64,000 bases of DNA from Oscillospiraceae bacterium (GTDB taxonomy: Bacteria; Bacillota; Clostridia; Oscillospirales; Acutalibacteraceae). The notes below the pieces were generated by a model. The model made no database searches and was not told where the DNA came from. It saw only the letters and a program-made list of their open reading frames with translations. Numbering within the stretch: position 1 is the stretch's first letter; each line of letters starts with the position of its first letter. Made by a program: the position numbers and the translations under genes. The stretch spans positions 33,724 to 97,723 of the forward strand of contig CACYHA010000011.1 in the NCBI GenBank assembly GCA_902774035.1, written 5' to 3'. Positions 1-64,000 of this stretch are shown here, piece by piece.

Positions 1-610
1 AGCCGATGCTCGTCGCCGTGGAGGGGATCTTCACGGTTTTCAGCGCGGTGAAGTTTTTGAACGCATAGGCCGCCGCGCCGACGCCCTCTTCGAGGATGAC
101 CTTGGTCACGGTGTCGTTGCTGTAGCCGGTGCCGTAAATGCCGTCGGCCCAATCGCTCCAATCATACATCACGATCCAGACCGGAAGATCGTTCACCTTA
201 GCCGGAATGCGCAGGGTCGTTGCGGCGGCCTCGGCTTCGTCGGTGTCAAAATAGTCGATCAGCGCGTAATGCGCCTCGGTCCAGCGGGTGGCCTCGACCT
301 TGAGGAACACCATGTGGTCGACGACGGTGAGCGCGGGGTCTTCCGCATAGAACTGACGAAAATCTTTATTGTAGCCGTAACGGTCGTCGAAGAACTCCCG
401 GTTGAATTTCCATTCTTCATACTGCCGTTTCAACGCGGCGGTTTTTGTGTCTTTGGGGCCTACAGCCGTTTCCCGCGACGACCCGGCGGTTCCTTCTTCG
501 GCAAAGGCGGCCTGCGTTTCGGGCTTGGCTGCGTCTTCGGCAAAGGCGGGCACAAGGCAGCTCAGACACAGCAGCAGCGCCAGAAGCAACGTTATCAGTT
601 TTTTCATCAT
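1..610 (-). CDS. BspA-type leucine-rich-repeat secreted protein (runs off the left edge)
   Basis: Secreted or surface protein of the BspA/LRR_5 type; only the first ~203 codons are present and the rest lies beyond base 1. The ATG at 610 follows AGGAG by 5 bases and a second ATG (607) follows directly. Residues 1-25 are a signal peptide (MMKK, Leu-rich core, PAFA cleavage region). The region with VVDHMVF and LIDYFDTDEAE is shared with the two paralogues encoded just upstream, and the first LRR_5 unit (FKNFTALKTVKIPS) begins near residue 185. Its signal-peptide DNA is nearly identical to that of the neighbouring gene, so the two are recent duplicates. It is the last gene of a leftward run that starts with an ECF sigma factor. 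Such repeats usually bind proteins or glycans; the ligand cannot be read from the sequence. Confidence 0.85.
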   Translation of the reverse strand, partial: MMKKLITLLLALLLCLSCLVPAFAEDAAKPETQAAFAEEGTAGSSRETAVGPKDTKTAALKRQYEEWKFNREFFDDRYGYNKDFRQFYAEDPALTVVDHMVFLKVEATRWTEAHYALIDYFDTDEAEAAATTLRIPAKVNDLPVWIVMYDWSDWADGIYGTGYSNDTVTKVILEEGVGAAAYAFKNFTALKTVKIPSTATSIG

Positions 611-646
611 AAACACTCCTTTTGGTTTCTCGGATTTCAACAATCG

Positions 647-2008
647 TTATTTGATCTTGATCGTGTTTTTGCAGCCGTGGAGCTGCGCCGCCTGCTTCAT
701 TGCAAGCGTGGGCACAAAAACGGTGCATTTATTCGGCAGGTATTTCACAAAGTTCGTGGTAGAAAGCTCCTCTTTTGTGTAGTTTGCGCCGCAATAATAT
801 ACGCCGTACAAATAATAATCGCGGCCGAACATGTCAATGTCCGTGGAGCGGATATCGAGCGTTTTCAGATTTTTGCACCCCTTGAACGGCCGTTCGGCAA
901 CGTATTCGATCCCTTCGGGCAAAACGACCCGTTCCAGCGAAGTGCAGCGCGCAAAGGCGTAGTTGCTGACGCTTTTCAGCTTGCCGACCGTGCGCAGCGT
1001 TTTCAAATTCGTGCAGTCCTGAAACGCACGGTGCATGATATGGATGCCAGCGGTCTTTTTGGGGAAAGTCACGCTTTCCAGCGCGTTGCAGTTCTGGAAT
1101 GCCCCGCCGCCGATCCACAATCGCGGATATTTCTTAACGGAAAGGAAGGTCAAATCTTTGAGCTTTTTGCAGTTTGCGAACGCATTCGACATGGCGTAAT
1201 AATCCAAATCGCCGCCCGCGCCGACTATGCTCAGCGCGCCGGACAGGGTCAGCGTTTCAAAGCCGCAGCCGTAAAACGCATCGCCGATGATGCAGGAAAT
1301 GCTTTCCATGTGCGGGAAAGAAGCCAGCTTTCTGCAATTTTTGAACGCGGCGGCCCGCACGGTTTTCACATTGCCGGCGCCGACGATCTTTTTGAGATTC
1401 ATGCAGTTTTCAAAGGCAGAATCGTAGATGATGCCCACGGTGGACGGTAGCTTGACGGTTTTGAGCGCCGTGAAATTGCGGAACGCGAAGTACGGCACAG
1501 CGGTGATGCCCTCGTCAAGAATGACCTTGGTCACCTTGTCGTTGGCGAATTCCGCCGCTTCGTCTTTTGCGGGCAGCGGAACCGTTTGGTCGCAGGGAAG
1601 CACCGTCACCGGCAGACCGTTCACCGTGGCCGGAATGTGCAGCACGGTCGCGGTGCGTTCGGTCTCGTCGCTGTCAAAAAAGTCGATCAGCCGATAAGAG
1701 AACTCATTCGGGCGGAAGCGGCTCACGGGCGCTTTGAAAAACACCATATGGTCAATGATCTCAATGTCCGGATCCTGCGTATAAAAGGCGCGAAACGAAC
1801 GGTCAAACGCGCCGCGGTCGCTGTATTCGTTGCCGTGCGCCCATTTGAGATAGGCTTCCGGCAATTCCGGCGCTTCGGTCGATTCGGCTGCTGCGGACAC
1901 TGTTTCTTCGTTGGCCGCAGCTTCCGGCGGGGCGTCCTCTGCAAAGGCAGGCACAAGGCAGCTCAGACACAGCAGCATCACCAACAGCAGAGCAATCAGT
2001 TTCTTCAT
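647..2008 (-). CDS. BspA-type leucine-rich-repeat secreted protein
   Basis: Secreted LRR_5 protein of 453 residues. The ATG at 2008 is preferred over an in-frame GTG at 2014 because AGGAG lies 8 bases before it. Signal peptide at residues 1-24 (MKKLIALL, PAFAEDA). Residues ~75-130 hold the VVDHMVF/IIDHMVF and LIDFFDSDE module common to the three paralogues; from ~165 onward short units of the form A-F-x-N-C-x-x-L-K-x-(I/V) repeat (AFENCMNLKKI, AFKNCRKLASF, AFQDCTNLKTL), the hallmark of BspA-type repeats. No transmembrane or sorting segment is seen at the C-terminus. Second LRR gene of the leftward run; 7-base tandem units separate it from the gene upstream. Ligand unknown. Confidence 0.85.
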   Translation of the reverse strand: MKKLIALLLVMLLCLSCLVPAFAEDAPPEAAANEETVSAAAESTEAPELPEAYLKWAHGNEYSDRGAFDRSFRAFYTQDPDIEIIDHMVFFKAPVSRFRPNEFSYRLIDFFDSDETERTATVLHIPATVNGLPVTVLPCDQTVPLPAKDEAAEFANDKVTKVILDEGITAVPYFAFRNFTALKTVKLPSTVGIIYDSAFENCMNLKKIVGAGNVKTVRAAAFKNCRKLASFPHMESISCIIGDAFYGCGFETLTLSGALSIVGAGGDLDYYAMSNAFANCKKLKDLTFLSVKKYPRLWIGGGAFQNCNALESVTFPKKTAGIHIMHRAFQDCTNLKTLRTVGKLKSVSNYAFARCTSLERVVLPEGIEYVAERPFKGCKNLKTLDIRSTDIDMFGRDYYLYGVYYCGANYTKEELSTTNFVKYLPNKCTVFVPTLAMKQAAQLHGCKNTIKIK

Positions 2009-2025
2009 ATTCACTACTCCTCGTG

Positions 2026-2046
2026 TTCAATTTTCAACTTTCAATT
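2026..2046. repeat. Heptanucleotide tandem array, three units
   Basis: Three consecutive 7-base units of the form TTCAAYT, in perfect register, fill the space between two LRR genes directly in front of the ribosome site of the 647-2008 gene. It belongs to the set of intergenic 7-mer arrays found throughout this window. Confidence 0.65.
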
Positions 2047-2051
2047 TTTGC

Positions 2052-3230
2052 CTACGCGGCGATTTCGGCCTTGCTGTGCAGCGCCTCCTCCTGCACCATG
2101 CGCAGCATGTCTTCGTTCTGGACATAGATCATGCAGTCGTTGCGCAGAAAGTCGATGAAGCTGCTGTCAAGGAAATATTCGTTGTAGTGCGCCAGACTGT
2201 CTTTGAGCAGATCCGGGTTTTCGCTTTTGAGATACACGGTCTTGATGCGCGGGCAGGCGAGGAAGGCATAGGGGTGCACGTACTCGATGCCGGCAGGGAT
2301 CGTGAATTCCGTGAGGCTGTAGCAGCCCAGAAACGCGCCGTTGCCGATGATCTTCACCTTGTCCGTGTTTTTGAGCGCGGAAAGGTTCCAGCAGTTTTCA
2401 AACGCGTCGGCGTCCAGGCAGACGGCCGAAAGGTTCTTGGAAAACACCACGGTTTTCAGATTGTGGCAGTCGGCGAACATCAGCTCTCCGACGATGCAGC
2501 CTTTGCCCTTTTCCGTGCAGCGGAAGGAGACCTTTTCCAGCGCCCAGGAGCCGGAGAACACGCCGTCGCCGAACTGTGCGGCAGCCGGAAGGGTGATCTT
2601 TTTGAAGCGCGATTCACTGAACGCGAAATCGCCGATGTATTCCAGCGTGTCGGGCAGGTTCAGGTTCTTGATATAGCCGCAGCCCCGGAAGGCGTTGTCC
2701 CGGATGCGGGTCAGCTTGTCGCTCATATGGAGCTCCTGCAGCGACCGGCAGTTCATGAATGTGCCTTCGGGGATCTCTGTGACGGAATCCGGCAGCGTGA
2801 TGGAACGCACGCCGGAAAAGCCCGCAAAGGCGTAGGTGTTCAGCATCTCGATCGACTGCGGGATCACGAGCTTGCGCGTTTTCGGGCTGGCGCAGCCGCC
2901 GTCGCTCGGGCCGTTCTCGCCGTCGGCCTCGCCGGGAAGGTTCACACGGATCGCGCGCACCGGGTATTTGCCGATCTTGTCCGCGATCTTGACGGTCTTG
3001 GCGATCTTCGGGTCGTTGGCGGCTTCGTCGGTGTCAAAGTAGTCGATTACGGCGTAGAAGCGTTCCTTGCCGTTTTGTCCCGCGGAGTTGAGCTGATAGA
3101 CCACGTGGTCCACGATTTTGACGGTTTTCGTCTCCTTGTAGGGACGTTTGGATGCGATGGCTCCGGCGCTGAAGCAGAACGCGCAGAGCAGGGTGATGAG
3201 GGCGAACAGAAAGAACAGTTTCTTTTTCAT
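2052..3230 (-). CDS. BspA-type leucine-rich-repeat secreted protein
   Basis: Third LRR_5 paralogue, 392 residues, ATG at 3230 with AGGAG 7-8 bases upstream. Residues 1-25 form a signal peptide (MKKKLFFLFALITLL, cleavage near SAGA). The shared module VDHVVYQL and VIDYFDTDEAA sits at ~38-70, followed by repeat units such as GTFMNCRSLQEL, NAFRGCGYIKNL and AFENCWNLSAL from ~140 to ~340. It is more diverged from the other two than they are from each other. First LRR gene after the sigma factor and its membrane partner, which makes control by that sigma factor plausible (inference). Ligand unknown. Confidence 0.85.
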   Translation of the reverse strand: MKKKLFFLFALITLLCAFCFSAGAIASKRPYKETKTVKIVDHVVYQLNSAGQNGKERFYAVIDYFDTDEAANDPKIAKTVKIADKIGKYPVRAIRVNLPGEADGENGPSDGGCASPKTRKLVIPQSIEMLNTYAFAGFSGVRSITLPDSVTEIPEGTFMNCRSLQELHMSDKLTRIRDNAFRGCGYIKNLNLPDTLEYIGDFAFSESRFKKITLPAAAQFGDGVFSGSWALEKVSFRCTEKGKGCIVGELMFADCHNLKTVVFSKNLSAVCLDADAFENCWNLSALKNTDKVKIIGNGAFLGCYSLTEFTIPAGIEYVHPYAFLACPRIKTVYLKSENPDLLKDSLAHYNEYFLDSSFIDFLRNDCMIYVQNEDMLRMVQEEALHSKAEIAA

Positions 3231-3332
3231 AACGGTACACTCCTTTTAGATATTCAGTCAGTTTTTTATGCATACGCGCCGCCCGCGGACGGCGGAAAGC
3301 ATCGGAGGTAAAACGGGAACGATGCCGGTTCG

Positions 3333-4241
3333 TCAATCCGTTCCGGCAACCGGAACGAACACCAGAGCGCGGCCGTCGTCCGTCTTCAGCAGCAGACAGC
3401 GGCAGAAGGTTTCGTCGACGAGCCGGAACACTTCGCCCGAAAGACCGAGCAGCGCGAGATTTCCTTCGAAATCGGCGGTGTTCCCGAGGAATTCGCCGGG
3501 CTCCGCCGCGTCCGCGCCGTCCGGATCGTCCTGCACATAGCAGTGGTTCTGAATTTTGATCCAGCCGCAGGCGTTGTCTTCCACGGCGGCTTTCAGCCGT
3601 GCGCGCGAAGCGGTCAGGCTCGCTGCGTCGGGAGCAAGCGTTCTTGTGCTTGTCCGGGCGTCGGCGGTGCTGTTCTCGCTCGGTTCGTCCGTCGGCGTGT
3701 CGCCGGGTTCGGTCGGCTCCGTCGGGAGCGGCGCGGTCGTTTCCGTGGCGGAAGATGCGGCGCCGGTGGTCGTTTGGGTCGGAGCCGGGCCGTCCGTCGG
3801 CGCCTTTGTGCCGGTTTCGCCCGGAAGGGCAGACGTCGTTTCGCCGGGAGAAGCAGCGGAGCTTGCCGCTGTTTGCGACGCTGTGCCGCTTTGCGCAGCC
3901 CGGGTCACTGCGGCGCCGGACTCCTTCGGATTTGTTGTGCGCGAACCCGGGGCTGCATTTTGCGTGCTTGTGGGGGCGGGATCCGGTTCGGTCTCTGAAA
4001 TTGTTTCTCCGCTTTGCGCGGTTGTGGCTGTTTGGGGTGCGTTGGAAGAGGCGGGGAGCACGGGCGGTGTTTTGCGGGGCATCAGACCCTTTGTGATCCC
4101 GAAGGCGGAAAAGAGGATCACCGCCGCCAGCACGGCAAACGCTGCGCGCGTCTTGATTCTTTGCTGCCGCTCTCTTTTTTGCCGCAGGCAGGCCTCGCCC
4201 TTTTGAAAGACGTCGTCGGCGACCTCAAGATATGTCTTCAT
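3333..4241 (-). CDS. Single-pass membrane protein, probable regulator of the adjacent ECF sigma factor
   Basis: 302 residues: a short basic N-terminus (1-30), one membrane segment (~31-50, AAFAVLAAVILFSAFGI), a long Thr/Pro/Ser/Ala-rich stalk (~55-195), and a compact C-terminal domain (~200-302) with four Cys. The start overlaps the stop of the sigma gene by 4 bases (ATGA), so the two are translationally coupled. Topology and position match the anti-sigma partners of ECF sigma factors: the ~30-residue cytoplasmic tail could hold sigma and the outer domain could sense a signal. No zinc-type anti-sigma motif is visible, so the role is inferred from context. The stalk is low-complexity and strongly GC-rich. 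Confidence 0.7.
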   Translation of the reverse strand: MKTYLEVADDVFQKGEACLRQKRERQQRIKTRAAFAVLAAVILFSAFGITKGLMPRKTPPVLPASSNAPQTATTAQSGETISETEPDPAPTSTQNAAPGSRTTNPKESGAAVTRAAQSGTASQTAASSAASPGETTSALPGETGTKAPTDGPAPTQTTTGAASSATETTAPLPTEPTEPGDTPTDEPSENSTADARTSTRTLAPDAASLTASRARLKAAVEDNACGWIKIQNHCYVQDDPDGADAAEPGEFLGNTADFEGNLALLGLSGEVFRLVDETFCRCLLLKTDDGRALVFVPVAGTD

Positions 4242-4786
4242 TCCAAAACACCTTCTTTCGATAATTCCTCTTTCAGCGCTTTTTTTGCGCGGTGCAGCAG
4301 CACGCTGACATTGTTGGGACTCTTTTTCATGATCTGCGCGATCTCTTTGTCGCGGAGGTCTTCAAAGTATTGCAGCCAAAGGACCTGGCGATATTCCGGC
4401 TTCAGCCGGTGCATCGCGGCATAGAGCTGCACACGCGCTTCGCTTTGAAAATAGCTTTGCTCCGGGTCCCAGGTCTGCGCCGCCAGCTCCGGCTGCGCTT
4501 CGAGCGAAACCGTTTTTTGCCTTTTTTCTTTTCGGATCCGTTCGCGGGCAACGTTTCTTCCGATGGCGTAAAGCCAGGTTTTGAAGGAAGACTTTTCGGA
4601 AAAGCGCGGCTTTTTGACATACAGGCGAACGAAGGTGTCTTCCATCAACTCCTCCGCAAGCGAGAGGTCACCCACAAAACCGCTCAGAAAATACGTCAGC
4701 CCGTCTTTGTAATCGCGTATGATTTCAACAAGAGCGTCATTGTCACCGTTCAGAAAGCAGTTGTATCTGCCAGCTCCGTGATCCAT
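4238..4786 (-). CDS. ECF-family RNA polymerase sigma factor
   Basis: 182-residue sigma-70 family protein with only regions 2 and 4. Region 2 (~22-90) contains AEELMEDTFVRLY and the promoter-melting stretch FKTWLYAIGRNVARERIRK; region 4 (~125-178) has LKPEYRQVLWLQYFEDL followed by the helix-turn-helix KEIAQIMKKSPNNVSVLLHRAKKAL. It would direct polymerase to a small set of genes in response to an envelope signal. The membrane protein gene behind it overlaps by 4 bases, and three surface-protein genes follow on the same strand. ATG at 4786; the ribosome site is weak. The specific regulon cannot be read from the sequence. Confidence 0.92.
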   Translation of the reverse strand: MDHGAGRYNCFLNGDNDALVEIIRDYKDGLTYFLSGFVGDLSLAEELMEDTFVRLYVKKPRFSEKSSFKTWLYAIGRNVARERIRKEKRQKTVSLEAQPELAAQTWDPEQSYFQSEARVQLYAAMHRLKPEYRQVLWLQYFEDLRDKEIAQIMKKSPNNVSVLLHRAKKALKEELSKEGVLE

Positions 4787-4933
4787 CTGTTTTTCCTTTG
4801 CCTTTCCGAAAGAGGGTTCTTTCTGTTACTTAGTGCTTTTTCCCGCCGGATTCTTACAGAAGATCTGCATTTTTTTTGAAAAAGCAACCGTAGAGATCCG
4901 ATCGACTGCAGCGCCGCGCCCGAAAGCGGGAAG

Positions 4934-4960
4934 AAAAATGCGCGGCCTTTTGAGCCGCGC
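4934..4960 (-). terminator. Rho-independent terminator of the small RNA unit
   Basis: A 7-bp perfect stem (4940-4946 with 4954-4960, GCGCGGC type), 7-base loop, then five T on the minus strand (4934-4938). It closes the leftward transcript that begins near 5117. There is no T-run on the plus strand. Confidence 0.8.
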
Positions 4961-5117
4961 ACTGTAAAAATACATGACTCATTGTTGCCACACAATTTCA
5001 TAACCGCTCATACAAGCACGAAATGAGAGTCCGTATCTTTACATTCATAAAAATACGCACTTAATATGAGCTTATACGGTTATGCTGCAAAACATCGTAG
5101 CTTTGCGTTTGTGTGGC
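4934..5117 (-). ncRNA. Candidate structured small RNA (no ORF)
   Basis: About 180 bases between a strong minus-strand promoter (5124-5152) and a terminator (4934-4960), with no credible reading frame. The RNA can fold on itself over a long range: a 10-bp perfect outer helix (4986-4995 with 5109-5118), then two helices that are continuous on one strand (4999-5005 with 5078-5084 and 5006-5012 with 5065-5071; 14 bp with a 6-base bulge), a small side hairpin, and a GU-containing apical stem. A rod with a bubble is compatible with 6S RNA, but the core is short for that family and no conserved 6S sequence is recognised. An alternative is the leader of the downstream sigma-factor operon. Confidence 0.6.
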
Positions 5118-5123
5118 ACCCTT

Positions 5124-5152
5124 ACTATAGCATATCGCGCGGCAAAATGCAA
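5124..5152 (-). promoter_or_regulatory. Sigma-A promoter of the structured RNA
   Basis: On the minus strand: -35 TTGCAT (5147-5152), 17-base spacer, -10 TATAGT (5124-5129) with an extended TGC in front. Start expected near 5117. No reading frame follows before the terminator at 4934. Confidence 0.75.
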
Positions 5153-5270
5153 GCCCCGGGGCAAGGAATGTCAACAACTGTTGAAAAACCGAAGGAAACC
5201 CCGCACAGAGGTCGCCTCTGCGCGATACGGCGCTTTTTTCGTTTCTTTTTTAATTTTTGCTGTTTTCCTC

Positions 5271-5299
5271 TTGCCTTTTTCGCAAAAATTTGCGATAAT
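5271..5299 (+). promoter_or_regulatory. Promoter of gltX
   Basis: -35 TTGCCT (5271-5276), 17-base spacer, -10 GATAAT (5294-5299) with extended TGC. The start would lie ~25 bases before the gltX initiation codon. Confidence 0.7.
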
Positions 5300-5330
5300 A
5301 TACTGAATAGATTTCTTTGAGGTGATCCCT

Positions 5331-6992
5331 TTGACTGAACATGAAAGGCTCGCGGCCCTGCTGTTTCCCGATGTGACGGAAACGGTGGAGGATCTGGAAG
5401 CCCGTTTTCCCGCCCGCAATTTGAAAGAGGGTGCGCGCGTGACCCGCTTTGCTCCGTCGCCCACCGGCTTTTTGCACATCGGCGGCCTGTTTTCCGCTCT
5501 GATCTCGAAGCTGAACGCGGCAACGACCGGCGGCGTTTTTCTGCTGCGCATTGAAGACACCGACAAAAAGCGCGAGATCACCGACGGCGTTTCCGAGATC
5601 ATCAAGGGTCTGGGCGCCTTCGGCATCGACATCGACGAGGGAGTGATCGGCTTTGAACAGGAGACCGGCGATTACGGGCCCTATCAGCAGAGCCGCCGCG
5701 CCGGGATCTACCATGTGGTTGCAAAACGTCTGGTGGAACAGGGCCTCGCCTATCCCTGCTTTTGCTCGGAGGAAACGCTTTCCGCCATCCGTGAGGAACA
5801 GGAAAAGGCCGGTACCCCCATCAAGGGCTATTTCGGCAAATGGGCCCGCTGCCGCGACCTGACGTTCGAGCAGCAAAGGGAGCGCATCGAAAGCGGCGCC
5901 CCCTACACGCTGCGCCTGCGCTCCTTCGGTTCGGAGGATAAGCGCATCAGCTTTGACGATCTTATCAAGGGCAAAATCGAGATGCCCGAAAACACGCAGG
6001 ACGTGGTGCTGCTCAAGACCGACGGCATCCCGACCTATCACTTTGCCCACGCGGTGGACGACCACTTCATGCGCACGACCCATGTCATCCGCGGCGACGA
6101 GTGGATCTCCTCTGTGCCGCTGCACATTCAGCTCTTCAAAACCTGCGGCTTCCGTGTGCCGAAATACGCCCACATCTCTCCCGTGATGAAGGAAGAGAAC
6201 GGCGGCAAGCGAAAGCTTTCCAAGCGAAAGGATCCCGAAGCGGCCGTGACCTACTACGCCGAACAGGGCTACCCGAAGGAGAGCGTGCTGGAATATCTGC
6301 TGACGCTGGCGAATTCCAACTTTGAGGACTGGCGAAGGGCAAACCCCGACGCGCCCCAGAGCGATTTCCCGTTCAACCTCAAAAAGATGAGCGTCTCCGG
6401 CGCGCTGTTCGATCTGACGAAGCTCACCGACGTGAGCAAAAACGTCATCTCCCGCTTCACCGCCGAAAAGGTTCTGGCCGACACGCTGGCCTGGGCAAAG
6501 GAATACGACCCGGTGCTGGCCGAATTGCTCGGCGCGGACGAAGCGTTTGCAAAAGCGATCTTTTCCATCGACCGCGGCACAGCCAAGCCCCGCAAGGACA
6601 TCGGCAAATGGAACGAGGTGCGCGACTATGCGGCTTATTTCTACGACGCCCTTTACGAAAACGATCTTTCCGCCCTGCCGGAGAACCTGACGAAGGCGCA
6701 GTGCGCCGAGATCCTGTCGGCGTATCTTGCGGTCTATGATCCGGCGGACGACAAGGACGGCTGGTTCGCCCGCATCAAGGACCTGTGCGAACCCCTGGGC
6801 TACACGCCGAACGTCAAAGAATACAAGAAGAACCCCGACGCTTTCAAGGGTCACGTGGGCGATGTTTCCACCGTGATCCGCGTGGCGGTCACCGGGCGGC
6901 GCAACACGCCCGACCTTTATTCGATCCTGCAGATCCTCGGCGAACAGACCGTGCGCGCACGTCTGAACGCCGCGATCGAAGCGCTCTCATAA
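5331..6992 (+). CDS. gltX: Glutamyl-tRNA synthetase
   Basis: Charges tRNA with glutamate in the cytoplasm (class I synthetase). The HIGH-type signature SPTGFLHIGG lies at ~43-52 and the KMSKS-type loop as KLSKRKD at ~293; the Rossmann catalytic domain fills the N-terminal ~330 residues and the anticodon-binding helical region the rest. About 553 residues, somewhat longer than the ~480 usual in Bacillus because of an N-terminal extension. TTG at 5331 is chosen since AGGTG stands 6 bases before it; an in-frame GTG at 5322 lies inside that ribosome site. It is followed after 17 bases by glnS, so the two related enzymes form one transcription unit from the promoter at 5271. Confidence 0.95.
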   Translation: MTEHERLAALLFPDVTETVEDLEARFPARNLKEGARVTRFAPSPTGFLHIGGLFSALISKLNAATTGGVFLLRIEDTDKKREITDGVSEIIKGLGAFGIDIDEGVIGFEQETGDYGPYQQSRRAGIYHVVAKRLVEQGLAYPCFCSEETLSAIREEQEKAGTPIKGYFGKWARCRDLTFEQQRERIESGAPYTLRLRSFGSEDKRISFDDLIKGKIEMPENTQDVVLLKTDGIPTYHFAHAVDDHFMRTTHVIRGDEWISSVPLHIQLFKTCGFRVPKYAHISPVMKEENGGKRKLSKRKDPEAAVTYYAEQGYPKESVLEYLLTLANSNFEDWRRANPDAPQSDFPFNLKKMSVSGALFDLTKLTDVSKNVISRFTAEKVLADTLAWAKEYDPVLAELLGADEAFAKAIFSIDRGTAKPRKDIGKWNEVRDYAAYFYDALYENDLSALPENLTKAQCAEILSAYLAVYDPADDKDGWFARIKDLCEPLGYTPNVKEYKKNPDAFKGHVGDVSTVIRVAVTGRRNTPDLYSILQILGEQTVRARLNAAIEALS

Positions 6993-7009
6993 CAAAGGAG
7001 GGACAAGCC

Positions 7010-8659
7010 ATGGAAGAACAGATTTCCAATTTCATTCACGATTTTATTGACGAAGACCTGCAAAACGGCGTCTACGACCATGTGCAGACCCGTTTCCCGC
7101 CCGAGCCGAACGGCTACCTCCACATCGGCCACGCCAAGGCGATCCAGATCAATTTCACCACGGCGAAGAAATACGGCGGCATCTGCAACCTGCGTCTGGA
7201 CGACACGAACCCCTCCAAGGAGGACGTGGAATATGTGGACGCCATCAAGGAGGACATTCAGTGGCTGGGCTACCGGTGGAACGAGGTCTACTACGCGTCG
7301 AGCTACTTCGAGTTCATCCACGACTGCGCGATCAGGCTCATTGAGCTGGGCAAGGCCTATGTGGATGATTCCACGGCCGAAGAGATCCGCGCCGCCCGGG
7401 GCACGCTGACCGAGCCGGGCAGGGAAAGCCCCTATCGGGAGCGTTCCGTGGAAGAAAACCTCGACCTTTTCCGCCGCATGACCACCGGCGAATTCCCCGA
7501 CGGCGCCCGTGTGCTGCGCGCGAAGATCGATATGGCCGCGCCGAACATCAACATGCGCGACCCGGTGATCTATCGCATCGCCCACATCTCCCATCATCAG
7601 ACCGGCGACAAATGGTGCGTCTATCCGCTCTATGACTTTGCGCATCCGCTGTCGGACTACAGGGAAGGTGTGACGCACTCTCTGTGCTCGCTGGAATTCG
7701 AAAACCACAGACCCCTCTACGACTGGTTTCTGCGTGCGCTCGATCTGCCGCAGCCGCCGCGCCAGATCGAATTCGCCCGGCTGAACCTCAACTACTGCCT
7801 GACGAGCAAGCGCAAATGTCTGCAGCTTGTAAACGAGGGCATCGTGGACGGCTGGGACGACCCGCGCATGGCGACGCTGTGCGGTATGCGCCGCCGCGGC
7901 TACCCGGCCGAAGCGGTGCGCGACTTTATCAACCGCGTGGGCGTTTCCAAGGCCTACTCCGTGGTGGATTTTGGGCTGCTGGAAGCCTGCGTGCGCGACA
8001 ACCTCAACCGGAACGCTCCGCGCTGTATGGCCGTTCTTCGGCCGCTGAAGGTCATTATCGACAACTACCCCGAAGATCTGGTCGAGGACATCGAGCTGCC
8101 CGTCCATCAGGACAGACCGGAGCTCGGCACCCGGATCACGAAGTTTTCAAAGATCCTTTATGTGGAGCAGGAGGATTTCATGATCGAGCCCCCGAAGAAA
8201 TATTTTCGTCTCTTCCCCGGCAACGAGGTGCGTCTGCGCGGCGCCTACTTTGTGAAATGCACCGGCTACGACACCGACGAAAGTGGCAGCGTCACGGCGG
8301 TTCACTGCACCTATGACCCGGCAAGCAAGGGCGGCAATTCCCCCGACGGCCGCAAGGTCAAGGGCACGCTGCACTGGGTCAGCGAAAGCGGCAGCGTGCC
8401 GTTTGAAGCGCGGCTGTATGACCGGCTGTTCCTCGCCGAGAACCCGTCGGACGAGAGCAAAGGTTCCTTCAAGGACAACCTCAACCCCGATTCTCTGACG
8501 GTGCTCACCGGCTGCCGGCTGGAAAGCGGCGTGTCCGGATTAAAACCGGGCGACACCTTCCAGTTCATGCGCCAGGGCTACTTCTGTGTGGACACCTGTG
8601 CCACGGCGGACAACCTCGTTTTCAACCGCACGGTCCAACTGAACTCCTCTTGGAAATAA
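7010..8659 (+). CDS. glnS: Glutaminyl-tRNA synthetase
   Basis: Attaches glutamine directly to its tRNA. 549 residues; N-terminal catalytic core with PPEPNGYLHIGHAK (~28-41) and RLDDTNPSKE, the GlnRS landmarks YDFAHPLSD and EFENHRPLYDW, and the two beta-barrels of the anticodon-binding region after ~340. The KMSKS-type loop reads LTSKRKC, where VMSKRKL is usual in Escherichia coli; the lysines are kept. ATG at 7010 after AAAGGAGG. GlnRS is an addition to the Gln-tRNA amidation route of Firmicutes and is thought to have reached bacteria by transfer; no sign of recent transfer is visible here. Co-transcribed with gltX. Confidence 0.95.
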   Translation: MEEQISNFIHDFIDEDLQNGVYDHVQTRFPPEPNGYLHIGHAKAIQINFTTAKKYGGICNLRLDDTNPSKEDVEYVDAIKEDIQWLGYRWNEVYYASSYFEFIHDCAIRLIELGKAYVDDSTAEEIRAARGTLTEPGRESPYRERSVEENLDLFRRMTTGEFPDGARVLRAKIDMAAPNINMRDPVIYRIAHISHHQTGDKWCVYPLYDFAHPLSDYREGVTHSLCSLEFENHRPLYDWFLRALDLPQPPRQIEFARLNLNYCLTSKRKCLQLVNEGIVDGWDDPRMATLCGMRRRGYPAEAVRDFINRVGVSKAYSVVDFGLLEACVRDNLNRNAPRCMAVLRPLKVIIDNYPEDLVEDIELPVHQDRPELGTRITKFSKILYVEQEDFMIEPPKKYFRLFPGNEVRLRGAYFVKCTGYDTDESGSVTAVHCTYDPASKGGNSPDGRKVKGTLHWVSESGSVPFEARLYDRLFLAENPSDESKGSFKDNLNPDSLTVLTGCRLESGVSGLKPGDTFQFMRQGYFCVDTCATADNLVFNRTVQLNSSWK

Positions 8660-8674
8660 GGAAAGGATGATTGT

Positions 8675-9421
8675 ATGAAACTCGCATATCGGATCACCAC
8701 GCCGATCCTCGCTGTCGGCGCCGTGGTGATGGGCATCTTTCTCAAGCTGTTCACCTTTGTGGTCGGCAGCACGGACGAGACGATCAACAACCTGATCGGC
8801 GCCGTGACCCAGCTCACCGACAAGCTGGACACGAAATTCGAATACTCCGCCTTTGAATTGATCAAAATGCTGCTCGGCGGCCCTGCCAACCCGGAGGCCG
8901 ACACCACCTTTCAGGAGGCGGCCGGCGCCATCATTCCCGATCTGATCGCCTTCTCCGTCGTGTTCGTTCTGATTTTGCTGGTGATGCTTGCCGCAGGCGT
9001 GCTCGGCGCGCTGGCAAACAGCAAAAAGCGCCGCAACGTGGTGATGATCGTCAGCGCCGCAGGCCTTGTGCTCTGCTTTGCCGCCATCATCATCTCCAAC
9101 GACGCATTTCAAAAGATCGTTGACGGCAAGGTCAGCCTTTCCCGTCTGGTCTCGCTGATGAGCGAAAATGTTCTGGCGACCCTCGCAACGGCTATCATCT
9201 CCGTCACGAGCGCCACCCTCTCGGCAGGGTTTTACGCGGTGTTCGGCATGTTCCTGGTCATCATTCTCTGGACGATTTTTGCCAACTTCCTGATTCAGAA
9301 CCCCATCCATCCCAGCAAGGCATACCGCCGCAAGAACCCGAAGCGCACCGTGGTCAGAACCCCGAAAAAGGATGCGCCGCAGGAAAAAGCGGCCAATCCG
9401 CCGAAGGAAGCAGAAGCCTGA
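8675..9421 (+). CDS. Multi-pass membrane protein of unknown function
   Basis: 248 residues, not recognised. Four hydrophobic segments are visible (~7-30, ~88-112 FSVVFVLILLVMLAAGVLG, ~118-140, ~175-210 with a long hydrophobic run ending FLVIILWTIFANFL), separated by an outer loop rich in acidic residues (~33-80) and ending in a basic, Pro/Ala-rich tail (KNPKRTVVRTPKKDAP). ATG at 8675 follows AGGA by about 9 bases, only 15 bases after glnS, so it probably shares that transcript, which ends at the hairpin 9437-9486. No catalytic motif is visible. Confidence 0.75.
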   Translation: MKLAYRITTPILAVGAVVMGIFLKLFTFVVGSTDETINNLIGAVTQLTDKLDTKFEYSAFELIKMLLGGPANPEADTTFQEAAGAIIPDLIAFSVVFVLILLVMLAAGVLGALANSKKRRNVVMIVSAAGLVLCFAAIIISNDAFQKIVDGKVSLSRLVSLMSENVLATLATAIISVTSATLSAGFYAVFGMFLVIILWTIFANFLIQNPIHPSKAYRRKNPKRTVVRTPKKDAPQEKAANPPKEAEA

Positions 9422-9436
9422 GAAGAAGTCATTGAA

Positions 9437-9486
9437 AAAGGACGCTCCAGAGGGGAATCTCTCTGAAAGCGCCCTTTCTGTTTTTG
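9437..9486 (+). terminator. Terminator of the gltX-glnS transcript
   Basis: Imperfect 10-bp stem (9437-9446 with 9468-9477) with an inner AGAG/CTCT helix, followed by a T-rich tract (9475-9485). Confidence 0.75.
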
Positions 9487-9536
9487 AAGGGTTCTTCTGC
9501 GGCAAGTTTTTTCTGCGCAGCTTTGCTAAGCAAGGG

Positions 9537-9632
9537 GCGGCGGCGGGACGCCTCGTGCGACCGCACGAGGCAACCCTGTGCGCGTTTGCGCACAGGGTTC
9601 GCGCAGCCCGGGCTGCGCGGTCCCGCCGCCGC
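9537..9632. repeat. Perfect cloverleaf palindrome (four-way junction)
   Basis: An outer 13-bp stem (9537-9549 with 9620-9632) encloses three hairpins: 9 bp (9550-9558/9563-9571), 12 bp (9572-9583/9588-9599) and 8 bp (9600-9607/9612-9619), each with a 4-base loop. No base is left unpaired at the junction and there is no mismatch. A further 11-bp hairpin (9634-9644/9648-9658) follows. It lies between two convergent genes. The sequence carries no frame of interest; it may be a REP-like element or a structured RNA. Confidence 0.85.
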
Positions 9633-9654
9633 GTTTCGCACGGCGCAGCCGTGC

Positions 9655-9706
9655 GAAAAAACAGGGCGTGCTGCCGGTTCGGTTCACAACACGCCCTGTA
9701 TTTTTG
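9655..9706. terminator. Bidirectional terminator between convergent genes
   Basis: 10-bp stem ACAGGGCGTG (9661-9670) with its complement (9690-9699), T-rich on the right (9700-9706) and A-run on the left (9655-9660). It can end the leftward exporter gene and any rightward read-through. Confidence 0.75.
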
Positions 9707-9727
9707 TTTGTAAACGGAATTTTCCGT

Positions 9728-11068
9728 TTATTCCTTCGGTTCCTCTTCCGCTGCAGGCGCATCCGCGTCTGATGCGGCTTCTGCGGCTGCGGCCTGCGCT
9801 TCGGCCGCTTTGACCCGGGCGGGAGATTTCCAGAGATGGATGATGCCCTCGTCGTTGAGGAGCTTGAGCATGATGATCAGAATCGGGGTCACGAGCATGC
9901 CCAGCACGCCGAAGGCCTTGAGGCCGAGATACAGCGAGGTGATGGTCACGATCGGCGACAGCCCGAGCTGACCGGCCACCAGCTTCGGTTCAATGAACTG
10001 GCGGATGACCGTGATGATCACATAGAGGATCGCCAGACCGATGCCCATGCCGAAGCTGCCTGTGATCAGGGAATAGAGCGCCCAGGGGATCAGGATCGTG
10101 CCGGTGCCGAGGACGGGCACAATGTCGACAATGGCGGTCACGGCGGCGACCATGAGGATGAAATTGGAGTTATAGACGCCGATCAGCTTGAGCACTGTCA
10201 GGCCGAGCGACATTTCAAGGAACGTGACAAGCATGATGAGGGCGTAGGCGCGGCCCATTTTTCCCAGAGAGGACTTCAGCAGGACCTTGGCACGCTCCAC
10301 GTCGGCGCGGCGGCGTTCCGGGAACTGCAGCTTGAAGAAGTTCATCATCTTGTCGAAATCCGTGGCCATGAAGCAGCTCGCCACCAGAGAGATCACCACG
10401 GCGATCAGCACGGAGGGGATCTGCTTCGCGGTGGAGATCAAGCTGCTCAGCGGCGTTGTGATCCAGCTCAGCTTGAAGTTGCCGCTGAGCAGACCGGAGA
10501 GCGCGCCCGGCGCGGAAGCTGCGGATTCCGCAACCGAAGCGGCAGCGGGATCGGTCACGGTCACAATGCCGGAATTCACGGCATCAGCCGCGGCCGCGGC
10601 AGTGTCGGCGGCTGCGGTGGAATTGACATAGTCATGGAGTTTGGTGAACAGATCGGTCACACTTTCCGTGAGCGTGCCGCGCAAAAACTCCGGCAGCTTT
10701 TCGATCACGTGCATCAGCCAGGTCTGGATGTTGTCCACCACCGATTCGGCATTCTGGAACTGCAGAGCGATATAGTTGACGAACTCCTGCACCCGAGCAA
10801 AGAGCCGCACACCGATCAGCGAGACCAGCGCGAGCAGAAGGAACAGCAGCAAAAAAACGCAGATCACCGAGGCGGCGCCGTTTTTCAGCGGCGTTTTGCG
10901 CACAAGAAAGTTCTTCGGCCTTTGCACCAGCGCCGCCAGAAGGAAGGCGAACAGAAAGGGAAAGCATACGCCCAACGCATAGCGGATGAGCAAAAACGCG
11001 ATGGCGAGGATCATAGCGAAATAGATCACATTGATGATCGTACCGCGCCGTTTTTCAACATCGTTCAT
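9728..11068 (-). CDS. AI-2E family (PerM/YtvI-like) transporter
   Basis: Multi-pass inner-membrane protein of 446 residues, of the AI-2E exporter superfamily (PerM, TqsA, YtvI). Membrane helices pair up at ~12-50 and ~60-85, followed by a long extracytoplasmic region (~95-205) and a C-terminal block of helices with the family landmarks (LGLTVLKLIGVYNSNFI, DIVPVLGTG, GQLGLSPIVTI). The tail after ~425 is Ala/Glu-rich. The outer loop contains an Ala-rich insertion (~150-190). The ATG at 11068 is chosen because AGGAG precedes it; an earlier in-frame start at 11131 would lie in the promoter. Substrate unknown; members have been linked to signal export, sporulation and ion antiport. Confidence 0.88.
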   Translation of the reverse strand: MNDVEKRRGTIINVIYFAMILAIAFLLIRYALGVCFPFLFAFLLAALVQRPKNFLVRKTPLKNGAASVICVFLLLFLLLALVSLIGVRLFARVQEFVNYIALQFQNAESVVDNIQTWLMHVIEKLPEFLRGTLTESVTDLFTKLHDYVNSTAAADTAAAAADAVNSGIVTVTDPAAASVAESAASAPGALSGLLSGNFKLSWITTPLSSLISTAKQIPSVLIAVVISLVASCFMATDFDKMMNFFKLQFPERRRADVERAKVLLKSSLGKMGRAYALIMLVTFLEMSLGLTVLKLIGVYNSNFILMVAAVTAIVDIVPVLGTGTILIPWALYSLITGSFGMGIGLAILYVIITVIRQFIEPKLVAGQLGLSPIVTITSLYLGLKAFGVLGMLVTPILIIMLKLLNDEGIIHLWKSPARVKAAEAQAAAAEAASDADAPAAEEEPKE

Positions 11069-11101
11069 AGCAAGGCTCCTGACTGTTGTAAATTTACACT
11101 T

Positions 11102-11131
11102 ATTATACACTTTCCGATGGGACAAAATCAA
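11102..11131 (-). promoter_or_regulatory. Promoter of the AI-2E transporter
   Basis: On the minus strand: -35 TTGATT (11126-11131), 18-base spacer, -10 TATAAT (11102-11107). Confidence 0.55.
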
Positions 11132-11169
11132 TGGATTTCACAAAATTTCAGAAATTCCTCGGAAACGCT

Positions 11170-11197
11170 TTGCAAATGTGACAAAATATGATATGAT
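11170..11197 (+). promoter_or_regulatory. Promoter of hom
   Basis: -35 TTGCAA (11170-11175), 16-base spacer, -10 TATGAT (11192-11197). It faces away from the divergent transporter promoter. Confidence 0.55.
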
Positions 11198-11233
11198 ATG
11201 CAAGTATGAAACGTATTTTGGGAGGTTGTCAGC

Positions 11234-12439
11234 ATGAAAGTTGCGATTATGGGATACGGCGTCGTCGGTTCCGGCGTTGCCGAGGTCATCGGCAAAAACG
11301 CGGGCGTCATCGCGCGCAAGAGCGGCGTTTCCCTGGAGCTTTCGCATATCCTGGATATCCGCGAGTTTCCGGGGGATCCCTTTGCGGCCTATCTGACGAA
11401 AAACGTGGACGATATTCTGAACGACGACGAGACCGGCGTGGTCGTGGAGACCATGGGCGGGCTGGAGCCGGCGTTCCGCTTCGTTTCGGCCTGTCTGGAA
11501 AAGGGCAAGCATGTGGTCACCTCCAACAAGGAACTGGTTGCCAAAAAAGGCGACGTGCTGCTCGCGCTTGCCGAACAGCACAACGTCAACTTCCTGTTCG
11601 AGGCCTCGGTCGGCGGCGGCATCCCCATCATCCGCCCGCTGTTCCGCTGCCTTGCCGCGAACCGCATTTTTGAGATCGCCGGCATTCTGAATGGAACCAC
11701 AAACTTCATTTTGACTAAAATGATCATGGAGGACATGGATTTTGCCGACGCGCTCAAACTCGCGCAGCAGAAGGGCTACGCCGAAAAGGATCCCACTGCC
11801 GACGTGGAGGGCATCGACGCCTGCCGCAAGATCTGCATCCTCGCTTCTCTGGCCTTCGGCTCCCATGTCTATCCCGACGGCGTGCCGACGAAGGGCATCT
11901 CCGAAATCACGCTGGACGACGTGAAGGCCGCCGCGCTCGCGGGCTTTGTGATCAAGCTCATCGCCCGGGCGAAGCAGCTTGAAAACGGCAAGCTCGCGCT
12001 GTGCGTTTCGCCCACGTTGGTGAAAAAGGACAGTATGCTCGCCGGTGTGAGCGGCGTATTCAACGCCTGCCTTGTGCGCGGCGACGCTGTGGGCGACGTG
12101 CTGCTTTACGGCCAGGGCGCCGGCAAGCTCGCCACGGCCAGCGCCGTGGTCGGCGACGTGATCGACTGCGCTGTCCACGACAGAGAACGCATCCGCCTCG
12201 GCTGGGAAAAGGCCGCAGACGGTGTGCTGGAAGATGCCGACAAGGTGCCGACGGCGCTCTTTGCCCGCATCAAAAACGCCGACGAAGCCGCTCTTGCCGC
12301 GGCTCTGCCCGGCGCGACGCTTTTGAGCGGCGAAAACGGCGAAACGCTGGTCCTCACCGGCGAAGCCCCCGCAGGCGAACTGAACGCTGCCCTTGCGGCT
12401 TTCGACCCCGTTACGGTGCTTCCCGTCGTGGATTATTGA
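11234..12439 (+). CDS. hom: Homoserine dehydrogenase
   Basis: Reduces aspartate semialdehyde to homoserine, the branch point toward threonine and methionine. 401 residues: NAD(P)-binding Rossmann fold at the N-terminus (GYGVVGSGVAEV, ~7-18), the catalytic domain with the homoserine dehydrogenase signature (LNGTTNFILTKM, ~156-167; AEKDPTADVEGIDA, ~182-195), and a short C-terminal region without a clear ACT domain. ATG at 11234 after GGGAGG. The aspartokinase gene follows after 36 bases, so the first and third steps of the aspartate pathway are co-transcribed. The lack of an ACT domain suggests that feedback control rests with the kinase (inference). Confidence 0.95.
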   Translation: MKVAIMGYGVVGSGVAEVIGKNAGVIARKSGVSLELSHILDIREFPGDPFAAYLTKNVDDILNDDETGVVVETMGGLEPAFRFVSACLEKGKHVVTSNKELVAKKGDVLLALAEQHNVNFLFEASVGGGIPIIRPLFRCLAANRIFEIAGILNGTTNFILTKMIMEDMDFADALKLAQQKGYAEKDPTADVEGIDACRKICILASLAFGSHVYPDGVPTKGISEITLDDVKAAALAGFVIKLIARAKQLENGKLALCVSPTLVKKDSMLAGVSGVFNACLVRGDAVGDVLLYGQGAGKLATASAVVGDVIDCAVHDRERIRLGWEKAADGVLEDADKVPTALFARIKNADEAALAAALPGATLLSGENGETLVLTGEAPAGELNAALAAFDPVTVLPVVDY

Positions 12440-12440
12440 T

Positions 12441-12461
12441 CTACCATCTAACATCTAAAAC
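12441..12461. repeat. Heptanucleotide tandem array, three units
   Basis: Three 7-base units of the form CTANMAT/C fill the space between the hom stop codon and the ribosome site of lysC. Confidence 0.55.
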
Positions 12462-12475
12462 CCGGAGGTTTTTCT

Positions 12476-13678
12476 ATGGCTCTGATTGTACAAAAATTCG
12501 GCGGCTCGTCGGTTGCGAACGCGGAACGCGTGATGCATGTTGCCGAAACCATCACCGACACCTATAAGGCCGGGAACGACGTGGTCGTCGTTGTCTCCGC
12601 GCAGGGCGACACCACCGACGACCTGATCGAAAAGGCCAACGAGATCAATCCCAAGGCGTCCAAGCGCGAAATGGATATGCTGCTGACCGCCGGTGAACAG
12701 ATCTCTATCGCGCTGCTTGCCATGGCGATCGAAAAAATCGGCTGCCCGGTGATTTCGCTCCTCGGCTGGCAGGCGGGCTTTGAGACCAACAACGCCTACG
12801 GCGCGGCGCGGATCAAAACAATCAACACCGAGCGCCTGCACGCGGAACTCGATAAGCGAAAGATCATCATCGTGGCCGGGTTCCAGGGCATCAACGCCGC
12901 CCAGGACATGACGACGCTCGGCCGCGGCGGTTCCGACACCAGTGCGGTGGCCCTCGCCGCTGCGCTGCACGCGGATCTTTGCCAGATCTACACCGACGTG
13001 ACCGGCGTTTACACCGCCGATCCGCGCAAGATCAAAAACGCGAAAAAGCTCACCGACATTACGTATGACGAAATGCTGGAGCTGGCAACGCTCGGCGCCC
13101 AGGTGCTCAACAACCGGTCGGTGGAAATGGCCAAAAAATACAATGTGGAAGTCGAGGTTCTCTCCAGCATGGTGAAGGAACCCGGAACGATCGTCAGGGA
13201 GGTTGCTAAAATGGAAAAAATGCTCATTCGCGGCGTCACAAAGGATATGGACGTTGCAAGAATTTCGGTCGTCGGCATGCAGGACGTGCCCGGCAACGCG
13301 TTCAAACTCTTCTCCGCCCTTGCCGCAAAGGGCATCAACATCGACGTGATCCTGCAGTCTGTCGGCCGCGACGGCACAAAGGACATCTCCTTTACCTGCG
13401 CCAAGGGCAACGCCGAGCAGGCACGCGAGCTGCTGGAAAATCTCTTTGCGCCCGAGGGCGCGACCGTCGCCTGCGACACCACCGTCGCCAAGGTCTCCAT
13501 CGTCGGCGCGGGAATGCAGTCCCATTCCGGCACGGCGTCCAAGATGTTCGGCGCGCTGTATGAGGCCGGCATCAACATCGGAATGATCTCCACCAGCGAG
13601 ATCACGGTTTCCGTGCTGATCGACAAGGAATCTGCCGACAAGGCCGTTGCCGCCGTGCATCAGGCATTCTTCGGCTGA
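12476..13678 (+). CDS. lysC: Aspartate kinase
   Basis: Phosphorylates aspartate to open the pathway to lysine, threonine, methionine and diaminopimelate. 400 residues: amino-acid kinase domain (KFGGSSVANAERV, ~6-18; GFQGINAAQDMTTLGRGGSD, ~140-159) and two C-terminal ACT domains (~260-400) that normally bind lysine and threonine. In Bacillus-type enzymes an internal start gives a separate regulatory subunit; an in-frame ATG at 13210 (MEKMLIRG) exists but lacks a strong ribosome site. ATG at 12476 after CCGGAGG. Partner of hom. Confidence 0.95.
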   Translation: MALIVQKFGGSSVANAERVMHVAETITDTYKAGNDVVVVVSAQGDTTDDLIEKANEINPKASKREMDMLLTAGEQISIALLAMAIEKIGCPVISLLGWQAGFETNNAYGAARIKTINTERLHAELDKRKIIIVAGFQGINAAQDMTTLGRGGSDTSAVALAAALHADLCQIYTDVTGVYTADPRKIKNAKKLTDITYDEMLELATLGAQVLNNRSVEMAKKYNVEVEVLSSMVKEPGTIVREVAKMEKMLIRGVTKDMDVARISVVGMQDVPGNAFKLFSALAAKGINIDVILQSVGRDGTKDISFTCAKGNAEQARELLENLFAPEGATVACDTTVAKVSIVGAGMQSHSGTASKMFGALYEAGINIGMISTSEITVSVLIDKESADKAVAAVHQAFFG

Positions 13679-13705
13679 TATCAGAAGGAAAAGGAGGACG
13701 TTCAC

Positions 13706-14221
13706 ATGAAAAAAACCGTTGCACTTTTGAGCTGTCTGCTCATCCTTATCTCCTGCGTCGCCCTCACCGGCTGCGGAAAGCAGGATCTTACCAACAGCAA
13801 GTATCTCGGCACCTGGGTCGCGTCCAAGGCGACCATGTTGGGCGAAGAAGCGTCCGCAGATGAAGTCTTTTCGGACGGCTGGAGCATCAAGCTGAATCCG
13901 GACGGCACCGCCGTTGTGACGTCGAAGGATGAGGTTTCCAACTGCACATGGCGCGAAACAAGCAAGGGCATCAAGTTCAAGGGCGACATGAAAGTGAAAG
14001 CTACCGCAGAAGGCGACGAGCTGGTGATCAAGATTCTCGGGATGCAGATTCATTTTGTCAAGCTGACCCAAACGCAGGAGGCCGTCAGCTCACTCGGCGA
14101 CACCCTCGGCGGCATGGTTGACGACGCTGTCAGCAACGCAGACGAAGCGGTCGGCAGTGCAGTGAACAGCCTCAATGATGCCATCAGCGGCATCATCGGC
14201 GGCGCATCGGACGGAGAGTAA
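13706..14221 (+). CDS. Small lipoprotein of unknown function
   Basis: 171 residues with a lipoprotein signal: MKKTVALL, hydrophobic core, lipobox LTGC (Cys at ~23). The mature part holds a module (~33-115) with YLGTWVASKATM, LNPDGTAVVTS and GDELVIKIL, the pattern of small beta-rich lipocalin-like domains seen in many Firmicute lipoproteins, and an Ala/Ser-rich amphipathic tail (~120-171). ATG at 13706 after AGGAGG, 27 bases behind lysC, so it may share that transcript, though nothing links it to amino-acid synthesis. Confidence 0.8.
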   Translation: MKKTVALLSCLLILISCVALTGCGKQDLTNSKYLGTWVASKATMLGEEASADEVFSDGWSIKLNPDGTAVVTSKDEVSNCTWRETSKGIKFKGDMKVKATAEGDELVIKILGMQIHFVKLTQTQEAVSSLGDTLGGMVDDAVSNADEAVGSAVNSLNDAISGIIGGASDGE

Positions 14222-14404
14222 GTCGGCAGCCGTCAACATCCGAATTTGTCAATAGGAATCGCCCGCTGTGGATCACATTTCCACGGCGGGCGAATGCTAT
14301 TAGCTTCCGATTACCGCCTAATGCAGGCGGCCAATGGCTGCCCCTGCGGAATGAGAAAAGCAAAAAAGCTGCCCGCTGCCTGCTGGCTGCTGACAGCGAC
14401 CGAC
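14221..14404. repeat. Inverted heptamer-arm element D (~184 bp)
   Basis: Left arm 14221-14241 (units like AGTCGGC, AGCCGTC) and right arm 14375-14404 (units like GCTGCCT, GCTGGCT, GCTGACA) are inverted copies: 12 of 15 bases agree at the outer ends. The core of ~134 bases holds a 13-bp hairpin (14260-14272/14280-14292). The left arm begins at the last base of the preceding stop codon. No reading frame. Confidence 0.6.
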
Positions 14405-14411
14405 TGTTTCC

Positions 14412-14451
14412 AAAAAAACACCGCGCAGTACATGCTGCGCGGCGCTTTTTT
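14412..14451. terminator. Bidirectional terminator
   Basis: 8-bp perfect stem CCGCGCAG (14421-14428 with 14435-14442), A-run on the left (14412-14418) and T-run on the right (14445-14451). It serves the leftward TPM-domain gene that ends at 14459 and the rightward lipoprotein transcript. Confidence 0.8.
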
Positions 14452-14458
14452 GAGTTTT

Positions 14459-16861
14459 TCAGTTCGCGGGCTGGGTTGTCGGCTGCGCCGGAGCGGCGGC
14501 CGCGGGCGTCACACGGACGGCCTTGCAGGCCGGGCCGACCCAGGTGGTGTTGTTGTCGCGGGGATACACGGCTCTGACCTTGAAGAGATAGGTCGTGCCG
14601 TTTTTGAGCGAGCCGATCTCGGCCGAGGTGCCGTGCACCGTGGCGCACTGGAAGAAGGATTTGCCGCCGTCGCGCATACAGTAGACATAGTACTGGGTCG
14701 CGCCGGGAACGGCCTTCCAGGTGATCGTGGCTTTGCTGTCGGCCGGGGTCGCGGTCACGGCTTCGGGCGCGTTCGGAAGCACCTTCATCTTCAAAACCTT
14801 TGTGCCGTAGTAGAGGCCCTTGAAGGTCACGGTCACGGTATAAACGCCGACTTCCTTGCGGCCGGCCTGATAGGCGACGGTGTAGGCCTTGTTCTTTTTA
14901 AGGGTCTTGCCGTTGGCGTCTTTCACAATCACCTTCGGGGTGTGGGCCTTGCCGTCTGCGGTGTACTTTGCCTTGGAAAGGCTGACCTTGGCGATCTTTG
15001 CGATGGGATTGTTCACCCGCTTGCTGCAGACGGTGCAGGTGAAGATCTTGCTGCCGGCGGCCTTCATGGTCGCGGGGTTCAATTCGGTCTTCCATTTGTG
15101 ATCGATGGCCTTGGTGATCTTGTTTTTGTAGGTCTTGCCGCGGAAGGTCACGGTGGCGATGTAGGTGGTCTTGCCCTTGTTGCCGCAGGTGCCCTTGGTC
15201 TTGCTGACGATACCGCCGTTCTTGACCGTTGCGGTCACCTTTTTTGTCTTGGCGCCGTTTTTACCGACAAAGGTCGCGGTGGCGCTCTTCACGCCGTTCC
15301 ATGTCCAGGTCGGTTTCGCGTAGCTCGGCTGATCGTCCGTGCCGGAGGCGGGAACGGTGCGGCTGTCGGTGTAGGTCTTGCCCTGGAAGGTGACGGTCGC
15401 GGTGTAGACCACGTCGCCGTTGCTCTTCTGGCTGCGTTTGATCGTGCCCTCGTCGGCGCTGGCGGAAACGGAGATCTTGGCGCTGCCGTCGGTGCTGACA
15501 AAGGTGGCGCGGGCCAGCGATTCGTTTTCCCAGACCCAGGTCGGGGCGCGGAAGCCGTCTGCGGCCGGCTGTTCGCCGGCGGGAACGGTGCGGTTGTCGG
15601 TGTAGGTCCTGCCCTCAAAGGTGACGGTCGCGGTGTAGACCACGTCGCCGTTGGCCTTTGTGGTGCTGACGATCGTGCCTTCGGCCTTGCTGGCGGAAAC
15701 GGAGACCTTGGCGCTGCCGTCGGTGCTGACGAAGGTGGCGAGGGCGGATTCGTTGCTGTCCCAGTTCCAGGTCGGGGCGCCGAAGGACAGGCCGGAGGAG
15801 CCGCCGGTGTAGGTGTCGGTGTAGGTCTTGCCGCCGAAAGTGACGGTGGCCGTGTAGACGGTCTTGCCGCTCTCGTCGGTCTTTCCGGTGATCATGCCGT
15901 CCTCCGCCTTGGCGGTCACGGTCTGTGTGTCGGTGCCGTCGGTGCTGACGAAGGTGGCAACGGCCAGGTTCTCGCCGTTCCATTCCCAGGTCGGCTCGTT
16001 ATAGACGAAGGTCGGCGCCGGGGCGGGCACGGTGTAGGTGTCGGTGTAGGTCTTGCCGCCGAAGGAGACAGTGGCCGTATAGACCGTGTCGCCGTTTGCG
16101 TTCCTGGTTTCGGTGATGGTGCCCTCCTCCTTGGAGCAGGAGAGATTGGTCGTGGATTTGCCGTCGTTGGTCACGAAGGTGGCAACGGCGCGGTTCTCGC
16201 TCTCCCATTTCCAGGTGGGAACGACCTCGGCGGGCGTCGTCGGCGTTGTCGGGTCGGTCGCAGGTGCGGTCTTACTGGGATAGGGGTTGCTCTCGTCATA
16301 GGGCTTGCCGGTTTTCGCCTCGGTCATAAAGTCCTCTATAATCTGGACATAGCGGACGAAAGCATCATAGTATTTTTTGCTGTTCAACAAGGCAGTGAAT
16401 TCGTCCTCTTCAAGCACCTGAATGAAATAATCACTATTGAGAATCCAGCCGGAACCGCTGTCATATCCACTCCAGCCGGGTTCCGCCATGCTCAACAGAA
16501 GTAAAGAACCATCTTTTTCCTCACCATAGCCGAATCCGTTGTATTCGTAGTAATCCCATGCAAAGATATTCCGTTTGCGGCTGCCGGTGTTCTTTGCCGT
16601 AACGATGACAATGTCGAACTGCAGACGTTCGCTGGTCTCATCCAGCTTGTTCAGCAGCGCGGCCGCTTCTTCGGCGGTGAGCAGTTGGGCGTCGTCGGCA
16701 AATCTTGCCGCGCGGGTGGTGGCGGGCGTTGCCGGAATGGTCAGCGTGCCGATCTGCGTTTCCTTTTCGCCTTCGGCAAAAACGGTTGCGCCGCTCACGC
16801 ACACGGAGCAGACCATCAGCACTGCCAGCAGCACGGATAAGATGCTTTTCATGTGTTTCAT
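14459..16861 (-). CDS. Secreted TPM-domain protein with five repeats and an FN3 domain
   Basis: 800-residue exported protein. Signal peptide 1-~30; TPM (YgcG/TPM_phosphatase) domain at ~50-185 (ARFADDAQLLTAEEAAAL, FDIVIVTAKN); linker rich in Thr/Pro; five repeats of ~75 residues starting at ~215, 290, 363, 440 and 517, each with W-x-W-x(8)-A-T-F-V-x-(T/K)-(D/N)-G and ending Y-T-A-T-V-x-F-x-G-x-T-Y; then a CxxC-containing stretch (FTCTVCSKRV, ~608), a surface-type module, a fibronectin III domain (~697-785) and a Pro/Thr tail. The ATG at 16861 has AAAGGAG 8 bases before it. Probably cell-wall associated or secreted; its substrate is unknown. Confidence 0.85.
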   Translation of the reverse strand: MKHMKSILSVLLAVLMVCSVCVSGATVFAEGEKETQIGTLTIPATPATTRAARFADDAQLLTAEEAAALLNKLDETSERLQFDIVIVTAKNTGSRKRNIFAWDYYEYNGFGYGEEKDGSLLLLSMAEPGWSGYDSGSGWILNSDYFIQVLEEDEFTALLNSKKYYDAFVRYVQIIEDFMTEAKTGKPYDESNPYPSKTAPATDPTTPTTPAEVVPTWKWESENRAVATFVTNDGKSTTNLSCSKEEGTITETRNANGDTVYTATVSFGGKTYTDTYTVPAPAPTFVYNEPTWEWNGENLAVATFVSTDGTDTQTVTAKAEDGMITGKTDESGKTVYTATVTFGGKTYTDTYTGGSSGLSFGAPTWNWDSNESALATFVSTDGSAKVSVSASKAEGTIVSTTKANGDVVYTATVTFEGRTYTDNRTVPAGEQPAADGFRAPTWVWENESLARATFVSTDGSAKISVSASADEGTIKRSQKSNGDVVYTATVTFQGKTYTDSRTVPASGTDDQPSYAKPTWTWNGVKSATATFVGKNGAKTKKVTATVKNGGIVSKTKGTCGNKGKTTYIATVTFRGKTYKNKITKAIDHKWKTELNPATMKAAGSKIFTCTVCSKRVNNPIAKIAKVSLSKAKYTADGKAHTPKVIVKDANGKTLKKNKAYTVAYQAGRKEVGVYTVTVTFKGLYYGTKVLKMKVLPNAPEAVTATPADSKATITWKAVPGATQYYVYCMRDGGKSFFQCATVHGTSAEIGSLKNGTTYLFKVRAVYPRDNNTTWVGPACKAVRVTPAAAAPAQPTTQPAN

Positions 16862-16896
16862 GTTCAAAACTCCTTTGATGTCGATTTTTTGTTCAG

Positions 16897-16919
16897 GTAA
16901 TCAGAGATTACTTAGTAAT
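16897..16919. promoter_or_regulatory. Overlapping palindromes, possible operator
   Basis: GTAATC-AGA-GATTAC (16897-16911) and ATTACT-T-AGTAAT (16907-16919) overlap just downstream of the start expected from the minus-strand promoter at 16922-16950. A repressor bound there would block the TPM-domain gene. Confidence 0.45.
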
Positions 16920-16921
16920 TT

Positions 16922-16950
16922 ATTATAGCAAAGTTCCGGGCGGATGTCCA
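16922..16950 (-). promoter_or_regulatory. Promoter of the TPM-domain gene
   Basis: On the minus strand: -35 TGGACA (16945-16950), 17-base spacer, -10 TATAAT (16922-16927) with extended TGC. Confidence 0.7.
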
Positions 16951-17116
16951 GTAGCTTTGACAAAAGATTTTGCAAAAAGCGCGGTTGAATTCCATAAAAA
17001 TCGTCAAACGGGAGAGATGTTGTATAAAAAATGAACAACCCGCCGCGAAAAAACACGAAAAAGTAACAAAAATTCAATGATTTTTGAAAAAGGGTCTTTT
17101 CTTTTGCAGGGAGAAG

Positions 17117-17125
17117 TGCTATAAT
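17117..17125 (+). promoter_or_regulatory. Extended -10 promoter of murA
   Basis: TGCTATAAT at 17117-17125 without a good -35 box at the proper distance; the upstream region is A/T-rich. It lies ~90 bases before the murA start. Confidence 0.5.
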
Positions 17126-17214
17126 AATCAAGTATGAAAAGATGATTTCTGCCCTTACATAGATCGTTCCGCACCGTGCGGGCGCACACAAGAAAAAGAA
17201 AGAGGAGAGTTTTC

Positions 17215-18501
17215 TTGGAAAAGCTTGTGATCCACGGCGGCAACCGATTGACCGGCGAGGTGGAGATCAGCGGCGCAAAGAACGCCGCCGTCGCCATCAT
17301 TCCGGCCACACTGCTTGCGCAGGATGTCTGCCGCATTGAAAATATTCCGAATATCAGCGACGTTGTGACCATGGTGCGCATTTTGAGCAACATGGGCGCT
17401 GTCGTGCGCTATCTCAACAAACACACCATCGAGATCGACACCCGTCCCGTCAATTCCTACATCGTTCCTCACGAGATGACCAAAAAGCTGCGCGCGTCCT
17501 ATTATCTGATCGGCGCTTTGCTGGGCCGCTACAACCGCGCAAAGGTCTCGCTCCCGGGCGGCTGCAACTTCGGCGTGCGCCCGATCGACCTGCACATCAA
17601 GGGCTTTGAGCTGCTGGGCGCAACGGCGAATGTGGAAAATGCGATGATCGTCGCTTCCGCCGATCATCTGACGGGCGCTTCCGTCTATATGGACAAGGTC
17701 TCCGTCGGCGCAACGATCAACGTCATGCTGGCCGCCGTGAAGGCGCGCGGGCTGACGATCATTGAAAACGCCGCCAAGGAGCCGCACATTGTGGATCTCG
17801 CCAACTTCCTGAACGCCATGGGCGCGGATGTCCGCGGCGCGGGTACGGACGTGATCAAGATCCGCGGCGTGACCCATCTGCACGGCTGCGAGTATTCCAT
17901 CATTCCCGACCAGATCGAGGCCGGCACCTACATGGTCGCCGCCGCCGCCACAAAGGGCGACGTGCTGGTCAAAAACGTCATTCCGAAGCATCTGGAATCC
18001 ATCTCCGCAAAGCTGGTCGAATGCGGTGCGCAAGTGATCGAATATGACGACGCGGTGCGCGTGCGCTGCGACGGGCCGCTCAAGCGCTGCAACCTGAAGA
18101 CGATGCCGCATCCCGGCTTCCCGACGGATATGCAGCCGCAGATGAGCGTGATCCTTGCCATCGCCAACGGTACGTCGCTGGTGTCCGAGGGCGTTTGGGA
18201 CAACCGCTTCCGCTATGTGGATCAGCTCATTCGCATGGGCGCGAATGTCCAGGTGGACGGCACGATCGCCGTGTTCCAGGGCGTGGAAGAGCTCACGGGC
18301 GCTCCTGTGCGCGCCGACGATCTGCGCGCCGGCGCCGCCATGATCATTGCCGGTCTGGTGGCTCGCGGCACAACGGAGATCGAGGATATCATCTACATCG
18401 ACCGCGGCTACGAGGATTATGTGGAAAAGCTGCGCGACCTCGGTGCGGACATCTACCGCAAGGAGTTCCGCGACGACCACAACCAGCCGGCGGCGGGCTG
18501 A
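17215..18501 (+). CDS. murA: UDP-N-acetylglucosamine 1-carboxyvinyltransferase
   Basis: Transfers enolpyruvate from PEP to UDP-GlcNAc, the first committed step of peptidoglycan synthesis. 428 residues; the catalytic Cys117 stands in LPGGCNFGVRPIDLH, and NxxK at ~19-22 (SGAKNAA) and the Arg-rich loop are present. TTG at 17215 with AGGAGAG upstream is preferred to an in-frame start at 17176. Firmicutes often have two MurA copies; only one is here. The heptamer element 18505-18715 separates it from walJ. Confidence 0.94.
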   Translation: MEKLVIHGGNRLTGEVEISGAKNAAVAIIPATLLAQDVCRIENIPNISDVVTMVRILSNMGAVVRYLNKHTIEIDTRPVNSYIVPHEMTKKLRASYYLIGALLGRYNRAKVSLPGGCNFGVRPIDLHIKGFELLGATANVENAMIVASADHLTGASVYMDKVSVGATINVMLAAVKARGLTIIENAAKEPHIVDLANFLNAMGADVRGAGTDVIKIRGVTHLHGCEYSIIPDQIEAGTYMVAAAATKGDVLVKNVIPKHLESISAKLVECGAQVIEYDDAVRVRCDGPLKRCNLKTMPHPGFPTDMQPQMSVILAIANGTSLVSEGVWDNRFRYVDQLIRMGANVQVDGTIAVFQGVEELTGAPVRADDLRAGAAMIIAGLVARGTTEIEDIIYIDRGYEDYVEKLRDLGADIYRKEFRDDHNQPAAG

Positions 18502-18504
18502 TCT

Positions 18505-18715
18505 GAATGGAAAATTGAAAATGGAAAATTGAAAATGAATCATAGATCATGACGATTCGGGTTTCAAGGTCGCGGGAAAGACGAAAACGGCGTTCCTGCG
18601 ATTTTTTCTGCCGGAAAAATCCGTCAAAGCAATCGCTGCGCCCTTCTGTGAATTCAGCCTTTTCAGCTTTCCGTTTTCAACTTTCAATTTTCAATTTTCA
18701 ATTTTCAATTTCATA
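18505..18715. repeat. Inverted heptamer-arm element A (~205 bp)
   Basis: Left arm 18505-18539, five 7-base units alternating AAATTGA and AAATGGA; right arm 18674-18708, five units TTTTCAA/CTTTCAA, the reverse complement of the left, with one degenerate unit to 18715. The core is 134 bases (18540-18673), not coding. The left arm begins three bases after the murA stop. The right edge shares 22 identical bases (18670-18691) with the reverse complement of the left edge of element B. Confidence 0.75.
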
Positions 18716-18733
18716 CATCCTGGGGGTGATTTT

Positions 18734-19528
18734 TTGGCAAGGTTCTGTTCGCTGTTTTCGTCGTCTTCGGGCAACGCGACCTATGTGGGTACAGCGACCG
18801 ACGGCATTCTGATCGACGCGGGCGTGAGCGCAAAGCGGCTAAAAAACGCCCTGCTGCAGCGGGAGATCGACCCGGCAAGCATCCGCGCCGTCTTTGTGAC
18901 CCACGAGCACAGCGACCACATCAGCGGCCTGCGCGTCTTCGCTTCGTCGCTGCACATTCCGGTCTATGCCACCCGGGGGACGCTCGTCGGGCTGGAGGAG
19001 GCCGGGGCGCTCAGCGAAAAATATCCCGTGTTTGAACTTCCCGCCGGAAGCGACGCCGCCGTGGGCGACATGAACGTCCACGCCTTTGCAACGCCCCACG
19101 ACAGTCTGGAGAGCTGCGGCTTCACGGTCACCTTCGGCGACGAGCGCAAGCTCGCGGTCTGCACCGACATCGGCCATATGACCAACGAGATCATGCGCAA
19201 CCTCCTCGGCTGCGACCTCGTGATGCTGGAATCCAACCACGACGTCGGGATGCTCGAGAACGGACCCTATCCCTATTTTCTCAAGCGGCGCATCCTTTCC
19301 GACCGGGGCCACCTTTCCAACGCCGCCTGCGCCGACGTTGCCGCCCAGTTGGTGGAGCACGGCACGACCCGCCTCTTCCTCGGCCATTTGAGCGCCGAAA
19401 ACAACCTGCCCGAGCTGGCTTTCCAGACGAGCTACTGCGCCCTTTGCGAATGCGGCGCCGTGGCTGACCGGGACTACATCCTCAAGGTCAACCCCAGAGA
19501 GAACAACGACGACGTTGTGAGGTTCTGA
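18734..19528 (+). CDS. walJ: MBL-fold metallohydrolase (WalJ/YycJ type)
   Basis: 264 residues of the metallo-beta-lactamase fold. The zinc motif HEHSDHISG (~57-65) is complete, and further ligands lie in DIGHM (~137) and FLGHLSAENN (~216). FCSLFSSSSGNATYVG at the N-terminus is typical of YycJ/WalJ, a partner of the WalRK cell-wall regulatory operon with proposed exonuclease activity. TTG at 18734 follows GGGGGTGAT. Together with rlmH one base later it keeps a gene pair common in Firmicutes; walR and walK are not in the window. Confidence 0.88.
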   Translation: MARFCSLFSSSSGNATYVGTATDGILIDAGVSAKRLKNALLQREIDPASIRAVFVTHEHSDHISGLRVFASSLHIPVYATRGTLVGLEEAGALSEKYPVFELPAGSDAAVGDMNVHAFATPHDSLESCGFTVTFGDERKLAVCTDIGHMTNEIMRNLLGCDLVMLESNHDVGMLENGPYPYFLKRRILSDRGHLSNAACADVAAQLVEHGTTRLFLGHLSAENNLPELAFQTSYCALCECGAVADRDYILKVNPRENNDDVVRF

Positions 19529-19529
19529 A

Positions 19530-20012
19530 ATGCTGAACATCACTTTGATCTGTATCGGGAAATGCAAGGAGCCTTATTTGCAGGCGGCCTGCGGCGAATA
19601 TCAGAAGCGGCTGAAGACGCTTTGCAAATGCAGCGTGGTCGAGCTTGCGCCGGAGCGGCTGCCGGAAGCGCCTTCCGACGCGCAGATCGCCGCGGCGCTG
19701 GAAAAGGAGGGCAGGCGCATCCTTGAAAAAGTGCCCGCCGGCGCGGCGCTGATCTCCATGTGCATCGAGGGGAAACAGCTCTCCTCGGAAGCGCTGGCAA
19801 AGCAGCTTTCGGCTTTTGCCGTTTCCGGCACGGGAAATCTGGCCTTCGTGATCGGCGGGTCCTTCGGCCTTGCCGACGCGGTGAAGCAAAAAAGCGCCCT
19901 GCGCCTTTCCGTGAGCCCCATGACCTTTCCCCACCAGCTTTTCCGCGTGATGCTGCTGGAACAGATCTACCGCGCCCTGCAGATCAATGCCGGTGCAAAG
20001 TATCATAAATGA
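19530..20012 (+). CDS. rlmH: 23S rRNA (pseudouridine-1915 N3)-methyltransferase
   Basis: SPOUT methyltransferase that modifies pseudouridine 1915 in helix 69 of 23S rRNA. 160 residues, the family length. Visible: N-terminal strand ITLICIGKCKEPYL, the AdoMet loop AFVIGGSFGLAD (~104-115), and the C-terminal trefoil-knot signature LSVSPMTFPHQLFRVMLLEQIYRA. The start codon follows the walJ stop almost directly. Confidence 0.95.
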   Translation: MLNITLICIGKCKEPYLQAACGEYQKRLKTLCKCSVVELAPERLPEAPSDAQIAAALEKEGRRILEKVPAGAALISMCIEGKQLSSEALAKQLSAFAVSGTGNLAFVIGGSFGLADAVKQKSALRLSVSPMTFPHQLFRVMLLEQIYRALQINAGAKYHK

Positions 20013-20017
20013 CGAGT

Positions 20018-20097
20018 ACCCGCCGATTCACTCGATGTGTAAAGATGGACGAGCAAATTTGCCGTCGGGATTTGCGCGTCTGAGTGGACCGGCGGGT
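20018..20097. other. Rod-like hairpin behind rlmH
   Basis: Four nested helices: 8 bp (20018-20025/20090-20097), 5 bp (20029-20033/20082-20086), 4 bp (20048-20051/20077-20080) and 6 bp (20053-20058/20070-20075), with symmetric internal loops. There is no T-run directly behind it. It may be a 3' stabilising structure or part of a small RNA; no function is evident. Confidence 0.5.
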
Positions 20098-20110
20098 GTG
20101 TTTCACGCCG

Positions 20111-20147
20111 CAAAAAAACCGCCCTGTTCGAACAGAACAGGACGGCT
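20111..20147 (-). terminator. Terminator of the CotH-small protein operon
   Basis: 11-bp stem with one mismatch (20119-20129 with 20135-20145) and a 7-base T-run on the minus strand (20112-20118), 18 bases after the stop of the small gene. Confidence 0.8.
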
Positions 20148-20164
20148 TTCATGTTGTGTGCTTA

Positions 20165-20326
20165 TTAAGCTTCCGTCTCAGCGTCTTCGGGTTTGTTCAT
20201 CTCTTCAAAGAACTTGCTGATATCGAACCCTTCGCCAAGGACGCCGACGTTTTTGAACAGTGCAAACAGCACGTTCAGGCCCTTCAGGATCATCTGATAC
20301 AGGCTGTCCATAACATTTTTCGACAT
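20165..20326 (-). CDS. 53-residue protein of unknown function
   Basis: Short gene with ATG at 20326 and a strong AAAGGAGG ribosome site. The product begins MSKNVMDSLYQMI, has an amphipathic/hydrophobic helix (MILKGLNVLFALFKNVGVL, ~12-30) and an acidic end (EEMNKPEDAETEA). It stands 56 bases behind the CotH-type gene and before a terminator, so it ends that transcript. No homologue is recognised. The hydrophobic helix resembles the C-terminal tails of the secreted proteins nearby. Confidence 0.7.
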   Translation of the reverse strand: MSKNVMDSLYQMILKGLNVLFALFKNVGVLGEGFDISKFFEEMNKPEDAETEA

Positions 20327-20382
20327 GAGAATTGTCCTCCTTTCTCCAAAGATTCATCTATTGCTGTTTTGCAGATGCAAAA

Positions 20383-22722
20383 TCAATAGTGTGCTTCGCC
20401 GCACTCGCAATACTGATGCGTGCGGAACAGGCGGTAGAAGAACAGCAGGATCGTCCAGACGAATTTGACGATCTTGTTGCTCGTTTTGTGGCACATGTGG
20501 GTGCAGGGCTCGACCTTGATGCCGTAGCCGCAATCGTCGCAGACCTTGTATTCGTGCTGGGTATAGACCGCGTTATCGGTGACCATCTGCTTGCTGAAGC
20601 GGTGGTCGGCCATGGTGAACTGGCCGCAGGCGCAGTAGACACGGTGCTGCTTTGCGTTGCCGTTGACCATCACGGTGCGCAGGGAGTAGTCGTGGCTGTG
20701 GCCGGTGTCTCTGGCAACGCTGACGGTCAAATCGCTCTTGATCTTCGTGATGCGGAACACGCCGGGGACGCCGGTGTCGTCAAAGCCCTTGATGTTTTTG
20801 TAGCTGCCCTCGGTCACGGTGATCTTGAACACGTCAGCCGCGTTGTCGGAAACGACCTTGAAGCTGACCTGGCCGCCGTCTTTGGTGGGCAGGCCTGTGT
20901 CGGAATCCAGCGCTGTGGCGAAGGCCGCTTCGGCGGGGACGGCGTTCAGGTCGGCCGTCGGATAGACCAGCACACGCAGGCCGTTTTCGCAGACGAAGTT
21001 CACGGTGCAGCCCTCTGCGCTGTCGGCGTTTTTGTTCAGCCGCACGGTCACGTCAAGATCGTCGCTGACGCCGGTCAGGCGGTAGTTGCCGCCGCCGAGA
21101 TCCTCCAGCGCGGCATAGCCGCCGGCGGGGGAGACTTCGATTTCCGTGCTCGTCTTCTTTTTGCCCTCCACATGGAAGGTCACGCTGCCGTCCGTCTTCG
21201 TCGGGGCGCCGGTTTCGTCAACGGTGTAGGCGGCCTCGGCACGTGCGGGCGTGCCGCTCACATCGGCGCTTGGGAACACGGAGACCTTTGCGCCGCCGCG
21301 GCAGGCAAAGGCCACGCGGAACGCGTCCTCGCTCTTTTCGCGGACACTCACGCCGAAGTAGGCGTCCAGATCGGCGATGTGGGCTCTGGCCCAATCCAGA
21401 ATGCGGGCATAGGTGTTGACGCTGCGTCCGGGCGCGTCAGGCCAGCGATTGGCTTCGGCCTGATAGACGAGGTCGGGGATCGCGTCTTTGAAGGCGGCGA
21501 ACCGGCGCTCGATGTTGTGCAGGGAGAGGATGTCCTCGCGCAGCTCGATGTAGCGGGCCTTGAGCTCGGGGCCGTAGTTGTCGAGCAGACGCTTATACAG
21601 GCAGTTGCGCGGCTCGGGGTCGTAGTTTTTGGTTGCGGAGATGGCTTCGAATTCGCCGTTCCACTTCATGCCCCAGGTGCCGTCCATGTCATAGGCGGAG
21701 GGGATGAACTTTGTGCCGTCATAGGTCAGCCAGAGGATGTTTTTGCCGTGGTTGTCGTCGGCGCGGATGAAGTACATGAACAGCAGATAGTCGATGCAGC
21801 GCTCCACGGTGGTGTGGTCGGCGATCGTGTCGCGCAGGGCCTGGCCGTCATGGCTGAGCAGATAGTTGATGAAATCGTTGAACGCAAGGCCGAGCCAGCC
21901 GATGCCCTCTTCCGTGTCCTCTGTGGAGACATATTCCAGATCGAAGCCGTTCTCTCTGGTGCCCGGATCGGAGGGATCCGCCATCGGCGCCCAAAGGGCG
22001 GTGGGGTTCGTGTACCAGTCGGCGCCGAGGACGGCCTGATGGATCGTCTCGTCATTCATGTCGAAGATCCAGTGATCCTTCGGCATGTTCATGGTGTACA
22101 GACCGAGAAAATCGCCGTTCAGATAGAGCAGGACGGGGTAGCCGTCGATCGCGCCGCCGTTGAGCAGGGGATCCACGTCGTCGTCGAGGCAGCGGGAATG
22201 GACGATCTCGCCGAACAGGCGGGCGGAAACGATGTTGCGCGCTTGCAGGGTGTCCACCCAGTTGGCCTTCAGGCAGTATTTGCTCTGTTTGCCCCAGTCC
22301 TTTTGCAGCAGCACCTTGTTTTTGGCGCCGCTCTCCTGCACGAACTGCAGGGAGTAGTTCTTCTTTGCGTAGCGGATGGAGGTGAAGCCCTGGATCTTCA
22401 GCGTCGCAAAGCTGTCAAAGGAGAGATCTTCGCTCTTGTAGCTGGTTTTGACCAGAACCTTCGTGTCCTTGGAGATGCCGTCGAGGGAGCCCTCGATGTT
22501 CATGACGGGCATACCTGCGTCTTTGTACGTGATGGGCGCTTCATAGGTTTGACCGCATTCGTCGCAGCGGAACACACCGCAGAATTTGGTGGAGAGCCCC
22601 GCTTCGGTGCGCAGCGACTCCAGTGCGCCGCGGTGTTCGTGGGCGCCGGACGCCACGCCGGCCAGCGGGCAGGCGGAAAGCAGCAGAACAAGCGCGAGAA
22701 CCAGGCTGAGCGTCTTCTTCAT
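20383..22722 (-). CDS. Secreted CotH-family protein kinase-like protein
   Basis: 779 residues with a signal peptide (MKKTLSLVLALVLLLSA). The CotH domain spans ~80-450: LKIQGFTSIRYAKKNYSLQF (~115), the hallmark RADDNHGKNILW (~330), then YDMDGTWGMKW (~352) with the metal-binding Asp pair. CotH proteins of spore formers phosphorylate coat proteins; bacterial relatives are also found in cellulosomes and as secreted proteins. Two beta-rich modules follow (~470-665), then a Cys/His-rich region (~680-745: CACGQF, CDDCGYG, CTHMCH) and a hydrophobic helix ending FRTHQYCECGEAHY. ATG at 22722 with AAAGGGG upstream. Confidence 0.88.
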   Translation of the reverse strand: MKKTLSLVLALVLLLSACPLAGVASGAHEHRGALESLRTEAGLSTKFCGVFRCDECGQTYEAPITYKDAGMPVMNIEGSLDGISKDTKVLVKTSYKSEDLSFDSFATLKIQGFTSIRYAKKNYSLQFVQESGAKNKVLLQKDWGKQSKYCLKANWVDTLQARNIVSARLFGEIVHSRCLDDDVDPLLNGGAIDGYPVLLYLNGDFLGLYTMNMPKDHWIFDMNDETIHQAVLGADWYTNPTALWAPMADPSDPGTRENGFDLEYVSTEDTEEGIGWLGLAFNDFINYLLSHDGQALRDTIADHTTVERCIDYLLFMYFIRADDNHGKNILWLTYDGTKFIPSAYDMDGTWGMKWNGEFEAISATKNYDPEPRNCLYKRLLDNYGPELKARYIELREDILSLHNIERRFAAFKDAIPDLVYQAEANRWPDAPGRSVNTYARILDWARAHIADLDAYFGVSVREKSEDAFRVAFACRGGAKVSVFPSADVSGTPARAEAAYTVDETGAPTKTDGSVTFHVEGKKKTSTEIEVSPAGGYAALEDLGGGNYRLTGVSDDLDVTVRLNKNADSAEGCTVNFVCENGLRVLVYPTADLNAVPAEAAFATALDSDTGLPTKDGGQVSFKVVSDNAADVFKITVTEGSYKNIKGFDDTGVPGVFRITKIKSDLTVSVARDTGHSHDYSLRTVMVNGNAKQHRVYCACGQFTMADHRFSKQMVTDNAVYTQHEYKVCDDCGYGIKVEPCTHMCHKTSNKIVKFVWTILLFFYRLFRTHQYCECGEAHY

Positions 22723-22769
22723 GTGATGACCCCTTTCATTCGGCAAAAAAGTCAAAATTACTCTTTTTT

Positions 22770-22798
22770 AGTATAACATTTCCATTCTGCAATTGCAA
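22770..22798 (-). promoter_or_regulatory. Promoter of the CotH-type gene
   Basis: On the minus strand: -35 TTGCAA (22793-22798), 17-base spacer, -10 TATACT (22770-22775). Confidence 0.75.
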
Positions 22799-22861
22799 GG
22801 CTTTTCTTTCACAAAAAAACGGAGAATAATTATGGAAAATGATGGGAATCGGAGCTTTCGC

Positions 22862-22890
22862 TTGCTTTTTTTCCGCGTTTTCGGTATAAT
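22862..22890 (+). promoter_or_regulatory. Promoter of the GH25 lysozyme gene
   Basis: -35 TTGCTT (22862-22867), 17-base spacer, -10 TATAAT (22885-22890); the start codon is 34 bases further on. Confidence 0.75.
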
Positions 22891-22923
22891 GGAACCCACA
22901 CGCTTTTCAAAGGAGGACGTTTT

Positions 22924-24003
22924 GTGAAATACGCGAAACGATTTCTTGCGCTGTTACTGAGCGCACTGCTGTGCTTCGGCACGGTGCCGGTCGCTTTTTC
23001 CGCCGACGCACCGCCCTACAAGGGGATCGACGTTTCCCGCTGGCAGGGGAACATCGACTGGGCGAAGGTGAAGGCTGCGGGCGTCGACTTTGCGATCCTG
23101 CGCTGCTTTGCCTACCGCAAGGACGCGACGTTTGAGGCAAATTATGCGGCCGCAAAGGCGCAGGGGATCGCCCTGGGCGCCTATGTCTATATGTATGCCA
23201 CGACGGAAAGCGCGGCGGTCGCCGAGGCGCAGAACGTGCTGAACACCCTGCAGGGGAAGACCTTTGCGCTGCCGGTCTTTCTCGATGTGGAGGACAAGGA
23301 CGTGCTGGCGCTCGACCGAACGACCCTGTGCAGCCTGATGGAGACCGAGCTGCGCCTGTTTGAAGCGGCCGGCTACGACGCGGGCATCTATACCTCCCTG
23401 AGCCGCGTGCCGCTCTACGGCGACGAACCGGCGCTTTCCGGCTATGAGCGCTGGATCGCCCGCTGGACCTGCAACACCACGGACAAAAACCCGAGAACCT
23501 TCACCTTTGCCGATCAGGATCCGAACAGCGCGAAAAAGCCGGACTGCGCGATCTGGCAGTTTTCCAACGGCGGCGACGGCAAGGTCTTCGGCGTCTCCTC
23601 TGCCTGCGTGGATCTCAATTACTGCTACAAGGACGATCTCGGCGCGGCGCAGGAACCGCTTTTGTCCGAAGAACATCTCCACACCTTTGAGTATCAGGTG
23701 ATCGAATCCACCTGCACCGAGCCGGGACGGCTGATTCTGACCTGCACGTCCTGCGGCGAGGTCACGACGGAGGAATACGCTCCGCCCCGCGGCCACACCG
23801 CGCCGGACGCGGACGGACGCTGTGCCCTGTGCGGGGCCGTGCTGGAAGAACCGCAGCAGGAAGCCCCGGAATATGTCTGTCCCCTGTGCGGCGAACGGCA
23901 TGACGGATTGTTCGGTATCTTTTTCCGGGTTCTGCACGCGCTGATCGCCGCGCTGCGGCGGGCGCCCGCCTTTTCCGGCGCCGCCGGGTTTGTTTTTCCG
24001 TGA
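22924..24003 (+). CDS. Secreted GH25 lysozyme
   Basis: Cleaves the MurNAc-GlcNAc bond of peptidoglycan. 359 residues: signal peptide 1-~26; GH25 domain ~30-240 with KGIDVSRWQGNIDW (~33-46), FLDVEDKD (~119, catalytic acidic residues) and AIWQFSNGG (~209). After it come a Cys-rich stretch (TCTEPGRLILTCTSCGEV, RCALCGAV, ~260-310) and the C-terminal motif CPLCGERHDGLFGIFFRVLHALIAAL, a zinc-ribbon-like knuckle running into an amphipathic helix. GTG at 22924 follows AAAGGAGG. Probable role in wall turnover. Confidence 0.9.
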   Translation: MKYAKRFLALLLSALLCFGTVPVAFSADAPPYKGIDVSRWQGNIDWAKVKAAGVDFAILRCFAYRKDATFEANYAAAKAQGIALGAYVYMYATTESAAVAEAQNVLNTLQGKTFALPVFLDVEDKDVLALDRTTLCSLMETELRLFEAAGYDAGIYTSLSRVPLYGDEPALSGYERWIARWTCNTTDKNPRTFTFADQDPNSAKKPDCAIWQFSNGGDGKVFGVSSACVDLNYCYKDDLGAAQEPLLSEEHLHTFEYQVIESTCTEPGRLILTCTSCGEVTTEEYAPPRGHTAPDADGRCALCGAVLEEPQQEAPEYVCPLCGERHDGLFGIFFRVLHALIAALRRAPAFSGAAGFVFP

Positions 24004-24009
24004 AAAATG

Positions 24010-24041
24010 AGCAGATTCCACAAAAAGGGGTCTGCTTTTTC
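24010..24041 (+). terminator. Terminator of the lysozyme gene
   Basis: 10-bp stem with two GT pairs (24010-24019 with 24027-24036), 7-base loop, T-run 24036-24040. Confidence 0.75.
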
Positions 24042-24064
24042 GTCAGGTTGCAAACACAACTTTC

Positions 24065-24093
24065 TTGCATTTTCCCCTTGAAATTGATATAAT
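24065..24093 (+). promoter_or_regulatory. Promoter of the secreted metallophosphoesterase
   Basis: -35 TTGCAT (24065-24070), 17-base spacer, -10 TATAAT (24088-24093). Confidence 0.75.
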
Positions 24094-24131
24094 AAAGCTA
24101 CAAATTTATTTTGAAAGAAGGAATCCACCCT

Positions 24132-25355
24132 ATGAAAAAAGTCATTTCCGTTTTGCTGGCAGCTTTGATGCTGTTCTCCGCCGCCACCGTGGCCTTTGCC
24201 GCGAGAGAGCTCGCGCCGATGATCAAGGTCGACGAGCAGACCGGCGCCCAGACCCTGAAATTCAACGCCGACGGCAAATTCAAGATCCTGCAGATCAACG
24301 ACACCCAGGACACCGACAGTATGCATAAGCGCACGGAGGAATTTATCCGCGCCGCCGTTGCCGAAGTGAAGCCCGATCTCGTCGTCATCCCCGGCGACGT
24401 CTGCAACGACATCTTCCTCGGCGCGAACGCAAAGCGCGTCAAGCAGTGCCTGCGCAATCTCGGCTCCCTGCTGAGCGAGCTGAAGGTCCCCTTCGCCTAC
24501 ACCCCGGGCAACCACGACCACGACAAGGACGAGATGGTCTCTCCCGCCGAGCAGATGGCCGTTTTTGAGGAGTTCGCCTACAACATCCACAACGAAGGCT
24601 CCGACCCCGGCTCCTACAACATTCCGATCATGAGCAGCGACGGCAGCCGCATGGCGCTCAACGTCTACATGATCGACTCCCAGAACAAGGACGGCCTTGC
24701 CAACGGCTACACCGGCTGTACGCCGGAAACCACCGCCTGGTATGTCCAGAAGAGCAACGAGCTCAAAGAGCTCAACGGCGGCAAGCCGGTGCCCTCTGTG
24801 GTCTATCAGCACGTTCCCGTGTGGCAGATCTATGAGTGTCTGGAAAAGGTCGACAAGAAAGAGGCCAACAACGCCATTTTCAGCCTGAACGACTATGAAT
24901 GGTACAAGGAAGTCGAAGACAAGATGTACACCGACGAGAATCGGATGATCAAGAAGGACAACTACATCGGCGAAGCACCCTGCTCCGAAGTGTTTGACAC
25001 CAAGTCCGGCGAATATGAAGCCTGGCTGCAGCAGGGCGACGTGATGGGCGGCTTCTTTGCCCACGACCATGTGAACCACTTCATGATGCAGACCAAGGAC
25101 GGCATCATCCTCGGCTACAACGGCGGCACCGGCTTTGCGGCATACGGCCGCGGCAGCCACCGCTCCATGCGCGTCTATACGTTCGACGAGAACGATGTGG
25201 AAAACTTCACCATCGACTCCGTCTACTACGACGACCTCACAGGCCACAGTTTCAAGTTCTATCCCTCCGACATCATGTCCACCGCCATCTTCGGCGACGT
25301 GCTGCGCTTCTTGTTCCGCCTGGTGTTCATCACCCCGTGGAAGGGCAGCAGATAA
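24132..25355 (+). CDS. Secreted calcineurin-like metallophosphoesterase
   Basis: 407 residues with a signal peptide (MKKVISVLLAALMLFSAATVAFA). Two-metal phosphoesterase core: QINDTQDTD (~55; the first motif lacks the usual His, as in the purple-acid-phosphatase-like branch), VIPGDVCND (~89), TPGNHDHDKDE (~127), QHVPVWQ (~233) and FFAHDHVNHF (~313). The tail SDIMSTAIFGDVLRFLFRLVF is an amphipathic helix of the kind seen on other exported proteins here. The ATG at 24132 follows AAGGAA by 9 bases. Substrate unknown. Confidence 0.85.
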   Translation: MKKVISVLLAALMLFSAATVAFAARELAPMIKVDEQTGAQTLKFNADGKFKILQINDTQDTDSMHKRTEEFIRAAVAEVKPDLVVIPGDVCNDIFLGANAKRVKQCLRNLGSLLSELKVPFAYTPGNHDHDKDEMVSPAEQMAVFEEFAYNIHNEGSDPGSYNIPIMSSDGSRMALNVYMIDSQNKDGLANGYTGCTPETTAWYVQKSNELKELNGGKPVPSVVYQHVPVWQIYECLEKVDKKEANNAIFSLNDYEWYKEVEDKMYTDENRMIKKDNYIGEAPCSEVFDTKSGEYEAWLQQGDVMGGFFAHDHVNHFMMQTKDGIILGYNGGTGFAAYGRGSHRSMRVYTFDENDVENFTIDSVYYDDLTGHSFKFYPSDIMSTAIFGDVLRFLFRLVFITPWKGSR

Positions 25356-25390
25356 AGAATTAAGAATTGAGAATGAAAAATTGAAAATGA
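25356..25390. repeat. Heptanucleotide tandem array, five units
   Basis: Five units (AGAATTA, AGAATTG, then related) in exact 7-base register, starting at the first base after the stop codon of the phosphoesterase gene and running up to its terminator. Confidence 0.65.
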
Positions 25391-25392
25391 AA

Positions 25393-25426
25393 GCCGGGTG
25401 TCCGCAAAGGGCGCCCGGTTTTTGAT
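25393..25426 (+). terminator. Terminator of the phosphoesterase gene
   Basis: Stem of about 9 bp with CCGGG/CCCGG ends (25393-25402 with 25411-25420), followed by five T (25420-25424). Confidence 0.7.
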
Positions 25427-25599
25427 GTGGCGGTGTTTTTGCTCCTTTCCGCCGCTTTCCTTTTATTCAGGCCAGTCCCTGTTTTGCGGCGCCCGTTTTG
25501 TATTTCGCCGGGCCAGCGGTAGATTTCGCTCCGTGTGAAATGGCGGCTGCCGTGCGCCCTGCGCCGGGCCGCAAAAGCCCTCATCACGGAAAAGGGCAT
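25427..25599. other. Intergenic region without a recognised feature
   Basis: GC-rich stretch between the phosphoesterase terminator and the phage remnant. Short reading frames exist on both strands, but none has a ribosome site or recognisable motifs. Confidence 0.4.
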
Positions 25600-25624
25600 G
25601 AAAAAAGCACCCCGGAGGATGCTT
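25600..25624 (-). terminator. Terminator of the phage-derived genes
   Basis: 8-bp stem with one GT pair around a TCC loop (25607-25614 with 25618-25624) and a 6-base T-run on the minus strand (25601-25606). A 13-bp palindrome (ATCATT-G-AATGAT) lies next to it at ~25627-25639. Confidence 0.65.
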
Positions 25625-25666
25625 GAATCATTGAATGATCGTTCGTCTTTTTCAAAAAGATGCACG

Positions 25667-25846
25667 TTAGCTGTCTTTATAGTGGCAGCAGCCGTCATGC
25701 CATGCGCCGCAGCTTTCTTCCGCGCACTCATCATACTGAAACGTGTACTGCTTCACGGTCTTGCCTTTGACCGGCTGCCCGTCTTCCACCGTTGTTTCCC
25801 AGCTTTCAACTTCGGTTTTCGTTTTGCAGGCATACGGACATCGCAT
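25667..25846 (-). CDS. Small Cys-rich phage-type protein
   Basis: 59 residues, ATG at 25846 with AAAGGAG. The product begins MRCPYACKTKTEVE and ends with CAEESCGAWHDGCCHYKDS; eight residues are Cys or His, which points to a zinc-binding knuckle. Short proteins opening with M-(R/K)-C-P-Y are frequent in the structural modules of Firmicute prophages. It lies downstream of the head-protein remnant and shares its strand. Function unknown. Confidence 0.65.
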   Translation of the reverse strand: MRCPYACKTKTEVESWETTVEDGQPVKGKTVKQYTFQYDECAEESCGAWHDGCCHYKDS

Positions 25847-25903
25847 GGCGTGCTCCTTTCAGTGCATAAAAATACCGCCCTTTCGGACGGTTGGTTTTAG
25901 TGT

Positions 25904-26089
25904 TTAATGCAGTTTAAATCTTTTCAATTCTTCAGGCTTTAATTCCTTTAATTCCCTGTTATTTTCTCTTAGATAAGCCAACAAAGCAGATAGATTGTAT
26001 TCACATGGTTTGTTAATTGTTTCCTTGGTTCCAACATAAACGCCGTTAAATCCTTCATAATCTGGATCGGGCAAAATAACGTCTCTCAT
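25904..26089 (-). CDS. Small phage-associated protein, possible immunity partner
   Basis: 61 residues (64 if the first ATG at 26098 is used; the ATG at 26089 has the better distance to GAAAGGAA). The product reads MRDVILPDPDYEG and later LSALLAYLRENNRELKEL. Base composition is far more AT-rich than the flanking genes. It overlaps or abuts the stop of the MuF-GNAT remnant, the place where immunity genes of MuF polymorphic toxins stand. The protein itself is not recognised, so the immunity role is a guess. Confidence 0.55.
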   Translation of the reverse strand: MRDVILPDPDYEGFNGVYVGTKETINKPCEYNLSALLAYLRENNRELKELKPEELKRFKLH

Positions 26090-26094
26090 GACAA

Positions 26095-26840
26095 TCATTT
26101 CCTTTCGAAGGTATAAGTATCTATCATTCTTTGTGCGGCCTTTCCTTCTATCATAAACTGAAATTCATGTGAAACTGGGAAGTGGAATGCACCAAAATCG
26201 GTTACATAATGTTTCAGAAGTTTAGCGTCTGCAGCGTACCCATATACACAGCCGCCGTTCCCATGAAGTAAAGACTCTTCTATCGCAGCAGCAACTAAGT
26301 GTCCACCTACACCTATGTATTTCTGCGTACCACCATTCAAAAATTTATCATTGTGAGGTGCTGCTTTTGCAAAAGCCATATAAGTACCACCTGGTTGATG
26401 CTCGATTGCAATTAAACCTTCCGGTTCTTCACTGCCTTTTAAGAATACGCCTAAAACAGTCTGACTCTTTGGCGTTTCTTTCTGCCAATTAATCAGCCAT
26501 CCGTTCCGTTTGTTGTATTTTGACAGCTCACTTCTTGATATATCTCTGATTTCAGTTGGAAGAATCTCACCTGTTTTTGCGTCTTTCAAGCACGGAACAA
26601 ATTCATCTGCTCGTAAGCTCATTATACCGTTTTCGGTTGATTTGTCAAGGTATGTCTGCTTGAATGTTTCAAATGTCATATCCGCCGGAACATAATCGCC
26701 CTTTCCCGTTTCTGGGTCGCGCATCCACCGTTCGCCGATCCCCTTCATGTCCTCGAAGTACGGCGCGGTGGTGCACCGGCACCAGGGGTGAAACGGCGGC
26801 GCGTTTTCGCCGATTTTGCGGTCTTTTTCAAAAATATCCC
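26095..26840 (-). pseudogene. 5'-truncated phage MuF head protein fused to a GNAT-like domain
   Basis: The frame holds the C-terminal end of a phage minor head protein (Mu gpF family): ENAPPFHPWCRCTT, then FEDMKGIGERWMRDPETGKG. It continues into ~170 residues that resemble a GNAT acetyltransferase: TYMAFAKAAPHND, the acetyl-CoA loop-like YIGVGGHLVAAAIEESLLHG, and a last strand-helix VYGYAADAKLLKHYV. Upstream of ~26840 the homology stops, and the neighbouring gene's promoter and coding sequence occupy that space, so most of the N-terminus is lost. The remnant is clearly AT-rich against its surroundings. In frame, the first ATG is only at MKGIGERW, so a GNAT-domain protein might still be made. 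Confidence 0.7.
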
Positions 26841-26841
26841 C

Positions 26842-26870
26842 TTGTTTTTTTGCTTTGTTTTTGCTATACT
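26842..26870 (+). promoter_or_regulatory. Promoter of the sugar isomerase-like gene
   Basis: -35 TTGTTT (26842-26847), 17-base spacer, -10 TATACT (26865-26870) with extended TGC. It starts where the phage remnant ends. Confidence 0.7.
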
Positions 26871-26900
26871 GAACGCAAAGAAAGGGAAGGGGGCCGCGCC

Positions 26901-27683
26901 ATGCAGTTCGGCATTTCATCCTCGTGCTTTTATCCGCTGGAAACCGAGCGTTCGCTGGCGCTGGTGGGGCAGGCCGGAGCAAAAACGGCGGAGATCTTTT
27001 TCAATTCGCCCTCGGAGCTGACCGGGCCGCTGCTGCGCGAGCTGTGCGCGATCCGCGACGGCTGCGGCATGGAGATCGTCGCGATCCACCCCTTCATGTC
27101 CTTTGCGGAGGATTTTTACCTCTTCAGCGAATACGAGCGCCGCTTCACGGACAGTCTGGAGTTTTACAAGCACTTTTTTGCTGCGGCGCAATCGCTCGGC
27201 GCAAAGTGGTTCGTGCTCCACGGGGCGCGGCACTCGCGCATTGAAAACACGCGCTACGCTGAGCGTCTGTTTCGGCTGAACGAAACGGCGAAGCCCTTCG
27301 GCGTGCAGGTCGCCCATGAGAATGTGGTGCATTACATCGGCGAAACGCCGGATTTCATGGCGTTTTTGCAGTCGCAGCTCGGCGACGATTTCCACATGGT
27401 GCTCGATCTTAAGCAGGCCCGGCGGGCGGGAGCGGATCCCTTTGCGTTTTTGCGGCGCGTGGGCGGCCATGTGGTGCATCTGCACCTGAGCGACGGCGAC
27501 GAGACCCACGACTGCCTGCCGCCGGGCAAGGGGACGTTCGATTTTTCGCGGTTCTTCGGCGAGCTGGAGCGCATCGGCTACGACGGCACCGGGATCGTGG
27601 AGCTTTACCGCCATAATTTTTCCGAGGCGAGGGAGCTGACGGAGAGCGTGAAGTTTTTGGAGTCGGCAGCCGGCAGTCGATAG
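26901..27683 (+). CDS. Sugar phosphate isomerase/epimerase-like TIM-barrel protein
   Basis: 260 residues of the AP-endonuclease-2/xylose-isomerase-like barrel. Metal-ligand positions of the family are visible: IVAIHPF (~57), FVLHGARHSR (~102), VAHENV (~137), MVLDLKQARRAG (~163), VVHLHLSDGD (~191) and GIVELYRHN (~232). Such enzymes epimerise or isomerise keto sugars or inosose. ATG at 26901 after GGGAAGG. Monocistronic between a promoter and the terminator 27731-27780. The last codons (27661-27683) are built of 7-base units such as AGTCGGC, suggesting that a heptamer array reached into the 3' end of the gene. Confidence 0.8.
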   Translation: MQFGISSSCFYPLETERSLALVGQAGAKTAEIFFNSPSELTGPLLRELCAIRDGCGMEIVAIHPFMSFAEDFYLFSEYERRFTDSLEFYKHFFAAAQSLGAKWFVLHGARHSRIENTRYAERLFRLNETAKPFGVQVAHENVVHYIGETPDFMAFLQSQLGDDFHMVLDLKQARRAGADPFAFLRRVGGHVVHLHLSDGDETHDCLPPGKGTFDFSRFFGELERIGYDGTGIVELYRHNFSEARELTESVKFLESAAGSR

Positions 27684-27730
27684 CAATCGGGGCGACCCCT
27701 ACGCGAACCAACCGTGTGAACGGAAAAATC

Positions 27731-27780
27731 AAAGCAACGCCCGCTGTGGATGTGTGATCCATGGCGGGTGTTGCTTTTTT
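27731..27780 (+). terminator. Terminator of the isomerase-like gene
   Basis: 20-bp stem with a few GT pairs (27732-27751 with 27757-27776), 5-base loop, T-run 27775-27780. The stem-loop shares CGCCCGCTGTGGAT with the hairpin at 14260-14292. Confidence 0.85.
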
Positions 27781-27803
27781 CTCATCCACCGCAAGCGGCC
27801 GCT

Positions 27804-27848
27804 CAAAACAACACCCGGCGCAGGTTCACATCCCACGCCGGGTTTTAC
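27804..27848. terminator. Terminator of the leftward SCP2-transketolase operon
   Basis: 8-bp perfect stem ACCCGGCG (27813-27820 with 27836-27843); on the minus strand it is followed by TGTTGTTTTG, on the plus strand by TTTTA. It stands 34 bases behind the last gene of the operon. Confidence 0.7.
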
Positions 27849-27853
27849 TTTAT

Positions 27854-27881
27854 CTAACGTCTAATGTCTAACATCTAACGT
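27854..27881. repeat. Heptanucleotide tandem array, four units
   Basis: CTAACGT, CTAATGT, CTAACAT, CTAACGT in register, ending exactly at the stop codon of the leftward SCP2-like gene. Confidence 0.65.
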
Positions 27882-28685
27882 CTATTTTGCCAGCTCACCG
27901 ATCAGCAGCAGGAAGTTGCCGAGCTGGGCGCCGAATTCCGGACCGCCGTCCATGATCAGCTTGCCGCTCTTGACGGATTCCAGCATGTCGGCCGTGCCGA
28001 GCAGGATGCCCAGAGCGCTGTCGAAGGAATCGAAGCGCAGGGTGAAGAACGGCATGGCGCGTTTGTATTCACCGCGGCCGGCACGGGATTTGCCGGCTTT
28101 GATGCGGATGTAGGCCGCGACCTCGGGGTGGTCGTTCACCGCAAGCGCATAAACGCGGTCGGGAGATTTGCTCGTCCAGTCGTGGATCTCGGGGTGTCCC
28201 ATCTTGTTGAGCTGGCTGATGCCGCTCGTGAGCAGATAGAACATGCACTTGACCATGAGCTGTTTGTCTTCCTCCGCCTCGGGGGCTTCCGTTGCGCCGA
28301 GGACGTTCGCCATCTTGAGCAGCGTCATCACAAAGGCGGCGAGGGTGCCGGCGTGCTTGATGCCGCGGATCTTCGGGATCGCGTCCAGGGTGATGTTGCC
28401 CTTGAAGAAGGCGTTCAGTTTTTCCACGCTCTTGAACTCCAGCTCGATGTGGGGCTCCGGCGTCAGGCAGGGGTTGACGATCCATTCGCCGCTGTTGACG
28501 ATGAAATGCATACCGACCTTGCCCTCGGGCACTTCCGGGTTCAGGCAGCTCACCTGAATGACGGCGTGGGCGTGTGCAAACTTTTTGGAAAGGGAGGGGA
28601 CCTCCGTTGCGAGCACCTTAACAAGAGGAAGCGCGGCGTTTAAGAAAATTTTGTTGGAATATAATTCTTCTTGTGCAATCGCCAT
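27882..28685 (-). CDS. SCP2-like lipid-binding protein
   Basis: 267 residues, cytoplasmic, distantly similar to the product of 31904-32665 at the start of the same operon. Two halves can be seen: ~40-125 with the SCP2/sterol-transfer pattern (GMHFIVNSGEWIV, PHIELEFKSVEKLNAFFKGNITL) and ~170-265 with a second beta-rich half (VYALAVNDHPEVAAYIRIKAGK, FDSFDSALGILLGTADM). The second of these patterns is the D-x(4)-L-G-I-L-L-G segment that closes the hydrophobic pocket in SCP2 domains. Probably carries or presents a lipid substrate for the operon's enzymes; no catalytic residues are seen. ATG at 28685. Confidence 0.7.
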   Translation of the reverse strand: MAIAQEELYSNKIFLNAALPLVKVLATEVPSLSKKFAHAHAVIQVSCLNPEVPEGKVGMHFIVNSGEWIVNPCLTPEPHIELEFKSVEKLNAFFKGNITLDAIPKIRGIKHAGTLAAFVMTLLKMANVLGATEAPEAEEDKQLMVKCMFYLLTSGISQLNKMGHPEIHDWTSKSPDRVYALAVNDHPEVAAYIRIKAGKSRAGRGEYKRAMPFFTLRFDSFDSALGILLGTADMLESVKSGKLIMDGGPEFGAQLGNFLLLIGELAK

Positions 28686-28712
28686 AAGTCGTTTGCTCCT
28701 TTCTTGTCAGGA

Positions 28713-29723
28713 TTAGAACTCGTCGTCCCAGTTGTCGTCTTCTTCAAAGTCCTTGTTCATGACTTCGCGCACGGCGGCGATGATGCCGTTGGCGTCGATG
28801 CCGACTTCGCTCATGATGTCTTCCTGCAGACCGATGGGGGCGAACTTGTCGGGATGGCCGAGCATCTTGAACGCGCAGGCCTTGCCGGAATCCACAACGA
28901 CTTCCGCAACGGCGGAGCCGAGGCCGCCGATGATGCTGTGGTCTTCGACGGTGATGATGCGGCGGGTGTCAAGGACCGCCTTGATGATCGCGTCGCGGTC
29001 GATGGGCTTGATCGTATGCATGTTCAGCACGCGGACCTTCAGGCCGTCGGCGTTCTCCAGGAAGTTCGCGGCCTCTCTGGCCTGGAACACGCAGGAGCCG
29101 CAGGCGATGACGGTGCAGTCGGTGCCCTCGTGGACCTCCACGGCCTTGCCGACCTCGAAGCCGTAATCCTGGGAGGAATACAGCACACGGTCGAAGCCGC
29201 GGTTGATGCGGATGTAGTAGGGACCGAAGTTCTCGTAGGCGGCGTTGACCGCGTTGGCGGTCTCATAGCCGTCGGCGGGAACAATCAGCGTCATGTTCGG
29301 CATTGCACGGACGATCGCAAGATCGACGATCGCGTGGTGGGTGGAGCCGGCCTGGCCGAAGGAGGTACCGGCGTGGGTGGCGATGATCTTGGCGTTGACG
29401 TTCTGATAGCAGATGTCGGTGTGAAGCTGGTCGCACGCACGCATGCTGGTGAACGCCGAGAAGCCGGAAAGGAACGGGGTGATGCCTGCGCGGGCCATAC
29501 CGGCGGCAACGCCGAACATATCCTGCTCCGCGATGCCGACATTGATCACGCGCTCCGGGCAGATCTTGAGCACATCGCCCAGTTTGGTGGATTTTGCAAG
29601 GTCGGCAGTGATGGCAACGACCTTCGGGTCTTTCTGCATGATGTCAGCGAGCGCCTTGCCGTAAATTTCAGCAGTTGCAACTTCGGTCTGATCGATTGCG
29701 TTATATACGAATCCGCCTGCCAT
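28713..29723 (-). CDS. Transketolase, C-terminal subunit
   Basis: 336 residues covering the pyrimidine-binding and C-terminal domains of transketolase. The catalytic Glu stands in VGIAEQDMFGVAAGMA (~77-92), and AFTSMRACDQLHTD, HAGTSFGQAGSTHH and IRINRGFDRV follow as in split transketolases and DXS-like enzymes. Works only with the N-terminal subunit encoded 2 bases upstream. The pair transfers a two-carbon unit between a ketose and an aldehyde; embedded between SCP2 proteins and an aminotransferase it is probably dedicated to the operon's pathway and not to the pentose phosphate cycle (inference). Confidence 0.92.
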   Translation of the reverse strand: MAGGFVYNAIDQTEVATAEIYGKALADIMQKDPKVVAITADLAKSTKLGDVLKICPERVINVGIAEQDMFGVAAGMARAGITPFLSGFSAFTSMRACDQLHTDICYQNVNAKIIATHAGTSFGQAGSTHHAIVDLAIVRAMPNMTLIVPADGYETANAVNAAYENFGPYYIRINRGFDRVLYSSQDYGFEVGKAVEVHEGTDCTVIACGSCVFQAREAANFLENADGLKVRVLNMHTIKPIDRDAIIKAVLDTRRIITVEDHSIIGGLGSAVAEVVVDSGKACAFKMLGHPDKFAPIGLQEDIMSEVGIDANGIIAAVREVMNKDFEEDDNWDDEF

Positions 29724-29725
29724 GA

Positions 29726-30604
29726 TTATTTGCCCTCCTTCTCCGCGCGAGCCACGCGCGCCTTGTAATCTTCTTCCAGTTCTTTGCTGTATTTTGCAAA
29801 GGTGTCGTCGTCAATGGCCATGTAGTGGCAGTGGTAATCACCGGCAATATCCTTGATGCCGGCGCCCTTCTGCGTATCCATGAGGATGCAGGTCGGCGCG
29901 CATTTTTCCTTGGAGCGCTCGATGGCGATGTCGATGGCGTCGCACAGCTCCTTGATGTTGTTGCCGTCCACGCAGATGGTGTTGAAGCCGAAGGCGACCA
30001 TCTTGTCCTTCAGCGGCTCCAGCTTCATCACGTCTTCCGTCGGGCCGTCGATCATGCAGTGGTTGCGGTCGATGAAGACGATGCAGTTGGAAAGCTGATA
30101 GTGGTTGATCGTCATGAAGCCTTCCCAGTTGGAGCCTTCGCCGAGCTCGCCGTCGCCGGTGGCAACGTAGGTCAGGTAATCCTTGCCGAGGATGCGCGCC
30201 GCAAGGGCGGTGCCGGCGGCGATGGAAACGCCGTGGCCGAGGGAGCCGGTGGAAGCGTCCACACCGACGACCTTGTTGGAGTCGAGGTGCATACCCATCT
30301 TGGAACCGGACAGGTTGAAGGTTTTGAGCATTTCCACATCGTTGAAGCCTTTGTCGCAAAGCACGGGAGCGTAAGCGATGGCCGCATGGCCCTTGGAAAG
30401 GATGAAGCGGTCGCGGTCTTCCCATTTCGGGTCGTCCACTTTGATGTTGAGATACTTGTGGTACAGCACGGTCAGCAGGTCGAGCACGCTCAGGCCGCCG
30501 CCGATGTGGCCGCTGCCGGCCCACATGGTGGTCTGCAGCGTGAGCTTGCGCAGGTCATAGGCTTTTTGTTCGAGCGCGAGCCATTCTTGCTTGGAAAGTG
30601 GCAT
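29726..30604 (-). CDS. Transketolase, N-terminal subunit
   Basis: 292 residues forming the thiamine-diphosphate pyrophosphate-binding domain. Visible: GSGHIGGGLSVLDLLTVLY (~30-48), KGHAAIAYAPVL (~70), and the ThDP motif GDGELGEGSNWEGF ending in FIDRN (~147-180). Split transketolases are frequent in Clostridia and Archaea. ATG at 30604 after AAGGAGG. It sits between the aminotransferase gene and the C-terminal subunit gene in one leftward operon read from the promoter at 32735-32763. Confidence 0.93.
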   Translation of the reverse strand: MPLSKQEWLALEQKAYDLRKLTLQTTMWAGSGHIGGGLSVLDLLTVLYHKYLNIKVDDPKWEDRDRFILSKGHAAIAYAPVLCDKGFNDVEMLKTFNLSGSKMGMHLDSNKVVGVDASTGSLGHGVSIAAGTALAARILGKDYLTYVATGDGELGEGSNWEGFMTINHYQLSNCIVFIDRNHCMIDGPTEDVMKLEPLKDKMVAFGFNTICVDGNNIKELCDAIDIAIERSKEKCAPTCILMDTQKGAGIKDIAGDYHCHYMAIDDDTFAKYSKELEEDYKARVARAEKEGK

Positions 30605-30622
30605 AGATAATTCCTCCTTTAA

Positions 30623-31891
30623 TTAGAACAGTTCCGGATGGTTTTTCGCAAGAACCTTGAAGCATTCTTCGCCGACTTCGATGGTGTGCTTGATGTCCTT
30701 GTCGGTGAGGGACGCGTTCATGAAGTGGTTGTGGTGGCTGGCCAGGAAGATGCCGCGTTTGACCATTTCGGCGACCCATTCCTGATGCAGGACCATGCTG
30801 TCGTCGTTGGCGATGCGCAGATAGAACAGGGCAGGCGCACCGGAGACGACGAGGTCGAAGCCGTGCTCGGCGCCCGCTTTGCGCAGGCCTTCGGTCAGCT
30901 TGATGCCGTTTTCGCGGAACATCGTCGGGGTGTCGAGCTTCTTCATCTTCTCGATGCAGGCAATGCAGGCCGCGAACGGAACGGCGGAGAGCCAGTAGGA
31001 GCCGGTGTAGGACAGGGAGCTCATGGCGCTCTTGAGGAATTCCTTGCCGCAGATGGCGGACATGTTGTAGCCGTTGGCGAGCGCCTTGCAGAAGCAGATC
31101 ATATCCGCCTCAAAGCCGAAGAAGTGGTCGGAACCGGCAAGATCCAGACGGAAGCCGGCGCGCACGTCGTCGATGATGAGGATGATCTCGTTCTTGGTGC
31201 AGATCTCGCGCACCTTCGGCCAGAAGCCTTCGTCGGGGAAGGAGTTGTCGTAGAAGTTGCCGTGGTCATAGGGCTGGGCGATCAGCGCGGCGATCTCGTT
31301 TTTGTTTTCCTCAATGGTCTTTTCCAGCGCGGGGATGTCGTTCCAGGGCAGGATGATGTTGTTGCAAACGTCCTCTTCCAGCACGCCGGGATAGTCCTTC
31401 TTCATCTGCCACGGAGAAACGCCGTGATAGTAGCCCTTGAAGAAGATGATCTTTTTGCGGTGGGTGTGGGCACGGGCGGCCATCATGGCGCCCTGGGTGG
31501 CGTCGTTGCCGTTCTTGGCAAAGAAGGCCCAGTCCGCGGTCGCAACGGTATCCACAAGGAGGTCGGCGCAGTCCACCATGATGGAGCCGGGGGTGGTGGT
31601 GCAGTTGGCGAGGTCGATCTGCTTTTTCGCGGCGGCGTCAACGTCGGGGTCGCCGTAGCCGAGCACGTTGGGACCGTAGGCGCACATATAGTCGATATAC
31701 TTGTTGCCGTCCACGTCCCACATATAGGAGCCCTTGGCCTTGGTCAGGAAAAGCGGCCAGTTGGAAACGGGGATGAACTGTCCTTCCGCCGGGCCGAGGT
31801 GGCCGTAGACGCCGGAGGGAATGATCTTCGTTGCTTTGGTAAAGAGTTCTCTGCTCTTTTCATGGTTTTCAATGATGGGAATATTCGCCAT
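30623..31891 (-). CDS. Class III aminotransferase (glutamate-1-semialdehyde aminomutase-like)
   Basis: 422-residue PLP enzyme of fold type I. Signatures: SYMWDVDGNKYIDYMCAYG (~54-72), FAKNGNDATQGAMMAARAHT (~122), the Asp that contacts the PLP nitrogen in IIDDVRAGFRLD (~237), and the PLP Lys in CFCKALANGYNMSA (~262). Closest in style to glutamate-1-semialdehyde aminomutases, but no other tetrapyrrole gene is near, so an aminated sugar or keto-lipid is a more likely product. ATG at 31891 after GGAGG. Co-transcribed with two SCP2-like proteins and the split transketolase. Confidence 0.9.
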   Translation of the reverse strand: MANIPIIENHEKSRELFTKATKIIPSGVYGHLGPAEGQFIPVSNWPLFLTKAKGSYMWDVDGNKYIDYMCAYGPNVLGYGDPDVDAAAKKQIDLANCTTTPGSIMVDCADLLVDTVATADWAFFAKNGNDATQGAMMAARAHTHRKKIIFFKGYYHGVSPWQMKKDYPGVLEEDVCNNIILPWNDIPALEKTIEENKNEIAALIAQPYDHGNFYDNSFPDEGFWPKVREICTKNEIILIIDDVRAGFRLDLAGSDHFFGFEADMICFCKALANGYNMSAICGKEFLKSAMSSLSYTGSYWLSAVPFAACIACIEKMKKLDTPTMFRENGIKLTEGLRKAGAEHGFDLVVSGAPALFYLRIANDDSMVLHQEWVAEMVKRGIFLASHHNHFMNASLTDKDIKHTIEVGEECFKVLAKNHPELF

Positions 31892-31903
31892 GTTAACGCC
31901 TCC

Positions 31904-32665
31904 TTATGCTAAATACAGTGCAACTCTGTCGAGTATTCTGTTCAGGTTGTCGATCATGTTGATCAGGCCGTGCATTTCGATCGTGCCTTCGCCGATGCAG
32001 GCCACGGCGTTCACCTTGCCGTCAAACAGATCGCGGGCAAGCTGGATGGAGCCGAACTGCATCTGGGAGCGGTAGGACGCCGGTTTTTGCTTGATGGTCA
32101 CAAGATGGTGGTCCTTCACGCGGATGGTGGCGGCAACGCTGTCCTTGATGCCCATCTCGATGATGCCGTCGGGAATGTTCGAGGCCGAGAAGGTGCCGAT
32201 GCTGTCGTTGTTGGCGATCTGCGAAATCGCGACGGTGATCAGATAGAACATCAGCTTGGTGCTGATCTCAAAGAAGACGGGATCCTTGAGGTCTTCTTCG
32301 CTCGCGCGCAGATATTTCGTCAGGATGTCGGTCAGCTTCGTGAAGTTCTTGAGCAAAAAGCCGATCTTGTGGAAGCCCTTGACCGGGATCGGCGTCACGG
32401 TGCCGTCGATCAGGCCGTTGAACTTTTCGCACGAAGAGAAGGGCAGCAGCACGGTCGCCTTGGGGTTCGCGCCCTGTTCCATGCGGCAGCGGCCGTCCTT
32501 GAAGGTCAGCGTGGCGTCGGGGCCGCCCTTGACGGCGAAGGCGATGGAAACGGGGCGTTTCACCTGTGCGAGCGCACTCGCCTCGGCGTCCAGCTCACAA
32601 AGGTTTTCCAGTGTGCCGAGAATGCCGTAGAGGTTGATGTACGCTAAGGTTTTTGCATCTGTCAT
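31904..32665 (-). CDS. SCP2-like lipid-binding protein
   Basis: 253 residues, first gene of the leftward operon. Pattern of an SCP2-type domain: RPVSIAFAVKGGPDATLTF (~37-55), PKATVLLPFSSCEKFNGLIDG (~69-89), then a second half with AATIRVKDHHLVTIKQ and FGSIQLARDLFDGKVNAVACIGEG, where the D-G-K-V-x-A-x-x-x-G stretch matches the lipid-pocket end of SCP2 domains. Paralogue of the 27882-28685 product. Probably binds the lipid substrate or carrier of the pathway. ATG at 32665 with AGGAGG upstream. Confidence 0.72.
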   Translation of the reverse strand: MTDAKTLAYINLYGILGTLENLCELDAEASALAQVKRPVSIAFAVKGGPDATLTFKDGRCRMEQGANPKATVLLPFSSCEKFNGLIDGTVTPIPVKGFHKIGFLLKNFTKLTDILTKYLRASEEDLKDPVFFEISTKLMFYLITVAISQIANNDSIGTFSASNIPDGIIEMGIKDSVAATIRVKDHHLVTIKQKPASYRSQMQFGSIQLARDLFDGKVNAVACIGEGTIEMHGLINMIDNLNRILDRVALYLA

Positions 32666-32734
32666 AAAAAATCCTCCTTGTTCCTAAGGGGCGGCGCCGC
32701 CGAAACGGCAGAATCCGCCGATATAGTTGTATTC

Positions 32735-32763
32735 ATTTTATCAAATTGTGAAGAAAGTGTCAA
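32735..32763 (-). promoter_or_regulatory. Promoter of the SCP2-transketolase-aminotransferase operon
   Basis: On the minus strand: consensus -35 TTGACA (32758-32763), 17-base spacer, -10 TAAAAT (32735-32740). The leader behind it contains a GC palindrome (GGCGGCGCCGCC). Confidence 0.8.
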
Positions 32764-32889
32764 TGGTTGTTCACCATTTCTAACAAAAAGTTCAATTTTT
32801 TCCGCTGCGGTTCAGCAGTTTGCACAAAGACGGCTGCGGTTTTGGTGAATGTTGACGGAAGGCAGCCGTTGATTTGTGCGGTGTGTGAC

Positions 32890-32912
32890 GTTTGGCGAGA
32901 AAATTTCTTGCC
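32890..32912. promoter_or_regulatory. 23-bp palindrome between divergent operons, candidate operator
   Basis: TTGGCGAGAAA (32890-32900) and TTTCTTGCCAA (32902-32912) pair at 10 of 11 positions around a central A. It lies in the ~300 bases between the two divergent promoters. A second inverted repeat, 7 bp, spans 32831-32868. No regulator gene is adjacent. Confidence 0.5.
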
Positions 32913-33069
32913 AATTGTAACGGATTTTCCGCAGGGAGCATGTCGGCTTTCAAGAAAATCCCTTCCAAAACGGCGGCAATTCTTCTCACCGAAATTTGCG
33001 TATCTGTGCGAATCATCGGCTGCGAAGCACACCGCGAAAAAGAACAAAGCCACGCCCGGAATTTTGCTC

Positions 33070-33098
33070 TTTACATTATCTTCCTTTCGTGGTATAAT
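33070..33098 (+). promoter_or_regulatory. Promoter of the flavin reductase-sugar transferase-SDR operon
   Basis: -35 TTTACA (33070-33075), 17-base spacer, -10 TATAAT (33093-33098). Confidence 0.8.
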
Positions 33099-33160
33099 AA
33101 AACGTCAAAACATCAGGAACGAAGAAGCAGCGCAGTTTTTTACTACGGAAGGAGATCCCT

Positions 33161-34480
33161 ATGGGCAAAAAGATTGTTGTTGCCGGGGCGGGTCACGGCG
33201 GCCTGGTCGCCGGCATGAAGCTCGCCGCGGCGGGCTATGATGTGACGGTCTATGAGCGCAAGATCCGCGCCGACCTGGGCTATGACTGGGAAGACGCGAT
33301 CGATTTCCGCGTGTTTGCGGATTGCGGTCTCGAGCCGCCGCAAAAAGAGAAGTACAGCTTCAACGGCGACATGAAATTCTACAACCCGAACCTGAAGACG
33401 CCGATCATTGTTCCTGCCAACGGCAAGGGCTCCGCTGTGTTCGAGCGCAGCGAAATCTACGACGTGCTGATCAAGGCGGCGGAGGAGCACGGCGTCAAGA
33501 TCGTCTACAGCACGGAGATTATTGCCCCCGTGATGAACGGTCTGCGGGTGACGGGCATCCGCACGTCCGACGGCGTTGTCCCGGCCGACCTTGTGATCGA
33601 CGCGGCGGGGATCAACAGCCCCATCCGCCGGAATCTGCCGGTTTGCTGCAACGTGGACCGCGATTACGGCTACGGCGAATGTTTCTACGCCTACCGCGCC
33701 TATTTCAACAAGATTGAGGGTCACGAGCCGGATGTGGCCTACGAGGTCTTTTTGATGCACCAGGGTGAGCACGGCATCTCGTGGGTTGTGACCAAGGACA
33801 CCTATGTGGATGTGCTGATCGGCCGCATGGCGCCGATGAGCGACGACAAGATCGCGGCCACCCTGGCCGAAATGCGCAGGTTCAGCCCGCAGATCGGCGA
33901 GACCCTGCTGCGCGGCGGCTCCCAGGAGCAGATCCCCGTGCGCCGTCCGCTGAGCGTGATGGTCTGCGACGGCTACGCTGCTGTGGGCGATTCCGCCTAC
34001 ATGACCATGCCGATGACCGGCTCCGGCATCTGCGCAGCCATGCGTGCCGGCGTGATGCTGGCCGATACCGTGCTGGCCGACAGGGAGGAGCGCTATTCCA
34101 GAGAGACGCTCTGGGATTACAACCGCAAATATATCCTGCACTACGGCCAGAGCTTCGCCGCCATCGACATTCTCAAAAACGTGATGCTCTGCACCGAGGT
34201 CGAGGGCGTCAACTTCCTGTTTGACAAGCAGATCATCACCGAAAACGACATGAGCTTCGGCACCGGCCGCAACGAGGGCGGCATGGCGTTTTCCGACGTG
34301 CTCTCCCGCGGGATCCGCGGCATCGGCAATCTGCCGGTTTTGCTGCGCACCGCCGGCGCGCTCACCAAAGGCGACAACGTCAAAAAGGTCTATCAGTCCA
34401 TGCCTGAGGTTTATGACGAGGCGGCCGTGCTGAAATGGAAAGACGACGTGCTGGCCGCGACCACGCTGATGAAACGCTGA
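33161..34480 (+). CDS. FAD-dependent oxidoreductase (geranylgeranyl reductase/FixC-like)
   Basis: 439-residue flavoprotein. The dinucleotide fold VVAGAGHGGLVAGMKLAAAG (~5-24) ends in the ribose-binding acid of VYERK (~33); the second FAD motif is GYAAVGDSAYMTMPMTGSGI (~270-289). This is the geranylgeranyl-reductase-like group, which hydrogenates polyprenyl chains or oxidises lipid-linked groups. No iron-sulfur or membrane segment is seen. ATG at 33161 after AAGGAG. First gene of the rightward operon; its neighbours suggest a lipid-linked substrate. Confidence 0.82.
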   Translation: MGKKIVVAGAGHGGLVAGMKLAAAGYDVTVYERKIRADLGYDWEDAIDFRVFADCGLEPPQKEKYSFNGDMKFYNPNLKTPIIVPANGKGSAVFERSEIYDVLIKAAEEHGVKIVYSTEIIAPVMNGLRVTGIRTSDGVVPADLVIDAAGINSPIRRNLPVCCNVDRDYGYGECFYAYRAYFNKIEGHEPDVAYEVFLMHQGEHGISWVVTKDTYVDVLIGRMAPMSDDKIAATLAEMRRFSPQIGETLLRGGSQEQIPVRRPLSVMVCDGYAAVGDSAYMTMPMTGSGICAAMRAGVMLADTVLADREERYSRETLWDYNRKYILHYGQSFAAIDILKNVMLCTEVEGVNFLFDKQIITENDMSFGTGRNEGGMAFSDVLSRGIRGIGNLPVLLRTAGALTKGDNVKKVYQSMPEVYDEAAVLKWKDDVLAATTLMKR

Positions 34481-34489
34481 GGAACCGCC

Positions 34490-35881
34490 ATGAACGGAAA
34501 GAAGTATATCAAGGAACAGACGATCCTTTATCTGTTCAAAATCATGATCACCGCCATCTTCTCTCTGGTGATGTATCAGGTCTGGGTCAAATATTACAAC
34601 CAGAACGCGCCGACGCCCTTCTACCGCTGGGGCAACTATCTGCTTTTGGCGGTCTTTGTCATGATCTATATCTCCTTTGTCAAGGTGTACGGCGGCTTCA
34701 TGGTGGGTACCGCCACCGTGCCGGATCTGATCTATTCCCAGGCGATCTCCGTGCTGTTTATGCAGGGCGTGTGCTATATCATCTTTTCCCTGATCAGCTA
34801 CAGGATGCTTTCTCCTTGGCCGTTTTTGCTGATTTTCGCCGCCTTCGCGGCTTTTGCCGCTCTGTGGGTGGTCGTCATCGACGCGATCTATTTCAAGCTC
34901 CATGCGCCCAAACGCACCGTTGTGGTGTTCCAGAACGTGGACGCCTATGTTTCACTTAAGGGCATCCGCATGATGGACAAGCGCTTCAAGGTCGTGCGCA
35001 CGGTCAACGCCGACAAGACGGCGCTGGAACAGCTCTACCCCATCATCGACAAGCTGGACGCCGTCTTCCTTTGCGGCGTGCCGGCCGTCTATCGCAACGA
35101 GGTGGTCAAATACTGCATCGCCCACTCCAAGGTCGCCTATATCAAGCCGAAGATCTCCGACACGATCATCCGCGGCGGCCGCACCATTCAGCTTATGGAC
35201 GTGCCGGTCTACCGCTGCAAGCGCAGCAGCACCGGCCTGATGTACAAAGTGCTCAAGCGCGGGATGGATATCCTGCTTTCCGGCATCGCGATCATTATCT
35301 CCTCGCCGATCATGCTGCTGACCGCTCTGGCGATCAAGCTGGACGATCATGGGCCCGTGTTCTATAAACAGACGCGGCTGACGCTCAACGGCCGGGAGTT
35401 CCGGATCATCAAGTTCCGCTCCATGCGCTGCGACGCGGAAAAGGACGGCGTGGCACGCCTCGCCGCCGAAGACGACGACCGCATCACCCGGGTGGGCAAG
35501 ATCATCCGCGCCTGCAGGATCGACGAGCTGCCCCAGGTGTTCAACATCTTCCTGGGTCACATGTCCATGGTGGGTCCCCGGCCCGAGCGCCCGGAGATCG
35601 CCGCCGAATACGAAAAGGATATGCCGGAATTCGCGCTGCGTCTGCAGGTGAAGGCCGGACTTACGGGCTACGCCCAGGTCTACGGAAAATACAACACCAC
35701 GCCCTACGACAAGGTGCAGATGGATCTCATCTATGTGGCCAACCAGTCTCTGCTGGAGGATTTCCGGCTGATGCTCATGACCTTCAAGATCCTCTTCCTT
35801 CCCTCCAGCACCGAAGGGGTGGACGCCGACCAGCGCACCGCCTCGCGGAAGAAGAACAAGTCCTCAGAGGACAGAAAGTGA
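34490..35881 (+). CDS. Polyprenyl-phosphate sugar-1-phosphate transferase
   Basis: 463-residue membrane enzyme of the WbaP/WcaJ family. Four N-terminal helices (~13-130), a CoA-binding-like middle domain (~140-245), one re-entrant helix (~262-285, MDILLSGIAIIISSPIML) and the catalytic core: FYKQTRLTLNGREFRIIKFR (~296-315), DELPQVFNIFLGHMSMVGPR (~345-364) and LQVKAGLTGYAQVYG (~385-399). It puts a sugar phosphate on undecaprenyl phosphate to start a glycan. No other glycosyltransferase or flippase gene is nearby, so the glycan may be short. ATG at 34490, 10 bases behind the flavoprotein gene. Confidence 0.9.
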   Translation: MNGKKYIKEQTILYLFKIMITAIFSLVMYQVWVKYYNQNAPTPFYRWGNYLLLAVFVMIYISFVKVYGGFMVGTATVPDLIYSQAISVLFMQGVCYIIFSLISYRMLSPWPFLLIFAAFAAFAALWVVVIDAIYFKLHAPKRTVVVFQNVDAYVSLKGIRMMDKRFKVVRTVNADKTALEQLYPIIDKLDAVFLCGVPAVYRNEVVKYCIAHSKVAYIKPKISDTIIRGGRTIQLMDVPVYRCKRSSTGLMYKVLKRGMDILLSGIAIIISSPIMLLTALAIKLDDHGPVFYKQTRLTLNGREFRIIKFRSMRCDAEKDGVARLAAEDDDRITRVGKIIRACRIDELPQVFNIFLGHMSMVGPRPERPEIAAEYEKDMPEFALRLQVKAGLTGYAQVYGKYNTTPYDKVQMDLIYVANQSLLEDFRLMLMTFKILFLPSSTEGVDADQRTASRKKNKSSEDRK

Positions 35882-36678
35882 AACCAATGAAAATTGCAGT
35901 CATTACCGGCGGCAGCAGCGGCATCGGCCTTGCCGCCGCCGCGCTTTTTGCCGAAAAAGGCAACACCGTCTACGCGCTTTCGCGCCGCGGCGGAACCGAC
36001 AGCGGAAATTTGCGCCATCTCGTCTGCGACGTGACGGACGAGGCGCAGGTGCAGCGGGTCTTCGGGGAGATCTTTGCCCGCCACGGACAGATCGACGTGC
36101 TGGTGAACTGCGCCGGCTTCGGCATTTCCGGCGCGGTGGAGCTGACGGAGAGCGCCCGGGCAAAAAAGCAGCTCGACGTGAACTTTTTCGGCTGCTTCCA
36201 TTGCTGCAAGGCGGCGCTGCCCCTGATGCGCAAAGCCGGACACGGCACGATCATCAACGTCAGCTCCATGGCGGCCGTGCTTTCGATTCCCTTCCAATCC
36301 TTTTATTCCGCGTCCAAAAGCGCGGTCAACGCCCTGACCCTCGCCCTCGCCAACGAGGTGCGCCCCTTCGGGATCACGGTCTGCGCTCTGATGCCCGGCG
36401 ATGTCAAGACCGGCTTCACCGCCGTGCGCGAAAAGGCGGGCGACGCGGCCGGGATCTACGGCGAGACCCTCGCGCGCAGCGTTGCGACCATGGAACACGA
36501 CGAGCAGAACGGCATGGCCCCGCAGCAGCTCGCCCGGGCGATCTGGCGCCTTTCGCAGAAGAAACACCCGAAGCCGCTTTCCACCTGCGGGGCGCAGTAC
36601 CGGCTGTTTGCCGTGCTGCAAAAGCTTTTGCCTGCCGCGGCGGTCAACCGCATCGTCGGCAGTATTTATGCAAAATAA
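35878..36678 (+). CDS. Short-chain dehydrogenase/reductase
   Basis: 266 residues (263 if ATG at 35887 is used). The GTG at 35878 is preferred because AGAGGA stands 7 bases before it and it overlaps the previous stop as GTGA, indicating translational coupling. Classical SDR: TGGSSGIGLAAAALF (NAD(P)-binding), NCAGFGISG, catalytic Ser in INVSSMAAV (~128) and the YxxxK pair YSASKSA (~145). Third gene of the rightward operon; it would reduce or oxidise a keto/hydroxy group of the pathway intermediate. Confidence 0.88.
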   Translation: MKPMKIAVITGGSSGIGLAAAALFAEKGNTVYALSRRGGTDSGNLRHLVCDVTDEAQVQRVFGEIFARHGQIDVLVNCAGFGISGAVELTESARAKKQLDVNFFGCFHCCKAALPLMRKAGHGTIINVSSMAAVLSIPFQSFYSASKSAVNALTLALANEVRPFGITVCALMPGDVKTGFTAVREKAGDAAGIYGETLARSVATMEHDEQNGMAPQQLARAIWRLSQKKHPKPLSTCGAQYRLFAVLQKLLPAAAVNRIVGSIYAK

Positions 36679-36699
36679 TTTGAAAAGGGTCAATGCGAT

Positions 36700-37704
36700 A
36701 TGTATTACGATCCCGGGCGCGGTGCGCCCTATCCTGAGTTTTACGACCGGCAGCAGCAGGCCGCGGCGGAGCGGAGAACGCTGCGGCAGCTCGGTTTTTA
36801 TCTCGGCAGCGCCATTTTGCTGTATATCCTGCTGCAAAATCTTCTGACCCTGCCTCTGGCGCTGCCCGGATGGTACGAGCGCTATCAGAATGACGGACTG
36901 CTGCGCAACGGCGTGGATCTGCTGGTGGTGATGGCCTCCATGCTGCTGCCGTTTCTTGGGCTGTCAAAGCCCATGCGTACGCTTTCCGGCTGTGTGGATC
37001 CCGTGCCGCTGGAGCGGCCGCGCGAAGGCGGGGCTGTGGTGCTGTTTGTTTTTGCGGGGCTGATGTTCTGCGTCGCGGCAAACGAGCTGACCGACCTGCT
37101 GGTGACCGCGGTCTCCGCTTTCGGGGTGGAGCTTTCCACACCGGAGATGCCTTTGCCGACCGGGGTATTCGGCGTCACGAGCGCCGTCTTCCGGGTGATC
37201 GTCATGCCCGCCCTCGTGGAGGAGATCTGCTTTCGCGGCGTGGTGATGCAGCATCTGCGCCGCTTCGGCAACTGGTTTGCGATCCTGATGTCGGCCCTCT
37301 GCTTCGGCCTGCTGCACTGCAACCTGATCCAGATGCCCTTTGCCTGCATCGTGGGTCTGGTGCTCGGCTATTACGTGGTCCGCACCGGCTCCCTCTGGCC
37401 GGCGATCCTCATCCACGCCCTCAACAACACCGTTTCCCTTGTGTTCTCCTATCTGGCCGCGACGCTCGAGGCGCGGCAGTTGAACCTTGTTTATCTCCTT
37501 GTGCAGTTTGTGCTCTTCGCCCTCGGGACGTTCTGCTTCCTGCTGGATCTTTCCCGCAGCCGGCAGCGCGCGCGCCTGCCCCGTTCACCGAAGACCTGCA
37601 GCACCTTCGGCCAGAAATTTGCCGCCTGCTTTTTTGCGCCGCCGATGCTGGTCGCCGCAGGGCTGGTGCTCTATTTCACCTCCCGCTATGTGGGGCTGAT
37701 GTGA
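36700..37704 (+). CDS. CPBP-family intramembrane metalloprotease
   Basis: 334 residues, about eight membrane helices. The CPBP (Abi) motifs are present: EEICFRG with Glu174, Glu175 and Arg179 in VMPALVEEICFRGVV; the His of FGLLHCN (~204); and the H-x-x-x-N of IHALNN (~236). Members process prenylated peptides, bacteriocins or membrane proteins; substrates of most are unknown. The first ~20 residues are hydrophilic with a Tyr/Pro-rich start. ATG at 36700, 21 bases behind the SDR gene. It leads into tadA with a few bases of overlap or spacing. Confidence 0.87.
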   Translation: MYYDPGRGAPYPEFYDRQQQAAAERRTLRQLGFYLGSAILLYILLQNLLTLPLALPGWYERYQNDGLLRNGVDLLVVMASMLLPFLGLSKPMRTLSGCVDPVPLERPREGGAVVLFVFAGLMFCVAANELTDLLVTAVSAFGVELSTPEMPLPTGVFGVTSAVFRVIVMPALVEEICFRGVVMQHLRRFGNWFAILMSALCFGLLHCNLIQMPFACIVGLVLGYYVVRTGSLWPAILIHALNNTVSLVFSYLAATLEARQLNLVYLLVQFVLFALGTFCFLLDLSRSRQRARLPRSPKTCSTFGQKFAACFFAPPMLVAAGLVLYFTSRYVGLM

Positions 37705-37709
37705 CCGCC

Positions 37710-38159
37710 ATGGAACACAGAAGATTTATGGAAGCCGCGCTCGCGCTGGCAAGGCAGGCGGGCGAACAAGGCGAGGTGCCTGTGGGCGCGGTGATCGTGA
37801 AGGACGGCGAAATCCTCGGCGTCGGCCGCAACCGCCGGGAAACAAAAAAAACGCCCCTCGGCCATGCGGAGATCGAAGCGATCGAAACCGCCTGCAAAGC
37901 GCTCGGCGACTGGCGGCTGACGGGCTGTACCCTCTATGTGACGCTGGAGCCCTGCGTGCTGTGCTGCGGCGCATTGCTGGCCGCCCGCGTGGAGCGGGTC
38001 GTATTCGGCGCGTTTGATCCGGCGGCGGGAGCGTGCGTGAGCACGGTCTCCCTGCAAGAGCTGCCCCACGCGCAGCTGCCGAAGCTTCTCGGCGGCTACA
38101 TGGAGGCGGAATGCCGCGCTCTGCTGCAGGGGATGTTCCGGGAACGGAGAGAAAAATGA
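37710..38159 (+). CDS. tadA: tRNA adenosine-34 deaminase
   Basis: Converts the wobble adenosine of tRNA-Arg(ACG) to inosine. 149 residues with the cytidine/deoxycytidylate deaminase fold: His52 and Glu54 in GHAEIEA, and the zinc Cys pair in LEPCVLCCGAL (~80-90). EQGEVPVGAVIVKDG at the N-terminus is typical of TadA. A GTG in frame at 37701 overlaps the previous stop; the ATG at 37710 gives the family length. Last gene of the transcript before the rimP promoter. Confidence 0.93.
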   Translation: MEHRRFMEAALALARQAGEQGEVPVGAVIVKDGEILGVGRNRRETKKTPLGHAEIEAIETACKALGDWRLTGCTLYVTLEPCVLCCGALLAARVERVVFGAFDPAAGACVSTVSLQELPHAQLPKLLGGYMEAECRALLQGMFRERREK

Positions 38160-38286
38160 CAATGGAAAACGGAATTTGCCCGGATGAGATAGGTGCCGTG
38201 CGCGTGAAATGCCCCCGGCGGGTTTCCGGATCCCGTTTTTTTGCAGTTTATTCACCGCCCGGCGACCACTTTTTTTCAAAAACCCC

Positions 38287-38315
38287 TTGTATTTCCCTGC
38301 AAAGTGTGGTAGAAT
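38287..38315 (+). promoter_or_regulatory. Promoter of the rimP-nusA-infB operon
   Basis: -35 TTGTAT (38287-38292), 17-base spacer, -10 TAGAAT (38310-38315) with extended TGG. Confidence 0.75.
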
Positions 38316-38340
38316 ACCACTATCCGAAGATCAACCTTAG

Positions 38341-38370
38341 AACGTGGGCTCCCAAGAGCCCGCGTTTCTT
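38341..38370 (+). promoter_or_regulatory. Leader hairpin of the rimP operon
   Basis: 11-bp stem with one GT pair (38341-38351 with 38356-38366), CCAA loop, followed by TTTCTTC. It sits ~20 bases after the start site and could act as an attenuator; NusA, encoded in the operon, controls termination, so autoregulation is plausible. Confidence 0.55.
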
Positions 38371-38392
38371 CATGATGAAAGGAGACAAACGA

Positions 38393-38875
38393 ATGGCAAA
38401 AGGCGGCAACACCGTGCAGACCGTGACTGCGCTGGCCGAACCGATCGCCGCTCAGCTCGGCGTGTCCCTGTGGGACGTGCGCTTTCTCAAGGAGGGCGCT
38501 TCGTGGGTGCTGCGCATCTTCATCGACAAGGCGGGCGGCGTATCCATCGACGACTGTGTGGATTTCACCCACGCGATCAACCCCGTGCTGGATGAGGCGG
38601 ACCCCATCGAGCAGGCCTACTGTCTGGAGGTCAGCTCCCCCGGGTTGGAGCGCGAGCTGACGCGCGACGCGCATTTCGAGAGCGCCGTCGGCCAAAAGGT
38701 CAAGCTGCGCACCATTCGTCCCGTTGACGGCGAACGCGACTTTTCCGGCGTGCTGGAAGCTTACGCCGACGGCGCACTGACCGTGCGCTTTCCCGACGAA
38801 AGCGGCCTGACCCTCGCAAAAAAAGAGACTGCCTGGGTCAAGCTCGACGATTTCGGCGGCTTCGATCAAGAATAA
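38393..38875 (+). CDS. rimP: Ribosome maturation factor RimP
   Basis: 160 residues, needed for 30S subunit maturation. N-terminal alpha/beta domain (VTALAEPIAAQLGVSLWDVRF, RIFIDKAGGVSIDDCV) with the signature YCLEVSSPGLERELT (~77-91), and the C-terminal SH3-like domain (FSGVLEAYADGALTVRF). ATG at 38393 with AAAGGAG. First gene of the long translation/transcription operon that runs to the HAD gene at 47165. Confidence 0.95.
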   Translation: MAKGGNTVQTVTALAEPIAAQLGVSLWDVRFLKEGASWVLRIFIDKAGGVSIDDCVDFTHAINPVLDEADPIEQAYCLEVSSPGLERELTRDAHFESAVGQKVKLRTIRPVDGERDFSGVLEAYADGALTVRFPDESGLTLAKKETAWVKLDDFGGFDQE

Positions 38876-38880
38876 AAATA

Positions 38881-38894
38881 TATAGATTATAGAT
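38881..38894. repeat. Heptanucleotide tandem pair
   Basis: Two exact TATAGAT units between the rimP stop codon and the nusA ribosome site; six bases before it (AAAATA) may be a third decayed unit. Confidence 0.45.
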
Positions 38895-38915
38895 TCGGAA
38901 GGACTGATTCACAAA

Positions 38916-39959
38916 ATGAACAAAGAGTTTTTTGAAGCGGTAAAGATGATGGAGGCCGAAAAAGGCATCTCCGCCGACTATCTTTACGAAAAGATCAAGA
39001 TGGCCATCCTCTCCGCCACGCGCAGCCAGTACGGCGAAAACGTCGTCTGTGAGATCGACCCCGAAGCGCAGACGATGAACGTCTATGTCCGCGCCGAGGT
39101 CGTGGAAGAGATCGAGGAACCGGGCAACAAGATGACCCTTGATCAGGCGCGCAACTACGACCCGAACGCCAAGCTCGGCGACATCATCGAGTTCCAGCTC
39201 GATCCAAAAAAATTCGGCCGCATCGTTGCCCAGACCGCCAAGAGCGTCATTCGCCAGGGCATCCGCGAAGCCGAACGTCAGATCGCCTCGCAGGAATTCC
39301 AGAACCGCAAGCAGGAGGTCGTTACGGCTACGGTCAAGTTCGTCAACGACGAGACCGGCGACGCAACGATCGAGATCGGCCGCGCAACGGCGCATTTTTC
39401 CCGCGCCGACCAACTACCGAACGACCAGTTCCGACCCGGCCAGCTCATCAAGGTCTACGTCGCCTCCATCAGCGAGGAGGGCGGCCTGAGCTACGCCACC
39501 ATCTCCCGCCGCCATCCGGGCTTCGTGCGCCGGCTGTTTGAGACCGAGGTACCCGAGATCTATGACGGCGTGGTCGAGATCAAGTCCGTTTCCCGCGAGC
39601 CGGGCTCCCGCACCAAGATCGCCGTGAAGAGCAACGACGAAAATGTGGATCCCGTGGGCGCCTGCATCGGTCAGCGCGGCCAGCGCGTGAACTCCATCAT
39701 CGAGACCCTCGGCGGCGAAAAGATCGACATCGTACCCTACAGCGACGACCCGGCCGCCTATGTCTCCGCGGCGCTTGCGCCCGCCCAGGTCGTTTCCGCC
39801 GTTCCCGCGGAGGACGGCAGCCGCCTTTGCGCCGTCGTGGTGCCGGACAACCAGCTTTCCCTCGCCATCGGCAACAAGGGACAGAACGTGCGCCTTGCCG
39901 CAAAGCTCACCGGCTGGAAGATCGACATCAAGGCCCAGTCCGCTGCGGAGGAAGGCTGA
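38916..39959 (+). CDS. nusA: Transcription termination/antitermination factor NusA
   Basis: 347 residues. N-terminal RNA-polymerase-binding domain (~1-125, MNKEFFEAVKMMEAEKGIS), S1 domain (~135-200), then two KH domains (~205-345; VGACIGQRGQRVNSI and LAIGNKGQNVRLAAKLTGW). The acidic C-terminal repeats of proteobacterial NusA are absent, as usual in Firmicutes. It modulates pausing and termination. The stop overlaps the start of rnpM as TGATG. Confidence 0.96.
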   Translation: MNKEFFEAVKMMEAEKGISADYLYEKIKMAILSATRSQYGENVVCEIDPEAQTMNVYVRAEVVEEIEEPGNKMTLDQARNYDPNAKLGDIIEFQLDPKKFGRIVAQTAKSVIRQGIREAERQIASQEFQNRKQEVVTATVKFVNDETGDATIEIGRATAHFSRADQLPNDQFRPGQLIKVYVASISEEGGLSYATISRRHPGFVRRLFETEVPEIYDGVVEIKSVSREPGSRTKIAVKSNDENVDPVGACIGQRGQRVNSIIETLGGEKIDIVPYSDDPAAYVSAALAPAQVVSAVPAEDGSRLCAVVVPDNQLSLAIGNKGQNVRLAAKLTGWKIDIKAQSAAEEG

Positions 39960-40249
39960 TGACCGCCCGCAAAACGCCGATGCGCAAATGCATGGGCTGT
40001 ATGCAGATGTTCCCCAAAAAGGAGCTTGTGCGCGTGGTGCGCACCAAAACGGGCGAGGGGGAAGACGATTTTGAGATCACCCTCGACCTCACCGGAAAAA
40101 AAGCCGGCCGCGGCGCTTACATCTGCAAAAATCTCTCGTGTCTGCAAACGGCGCGCAAGGCAAAACGCCTCTCCCGCGCTCTGGATTGTTCCATCCCGGA
40201 CACGGTCTACGATATACTGGAGCAGGAGATGATCCAAAGTGACGGATAA
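39959..40249 (+). CDS. rnpM: YlxR/RnpM RNA-binding protein
   Basis: 96-residue member of the DUF448 (YlxR) family, shown in Bacillus to bind and modulate RNase P RNA. Visible: RKTPMRKCMGCMQMFPKKELVRVVR (start), GKKAGRGAYIC (~55) and a basic stretch with ARKAKRLSRAL. The Cys pair in KCMGC is conserved. The start ATG at 39959 overlaps the nusA stop; ylxQ overlaps its end. Confidence 0.92.
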   Translation: MTARKTPMRKCMGCMQMFPKKELVRVVRTKTGEGEDDFEITLDLTGKKAGRGAYICKNLSCLQTARKAKRLSRALDCSIPDTVYDILEQEMIQSDG

Positions 40250-40592
40250 ACTGCTCTCCCTTCTGGGGCTGGCCAGACGCGCCGGACGCCTCGCCTGCGG
40301 CCATGACGCCGCGGTGGAAGCCATCGTCAAAAACCGCGCTGCGCTCTGCCTTTGCAGCGCCGACGCTTCCGAACGGCTGGAACGCGAGCTGCGCCACGCC
40401 TGCACCTTCGAACACAAACACATCCCCTTTGTCCGGCTTTCCGTTCCCATGGCGGCGCTTTCCCAAGCCATCGGAACCAAAGCGGCCGTTGTCGCCGTGA
40501 ACGACGCCGGCTTTGCCGCGCGGCTGCTTTCGCTGCTGAACGAAGGGACAAACACAGGAAAGGATGAAGACTATGCCGAGAGTGAAATATAA
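40239..40592 (+). CDS. ylxQ: L7Ae-family ribosomal-type protein (YlxQ)
   Basis: 117 residues of the L7Ae/L30e/S12e/Gadd45 fold, a kink-turn RNA binder between nusA and infB in Firmicutes. Visible: [25 protein letters not shown] at the start, [19 protein letters not shown], and the C-terminal [20 protein letters not shown] at 40239, overlapping rnpM by 11 bases. The last codons overlap the infB start. Confidence 0.88.
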
Positions 40593-43059
40593 AATCAGTG
40601 AATTTGCAAAGGACTTCGGTACCGGCAGCAAATCGATCATTGCGATCCTCAGCCAGTTCAGCGACGCCGAACGCAAACACTCCACCGTGCTGGAGGAGCC
40701 GGAGCTGGACTTCCTGTTTGAGGCCATCACCCAGGCCAGACAGGTCGCGTCCTTCGACGCTTATTTTGCCATGGCCGACCGCGAGCGCGAAGAGAAGGAA
40801 GCCGCTGCGGACGCCAAAGCAGAAGCGGCAAAGGCAGCGAAAGCCGACGAAGCTCCCGCAGAGGAAAAACAGCCTGCCGAGGCCGCCGAAAAGCCGGCAG
40901 CCAAAGCAGAAAAGCCGGCCGCAAAGAGCGAAAAACCGGCCGCAAAGGCGGAAAAACCGGCGCGCAGACCGGAAAAGCCGAAGGTGGCTCCGGCGTCGAC
41001 CAAGCCGATCGCGCCGCCGCCCCAGCAGCCGAAGAAAAAAGACAAGGACAAAAACAAGCCGCTGCAGGCGCGCACCAAGGGCGAGACCAAGCGTGTGGAC
41101 ACCCGCCAGAACAATGTGGATCTCGACAAGTACAACGAGCGCTATGAAGAGATCGCACCGGCGAGCCGCATGAACAACGACAACACCCAGCGCAAGCAGA
41201 AGATCAACCAGAAGAGCAAGCAGTACCGCAAGCCGGGCGCCGGCCGTTCCGCCAAGCGCGAGACCGAAAACGAACGTCTCAGACGCATTGCCGCCGAACG
41301 CGCCAAAAAACCGCTGACCATCAAGGTCCCCGACGAGATCACCGTGGGTGAGCTGGCCGCCATGCTGAAGATGACGGCCGCCGAGGTCATCAAAAAGCTC
41401 TTTGCTCTGGGCGTGATGGCCACGGTGAACGAAGTGATCGACTTCGACACCGCCGAGATCGTTGCCACGGAGCTTGGCGCCAAGGTGGAAAAGAAGATCG
41501 TCGTCTCCATCGAGGAGCAGATCATTGACGCGAGCGAGGATAAGGAAGAGGATCTTGACAGACGCGACCCGGTCGTGGTCGTTATGGGTCACGTGGACCA
41601 CGGCAAGACCTCCATCCTCGACGCGATCCGCAACACAGCCGTTACCGAGACCGAGGCCGGCGGCATCACCCAGCACATCGGCGCCTACCGCGTGGATGTG
41701 GACGGCCAGATGATCACCTTCCTCGACACGCCGGGCCACGCGGCCTTCACCTCCATGCGCGCCCGCGGCGCCATGGCGACCGACATCGCCGTGCTGGTCG
41801 TGGCTGCCGACGACGGCATCATGCCGCAGACGATCGAGGCGATCAACCACGCCAAGGCCGCCGGCGTCCAGATCATCGTTGCCATCAACAAGATGGACAA
41901 GGAGGGCGCGAACCCCGACCGGATCAAGCAGCAGCTCACCGAATACAGCCTCGTTCCCGAGGAGTGGGGCGGCGAAACGATCTGCGTTCCCGTTTCCGCG
42001 AAGACCGGCGAAGGCATCGACGCTTTGCTGGAAAGCATTCTGCTCGTGGCCGAAGTGGCCGAGCTGAAGGCCAACCCGAACCGCGCCGCGAAGGGCGTGG
42101 TCATCGAGGCGCGGCTGGATAAAGGGCGCGGCCCCATCGCGACACTGCTCGTGCAGAACGGCACGCTGAACGCCGGCGACATCATTGTTGCCGGAACCGC
42201 CGTCGGCCGTGTGCGCGTGATGGTCAACGAGCGCGGCCAGCGCATGAAGAGCGCAGGCCCCTCCGTTCCCGTGGAGGTCATGGGCCTTGCCGAAACGCCG
42301 AACGCCGGCGACGCTTTTGACGCCGTTTCCGACGAGCGCCTGGCCCGCGAGCTGGTGGAACAGCGCAAGCAGAAGGAAAAAGAAGACAAATTCAACGCTC
42401 AGCACAAGGTCACGCTCGACAATCTCTTCTCTTCGCTGCAGGAAGGCGAGATGAAGGAGCTGAACATCGTGGTCAAGGCCGACGTGCAGGGCTCCGTGGA
42501 AGCGGTCACCCAGAACCTCGAAAAGCTTTCCAACGAGGAAGTCCGCGTCAAGGTCATCCACGGCGGCGTGGGCGCCATCAACGATTCCGACGTCATGCTC
42601 GCCGGCGTGTCCAACGCCATCATCGTCGGCTTCAACGTGCGCCCGGATTCCGGCGCGCAGGCAGCCGCGGAGCGCGACGGCGTGGAAATGCGCATGTACC
42701 GCGTGATCTATGACTGCATGGAAGAGATCGAAGCCGCCATGAAGGGTATGCTCGCGCCGAAGTTCCGCGAGGTGCCGCTGGGCCGCATCGAGGTGCGTAC
42801 CGTGATGAACCTCTCCTCCGCCGGAAAGATCGCCGGCAGCTATGTGCTGGAGGGCAAGGTCACCCGGAACGCGAAGATCCGCGTCGTGCGCGACGGCATC
42901 GTCATCACGGAAGACGAGATCGCCTCCCTGCGCCGCTTCAAGGACGACGTCAAGGAGGTCGCCGCCGGCTACGAGTGCGGCATCGGCCTGACAAAGTTCA
43001 ACGATATCAAGGAGGGCGACATTTTCGAAGCCTTCCTGATGGAGGAGTACAGAGATTGA
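40573..43059 (+). CDS. infB: Translation initiation factor IF-2
   Basis: GTPase that brings fMet-tRNA to the 30S subunit; 828 residues. N-terminal IF2 domain ([16 protein letters not shown]), a long Ala/Lys/Glu/Pro-rich linker (~75-240) with repeats of the type EKPAAKA, a second IF2 N domain (~245-300), the G domain with GHVDHGKTS (~340), DTPGH (~386) and NKMD (~440), followed by domains II-IV. The ATG at 40573 is 9 bases after AGGAAAGG; the ATG at 40564 lies too close to it. It overlaps the end of ylxQ. Confidence 0.96.
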
Positions 43060-43081
43060 CGCGCCGCGTCGATCTCTGTGA

Positions 43082-43109
43082 GCTGTGCGCTGTCAGCGGT
43101 CAGCAATTC
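43082..43109. repeat. Heptanucleotide tandem array, four units
   Basis: GCTGTGC, GCTGTCA, GCGGTCA and a decayed fourth unit, in register, between infB and rbfA. The unit resembles the right arm of element D (GCTGACA). Confidence 0.55.
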
Positions 43110-43147
43110 TCTCACTCTCCGACCCCGAAAACAAGAGGAGTTCCAAT

Positions 43148-43513
43148 ATGTCAAGCTATAAACACAACCGCGTTGCGGAGGATATCCGCCGCGAGATCAC
43201 TCTTTGCATCCGCGAGCTGAAGGATCCGCGCGTCAAGGACAAAATGCTCACGGTCGTGCGCGTGGAGGTCAGCTCCGACGCGTCGTTTGCCAAGGTCTAC
43301 ATCAGCGACCTGCAGGGCATCGACGGAGCGAAAGAGGCGGTCAAAGCCCTTTCTGCCGCCACGGGACGGCTGCGCCGCGAGGTCGGCGCCGCGCTGCATC
43401 TGCGCAAAACGCCGGAGCTGCAGTTTTTGGCCGATGATTCCGTGGAGCAGGGCGTGGCGCTGTTCAAAAAGCTGGAGGACGTCAACAGAGGAAACAAACA
43501 TGAAGATGATTGA
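43148..43513 (+). CDS. rbfA: Ribosome-binding factor A
   Basis: 121 residues, KH-like fold, required for 16S rRNA 5' end maturation. Visible: YKHNRVAEDIRREI, LKDPRVKDKMLTVVRVEVS (~28) and ATGRLRREVGAALHLRKTPELQF (~75-97). ATG at 43148 with AGAGGAG; the stop overlaps the nrnA start (ATGATTGA region). Confidence 0.95.
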   Translation: MSSYKHNRVAEDIRREITLCIRELKDPRVKDKMLTVVRVEVSSDASFAKVYISDLQGIDGAKEAVKALSAATGRLRREVGAALHLRKTPELQFLADDSVEQGVALFKKLEDVNRGNKHEDD

Positions 43514-44465
43514 GTTCCACACCGTTCTGCAGCGCCTGCAGAACGCCGAGGATGTGCTCATCCTTACCCACGCGAACCCCGACGGCGACACCCTCGGCGG
43601 CGGCTTCGCCCTGTTTTGGGGGCTGAAAAAGCTGGGGAAGCGGGTCAAACTGCTGAACAACGAGCCGATCTCGGAAAAATACCGTTTTCTTGCCCGGGGG
43701 CTGGAAAACGACGCATTTGAAGAAAATTACATCATCACCGTGGACGTGGCGGACAAGAGTCTGCTCGGCGCGGCGCTGGAGGAAAGCTACGGCGACCGGG
43801 TGGATCTTTCCATCGACCACCACGGCACGAACCGCCTTTACGCGAAGGAGACCTATGTGGAGAGCGACTCCGCCTCCGCCAGCGAGATCATCTATCTGCT
43901 GCTGCTGTCTCTCGGCGTGGAGTTCACCGGGGAGCTGGCCGACTGCCTTTACACCGGTGTTTCCACCGACACCGGGTGCTTCCGCTATTCCAATGTAACG
44001 CCCCGCACCCATCGCATCGCCGCCGACCTGATGGAGCGCGGCGCGAACCACACCGCCATCGACGTCGCTATGTTCGAAACCAAGGACATGAGCTTTTTGC
44101 GCCTGCAGCAAAAATGTCTGGAGGCGCTGGAGCTTTATTATGACGGCCGCGTCAGCGTGCTGAACATCACCCGCGCCCTGCTGGACGAGACCGGCTGCAA
44201 AGACGAGGACTGCGACGCCATCGTCGCGCTCTCGCGCCAGATCGCCGGCGTGTGGAACGGCACGTACAAAGATGGAACGCTCTCGATCCGCGAGAACGAC
44301 GGATGCGTATTCGAGGTTACAGAAGTTCGAATGCTCAAAGGAAGAAGCGCTGGCGCAAATGCTTCCGGTGCTGAAAGAAGCGCTGACTTGACGTGTGAAA
44401 CACGTCAAGTATTTCGGAATTTGGAATTCGGAATTCGGAATTGCGGGACGCCACGCTGCGCGTGA
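43500..44465 (+). CDS. nrnA: DHH-family oligoribonuclease/pAp phosphatase, damaged 3' end
   Basis: NrnA degrades short RNAs and 3'-phosphoadenosine 5'-phosphate. The N-terminal DHH domain is intact: HANPDGDTLGG (~20-30), VDVADKS (~82), DHHGTN (106-111) and YTGVSTDTGCFRYSN (~155). The C-terminal DHHA1 domain is not: the GGGGH motif is missing after RQIAGV (~246), and the expected end (CSKEEALAQMLPVLKE...) is found at 44326-44391 in another frame, with its own TGA at 44389-44391. A deletion plus frameshift therefore removed most of DHHA1; the open frame now runs on to 44465 through the left arm of heptamer element C. Probably inactive, unless this is an assembly error. ATG at 43500. Confidence 0.85.
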   Translation: MKMIEFHTVLQRLQNAEDVLILTHANPDGDTLGGGFALFWGLKKLGKRVKLLNNEPISEKYRFLARGLENDAFEENYIITVDVADKSLLGAALEESYGDRVDLSIDHHGTNRLYAKETYVESDSASASEIIYLLLLSLGVEFTGELADCLYTGVSTDTGCFRYSNVTPRTHRIAADLMERGANHTAIDVAMFETKDMSFLRLQQKCLEALELYYDGRVSVLNITRALLDETGCKDEDCDAIVALSRQIAGVWNGTYKDGTLSIRENDGCVFEVTEVRMLKGRSAGANASGAERSADLTCETRQVFRNLEFGIRNCGTPRCA

Positions 44466-44608
44466 TGCGTCTAAGCTATGTGAGGAAGAAGCTATTACAT
44501 CATCGACGAGCCGGAAGACTTAAGAGGCTTTTCTCTGCGAAAAAAGAGTTCGGTGAAAACGCAATGTAAAATCGCGACCACAATTCCGAATTTCCAATTC
44601 CGAATTAC
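44416..44608. repeat. Inverted heptamer-arm element C (193 bp)
   Basis: Left arm 44416-44443, four units GGAATTY/G; right arm 44581-44608, four units of the reverse complement. The two 28-base arms match at 24 positions. The core is 137 bases, non-coding. The first arm lies inside the extended reading frame of the damaged nrnA; the second stands just before truB. Confidence 0.75.
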
Positions 44609-44621
44609 CGCAGGTATTATT

Positions 44622-45518
44622 ATGAACGGATTTCTATGCTTAAACAAGCCGGAGGGTCTCACCTCCTTCGTTGCGGCTGCAAAATGCCGCAGATTGGCCG
44701 GCGCAAAAAAAAGCGGCCACACCGGAACGCTCGATCCCATGGCGACCGGCGTGCTGGTTGTCGCCCTCGGCGCGGCGACCCGCTTCATCGAACTGATCCC
44801 CTCCCACGAAAAATCCTACCGCGCGGCCTTCCGCCTCGGCGAAACGACCGATACGCTCGACATCACCGGCACAGTGCTGCAGACCCGTCCCGTAACGTGC
44901 GGCAAAGCCGACGTGGAAGCCGCCCTCGAACGCTTTCGCGGCGAAATATTGCAGGTGCCGCCGATGTATTCCGCTCTGCAAAAGGACGGCGTGCGCCTGT
45001 ATGCCCTTGCGCGGCAGGGCGTGGAGATCGAACGCGAAGCCCGGCCGGTGCGGATCTCGCACCTTTCCCTTGCCGAAGCTGATGAGAACGCCCATACCTA
45101 TACCGTCGACGTGACCTGCTCGGCAGGAACGTATATCCGCTCGCTGATCGCCGATCTCGGCGAAGCGCTGGGCTGCGGCGCGGTCATGACCGCCCTTTGC
45201 AGAACGGCTGCCCACGGGCTGACCCTTGCGGAAAGCTACGATTTTTACGCGCTGGAAGCGATGGCCGCAAACGGCACGCTCGGCGCGACGGTGCTGCCGA
45301 CCGAACGGCTGCTGGGCTTGCCCGCCCTCACCGTGAGCGAAAAACAGGCCGTGCGCTTTTCCAACGGCGGCGAGCTCGACCTCGCCCGGCTGCAGGGCGC
45401 GGAAAACGGCGGCCTTTTCAGCGTCTTTTCTCCGGCGGGCGATTTTCTCGGCGTCGGTGAAATAGAAGCGGCTGTGCTGAAGGTCAGAAAAACCCTGCCG
45501 AAAACCAAGGAAGGCTGA
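44622..45518 (+). CDS. truB: tRNA pseudouridine-55 synthase
   Basis: 298 residues. Makes pseudouridine 55 in the T-loop. Motifs: GFLCLNKPEGLTS (~2-14), GHTGTLDPMATGVLVVALG (~34-52, with the catalytic Asp), YRAAFRLGETTDTLD (~67), and SAGTYIRSLIADLGEALG (~172). A C-terminal PUA-like extension is present. ATG at 44622; the ribosome site is weak (GCAGGT), consistent with translational supply from upstream genes or disturbance by the neighbouring repeat element. Confidence 0.94.
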   Translation: MNGFLCLNKPEGLTSFVAAAKCRRLAGAKKSGHTGTLDPMATGVLVVALGAATRFIELIPSHEKSYRAAFRLGETTDTLDITGTVLQTRPVTCGKADVEAALERFRGEILQVPPMYSALQKDGVRLYALARQGVEIEREARPVRISHLSLAEADENAHTYTVDVTCSAGTYIRSLIADLGEALGCGAVMTALCRTAAHGLTLAESYDFYALEAMAANGTLGATVLPTERLLGLPALTVSEKQAVRFSNGGELDLARLQGAENGGLFSVFSPAGDFLGVGEIEAAVLKVRKTLPKTKEG

Positions 45519-45523
45519 AGGTT

Positions 45524-45586
45524 TTTAACTTTCCATTTTCCATTTTCCATTTTCAATTTTTCATTCGATTCCCGACTACCGACTCA
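45524..45586. repeat. Heptanucleotide tandem array, nine units of two families
   Basis: Nine 7-base units in unbroken register between truB and ribF: a block of TTCCATT-type units that changes into CGACTAC-type units. Only one arm is present. Confidence 0.7.
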
Positions 45587-45601
45587 ACTCCAGGTGTCCC
45601 C

Positions 45602-46519
45602 ATGAAACAATCCGTTCTGGCTCTCGGAAATTTTGACGGCCTGCACCGCGGCCATCTGGCGGTGCTGCAAACGGCGCTGCAGAGCGCGGCCGCGCAAACA
45701 AAGCGCCCGGCCGTGCTGCTGTTTGACTGCCACCCTCGCGAAGTGCTCACCGGGGTCTGTCCGCCGGTGCTGCTGGCGGAAGAAGAAAAGCGCCGCAGGC
45801 TCGCTTTGCTCGGGTTTGCGGTCGAAATCATTTCGTTTGCGCAGGTGCGCGACCTTTCCCCCGCGGCGTTTCTCGATTTGCTGGAAGCGCGGTTTTCCCC
45901 GGTTTGCCTGTGCTGCGGCAACAACTACCGTTTCGGCGCGAAGGCCGCCGGCACGGTGGAGACCCTGCGAACGCTCAGCGCGCAGCGCGGCATCGAAGTG
46001 CAGGTGGCGCCCGACGTGATGTTCGACGGTGCGCCCGTGTCGTCCACACGCATCCGCGTTCTGCTAGAAGCGGGGGAAATCACGGCGGCGAACCAGATGC
46101 TCGGCCGGCCGTTTTCCTACGCCTTTCCTGTGGTGGACGGCGACAAGCGCGGCCGCTTGCTCGGCTTTCCGACAGCCAACCAGCGGTTTCCGCAAGGCTT
46201 CGTGCGGCTGCGGCGCGGCGTTTATGCCGCAAAGGTCTGCTTAAGGGACACGTGGTATCCTGCAGTTACGAACATCGGCGTGCGCCCGACGATCGGTACG
46301 CCCGACCTGCGCAGCGAAACCTGCGTTCTCGGCTTTGACGGCGACCTGTACGGCCAAATACTGGAAGTGCATCTGCTGGAATATCTGCGGCCGGAGGAAG
46401 ATTTCGGCGCGCTGGACGCGCTGCGAACGCAGATCGCTGCCGACGCCGAAGCGGCAAAGGACGTTTTTGAAAGGACAAGCCATGAAACAAAAGCTGAAGG
46501 TCAAAGCTGTCTTTTTTGA
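45602..46519 (+). CDS. ribF: Bifunctional riboflavin kinase/FMN adenylyltransferase
   Basis: 305 residues making FMN and FAD. N-terminal adenylyltransferase: LGNFDGLHRGHLAVL (~8-22), CCGNNYRFGAKAAG (~100), PVSSTRIRVLLEAG (~145); C-terminal kinase: GRLLGFPTANQRFP (~182), YPAVTNIGVRPTIG (~215). It supplies flavin cofactors, for example for the oxidoreductase at 33161. ATG at 45602 after CAGGTG. Confidence 0.95.
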   Translation: MKQSVLALGNFDGLHRGHLAVLQTALQSAAAQTKRPAVLLFDCHPREVLTGVCPPVLLAEEEKRRRLALLGFAVEIISFAQVRDLSPAAFLDLLEARFSPVCLCCGNNYRFGAKAAGTVETLRTLSAQRGIEVQVAPDVMFDGAPVSSTRIRVLLEAGEITAANQMLGRPFSYAFPVVDGDKRGRLLGFPTANQRFPQGFVRLRRGVYAAKVCLRDTWYPAVTNIGVRPTIGTPDLRSETCVLGFDGDLYGQILEVHLLEYLRPEEDFGALDALRTQIAADAEAAKDVFERTSHETKAEGQSCLF

Positions 46520-47165
46520 TTTTGACGACACACTGCAAAGCAGAAAGGGCGCTTACCGTCTGTACTGCGAAGCATTTTTATCGAAGTATTTCCCCGGGCT
46601 CGGCGCAGCCGAACGCGATCGCAAACTCGACGAGATGGAAGCGCTGGTGGACGGGGGCTACAAGGACCGAGAGGTCTATTTTCCCGAGCTGATCGACCTC
46701 TGGCAGTGGAAGGATCACCCGCCGCTGCAGGAGCTCTATGACTCGTTCAATCTCGATTTCGGCAAATACATCGTGCTGCTGCCCGGCGCGGTGGAAACGC
46801 TGAAAGAACTCAAACGGCGGGGTTTTTTGCTCGGCGCGGTGACGAACGGCGTCTCCTCGCTGCAAAACATCAAGCTGGACACCGCCGGGATCCGTGATCT
46901 GTTCGACGTGGTCGTCGTTTCCGGCGACATCGGCGTCTACAAGCCCGACCGCCGCATTTTTGACGAGGCCGCCCGCCGTATCGGCGTCCGGAACAGCGAC
47001 GTTCTTTTCGTCGGCGACCACCCGGTCAACGACATCGACGGCGCACTGGGCGCCGGGATGCAGGCCATCCGCATGAACTACGGCGATTTCAAGGGCAGGG
47101 GACTCGGCAAGGCCACCGCGGCGGAGATCGAACAGATTTCGGACGTGCTGGCGTATGTTTCATAA
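46482..47165 (+). CDS. HAD-superfamily hydrolase
   Basis: 227-residue phosphatase of the YjjG/pyrimidine 5'-nucleotidase-like group. Motif I FFDFDDTLQ with the nucleophile Asp and acid/base Asp (~11-19), motif II VTNGVSS (~117), motif III Lys in YKPDRRIFD (~148), motif IV GDHPVNDIDGA (~178). Starts inside the end of ribF (38-base overlap) after AAGGACAAGCC. Probably a housecleaning nucleotidase; a flavin phosphate substrate is possible from the position. Confidence 0.87.
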   Translation: MKQKLKVKAVFFDFDDTLQSRKGAYRLYCEAFLSKYFPGLGAAERDRKLDEMEALVDGGYKDREVYFPELIDLWQWKDHPPLQELYDSFNLDFGKYIVLLPGAVETLKELKRRGFLLGAVTNGVSSLQNIKLDTAGIRDLFDVVVVSGDIGVYKPDRRIFDEAARRIGVRNSDVLFVGDHPVNDIDGALGAGMQAIRMNYGDFKGRGLGKATAAEIEQISDVLAYVS

Positions 47166-47191
47166 ATTAAAGATAAGGATCGTGAAAACTC

Positions 47192-49132
47192 ATGTTTTGT
47201 AAGCATTGCGGACACAAACTGACGGACGGCGCAGCGGTTTGCCCCGGCTGCGGCACCCGGATCGACCCCGCTGTTTTCAGCGTGCAGAAATTCAAGGTGA
47301 CCCTGCCCTCCCGCGAACAGGAGCTGCAGACCCTGCTGGAACAGGTGGACGCCAAAAAAGCGGAGGCTGCCCCGGCGACCGAGGTGATCGATCTGCCCGA
47401 GGAAGTGCTCGAGCTTTCGCCCGACGTGCCGGAGGACGCGCCGCCGACAGTCGTGGAGCTGCCGGAAGAGGACGACGCGCTGCTGCGCCAGCCCATGATC
47501 TCCGACGGCAGAACCCCGACGCCCCGTTTGGACATCTCCGTGCCTGCCGATTTGCCGCTCCTGCGCCCTCGCGAAAGCGCCGCGTCGCGCCGCAGCCGCC
47601 ATGTGCTCACCGCGATCGTGTGCGTGTGCGCTGTGGCGATGCTTGCTCTGCTGGGCGTGCGGCTGACCACCCATCTTTTCGACAGCAGCAACAGCGGGCT
47701 GGAACCGGTCTCGCTGAACGTGCTGACCGACGAGGAAAAGCAGGAGGTGCTCTCGGCGCTTTTGCCCTATGCGCCGCTGTTTGACCGCCCGTTCACGCCG
47801 ACAACCATGGGCGTGGGCGCATTTTTCCGCGCGCTGGATCTGAACAAAACGAACAACCTCTATGCCGCTGCGAACGGCCAGCCGACCCGGGTGACCGAAA
47901 CGGCGGACCCGCTCAGCCGCTTTGTCGGTGAAGAGGGCGGCTACAGCTATTACCGCATCCCGGCAAAGGAGCTGGACGCTCTGGCCGCGCGCTTCGGCGT
48001 TTCTCTGCCCGGCAGCGGCAACAACAGCAGCTACTATTACTACGACGGCGCATATTACTTTTTCGCCGCCGACGAACCTGCCGGAGATCCGGCGCCCGAT
48101 CTGCATGTTTCCAAGGCGCAGAACACCGAAGACGGCAACTGTTATGTTGTTTTGGCAGACCTGAGCGACATCAACGTGGTCTACGCCATCGTCAGCCGCG
48201 GCACGGACGCCGCGCAGGCGGCCGACTGGACGGTGCTGGAGCTTTCGCCCGACCCGCTGTTCCGGGAGGACGGCAGCCGCCTTGCCGTGCAAAGTGACGC
48301 TTTGCCCTATGAAATGCGCCACACGGAGATCCCGGCGACCGCGTCCGACGGAACGGTCTATGCCAAATATGTGCTGGATTATCCCTATTTCACCGATACG
48401 GCGACCGAGACCGCCAAAACGGTCAACGCCCTGTATGCCCAGATGCTCAATTCCTACAGGGAGCTTTCGCAAAGCGCCGACAAGCGCTTTCAGGCCTTTG
48501 TCAAACGCGGCTACGACACGCGGATGCTGCCTGGCTACACTTACATGGTATCCACCGTGACTTTCAATCGGGACGGTACGCTTTCCCTGCTGGATGAGCT
48601 GACGGAATACCAGGCCGAGGCGGCCGCAAAAGCGCTCAAGGCGCAGCAGGCGGAGTCTTCCGCCGAGGAGGAGGGCGAAGAACCGCTTGCCCCCAACCGC
48701 TTTGTGATGCCGACCATCACCTATTCCGGCACCACCATCGACACCGGCACCGGCGCCTTCCTGCGCCGCGACGATCTGTTCAGCGGCGACTTTGCGTGGT
48801 ATCAGACTCTGCTGTACCATGTGTTCGCCGGCGCGAGCGAGGCCGACCTCGACGCGCTCATCAGCGGCGCAACGGCGCAGACCGAAACGACCGGCTGGGA
48901 AGAAGAAACAACGGCCGATCCCTACGCGCCTACTGCGGCGGAGGATGTGACGGCAGCGACCGATTCGGCGGCCGCCGGATTGCCGGCGCTCAGCGACGCC
49001 CAGGCCGCCGTCGGCCAGCAGATCTACGCTTCCCCCTGGGTGCGCACCGAAGAAGGCGTGTGCTTCTGCTACCTCGGCAACGGTTACTACTCCTATGTGA
49101 CCCTGCCGGAGAAGTATGTGGAGGCGGAATAA
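47192..49132 (+). CDS. Zinc-ribbon membrane protein of unknown function
   Basis: 646 residues. An N-terminal zinc ribbon (CKHCG at ~3-7, CPGCG at ~17-21), an acidic Pro/Glu-rich linker (~50-130), one membrane helix (~135-157, LTAIVCVCAVAMLALLGV), and a large extracytoplasmic part. The latter has two regions with YxYY-rich stretches (SSYYYYDGAYYFFAADEP, ~283) and pairs of AKYVLDYPYF/YVLADLSD-type strands, plus an Ala/Thr-rich stretch near the C-terminus (~565-610). Such zinc-ribbon/one-TM proteins are common in Clostridia and of unknown role; the position before mreB suggests envelope function. Confidence 0.75.
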   Translation: MFCKHCGHKLTDGAAVCPGCGTRIDPAVFSVQKFKVTLPSREQELQTLLEQVDAKKAEAAPATEVIDLPEEVLELSPDVPEDAPPTVVELPEEDDALLRQPMISDGRTPTPRLDISVPADLPLLRPRESAASRRSRHVLTAIVCVCAVAMLALLGVRLTTHLFDSSNSGLEPVSLNVLTDEEKQEVLSALLPYAPLFDRPFTPTTMGVGAFFRALDLNKTNNLYAAANGQPTRVTETADPLSRFVGEEGGYSYYRIPAKELDALAARFGVSLPGSGNNSSYYYYDGAYYFFAADEPAGDPAPDLHVSKAQNTEDGNCYVVLADLSDINVVYAIVSRGTDAAQAADWTVLELSPDPLFREDGSRLAVQSDALPYEMRHTEIPATASDGTVYAKYVLDYPYFTDTATETAKTVNALYAQMLNSYRELSQSADKRFQAFVKRGYDTRMLPGYTYMVSTVTFNRDGTLSLLDELTEYQAEAAAKALKAQQAESSAEEEGEEPLAPNRFVMPTITYSGTTIDTGTGAFLRRDDLFSGDFAWYQTLLYHVFAGASEADLDALISGATAQTETTGWEEETTADPYAPTAAEDVTAATDSAAAGLPALSDAQAAVGQQIYASPWVRTEEGVCFCYLGNGYYSYVTLPEKYVEAE

Positions 49133-49185
49133 AAATGCGGCGCAGCCGCTGCCAAGGCGGCTTTCTCCGCTGGCGGGGAAGGCGG

Positions 49186-49234
49186 CATCGCGCAGCGAAA
49201 GCAGCGGCAAAATGCTGTCTTTGCCTGCGCGATG
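49186..49234. other. Long intergenic hairpin
   Basis: 10-bp perfect stem CATCGCGCAG (49186-49195 with 49225-49234) with an inner near-perfect 8-bp helix. No T-run. It lies in the gap between the zinc-ribbon gene and mreB, together with a shorter GCCGC/GCGGC hairpin before it; the region has the look of a REP-like palindrome. Confidence 0.5.
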
Positions 49235-49264
49235 ACGGAGGAGGCGGCCTGTAAGTTGGCAATC

Positions 49265-49308
49265 TGTCGGAAGCGCGTATGACTTTTGTCGGAAGCGCGT
49301 ATGACTTT
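49265..49308. repeat. 22-bp exact tandem repeat upstream of mreB
   Basis: Two identical adjacent copies (49265-49286 and 49287-49308), containing CGGAAGCGCGTATGAC, end 4 bases before the -35 box of the mreB promoter. Two helical turns per copy place both on the same face of the DNA. A paired site for an activator is plausible. Confidence 0.8.
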
Positions 49309-49312
49309 CTTC

Positions 49313-49341
49313 TTGCATCTTTCCCCAAAACGCGCTATAAT
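49313..49341 (+). promoter_or_regulatory. Promoter of the mreBCD operon
   Basis: -35 TTGCAT (49313-49318), 17-base spacer, -10 TATAAT (49336-49341). Confidence 0.8.
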
Positions 49342-49399
49342 AAAATATCAACCATAGAACCATAGTTTCATCCGCTGAAACGCGGCAAGGAGAACCGTT

Positions 49400-50410
49400 A
49401 TGTTATTTTCACAAGACATCGCCATCGACCTCGGCACCGCCAACACCCTTGTGTTCGTCAAGGGAAAGGGCATCGTCATACGCGAGCCCTCCGTGGCGGC
49501 CGTGAGCGTCAGCACCAAACCGGCCAAGGTGGTCGCTGTGGGCAACCAGGCCAAGGAGATGATCGGCCGCACCCCCGGCTCCATCACCGCCATGCGGCCC
49601 CTGCGCGACGGCGTGATCGCCGATTTCGACATCACGGCGGAGATGCTGCGCAAGTTTATCCAGAAAGCGATGGGCGCCTCGTTTTTCGCCAAGGCGCGCG
49701 TGGTCATCTGCGTTCCCTCCGGCGTGACGGAGGTGGAGCGCCGCAACGTGCATGACGTTGCGCTGGAGGCCGGCGCGAAGTTCGTCAGCCTGATCGAAGA
49801 GCCCATGGCGGCCGCCATCGGCGCGGGTCTGCCCGTGAGCGAGGCCATCGGCTCCATGGTCGTGGACATCGGCGGCGGCACGGCGGAGGTGGCTGTGATC
49901 GCCCTGGGCGATATCGTGACCTCCCGTTCCGTGCGCGTGGCCGGCGACAATCTGGACGCCGCCATCGTGCAGTATCTCAAGAAAAAATACAACCTGCTGG
50001 TGGGCGAACGCACCGCCGAGGAGATCAAGATCAAGATCGGTTCCGCCGCGCCCTATGAAGGCGAGGGCAAGATGGAGGTCAAGGGCCGCAATCTGCTGGA
50101 CGGTCTGCCGAAAAGCGTGACCGTCACCAGCGAGGAAGTCCGCGAAGCGCTGGACGACCCCGTGAACCAGATCCTCGATGCGATCAAGGCCACGCTGGAA
50201 AAGACGCCGCCGGAGCTTTCCGCCGACATCATCGACCACGGCATCACCTTGACGGGCGGCGGCGCACTGCTGCGCGGACTGGACAAGCGCATTGCCGACG
50301 AGACCGGGATGCCCGTTGTCGTTGCCGACGCGCCGCTGGACTGTGTGGCCGACGGTGCGGGCATCTATCTGGAATCCGACGCGCTGACAAACGTCGGAAA
50401 GCGCGTGTGA
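49400..50410 (+). CDS. mreB: Rod-shape actin MreB
   Basis: 336-residue actin homologue that forms membrane-bound filaments and guides lateral wall synthesis. ATPase motifs: [16 protein letters not shown] (~9-24, phosphate 1), [12 protein letters not shown] (~157, phosphate 2) and [11 protein letters not shown] (~286, adenosine). The N-terminus begins with the membrane-binding [13 protein letters not shown] at 49400 with AAGGAG. First gene of the cell-shape operon. Confidence 0.96.
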
Positions 50411-50447
50411 GTTTGCATTTTTTCATCCGTTCACAAGGAGTTTTCTT

Positions 50448-51305
50448 ATGCGTAGATTCATCAAGAGCACCCAAGTGAAAATCTTTTTGTTCGTGTTTGC
50501 GGCGTTGCTGGTCGGCATCGTGCTGGCTGCCGTGGGTCATACGGATTCCGCCCCGCTGAGCAAGGCGGTGTCCGTGGTGTTCACACCGCTGCAGAAGGTC
50601 AGCGGCGCGATCAGCGAAAAAGTGCGCTGGTTTTCCTCCTCCTTCGCTTCGGCAAGCGCCCTGAAAAGCGAAAACGACGAGCTGCGGGCAAAGCTCGCGG
50701 ACTATGAGAACCAACTGATCGATTACGGCGAGACCCGGCGCAAGCTGCGCTCCTATGAAAAGGCGCTGGGCGTGAAGAAGGAGCACAGCGATTTCACCCT
50801 GATCCCCGCCAATGTGATCGGCACCGACAAGGCCGACCTGTTCTCTTCGCTGGTGCTGGACAAGGGCACGGGCGACGACGTTGCGCTGGGCGACCCGGTG
50901 ATCTCCGGGAACCATCTGGTCGGCATCGTCAAAAAGGTCAACCCCTCCGACTGCGTGGTGCACACGCTGCTGAATCCGACGGTGAACGTCGGCGCGCTGG
51001 AAAGCAAGACCCGGGAGGGCGGCTTTGTCACCACCGACGCCCACCAGAGCGAGAGCGGCAAGTGTATGCTGCGGGGGCTGGAACGCTCCACGCAGGTCAT
51101 GCCCGGGGCGCTGGTGGTCACCTCCGGCGTGGGCGGCCTGTACCCGAAGGGGCTGCTGATCGGCACGGTTTTGCAAATTCTGGAAAGCGACGTGGATCTG
51201 ACCGCCTATGCGGTGCTGGAGCCCGCCGTGGATTATGACGCGCTGGAAGACGTTTTCGTCATCACCGATTTCAAGGGCCAGGGCGTGGAACAACCATCTG
51301 ACTGA
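50448..51305 (+). CDS. mreC: Rod-shape protein MreC
   Basis: 285 residues: one membrane helix (~12-30), a coiled coil (~60-108, SENDELRAKLADYENQLIDYG), and the beta-barrel domain (VIGTDKADLFSSLVLDKGTGDDV, GNHLVGIVKKVNPSDCVV). It scaffolds the elongasome outside the membrane. ATG at 50448 after AAGGAG; mreD follows 8 bases after the stop. Confidence 0.94.
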   Translation: MRRFIKSTQVKIFLFVFAALLVGIVLAAVGHTDSAPLSKAVSVVFTPLQKVSGAISEKVRWFSSSFASASALKSENDELRAKLADYENQLIDYGETRRKLRSYEKALGVKKEHSDFTLIPANVIGTDKADLFSSLVLDKGTGDDVALGDPVISGNHLVGIVKKVNPSDCVVHTLLNPTVNVGALESKTREGGFVTTDAHQSESGKCMLRGLERSTQVMPGALVVTSGVGGLYPKGLLIGTVLQILESDVDLTAYAVLEPAVDYDALEDVFVITDFKGQGVEQPSD

Positions 51306-51313
51306 GGAAGATC

Positions 51314-51850
51314 ATGAAACGCTTTACCTTTGACCGACAACTTGCGGCGCGGCGGGCAATGTTTGCATTGCTCCTGGTGCTTGCTGCCCTTTTGCAGCAC
51401 ACCCGCGGCGTTTTGCCGGCCATCGGCAGGGCGGATTGCTTTTTGCTGCTGCCGCTGTGTGTGGCGATCGCCATGCATGAGGGCAGCGTGGTCGCCATGC
51501 TGTTCGGCGCGTTCGGCGGCGCTCTCTGGGATTTTGCCGCCCCCTCCGGCGACGGTTTTTATGCGGCGGCGCTGTGTCTGCTCTGCTTTGTGTGCGGGGC
51601 GCTTTGCTCTTTCCTGCTGCGGGTGAATCTGCGCTCGTTTTTGCTGCTGTGCGCCCTCGGCGGTGTGCTGCTGGCGCTGGCGCACTGGTTCTTCTTCCTG
51701 CGTTTGACGGGCATCGACCCTGCCGGCGCGCTGCTGACGGGCCGGGAACTGCCGTCGCTGCTCTATACGCTGGCCGTGTCGCCGGTGTGCTACGGGGCGG
51801 TGAAGGCGGTCTGCAGGAAAAGGAAGCATACGTTGACGGTTGACAGGTAA
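51314..51850 (+). CDS. mreD: Rod-shape protein MreD
   Basis: 178-residue hydrophobic protein with about five membrane helices (ARRAMFALLLVLAALLQ, LLPLCVAIAMHEGSVVAMLFGAFGG, LLCFVCGALC, LLLALAHWFFFL). The motif EGSVVAMLFGAFGGALWDF matches the MreD core (GxxxGxxxD-type). Low sequence conservation is usual; identity follows from position between mreC and mrdA. Confidence 0.88.
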   Translation: MKRFTFDRQLAARRAMFALLLVLAALLQHTRGVLPAIGRADCFLLLPLCVAIAMHEGSVVAMLFGAFGGALWDFAAPSGDGFYAAALCLLCFVCGALCSFLLRVNLRSFLLLCALGGVLLALAHWFFFLRLTGIDPAGALLTGRELPSLLYTLAVSPVCYGAVKAVCRKRKHTLTVDR

Positions 51851-51865
51851 GATACGATCCGCAGA

Positions 51866-52099
51866 AGAAAGAATTGAAAGTTGAAAACGGAAAATCGAAA
51901 ATGAAGGGTCGCCGCCCGATGCGGAAAAAGTGCGCTCATACAATCGACGAACACTGCAATCAACAGGGTTCTGTCTTCGCGGACTGAATGTGCAAATCAA
52001 CGGCCTTTGACCCCGCGACCTAAATTGCGCATTGCAAAATGATTTCAATTTTCAATTCTCAATTTTCAATTCTCCCTCCTGTTCTTTCCATTCCCAATT
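51866..52099. repeat. Inverted heptamer-arm element B (~234 bp)
   Basis: Left arm 51866-51906, about five units (GTTGAAA, ATCGAAA and related); right arm 52044-52099, eight units in unbroken register (TTCAATT, CTCAATT, then degenerate). The first four right units are the reverse complement of the left. Core ~137 bases, bounded by GGGTCGC (51906-51912) and CGCGACC (52014-52020), which form an inverted repeat. Non-coding; inserted between mreD and mrdA. Confidence 0.72.
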
Positions 52100-52118
52100 T
52101 TCGAAAAGAGGTGATCTC

Positions 52119-54152
52119 ATGCGCAAAACCTACAACGCCCGCAGGGCAAAAGCCGTGCTCGCCGTTCTGGCCGCGGCCATCGCGGTCTTTCTGGTGCGGA
52201 TCTATTATGTTCAGGTCGTGCAGGCCAAGGAGGTCCGCCAGACCGCCGCGCAGACCGTGAAGGTGCCTGTGGAGGCGCTGCGCGGAGAGATCCGCGACCG
52301 CAACGGCAACCTGCTGGTCACGAACCGTCAGGTGCGCACCATTGCGTTCAACTTCAACCTCTTTCCCCCCGGAAAGGAGAGCGCGCACCGCAATGAGATC
52401 ATTCTCTCGCTCATCCGCCTGTTCCGCGGCTACAAAAACGCCGAATGGGTCGATAATCTGCCGCTGCGCATCACGAAAGACGGCAAGCCCGTGTTTTTGA
52501 AAGGCAAGGACAACGAAGTCAGTTATCTCAAGAGCAAGGCGTTCCTGCACCTGAACCCCTACGCCACCGCCGAGGACTGCTTTGCCGCTTTGGTGGAACG
52601 CTACAAGCTGGAAAACTACAGCCTGCCCGACGCGCGTGACATCGCTTCGGTCTATTACTCCATGCACAAGGAGGGCTTCAACACCGCCACGCCCTACATC
52701 TTTGCCTACGATGTGCCGCAGGGACTCGTTGCCGCCGTGAAGGAGCGCAGCGACGTTTTCCCCGGCGTGGACGTGCAGATCGAAGCCCAGCGCGAATATG
52801 TGGACGGCAGCATCGCCCCGCACATTCTGGGGATCGTGGGCGCCATCAGTCCGAAGGAATATGAGGCCAAAAAAGACGAGGGCTACAGCAAGAACGACCT
52901 GATCGGCAAAAGCGGTCTGGAATACACGCTGGAAAGCTACCTGCGCGGCAAGGCCGGCGAAAAGATCATCACCGTGGACCGCGACGGCAACACCAGCGAA
53001 GTTTATACCACCCGGCCCGTGCAGGGCGACACCGTGATCCTCACGATCGACCGCGATCTGCAGAAGGTGGCGCAGAACGCCCTGCGCAGCCTGATCCTTG
53101 AACAGCAGGCCTCCCGCGGCAACGTCACCAGCGGCTCCGTGGTGGTCATGGACACCAAAAACAACGATGTGCTGGCTGTCGCCAGCTACCCGACCTTCAA
53201 CCTCGAGACCTACAACAAAAACTCCGCAAAGCTCAACGCCTCGCCCAGCAAGCCGCTGTGGAACCGCCCGCTGCGCAGCACCTATACGCCGGGTTCCACG
53301 ATCAAGCCCTGCGTGGCGATGGCCGGCTTGCAGGAGGGTGTGATCACCAAGGATACCTACATCTACTGCAGCGGCAAATACCGCTACTTTTCCGACTATC
53401 AGCCCGGCTGCATGGGCTACCACGGCGCACAGAACGTGGTCAATGCCCTGCACCATAGCTGCAACATCTTCTTTTATGAGACCGCGCGTCTGCTGGGCAT
53501 CGAAAAGCTCAACCGCTATTTTTCTATTTTCGGTCTGGGCGAAAAAACCGGCGTGGAGCTGACGGAGGCCGAGGGCAATGTGGACTCCTATCAGTTCCGC
53601 ACCTCCCGGGGCGAGCTCTGGACGCCGGGTCTGACGATCCAGGCCGGCATCGGCCACGGCGACAACCAGTTCACACCCATCCAGCTTTGCGCCTATGTCT
53701 CGATGATCGCCAACCGGGGCGTGCGCTATCGCGCCCATCTGGTGAAATCCATCATGTCTTCTGATTTTTCCGAGACCCATCTGCAGTCGCAGACCGAGGT
53801 GCTCACCCAGGCGGATTTTGACGACGAGAACTGGGACCTCGTGCAGCGCGGTATGCTCTATGTCGGCAAATACAGCTACGCCGATTTTTCCAAAGTCCCC
53901 GTTGACGTTGCGGCAAAGACGGGTACGACCACCGTGGAAAAATATGTCGGCGGCACAAAGATCGACACCTACAACGGCTTGATTTTGACCTTCGCGCCTT
54001 TTGAAGCGCCGGAGATCGCCATCGCCGTGGTGATCGAGGGCGCCGGTTCCGGCGGTTCCACCGCACCGGCGGCATCCGCCATCATGGAGTACTATTTCTC
54101 CCACAAACCGTCGAACGAAACCGAAGGAGCCGAAGAGACGCTTCTCAAATAA
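52119..54152 (+). CDS. mrdA: Penicillin-binding protein 2 (elongasome transpeptidase)
   Basis: Class B PBP, 677 residues, that crosslinks lateral wall peptidoglycan. N-terminal membrane helix (~14-33), pedestal domain (~40-290), transpeptidase domain with the active Ser393 in GSTIKP, Ser447-Cys-Asn (SCN) and Lys600-Thr-Gly (KTGTT). The ATG at 52119 follows AGAGGTGAT; an in-frame start at 52032 would translate the heptamer array and is rejected. A RodA partner is not encoded in the operon. Confidence 0.94.
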   Translation: MRKTYNARRAKAVLAVLAAAIAVFLVRIYYVQVVQAKEVRQTAAQTVKVPVEALRGEIRDRNGNLLVTNRQVRTIAFNFNLFPPGKESAHRNEIILSLIRLFRGYKNAEWVDNLPLRITKDGKPVFLKGKDNEVSYLKSKAFLHLNPYATAEDCFAALVERYKLENYSLPDARDIASVYYSMHKEGFNTATPYIFAYDVPQGLVAAVKERSDVFPGVDVQIEAQREYVDGSIAPHILGIVGAISPKEYEAKKDEGYSKNDLIGKSGLEYTLESYLRGKAGEKIITVDRDGNTSEVYTTRPVQGDTVILTIDRDLQKVAQNALRSLILEQQASRGNVTSGSVVVMDTKNNDVLAVASYPTFNLETYNKNSAKLNASPSKPLWNRPLRSTYTPGSTIKPCVAMAGLQEGVITKDTYIYCSGKYRYFSDYQPGCMGYHGAQNVVNALHHSCNIFFYETARLLGIEKLNRYFSIFGLGEKTGVELTEAEGNVDSYQFRTSRGELWTPGLTIQAGIGHGDNQFTPIQLCAYVSMIANRGVRYRAHLVKSIMSSDFSETHLQSQTEVLTQADFDDENWDLVQRGMLYVGKYSYADFSKVPVDVAAKTGTTTVEKYVGGTKIDTYNGLILTFAPFEAPEIAIAVVIEGAGSGGSTAPAASAIMEYYFSHKPSNETEGAEETLLK

Positions 54153-54165
54153 CGGAGGTACGCTT

Positions 54166-54885
54166 ATGGCAAAACGCATTGTTGTCGCGTCCGGCAAGGG
54201 CGGCGTCGGAAAAACCACGCTGGCCGTTGCGCTGTCCCTCGCGCTTGCGCGGCGGGGCAAAAAAGTTCTGCTGGTCGATTTTGACGATCTGCGCTCGGCC
54301 GACCTGCTGGTCGGCGTGGCCGACCGCGTGGTCTACGACTGGGGCGATGTGATCCGGGGCGACTGCGCGCCGATGGACGCCGTGCTGAACGCCGGCGCGA
54401 TCTCGCTGCTGCCCTGTCCCACAGATTACGGTTCCGCAACGCCCCGGCAGATCCGCACGATGATGCGCAGCTATGAAAAGGAGTTCGACGTGCTGTTCTT
54501 TGATTCCCCCGCCGGGGTTGGCGCCGGGTTTGCCCTGGCCTGCGCCGCGGCGAAGCAGGGGATCGTCGTCGCTCTGGCCGATCCGGCCTCGGTGCGCGGC
54601 GCCTGCCGTGCCGCCCGCGAGATGGAAGACCTCGGCGTGCGCTCGAGCCGTTTGATCCTCAACCGTGCCGTCAAGCGCGACATCAAAAAGCGCCTGATGC
54701 TGAACATCGACGATGCGATCGACCGCAGCGAGGTGCAGTTGCTCGGCGTCGTTCCGGAGGATCGCTCCCTGCGCTACGCCGCCATGAAAACCTTCCTTTT
54801 CGATTCCACCGCGCCGGCCTATGTGCCGATTTTCAACATCGCCCGGCGGCTGGAAGGGGAAAACATCCCCCTGGCATTCAACTAA
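54166..54885 (+). CDS. minD: MinD-like ParA-family ATPase
   Basis: 239-residue deviant Walker-A ATPase: SGKGGVGKTTLAVAL (~9-23), DFDDLRSADLLVG (~38), FDSPAGVGAG (~107), LILNRAVKR (~163). In Clostridia this position (after mrdA, before mgsA) is held by minC-minD-minE-rodA. Here only the minD-type gene remains, and its C-terminus (LEGENIPLAFN) lacks the amphipathic membrane helix of typical MinD. It may act with a MinC elsewhere or have taken another positioning role. ATG at 54166 with GGAGG. Confidence 0.85.
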   Translation: MAKRIVVASGKGGVGKTTLAVALSLALARRGKKVLLVDFDDLRSADLLVGVADRVVYDWGDVIRGDCAPMDAVLNAGAISLLPCPTDYGSATPRQIRTMMRSYEKEFDVLFFDSPAGVGAGFALACAAAKQGIVVALADPASVRGACRAAREMEDLGVRSSRLILNRAVKRDIKKRLMLNIDDAIDRSEVQLLGVVPEDRSLRYAAMKTFLFDSTAPAYVPIFNIARRLEGENIPLAFN

Positions 54886-54940
54886 ATACCGAAAAAGAAA
54901 AATCATTTTTGTATATTTTGCCGTTTTTCTTCAAAAAATA

Positions 54941-54969
54941 TTGCTTTCTTGCAAAAGATTTGTTATGAT
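54941..54969 (+). promoter_or_regulatory. Promoter of mgsA
   Basis: -35 TTGCTT (54941-54946), 17-base spacer, -10 TATGAT (54964-54969). Confidence 0.7.
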
Positions 54970-55033
54970 AACCGCAAGGAACTTTATACTTTGAAAGGAA
55001 CCGGATGCGCAGACATCCAAAGGAGAAGAGCGA

Positions 55034-55438
55034 ATGAATATTGCATTGATTGCCCATGATGCAAGAAAGGAATTGATGGTCCAGTTCTGCATCGCGTACT
55101 GCGGCACCCTGAGCGGCCACAACCTGTGCGCCACCGGAACCACCGGAAAAATCGTCAGCGAAGCCACCGGCCTGTCCATCACCAGCTTTCTTTCCGGCGC
55201 CCAGGGCGGCGAGGAGCAGGTGGCTGCGCGCATCGCCTGCAACGAGATCGACCTTGTGCTGATCTTCCGCGATCCTCTCAAACCGGATTCCGGCCAGCCG
55301 AACGAGGCGAACCTTTTGCGGCTGTGCGACGTGCACAACGTCCCCGTTGCCACAAACATTGCCACGGCGGAAGCGCTGATCCACGCGCTGGAGCGCGGCG
55401 ACCTTGACTGGCGCGACATTGTCAACCCGAAAAACTGA
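55034..55438 (+). CDS. mgsA: Methylglyoxal synthase
   Basis: 134 residues. Converts dihydroxyacetone phosphate to methylglyoxal, a bypass when phosphate is short. MGS-fold landmarks: IALIAHDARKELMV (~3-16), CATGTTGKIV (~32-41), SFLSGAQGGEEQVAARI (~51-67, with the phosphate loop), and FRDPLKPDSGQPNEA (~78). Own promoter at 54941. The neighbourhood behind minD is conserved in Clostridia. Confidence 0.95.
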   Translation: MNIALIAHDARKELMVQFCIAYCGTLSGHNLCATGTTGKIVSEATGLSITSFLSGAQGGEEQVAARIACNEIDLVLIFRDPLKPDSGQPNEANLLRLCDVHNVPVATNIATAEALIHALERGDLDWRDIVNPKN

Positions 55439-55443
55439 ATCGA

Positions 55444-55480
55444 GAAGGGTCGCACCGGGATCGGTTGTGACCCCTTTTCA
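55444..55480 (+). terminator. Terminator of mgsA
   Basis: Stem of ~12 bp with a one-base bulge between AAGGGTC (55445-55451) and GACCCCTT (55469-55476), then TTTTC. The T-run is short. Confidence 0.6.
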
Positions 55481-55539
55481 ACTTGTGCGCCGCGCAGGTT
55501 GAACAGAAATCGGATATTCCGAAGAATCCGGGAGGTTCT

Positions 55540-56961
55540 ATGTTCCGTCGTTTTCTCTGTCTGCTTTTGTGTTTTTCGCTCGTCTTCGGCGCTTCGGCGG
55601 TCTGCGCCGCGGCGGGGGAGGTCTCGCGCGTGTCCTGCTGTGTGTTCGGCAGCGACGGGCGCGGCTTTTCCTGGTTTACGGCGGAGAACGGCGGCAGCGA
55701 TGTGCAGCTTTTGAAGAGCGACGAGTTTGACGGCAGTTTTGCTTCTGCCGCCGTTTTCAGCGGAAAGGCGACGCGCTATCGCGGCCGTTTCAGCCACCAC
55801 GTTTCCGTCACGGGGCTGGAGCCCGGCACAAGCTACACCTACCGGGTGGGGGACCGCGCCGCCGGTCTCTGGAGCGCACCGCGCACGTTTTTGACGGACG
55901 ACGGCGACGGTACGGCGGCTTTTCTTGTGCTGGCCGATGTGCAGGCCGGTTCGCCCGAAAACTTTGCCCACGCGGCAAAGACCATGGCCGCCGGGCTGCA
56001 GACCCTGCCGCAGGCGGAATTCTGGGTCAATCTCGGCGACTATGTGAACGACAACACCAACGATGAGTGGGACTGGTATTTTGAGAGCTTTGCTTTTGCG
56101 AACGACCGCCTGACCCATGTCCCCGTGGCGGGCAACCACGACGGCAACATCACCAACAAGCTCAACACCTTCTGCTTCCCGTCGATGTTCTGCCTCGACA
56201 CGAGCGCCAACCGCAGTCTCGAGGGCGTTTATTATTCCTTTGACTGGGGCGAGCTCCATTTCACCGTTCTGAATACCAACGACATGTATCCGATGAGCCA
56301 GGCGCAGCGCAACTGGTTTGTGAACGACGTCACAAACAGCGGCGCCCGGTGGAAGGTCGTGCTGATGCACCGCGCCCTCTATTCCGCCGGGAAGAACATC
56401 AACAAGCCCGACACCGTGGCGCTGCGGGGCGATCTGCTGCCGCTGTTTGACAAGCTGGACGTCGATCTTGTGCTCTCCGGCCACGACCACATGTATTTGC
56501 GCACGGCGCCCCTGCGCGGCGACAGAAAAACCGACGTGACGCGCACGGAAGACACGTTCCGGGGCGAAACGGTGACATTTTTCAAGGATGCGCCCGGCAC
56601 GGTCTTCGCGCTGCCCTCCACAGCGGGAACGAAACGCTACACTGTCAACGAAAACGCCATGCCGCCGATTCTCAGCGTGGCGGAAACGGCGTTTTCCACC
56701 CGCGACAAAGGCGGCTGCTTCGCTGCGATCGAAACGGAGGGCGACAAGCTCGTATATAAAGCTTATTGTGTGGACGATGAAACGCAGGCCGTGACGGAGG
56801 TCGACCGCTTCGGCCTCATGAAAACGGCTGTTTCCGAAGGAACCCCGGCCAAGCGGGACGCCTCGCTGTTTTCTTCGTTCATTGCCTATCCCGCCAATTT
56901 GCTCGTCGCGCTGGCGAAGCTTCTGGTTTCCTACGGCAGGCTCCTGGCGCATATGCTGTGA
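55540..56961 (+). CDS. Secreted purple-acid-phosphatase-like metallophosphoesterase
   Basis: 473 residues. Signal peptide ~1-24; an N-terminal fibronectin-like domain (~25-115, VSVTGLEPGTSYTYRVGD) as in purple acid phosphatases; a catalytic domain with VLADVQAG (~130), NLGDYVND (~163), VAGNHDGN (~192), LMHRALY (~274) and LSGHDHMYLRTA (~312). The first motif has Gln where His is common. C-terminal hydrophobic helix (LLVALAKLLVSYGRLLAHML). ATG at 55540 with GGGAGG. Paralogue in role of the 24132 gene. Substrate unknown; phosphate scavenging likely. Confidence 0.88.
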   Translation: MFRRFLCLLLCFSLVFGASAVCAAAGEVSRVSCCVFGSDGRGFSWFTAENGGSDVQLLKSDEFDGSFASAAVFSGKATRYRGRFSHHVSVTGLEPGTSYTYRVGDRAAGLWSAPRTFLTDDGDGTAAFLVLADVQAGSPENFAHAAKTMAAGLQTLPQAEFWVNLGDYVNDNTNDEWDWYFESFAFANDRLTHVPVAGNHDGNITNKLNTFCFPSMFCLDTSANRSLEGVYYSFDWGELHFTVLNTNDMYPMSQAQRNWFVNDVTNSGARWKVVLMHRALYSAGKNINKPDTVALRGDLLPLFDKLDVDLVLSGHDHMYLRTAPLRGDRKTDVTRTEDTFRGETVTFFKDAPGTVFALPSTAGTKRYTVNENAMPPILSVAETAFSTRDKGGCFAAIETEGDKLVYKAYCVDDETQAVTEVDRFGLMKTAVSEGTPAKRDASLFSSFIAYPANLLVALAKLLVSYGRLLAHML

Positions 56962-56985
56962 ATAAAAAGGGGCAGCGAGCAGGAT

Positions 56986-57020
56986 ATTAAGAAGAAAGAA
57001 ATAAGATTGAAGAATTCAAC
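56986..57020. repeat. Degenerate heptanucleotide array
   Basis: Five 7-base units of the type AxxAAGA (ATTAAGA, AGAAAGA and related) between the phosphatase stop and the hisS ribosome site. Confidence 0.45.
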
Positions 57021-57039
57021 GCTCCAAGGAGGCTAAAAT

Positions 57040-58386
57040 ATGCCGTTACTCACAAAATCCATCAAGGGCACGCAGGATGTGCTGCCGCAGGAAAGCCACA
57101 AGTGGCGCTATCTGGAGCAGAGTGCGCTGGAGGTGGCCGAAAACTTCGGCTTCCGCGAGGTGCGCACGCCTGTGTTTGAACACACCGAGCTGTTCCAGCG
57201 GGGTGTGGGCGACACGACCGACGTGGTGCAGAAAGAGATGTACACCTTCCTCGACAAGGGGGAACGGTCCATCACCCTGCGGCCGGAAGGCACCGCCGGT
57301 GTGGTGCGCTCGTTTCTGGAGCACGGTCTGTTCAATGAGCCGATGCCCCAGAAGCTGTGCTATCTGACCTCATGCTACCGCTACGAAAAACCCCAGGCCG
57401 GCCGCCTGCGCGAGTTCCACCAGTTCGGCGTGGAATGCTTCGGCACGGCCGACCCCGCCGCCGACGCGGAGATCATTGCGCTGGCAAAGCAGTATTTCGA
57501 TTTCCTCGGCGTGCGCGATCTGCGCCTGGAGCTGAATTCCATCGGCTGCAAAGAATGCCGCAAGGATTACCACAAGGCGCTGCACGATTATTTCAGCGCC
57601 CGGAAGGACAAGCTCTGTCCGACCTGCGTGGAACGGCTCGACCGCAATCCGATGCGCATTCTGGACTGCAAGGTGCCCGCCTGCGGCGAGATCGCCGCGG
57701 ACGCCCCCAAGGTCACGGATTACCTCTGCGACGATTGCCGCGCCCACTTTGAACAAGTGCAGAAGTACCTGGGGGCGATGGACATTCCCTTCACCGTGAA
57801 CCCGTCCATCGTGCGCGGTCTGGATTATTACAGCCGCACCGTCTTTGAGTTCGTGTCCTCGTCCATCGGCGCCCAGGGCACGGTCTGCGGCGGCGGCCGT
57901 TATGACGGTCTTGCGGAAGAGCTCGGCGGCCCGCACACGCCCGCGCTCGGCTTCGCGCTGGGGCTGGAGCGTCTGATGCTGCTGATGGAAAGTCAGGGGC
58001 TGCCTTTCCCGGAAGCGGAAACCTGCAGCCTTTACATCGCCTCTATGGGCGAAGCCGCCGCGCAAAAGGCGGCGGAGCTGGTGTGCGCCCTGCGGCGCGA
58101 CGGCATCCACGCCGAGTTCGACGTGGTCGGCCGCAGCGTGAAAGCGCAGATGAAATTTGCGAACAAGCTCGGAGCAGATTTCACCCTTGTGCTGGGCGAC
58201 AGCGAGCTGGAAAGCGGCAAAGCCGTGCTCAAAAACATGAAGAGCGGCGAAACGACCGATGTGGAGCTGGCCTCCTTCCCCGGAGATTTCATGCGCATCT
58301 CCATCAGCGAGAGCCTGAAAACGCTGGAGGATCTCGGCGTTGACACAAACATTGATTTAAACGCACTTTTTTACAATAACGACTGA
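57040..58386 (+). CDS. hisS: Histidyl-tRNA synthetase
   Basis: 448-residue class II synthetase. Motif 1 (FREVRTPVFEHTELFQRGVG, ~37-56), motif 2 (CYRYEKPQAGRLREFHQFGVE, ~112), HisA motifs (GLDYYSRTVFE, ~263; GGGRYDGL, ~287), motif 3 (ALGFALGLERLM, ~305) and a C-terminal anticodon domain. It contains an insert with four Cys (LCPTCVERLD, YLCDDCRAHF; ~190-235), the zinc-like insertion seen in part of the HisRS family. ATG at 57040 after AAGGAGG. No T-box leader is visible. aspS follows 15 bases later. Confidence 0.95.
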   Translation: MPLLTKSIKGTQDVLPQESHKWRYLEQSALEVAENFGFREVRTPVFEHTELFQRGVGDTTDVVQKEMYTFLDKGERSITLRPEGTAGVVRSFLEHGLFNEPMPQKLCYLTSCYRYEKPQAGRLREFHQFGVECFGTADPAADAEIIALAKQYFDFLGVRDLRLELNSIGCKECRKDYHKALHDYFSARKDKLCPTCVERLDRNPMRILDCKVPACGEIAADAPKVTDYLCDDCRAHFEQVQKYLGAMDIPFTVNPSIVRGLDYYSRTVFEFVSSSIGAQGTVCGGGRYDGLAEELGGPHTPALGFALGLERLMLLMESQGLPFPEAETCSLYIASMGEAAAQKAAELVCALRRDGIHAEFDVVGRSVKAQMKFANKLGADFTLVLGDSELESGKAVLKNMKSGETTDVELASFPGDFMRISISESLKTLEDLGVDTNIDLNALFYNND

Positions 58387-58401
58387 AAGGAAGCAACGAC
58401 C

Positions 58402-60177
<1,776 letters not shown>

Positions 60178-60252
60178 AACCGAATTGAGGGAACAGGGAG
60201 AAACTTTGGTAACCAGCGATTACTTAGGTTTTACCGCGCTCCCTCTCTTTTT

Positions 60253-60301
60253 CTGTCCACTGCCCACTGTTCGCTGCCCACTGTTCACTGCCCACTGTCC
60301 A
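60253..60301. repeat. Heptanucleotide tandem array, seven units
   Basis: CTGYYCA units in perfect register, alternating CTGTTCA/CTGTCCA and CTGCCCA. It ends 12 bases before the ribosome site of the fucosidase gene. No clear inverted partner was found on the other side of the gap. Confidence 0.75.
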
Positions 60302-60324
60302 CTCTTCTCCAAGGAGGCTCTGCC

Positions 60325-61542
60325 ATGCACTCCGTCAAACCGGAACAACGCGACTTTTTGAACTGGGAATTCGGCCTGTTTTTTCATTTCGGGATCCGTA
60401 CCTTCTATGAGGGTCACACCGACTGGGACGAAAAGCCCATGCCGCTCGAAGGCTTTTTGCCGACGGCGCTGGACTGCGAGGACTGGCTGAAAACCGCCCG
60501 GGACACCGGGGCACGCTACGCCGTGTTCGTGTGCAAGCACCACGACGGCTTTGCCAACTGGCCCTCGGCGCATACGGACTATTCCGTGAAAAACACCCCG
60601 TGGAGGAACGGAACGGGCGACGTTGTGCGCGCGTTCACCGACGCCTGCCGCAAGTTCGGGCTGAAAATCGGCCTGTATTATTCCCCGGCGCAGTTCGGCT
60701 CGGTCAAAATGGACGCCAAAAGCTATGACGATTACTTCATCGCGCAGATCAGCGAACTGCTGACGAACTACGGGAAGATCGACTATCTCTGGTTCGACGG
60801 CTGCGGCAGTGAAGGCCACCGCTACGACACAGAGCGCATCGTCCGCGCGATCCGGACCCTGCAGCCGCAGATTTTGCTGTTCAACATGTGGGACCCCGAC
60901 ACGCGCTGGATCGGCAACGAATCCGGCGTGGCCGACAGCCCGAATCCGCTGGTGGCGGATGCGGTGGATGTCTCCGTTCAGACACAGGAAAAAGACGCGC
61001 GCAAAACGGCACGGTTCCTTCCGGCGGAGTGCGACTGCCGCATCCGCGAGACCTCCTGGTTTTTCAGCGACAGCGACGCAGACACCGTCAAATCGCTCGA
61101 CGAGCTGATGGGGCTTTATTACTATTCCGTCGGCCGCGGGGCGAATCTTCTGCTCAACGTCAGCCCCGACCGCCGGGGTCTGTTGCCGGAACGCGACAAG
61201 GCGGCGCTTTTGCAGTTCGGCCAAACGGTGAAAAAACTGTTTTCCGACCCGATTTTCTGCGAAAGCGAACAGGCCGGCGCCGCGCTGACCCTGCGCTTCC
61301 CGGTACAGCCCGTCAATCACCTTGTGCTTATGGAAGAGATCACCGGGGCGGACGCGATCGAAGCGTTCACCGTGAAAGCGCATCCATACCCTTATGGCGC
61401 GCCGATTGCGGTCTTTCGCGGAACAACCGTCGGCCACAAGGCGATCTGCCCGTTTCCGACGATCCGCACCGGAACGCTGGAGGTGGTTTTTGACCGGGCG
61501 GCTCCGGTCAAAGGGCGCGTGTTTTATCTTCCGCGGTTTTGA
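60325..61542 (+). CDS. GH29 alpha-L-fucosidase
   Basis: Releases L-fucose from glycans; 405 residues, no signal peptide, so it acts in the cytoplasm on imported oligosaccharides. Motifs: NWEFGLFFHFGI (~13), YAVFVCKHHDGFANWPS (~65-81), the nucleophile Asp in YLWFDGCGS (~155), TSWFFS (~240) and GANLLLNVSPDRRGLLP (~272). The catalytic barrel is complete; the C-terminal beta-sandwich is short. ATG at 60325 after AAGGAGG. Monocistronic. Suggests use of mucin- or milk-type glycans (inference). Confidence 0.88.
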   Translation: MHSVKPEQRDFLNWEFGLFFHFGIRTFYEGHTDWDEKPMPLEGFLPTALDCEDWLKTARDTGARYAVFVCKHHDGFANWPSAHTDYSVKNTPWRNGTGDVVRAFTDACRKFGLKIGLYYSPAQFGSVKMDAKSYDDYFIAQISELLTNYGKIDYLWFDGCGSEGHRYDTERIVRAIRTLQPQILLFNMWDPDTRWIGNESGVADSPNPLVADAVDVSVQTQEKDARKTARFLPAECDCRIRETSWFFSDSDADTVKSLDELMGLYYYSVGRGANLLLNVSPDRRGLLPERDKAALLQFGQTVKKLFSDPIFCESEQAGAALTLRFPVQPVNHLVLMEEITGADAIEAFTVKAHPYPYGAPIAVFRGTTVGHKAICPFPTIRTGTLEVVFDRAAPVKGRVFYLPRF

Positions 61543-61562
61543 TTTTTGAAAATCGCACGTCA

Positions 61563-61602
61563 GAAAACAAGAGAAAACGAGAGAAAACAAAAGAAAATCA
61601 AA
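61563..61602. repeat. 10-bp phased A-tracts upstream of the rplM promoter
   Basis: Four units of ten bases (GAAAACAAGA type) put A4 tracts at 61564, 61574, 61584 and 61594; longer A-runs follow at 61621 and 61630, close to the -35 box at 61641. Such phasing bends DNA and can act like an UP element. Confidence 0.65.
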
Positions 61603-61640
61603 GCATTAAAAATCTAAATTAAAAAAATCAAAAAATCCTA

Positions 61641-61669
61641 TTGACAACGGGGTTCCTTTGTGCTATACT
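61641..61669 (+). promoter_or_regulatory. Promoter of rplM-rpsI
   Basis: Consensus -35 TTGACA (61641-61646), 17-base spacer, -10 TATACT (61664-61669) with extended TGC. The strongest promoter in the window. Confidence 0.85.
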
Positions 61670-61722
61670 ACCCGAGCAATTTGAGTAGAACGTAAAAAAA
61701 CTATGTAAGGGAGGAACCCACT
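61670..61722 (+). promoter_or_regulatory. Possible L13 leader of rplM
   Basis: The ~50-base leader has GAGCAATTTGAGTAGAACGT, and a small ACGT/ATGT stem before the ribosome site; this resembles the Firmicute L13 leader, to which L13 binds to repress its own operon. Recognised by memory of the motif only. Confidence 0.45.
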
Positions 61723-62151
61723 ATGTCTACTTATATGCCCAAAGCCGGCGACATCAGCCGCAAATGGTATGTGATTGACGCCGAAGGCAAGACGCTCGGT
61801 CATGTGGCCGCCAAGGCTGCCGAGCTGCTCAGAGGCAAGCACAAGCCCACCTTCGTTCCGCACATGGACTGCGGCGATCATGTGATCATCATCAACGCTG
61901 ACAAAGTCGTTCTGACCGGCAAAAAGCTCGACCAGAAAATGTACTATCACCACACCGGCTACATCGGCAACATGAAGAAGGTCAAGTACAGCACGCTCAT
62001 GGCCAAGAAACCGGAATTCGTGATGACCAAGGCTGTCAAGGGCATGATCCCCGACACCACGCTCGGCCGTCAGGCTCTGACCAGACTGCGCGTTTACGCG
62101 GGCGGCGAACACAACCACGCGGCACAAAAGCCGGAAACGATTGAACTTTAA
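61723..62151 (+). CDS. rplM: 50S ribosomal protein L13
   Basis: 142 residues, an early 50S assembly protein. Typical stretches: [30 protein letters not shown] (start), [19 protein letters not shown] (~50), [12 protein letters not shown] and [16 protein letters not shown] (~104). ATG at 61723 after AGGGAGG. First gene of the rplM-rpsI operon. Confidence 0.97.
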
Positions 62152-62168
62152 GAGGGAGGTAACGCATC

Positions 62169-62567
62169 ATGTATGAAACAACACCGTTCTTCTACGGCAC
62201 CGGCCGCAGAAAAAAATCCATCGCAAGAGTTCGCGTTTATGCCGGCAGCGGCAAGATCATCATCAACGGCCGCGAGATCGACGATTATTTCGGCCTTGAA
62301 ACGCTGAAGCTGATCGTCCGCCAGCCCCTCGCTCTCACCGGTCTGACCGACAAATTCGACATCGTCTGCCGCGTCACCGGCGGCGGCGTGACCGGTCAGG
62401 CAGGCGCCATCCGTCACGGTCTTGCAAGAGCCCTTCTTCAGTATGACGAGGCGCTGCGTCCGGCGCTCAAGAAGGCCGGCCTTCTGACCCGCGACCCGAG
62501 AATGAAAGAGAGAAAGAAATACGGTCTCAAAGGCGCTCGCCGTGCACCGCAGTTCTCCAAGAGATAA
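62169..62567 (+). CDS. rpsI: 30S ribosomal protein S9
   Basis: 132 residues; its C-terminal tail reaches the P-site tRNA. Typical stretches: [27 protein letters not shown] (~9-35), [21 protein letters not shown] (~75) and the basic tail [20 protein letters not shown]. Starts 17 bases behind rplM; ends before the terminator at 62584. Confidence 0.97.
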
Positions 62568-62583
62568 CAATTTGCTGTTTCTC

Positions 62584-62617
62584 CAACCTCGTCCGTTTGG
62601 GCGGGGTTGTTTTTTTG
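62584..62617 (+). terminator. Terminator of rplM-rpsI
   Basis: 11-bp stem with three GT pairs (62584-62594 with 62599-62609), GTTT loop, run of eight T. Confidence 0.88.
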
Positions 62618-63041
62618 CCTTCAAACTGCGGATCCTCGCGGCACAGTCACTGCTCTCGCCGCTAAATCAGTCCAACGGACTGTTTCCTTCACGCCGCAAC
62701 CCGGTTCCCGGAAGCGATCACGGTTCCTTCAAAACGCGCAAAAGCCCACGGAAGCGGGCAGCTTCGGGGGGCTTCTTTCGGTGTCTTCAGGCGTTGAAAA
62801 AGGGTCCGCTGCAAAACAGACGATGCAAAGACATCCACAAAAGAAGACGCTTTCACAGATCGTCGCTGCCGAAAGCGTCTTTTCTTTAGATTCCGACCCG
62901 GATTCTTTGCGCAAACTGCTGTCGGATCTCTGCATTGCGGCAGAGTCTTTCATTGCGGTCGGGATTTGACGGGACACGGCATAGCTCAACCGGCGTATAT
63001 ACCGATCCCGTGCGGTTTTCTCTGTTTTCTGATGATTGATG
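62618..63041. other. Intergenic region with one terminator-like hairpin
   Basis: An 11-bp perfect stem (62844-62854 with 62871-62881) with T-runs on both sides may end the leftward acyltransferase transcript. Apart from it no gene with a ribosome site is seen; the minus-strand frame reaching 62729 is only the shifted read-through of the right-edge gene. Confidence 0.55.
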
Positions 63042-64000
63042 TTATAACCTGACGTTTGCCTGTTCAAAAACAGTGACCTGCGTTTCCTTGATGTCCATGC
63101 CGAATTCTTTGCAGATGCGAAGGAACGGTAATTCTCGCACACGTCAAGGATCAGCGTTCCGTTCAGATCCGCCGCCGCCATCACGCAGTATCCGATATCC
63201 GGCCAGGAACGAAAATTGAAATCCAAAAGATGGCGTTTGACCTCGTCGGAAAAGGGAACTCTTCCGAGATAGGTGAACGCGGTATTGTTCATCGTTTTCT
63301 TCAGGATCTTCGCCACATTTTTCATGACCGCTTTCTGTAAAGCGAGCGGGCGCATTTTATATAAAAAGTCGGTGGAATCGATCATCTGTGTGCACGACCA
63401 GATGATGTTTTCCGGCTGCACATATAAATCAAGCATTGCTCTGTAGACCGTGCCGAGCTTCGGCAGATCGTAGGAATCAAACTTGTCCTGATAGGTGATC
63501 AGCTTCATATTCATAAAGTTGTGCATGGTGTCCATCTGCATCGGCGCGCGGCAATCCACCATGATGTTGCAGGAAACGTTGCGGTTTTTCGCTTTGACCG
63601 GCAGATGCTCGCGGATCGCCCGGCAAAACAGCGGCACAAGGATGGCGGTCGGCGTCGCGTCGCTTTTTTTCGCAACACGCAGTACGTCGGCGGTCTGCAC
63701 TTTCAAAACGTGACTTGTGCATTTATATCCGTTTTTGATCGACTTCATATCTCTTGCATGAAAGCCGTTCGGCTGTTTGATCTGTCCGAGGGGCTTTACG
63801 CTCTGATCGTAAACGCTTTCATAGCCGAGCGCCAACGGGAACTCCGCCGGAACCGCTGGCAGTTCCACGCTGAAATAGGCGTCCAGGATGGTAGAGAAAA
63901 AGCGGATGGCTCCTCTTCCGTCCGTGACGGCATGGCACCATTCCAGCGAAACGGTGTTTTCATCGTAGCAGATCTGAAACAGATAGCCGTTGGTGTTTTT
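63042..64000 (-). pseudogene. Condensation/alcohol acetyltransferase-like gene, frameshifted near its 3' end (runs off the right edge)
   Basis: Reading leftwards from the edge, the frame contains WCHAVTDGRGAIRFF (63906-63950), the H-x-x-x-D-G motif of the CoA-dependent acyltransferase/condensation fold, and later SCNIMVDCRAP, FMNMKLITY and YLGRVPFSD, the typical second half of such proteins. About 310 codons are in the window. Near 63110-63135 the frame shifts: the natural end (LRICKEFGMDIKETQ ... stop at 63042-63044) is in another frame, and the open frame runs on to 62729 with Cys/Arg-rich nonsense. It is either a young pseudogene or a sequencing error. Family members acylate alcohols, sugars or polyketides. 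Confidence 0.7.

Follow-up and report, generated by a model that had tools for sequence, protein, structure and literature searches.

Intergenic arrays of heptamers are known from heterocystous cyanobacteria, where they are called STRR. In 2015, Rehm and colleagues explained the heptamers GGGAATC of Xanthomonas and GGGGA(C/T)T of Nostoc as G-quadruplexes; in the sections of that paper drawn on here the arrays mostly consist of four units and are intergenic, lying near stop codons in the sense orientation or upstream of genes in the antisense orientation, and three heptanucleotides are mentioned for Calothrix (PMC4692102). The same work reports 70 and 75 convergent GGGAATC pairs in two Xanthomonas genomes, and just a few inverted pairs in Nostoc (PMC4692102), so that the claim of a first inspection of the present DNA (the sequence-only reading), namely that inverted heptamer pairs are undescribed, does not hold. 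The TAACTGA repeats of Beggiatoaceae and others are likewise intergenic heptamer arrays, but as far as the portions of the paper used here describe them they are direct, with one inverted case in the genome studied, stand mostly right upstream of start codons and have no core (MacGregor 2015, PMC4679880).

The sequence-only reading had singled out four places in the window, the whole stretch of 64,000 nucleotides that was analysed, as having one plan. In substance this observation stands, and it was partly confirmed: the source genome and some of its relatives contain small hairpin-like intergenic elements with a common middle and two matching heptamer arms, and the heptamer word varies from element to element and is usually identical in both arms of one element. 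The features in the window are as follows.

14222-14236, plus strand: weak left array, some two heptamers following a stop codon (by eye; under the array threshold)
14368-14392, minus strand: right array of 3.6 units (GCTGCCT), without the family core (array scan)
18506-18537, plus strand: left arm, AATTGAA/AATGGAA array, 4 bases past a predicted gene end (array scan)
18567-18616, plus strand: possible degenerate left part of a core (GGTCGCGGGAAAG; 5.0 bits, E 0.72)
18675-18711, minus strand: right arm, inverted AATTGAA array (array scan)
27853-27884, minus strand: lone TCTAACG array at the 3' end of a predicted gene (array scan)
44416-44442, plus strand: left arm, AATTCGG-type heptamer array (array scan)
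44444-44580, minus strand: conserved core (models R1/R2; E 9.6e-17, member of the seed alignment)
44581-44606, minus strand: right arm, inverted AATTCGG-type array (array scan)
45530-45560, minus strand: lone AATGGAA-type array in a short intergenic gap (array scan)
51872-51902, plus strand: left arm, AATTGAA-type array (array scan)
51905-52021, minus strand: conserved core (E 3.6e-15, seed member)
52043-52071, minus strand: right arm, inverted AATTGAA-type array, 21 bases off the core end (array scan)

Homologous cores of one family were found at two of the four places, 44416-44608 and 51866-52099, both of which were confirmed with their arms; the two E values belong to sequences within the set that built the models. 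At 18505-18715 the array pair stood, but of the core there is at most a weak trace. The place at 14221-14404 is a weak array pair in which no core model match was found. Rfam 15 at gathering score gave 0 matches within the 64-kb window.

The expectation that period-7 arrays exceed chance was borne out beyond the window. In 442,928 bases of the genome 34 arrays scored at least 14 at period 7 and 0 at periods 3-6 and 8, and one block-shuffled control gave 0 such arrays at periods 6-9. With at most two mismatches, TTTTCAATTTTCAATT occurs 86 + 78 times genome-wide, compared with 0 + 0 for a control read backwards. At a score of at least 10, 45 of 48 arrays in 476,651 bases (87.3% predicted coding, by a home-made gene finder) lie outside predicted genes, and 40 of these 45 point inward. 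Simple strand-slippage microsatellites that pair by chance are scarcely credible here: slippage does generate tandem repeats, and some arm lengths do step by 7, but period 7 stands out, the arrays face inward, the arms agree and the core is conserved. Most arrays are not arms of the family core, since the same 476,651 bases hold 10 core matches and 48 arrays; nor is the pair spacing of about 135 bp general, as other array pairs stand 16 to several hundred bases apart. In a sample of G018, G024, G001 and G019, neighbouring arrays ran in the same direction (nine '--', two '++') more often than they were convergent (four) or divergent (two). AATTGAA, AATTCGG and AGATGTT units are without any run of three G, and AATTGAA-like units cannot form a G-quadruplex; units with three-G runs do exist, in CAGGGAA arrays that are without the family core and in the right arm of copy L097.

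The core family was defined by alignment and by two profile models, R1 and R2. R1 has 19 matches at E<=0.05 in the source genome, at 17 places on many contigs, which is the short, dispersed repeat expected of a MITE. A core match was found in 21 of 34 genomes of the genus, the source included, with a best E below 1e-5 in 12 and up to 53 matches in one genome, and under stricter filters R1 was found in 3 of 300 genomes of the family: the source, G027 of the same genus and G045 of a different genus. When other contigs were scanned with a core pattern, nearly all of the matches listed looked like chance in GC-rich genomes, and 44416-44608 had no match in a phage collection or in a plasmid collection. 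The constant size first ascribed to the core is true only roughly, for at the single-copy places retrieved the length of the model matches ranges from 106 to 192 bases. Congener copies were sampled mostly among the better-scoring matches, with 20 regions for the 46 matches of G024 and 8 for the 21 of G018, plus one extra locus each.

That units differ between copies and yet agree between the arms of one copy was upheld: 33 of 38 two-armed copies have arm units at most one mismatch apart, and in the other 34 of the 72 copies no array was recognised on at least one side. The summed arm unit distance was 25, as against 45.3 ± 4.1 in within-species shuffles, with 0 of 20,000 as low, sister-species copies at one junction being counted separately. 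Local alignment of the same data (77 copies) gave 16.69 against 14.94 ± 0.51 (1 of 10,000 shuffles), and within-copy arms scored below between-copy arms in 4 of 12 species (G015, G012, G001 and G009, with 2-3 copies each). In register, the two arms reach an identity of 60% or more in only 41 of the 77 copies; in the others an arm is missing or lost, or the arms differ. Six of 83 copies, nested or overlapping, were left out of the local-alignment and variant-order tests, and 11 of 83 were left out of the junction-rank, unit-distance and arm-length/core-identity tests. The arms abut the core in a single register, and of 95 arms measured from the core boundary 44 were 32 nt long, or 4.5 heptamers, followed by 33 nt in 12, 25 in 7, 39 in 4 and 18 in 3. 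The data did not establish that one arm templates the other; the two arms have the order of unit variants in common to a slight degree (identity 0.819, compared with 0.802 with units permuted; 94 of 20,000; 35 copies). One copy (L152) is an exact mirror, and three (L097, L135 and L168) have mixed arms. An inner inverted motif, RAGGKCGCS, short and recognised by eye, is common to the copies.

Arrays of 7-bp units also serve as protein-binding sites. The parS heptads of plasmid pSM19035, a centromere and operator, are contiguous repeats, direct or inverted, of one consensus unit, at least four of which are needed for full activity of the bound ribbon-helix-helix protein Omega, according to the parts of the source drawn on here (PMC9499535). 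If the arms were such arrays, selection for one specificity would keep them alike, and the most common arm length of 4.5 units would suit the minimum that Omega needs. We nonetheless hold this to be improbable: one genome has several units on copies of one core, so that several binding specificities would be needed. Unlike the parS heptads, the family here is a dispersed repeat.

The same junctions were read in sister species and outgroups. The element of 44416-44608 is absent at 10 of 13 congener loci, a composite stands at one and two are unreadable; at the junction of 51866-52099 there is none at nine congener loci, other arrays stand at two and two are unread. One and the same junction carries different units in sister species, and in most of the outgroups that were read it is empty. 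In two close species (L167 and L168) one arm differs at a core identity of 0.89, and several same-junction copies stand in opposite orientation in different species. The element-free junctions are too diverged to locate the cut, and no target-site duplication was established.

A shared junction was considered as proof of common ancestry and rejected, after the core identity of same-junction copies had been ranked among all copy pairs between both species. For G000 and G024 the ranks were 50, 157, 21 and 84 of 270, and for G000 with other genomes they were 12 of 15 (G001), 8 of 15 (G009), 21 of 45 (G015), 55 of 90 (G019) and 39 of 135 (G018). G024 ranked 4 of 18 with G001, 21 of 108 with G019, and 5, 8, 1, 3 and 10 of 162 with G018. 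The same-junction copies of the close pair look inherited; those of distant species we attribute to independent insertion, unless divergence has gone too far for a decision.

It is also conceivable, if rather unlikely, that the palindromes of heptamers are the original and actual unit, and that the core is a separate element which enters them in the middle; the arms would then match because the target was palindromic. Convergent pairs without the family core stand at 16779-16844 of locus L017 and 10504-10572 of L014, and core-less pairs are visible in Xanthomonadales genomes and, by eye, as palindromes at loci L426 and L430 of G601, a genome whose best R2 match has an E of 0.063 and which is, with the source genome, one of the 2 among 391 genomes of the class with AATTCGG arrays. 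Unit distance is nearly uncoupled from core identity (weakly linked for left arms, r -0.159, 95/3,000; unlinked for right arms, r -0.018, 1,235/3,000), as would also be expected if cores inserted into arm pairs that already existed, and cores occur in either orientation at one junction in different species. Against this, arm length peaks at 32 nt in a single register to the core, the six pairs of very similar cores (identity at least 0.84) have the same left unit in five cases and right units at most one mismatch apart in four, and at the junctions read no core-less palindrome of the same unit was seen in sister species.

The position of the arrays bears on the view that they are RNA-level 3' elements, long stems that aid termination or protect mRNA ends and that spread by selection and not by transposition. 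A gene 3' end is the nearest neighbour of 31 of the 45 arrays, 16 of which touch or overlap it, and at 18502 sister species have an armed stem and then a T run, as opposed to what is, by eye, a plain terminator in outgroups. The view is improbable all the same, given that 14 of the 45 arrays are nearest a gene 5' end, that one pair lies inside a UvrD-like gene of a Xanthomonadales genome, and that the homologous core occurs at unrelated junctions in either orientation, for which copying is needed.

Folding agrees with a palindromic element. In the two copies folded, the two inverted halves form one hairpin, like those of REPINs and BIMEs: as single-stranded DNA, 44410-44608 reached -37.7 kcal/mol, compared with -23.4 ± 2.9 (0 of 200; z -4.90), and one G024 copy folded as RNA gave a z of -6.82. 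In the core hairpins 92.2% of cells were paired, compared with 87.1 ± 0.5, and the covariation score was 0.156 against 0.082 (0 of 500 controls); these counts are of sequences, not events, and the model to which the alignment was fitted had the left hairpin and the inner right one built in. In place of the conserved terminal inverted repeats of a MITE, the ends are inverted within each copy and differ among copies.

No transposase tied to the element and no RAYT-like gene beside a copy were found. Y1_Tnp/RAYT was not supported as a candidate mobiliser: 21 of the 34 genomes have Y1_Tnp, but copy number does not evidently follow its presence, and in ten loci whose genes were read as RAYT-like from weak Y1_Tnp matches, R2 had no match at E<=1. 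GTAG/CGTC tags were not seen at the core ends; by eye the core ends in GNGG plus a hairpin, and its CGTC sits mid-core.

We tentatively regard the elements as copies of a small non-autonomous palindromic mobile DNA element, similar to MITEs and REPINs, whose arm units change in concert, perhaps by slipped arm pairing, and give this account a little less than an even chance. It draws on homologous cores, matched arms, their register and length, element-free outgroup junctions and covarying hairpins, all of which we count as observed; mobility, the joint movement of arms and core and the slipped-pairing step we infer. In plan, each copy has two inverted arms of about 4.5 heptamers (unit form ARWKNNN), able to pair into one long stem, and between them a core of some 106-192 bases that has one hairpin close to either end. 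Arms and core would travel jointly, mobilised by an enzyme acting in trans, and would insert mainly between genes, beside gene 3' ends or upstream of the following gene; new copies may at times settle beside or within older ones, and nested copies were seen by eye. A unit variant would then spread along one arm and across to the other: in a hairpin or cruciform the arms may anneal out of register by multiples of 7 and each be repaired from the other, because of which the units of one copy would converge on a single word, while the period and the approximate length persist.

A bolder proposal, which we think doubtful, is that the elements form a class that does not pass on its terminal sequence. 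One heptamer would serve as the seed from which the ends are made anew, either through slipped copying of a hairpin or through a polymerase that uses a template, as telomere repeats are made, and each copy would have its own terminal word in both arms; this architecture would be common to the present genus of rumen clostridia, to a second order of the same class and to the Xanthomonadales. Arms that are rebuilt at each copying would be, as far as is known, a mode of end formation not yet recorded for any mobile element. The family offers a natural system of concerted end change, in which comparison of individual copies between sister species allows arm conversion to be measured. The published Xanthomonas repeats, too, appear in a new light, as the similar layout found here with A+T-rich units speaks for a palindromic element and not for a general G-quadruplex role.

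Among described systems, REPINs and BIMEs with their RAYT are, like the family here, short, non-autonomous, palindromic and extragenic, with inverted ends, a spacer and a predicted hairpin (PMC3116915, PMC3733652). In REPINs, as the parts of those papers used here present them, a family is defined by its repeated ends (Bertels and Rainey 2011, PMC3116915) and REPs are tagged with GTAG/CGTC (PMC3733652), whereas here the core is conserved, the ends vary and no GTAG tag is seen at the core ends. The BrickBuilt MITE of Porphyromonas gingivalis is similar: one strain has 19 copies of it, all intergenic, and the element has small inverted repeats at its ends and includes tandem repeats, but its 23-nt repeat fills the inside (PMC4596501, from the portions consulted), and here the repeats are the inverted ends, with a copy-specific unit. 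The GGGAATC repeats, like our family, form arrays of about four heptamers in convergent pairs at intergenic edges (40 of 45 inward and a 32-nt peak here). Their unit is G-rich, whereas AATTGAA-type arms have no G tracts, of which a quadruplex takes four, and the sections of the paper drawn on here describe for them neither a conserved core nor copy-specific matched units (PMC4692102), both of which our family has. Inverted heptamer pairs as such have been known since the Xanthomonas GGGAATC pairs of 2015; what is new here is the conserved core, the copy-specific yet matched units and the turnover of units at one junction.

Dispersed copies of one core, flanked by inverted and matched heptamer arms in one register, are present in this genome. 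Motifs of the core were first spotted by eye in the cores of the window, in one other copy from the same genome, and at a junction in a sister species. An alignment of seven cores had 23 invariant columns, and the family model R1 was built from that alignment. It had been proposed from the sequence alone that four places in the window share one plan; homologous cores were found at two of them, a third has a possible trace of the core, and in 14221-14404 a sequence-only model gave no core match.

Core matches in the window (sequence-only model)
44444-44580, core copy, E 9.6e-17; in the model's training set
51905-52021, core copy, E 3.6e-15; in the model's training set
18567-18616, possible core trace, 5.0 bits only

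The same model gave 10 core matches in 476,651 bases of this genome, and thus most of its arrays are not arms of this core. R1, for which E-values are rough, gave 19 matches here at E<=0.05, which amount to 17 places because two of them lie next to another match or overlap it. An R1 match was found in 21 of the 34 genomes of the genus, this genome counted; the best E was below 1e-5 in 12 of the 21, and several of the remaining genomes show one or two weak matches each, perhaps due to chance. Among the congeners, G027 had 53 matches, G024 46, G007 31, G019 26 and G018 21. A head-to-head pair of core left halves, each arm with a different unit, was seen in the fetched locus L004 (15703-15894).

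The order of the element was found to be arm, GNGGTCGCGG, variable stretch, TCCGCGA, variable stretch, CGTCGATT, variable stretch, a second hairpin (GGCGC ... GGCGCCCC) and the inverted arm. By inspection, arm and core meet in a single register and the unit has the form ARWKNNN. Of the arms with a score of at least 10, 95 come within 4 nt of the core; their length was 32 nt in 44, 33 in 12, 25 in 7, 27 in 6, 39 in 4 and 18 in 3. Across 52 sequences, the two hairpins had 92.2% of their cells paired versus 87.1 +/- 0.5 in shuffled alignments, and 44 cells were changed on both sides versus 13.3 +/- 3.6, these being counts of sequences, not events, in an alignment fitted to R1, into which the left hairpin and the inner section of the right hairpin had already been built. 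The pair at columns 206/268 was G-C in 21 and A-U in 16. Folded as single-stranded DNA, 44410-44608 had a z of -4.90, and one G024 copy folded as RNA had a z of -6.82.

The claim that both arms of an element carry the same unit was supported. A recognised array was present on both sides in 38 of 72 copies, and in 33 of these 38 the two units were within one mismatch, the exceptions being three copies at distance 3 (L097, L135, L168) and two at distance 2 (L101, L117); the summed unit distance was 25 versus 45.3 +/- 4.1, with none of 20,000 shuffles as low. Nine two-array copies of several unit types came from this genome, seven of them within one mismatch. When right arms were exchanged among copies of the same species, the observed left-right arm score (mean 16.69 versus 14.94 +/- 0.51, 77 copies) was reached by 1 of 10,000 shuffles; the within-copy mean was higher in 8 of 12 species and lower in G015, G012, G001 and G009, which have 2-3 copies each. 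Arms were at least 60% identical in register in 41 of the 77. In 35 of these 41, which have variable units in both arms (a set that includes arms partly not arrays), arm identity was 0.819 versus 0.802 when the units were permuted (94/20,000). The arms of a copy share a word, and they are exact copies of each other only at L152.

Within species, unit distance was weakly linked to core identity in left arms (r -0.159, 95/3,000) and not linked in right arms (r -0.018, 1,235/3,000). Copies from two different species had a mean core identity of 0.66-0.71, which does not resolve deep relations. In six copy pairs with a core identity of at least 0.84, the left unit was the same in five, the right was within one mismatch in four, and both sides had the same unit in two. 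In a copy shared by G001 and G009 (flanks 94-96% identical) the left arm type was the same and the core similar; the two right arms were of different types, AATTCGG and AATGAAA.

Junctions were compared across species. At 18502 the armed stem of both sister species is shorter and has a GTGGAAT-type unit; in 22 other congener loci, array-free gaps of about 60 to 140 bases were seen. At 12440 a full element with AATTCGG-type arms in the sisters corresponds to a single short ATCTAAC-type array here. No element was found at the junction of 44416-44608 in 10 of 13 congener loci, G024 having a composite and two loci being unreadable, or at that of 51866-52099 in nine, two more being unreadable and G018 and G024 having other arrays plus the left end of the core. 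Several junctions are filled in more than one species, some with copies in opposite orientation, and inspection by eye showed nested or adjoining copies at L115, L118 and L140.

The absence of the element from orthologous junctions in most outgroups read, together with its dispersed copies, suggests that the element moves, and that arms and core might do so together; neither a mobilising enzyme nor a target duplication was found for it. The main rival has the core entering ready-made palindromes, and we regard it as the less likely account; AATTCGG palindromes without this core, which occur in G601, a genome of another order of the class, speak for it, and the single register of arm and core speaks against it. 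Slipped pairing of the arms may homogenise their units; it would explain why arms have a word in common but no common order, why some arm lengths go in steps of 7, and why one arm may change alone. RAYT-like genes of about 150-180 aa were also seen in congeners (L349-L356, L359 and L360). A GTAGGGGCGG-type palindrome, noticed by eye near arrays at L049 and L133, may, we assume, be the REP of these genes, separate from the heptamer-arm core family.

The four places (14221-14404, 18505-18715, 44416-44608 and 51866-52099) were read directly, and the tandem repeats of the window were listed. Period-7 arrays exceeded chance: a sample of 442,928 bases from this genome had 34 at a score of at least 14, versus none at periods 6 to 9 in one block-shuffled control. 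At that score the same bases had no arrays of periods 3 to 6 or 8, and had 8, 8 and 9 of periods 9, 18 and 21 and 19 of period 14, a harmonic of 7. One unit pattern had 86+78 genome-wide occurrences versus none for a backwards-read control; with one mismatch it had 54+56 here versus 0 to 6 on each strand in 20 congeners. Period 7 was prominent too in stretches of G018, G024, G019 and G001, and in G023, where stretches were picked for arrays; G021 (60 kb) and G008 (40 kb) had no arrays at a score of at least 13. A further array (CTGTTCACTGCCCA, period 14 of 7), without a core match, lies in an intergenic gap at 60253-60303. Other repeats of the window are long tandem repeats, 231 and 225 bases in length (15347-16216), within a predicted minus-strand gene at 14459-16861, the product of which is perhaps a protein with repeated domains, and a perfect 22-base tandem duplication between predicted genes (49265-49308).

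Placement was determined for 48 arrays (score at least 10, 476,651 bases of this genome), and the figures are approximate because the gene finder was a home-made script: three arrays lay inside predicted genes, though predicted coding sequence made up 87.3% of the sample, and the nearest neighbour of the other 45 was a gene 3' end in 31 and a 5' end in 14. A gene end was touched or overlapped by 16 of the 45, in every case a 3' end. With array sense assigned by purine content, 40 of the 45 pointed inward, the purine-rich strand leading away from the edge of the gene and into the gap; two of the other five (L004 and window 43076) appear ambiguous. Neighbouring arrays up to 600 bases apart were convergent in 7 cases, divergent in 1 and tandem in 3 in this genome (score at least 10), and 4, 2 and 11 in the sample of G018, G024, G001 and G019, where several array types lie next to one another. 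In G018 and G024, GTTAGCT and CAGGGAA arrays adjoin terminator-like hairpins, differing types being adjacent (L049 11530-11811, L053 18804-19012, L046 13969-14343). L016 4306-4750 has two AATTGAA arrays about 340 bases apart, each with a stretch of about 70 bases behind it that holds a terminator-like hairpin; the two 70-base stretches are 95.7% identical. AGTAGTC arrays flank a small reading frame and recur further on in G014 (L188 11559-12426), a region with no match to R2, the other core model.

Heptamer pairs were also found elsewhere. GGGAATC arrays had matches in 40 of 250 genomes from the order to which a Dokdonella genome belongs, the Xanthomonadales. In 50 loci from that order, neighbouring arrays up to 300 bases apart were convergent in 28 cases, divergent in 1 and tandem in 5, which is a description and not a rate, since the published unit was what led to every locus, 20 loci were hand-picked, partly for matches on both strands, and some overlap. 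In one Xanthomonadales genome a convergent GGGAATC pair (L421 305-399) interrupts a UvrD-like helicase gene. Inverted heptamer pairs as such have been published: Rehm et al. (2015, PMC4692102) report 70 and 75 convergent pairs of GGGAATC arrays in two Xanthomonas genomes, the arrays being mostly of four units and interpreted as G-quadruplex sequences. A search of open-licence PubMed Central papers yielded no account of a conserved core between heptamer arms whose units are specific to each copy. In that study (PMC4692102) the Xanthomonas arrays have the gene-end placement of the arrays described here; units such as AATTGAA are without G tracts, unlike the G-quadruplex type of Xanthomonas.
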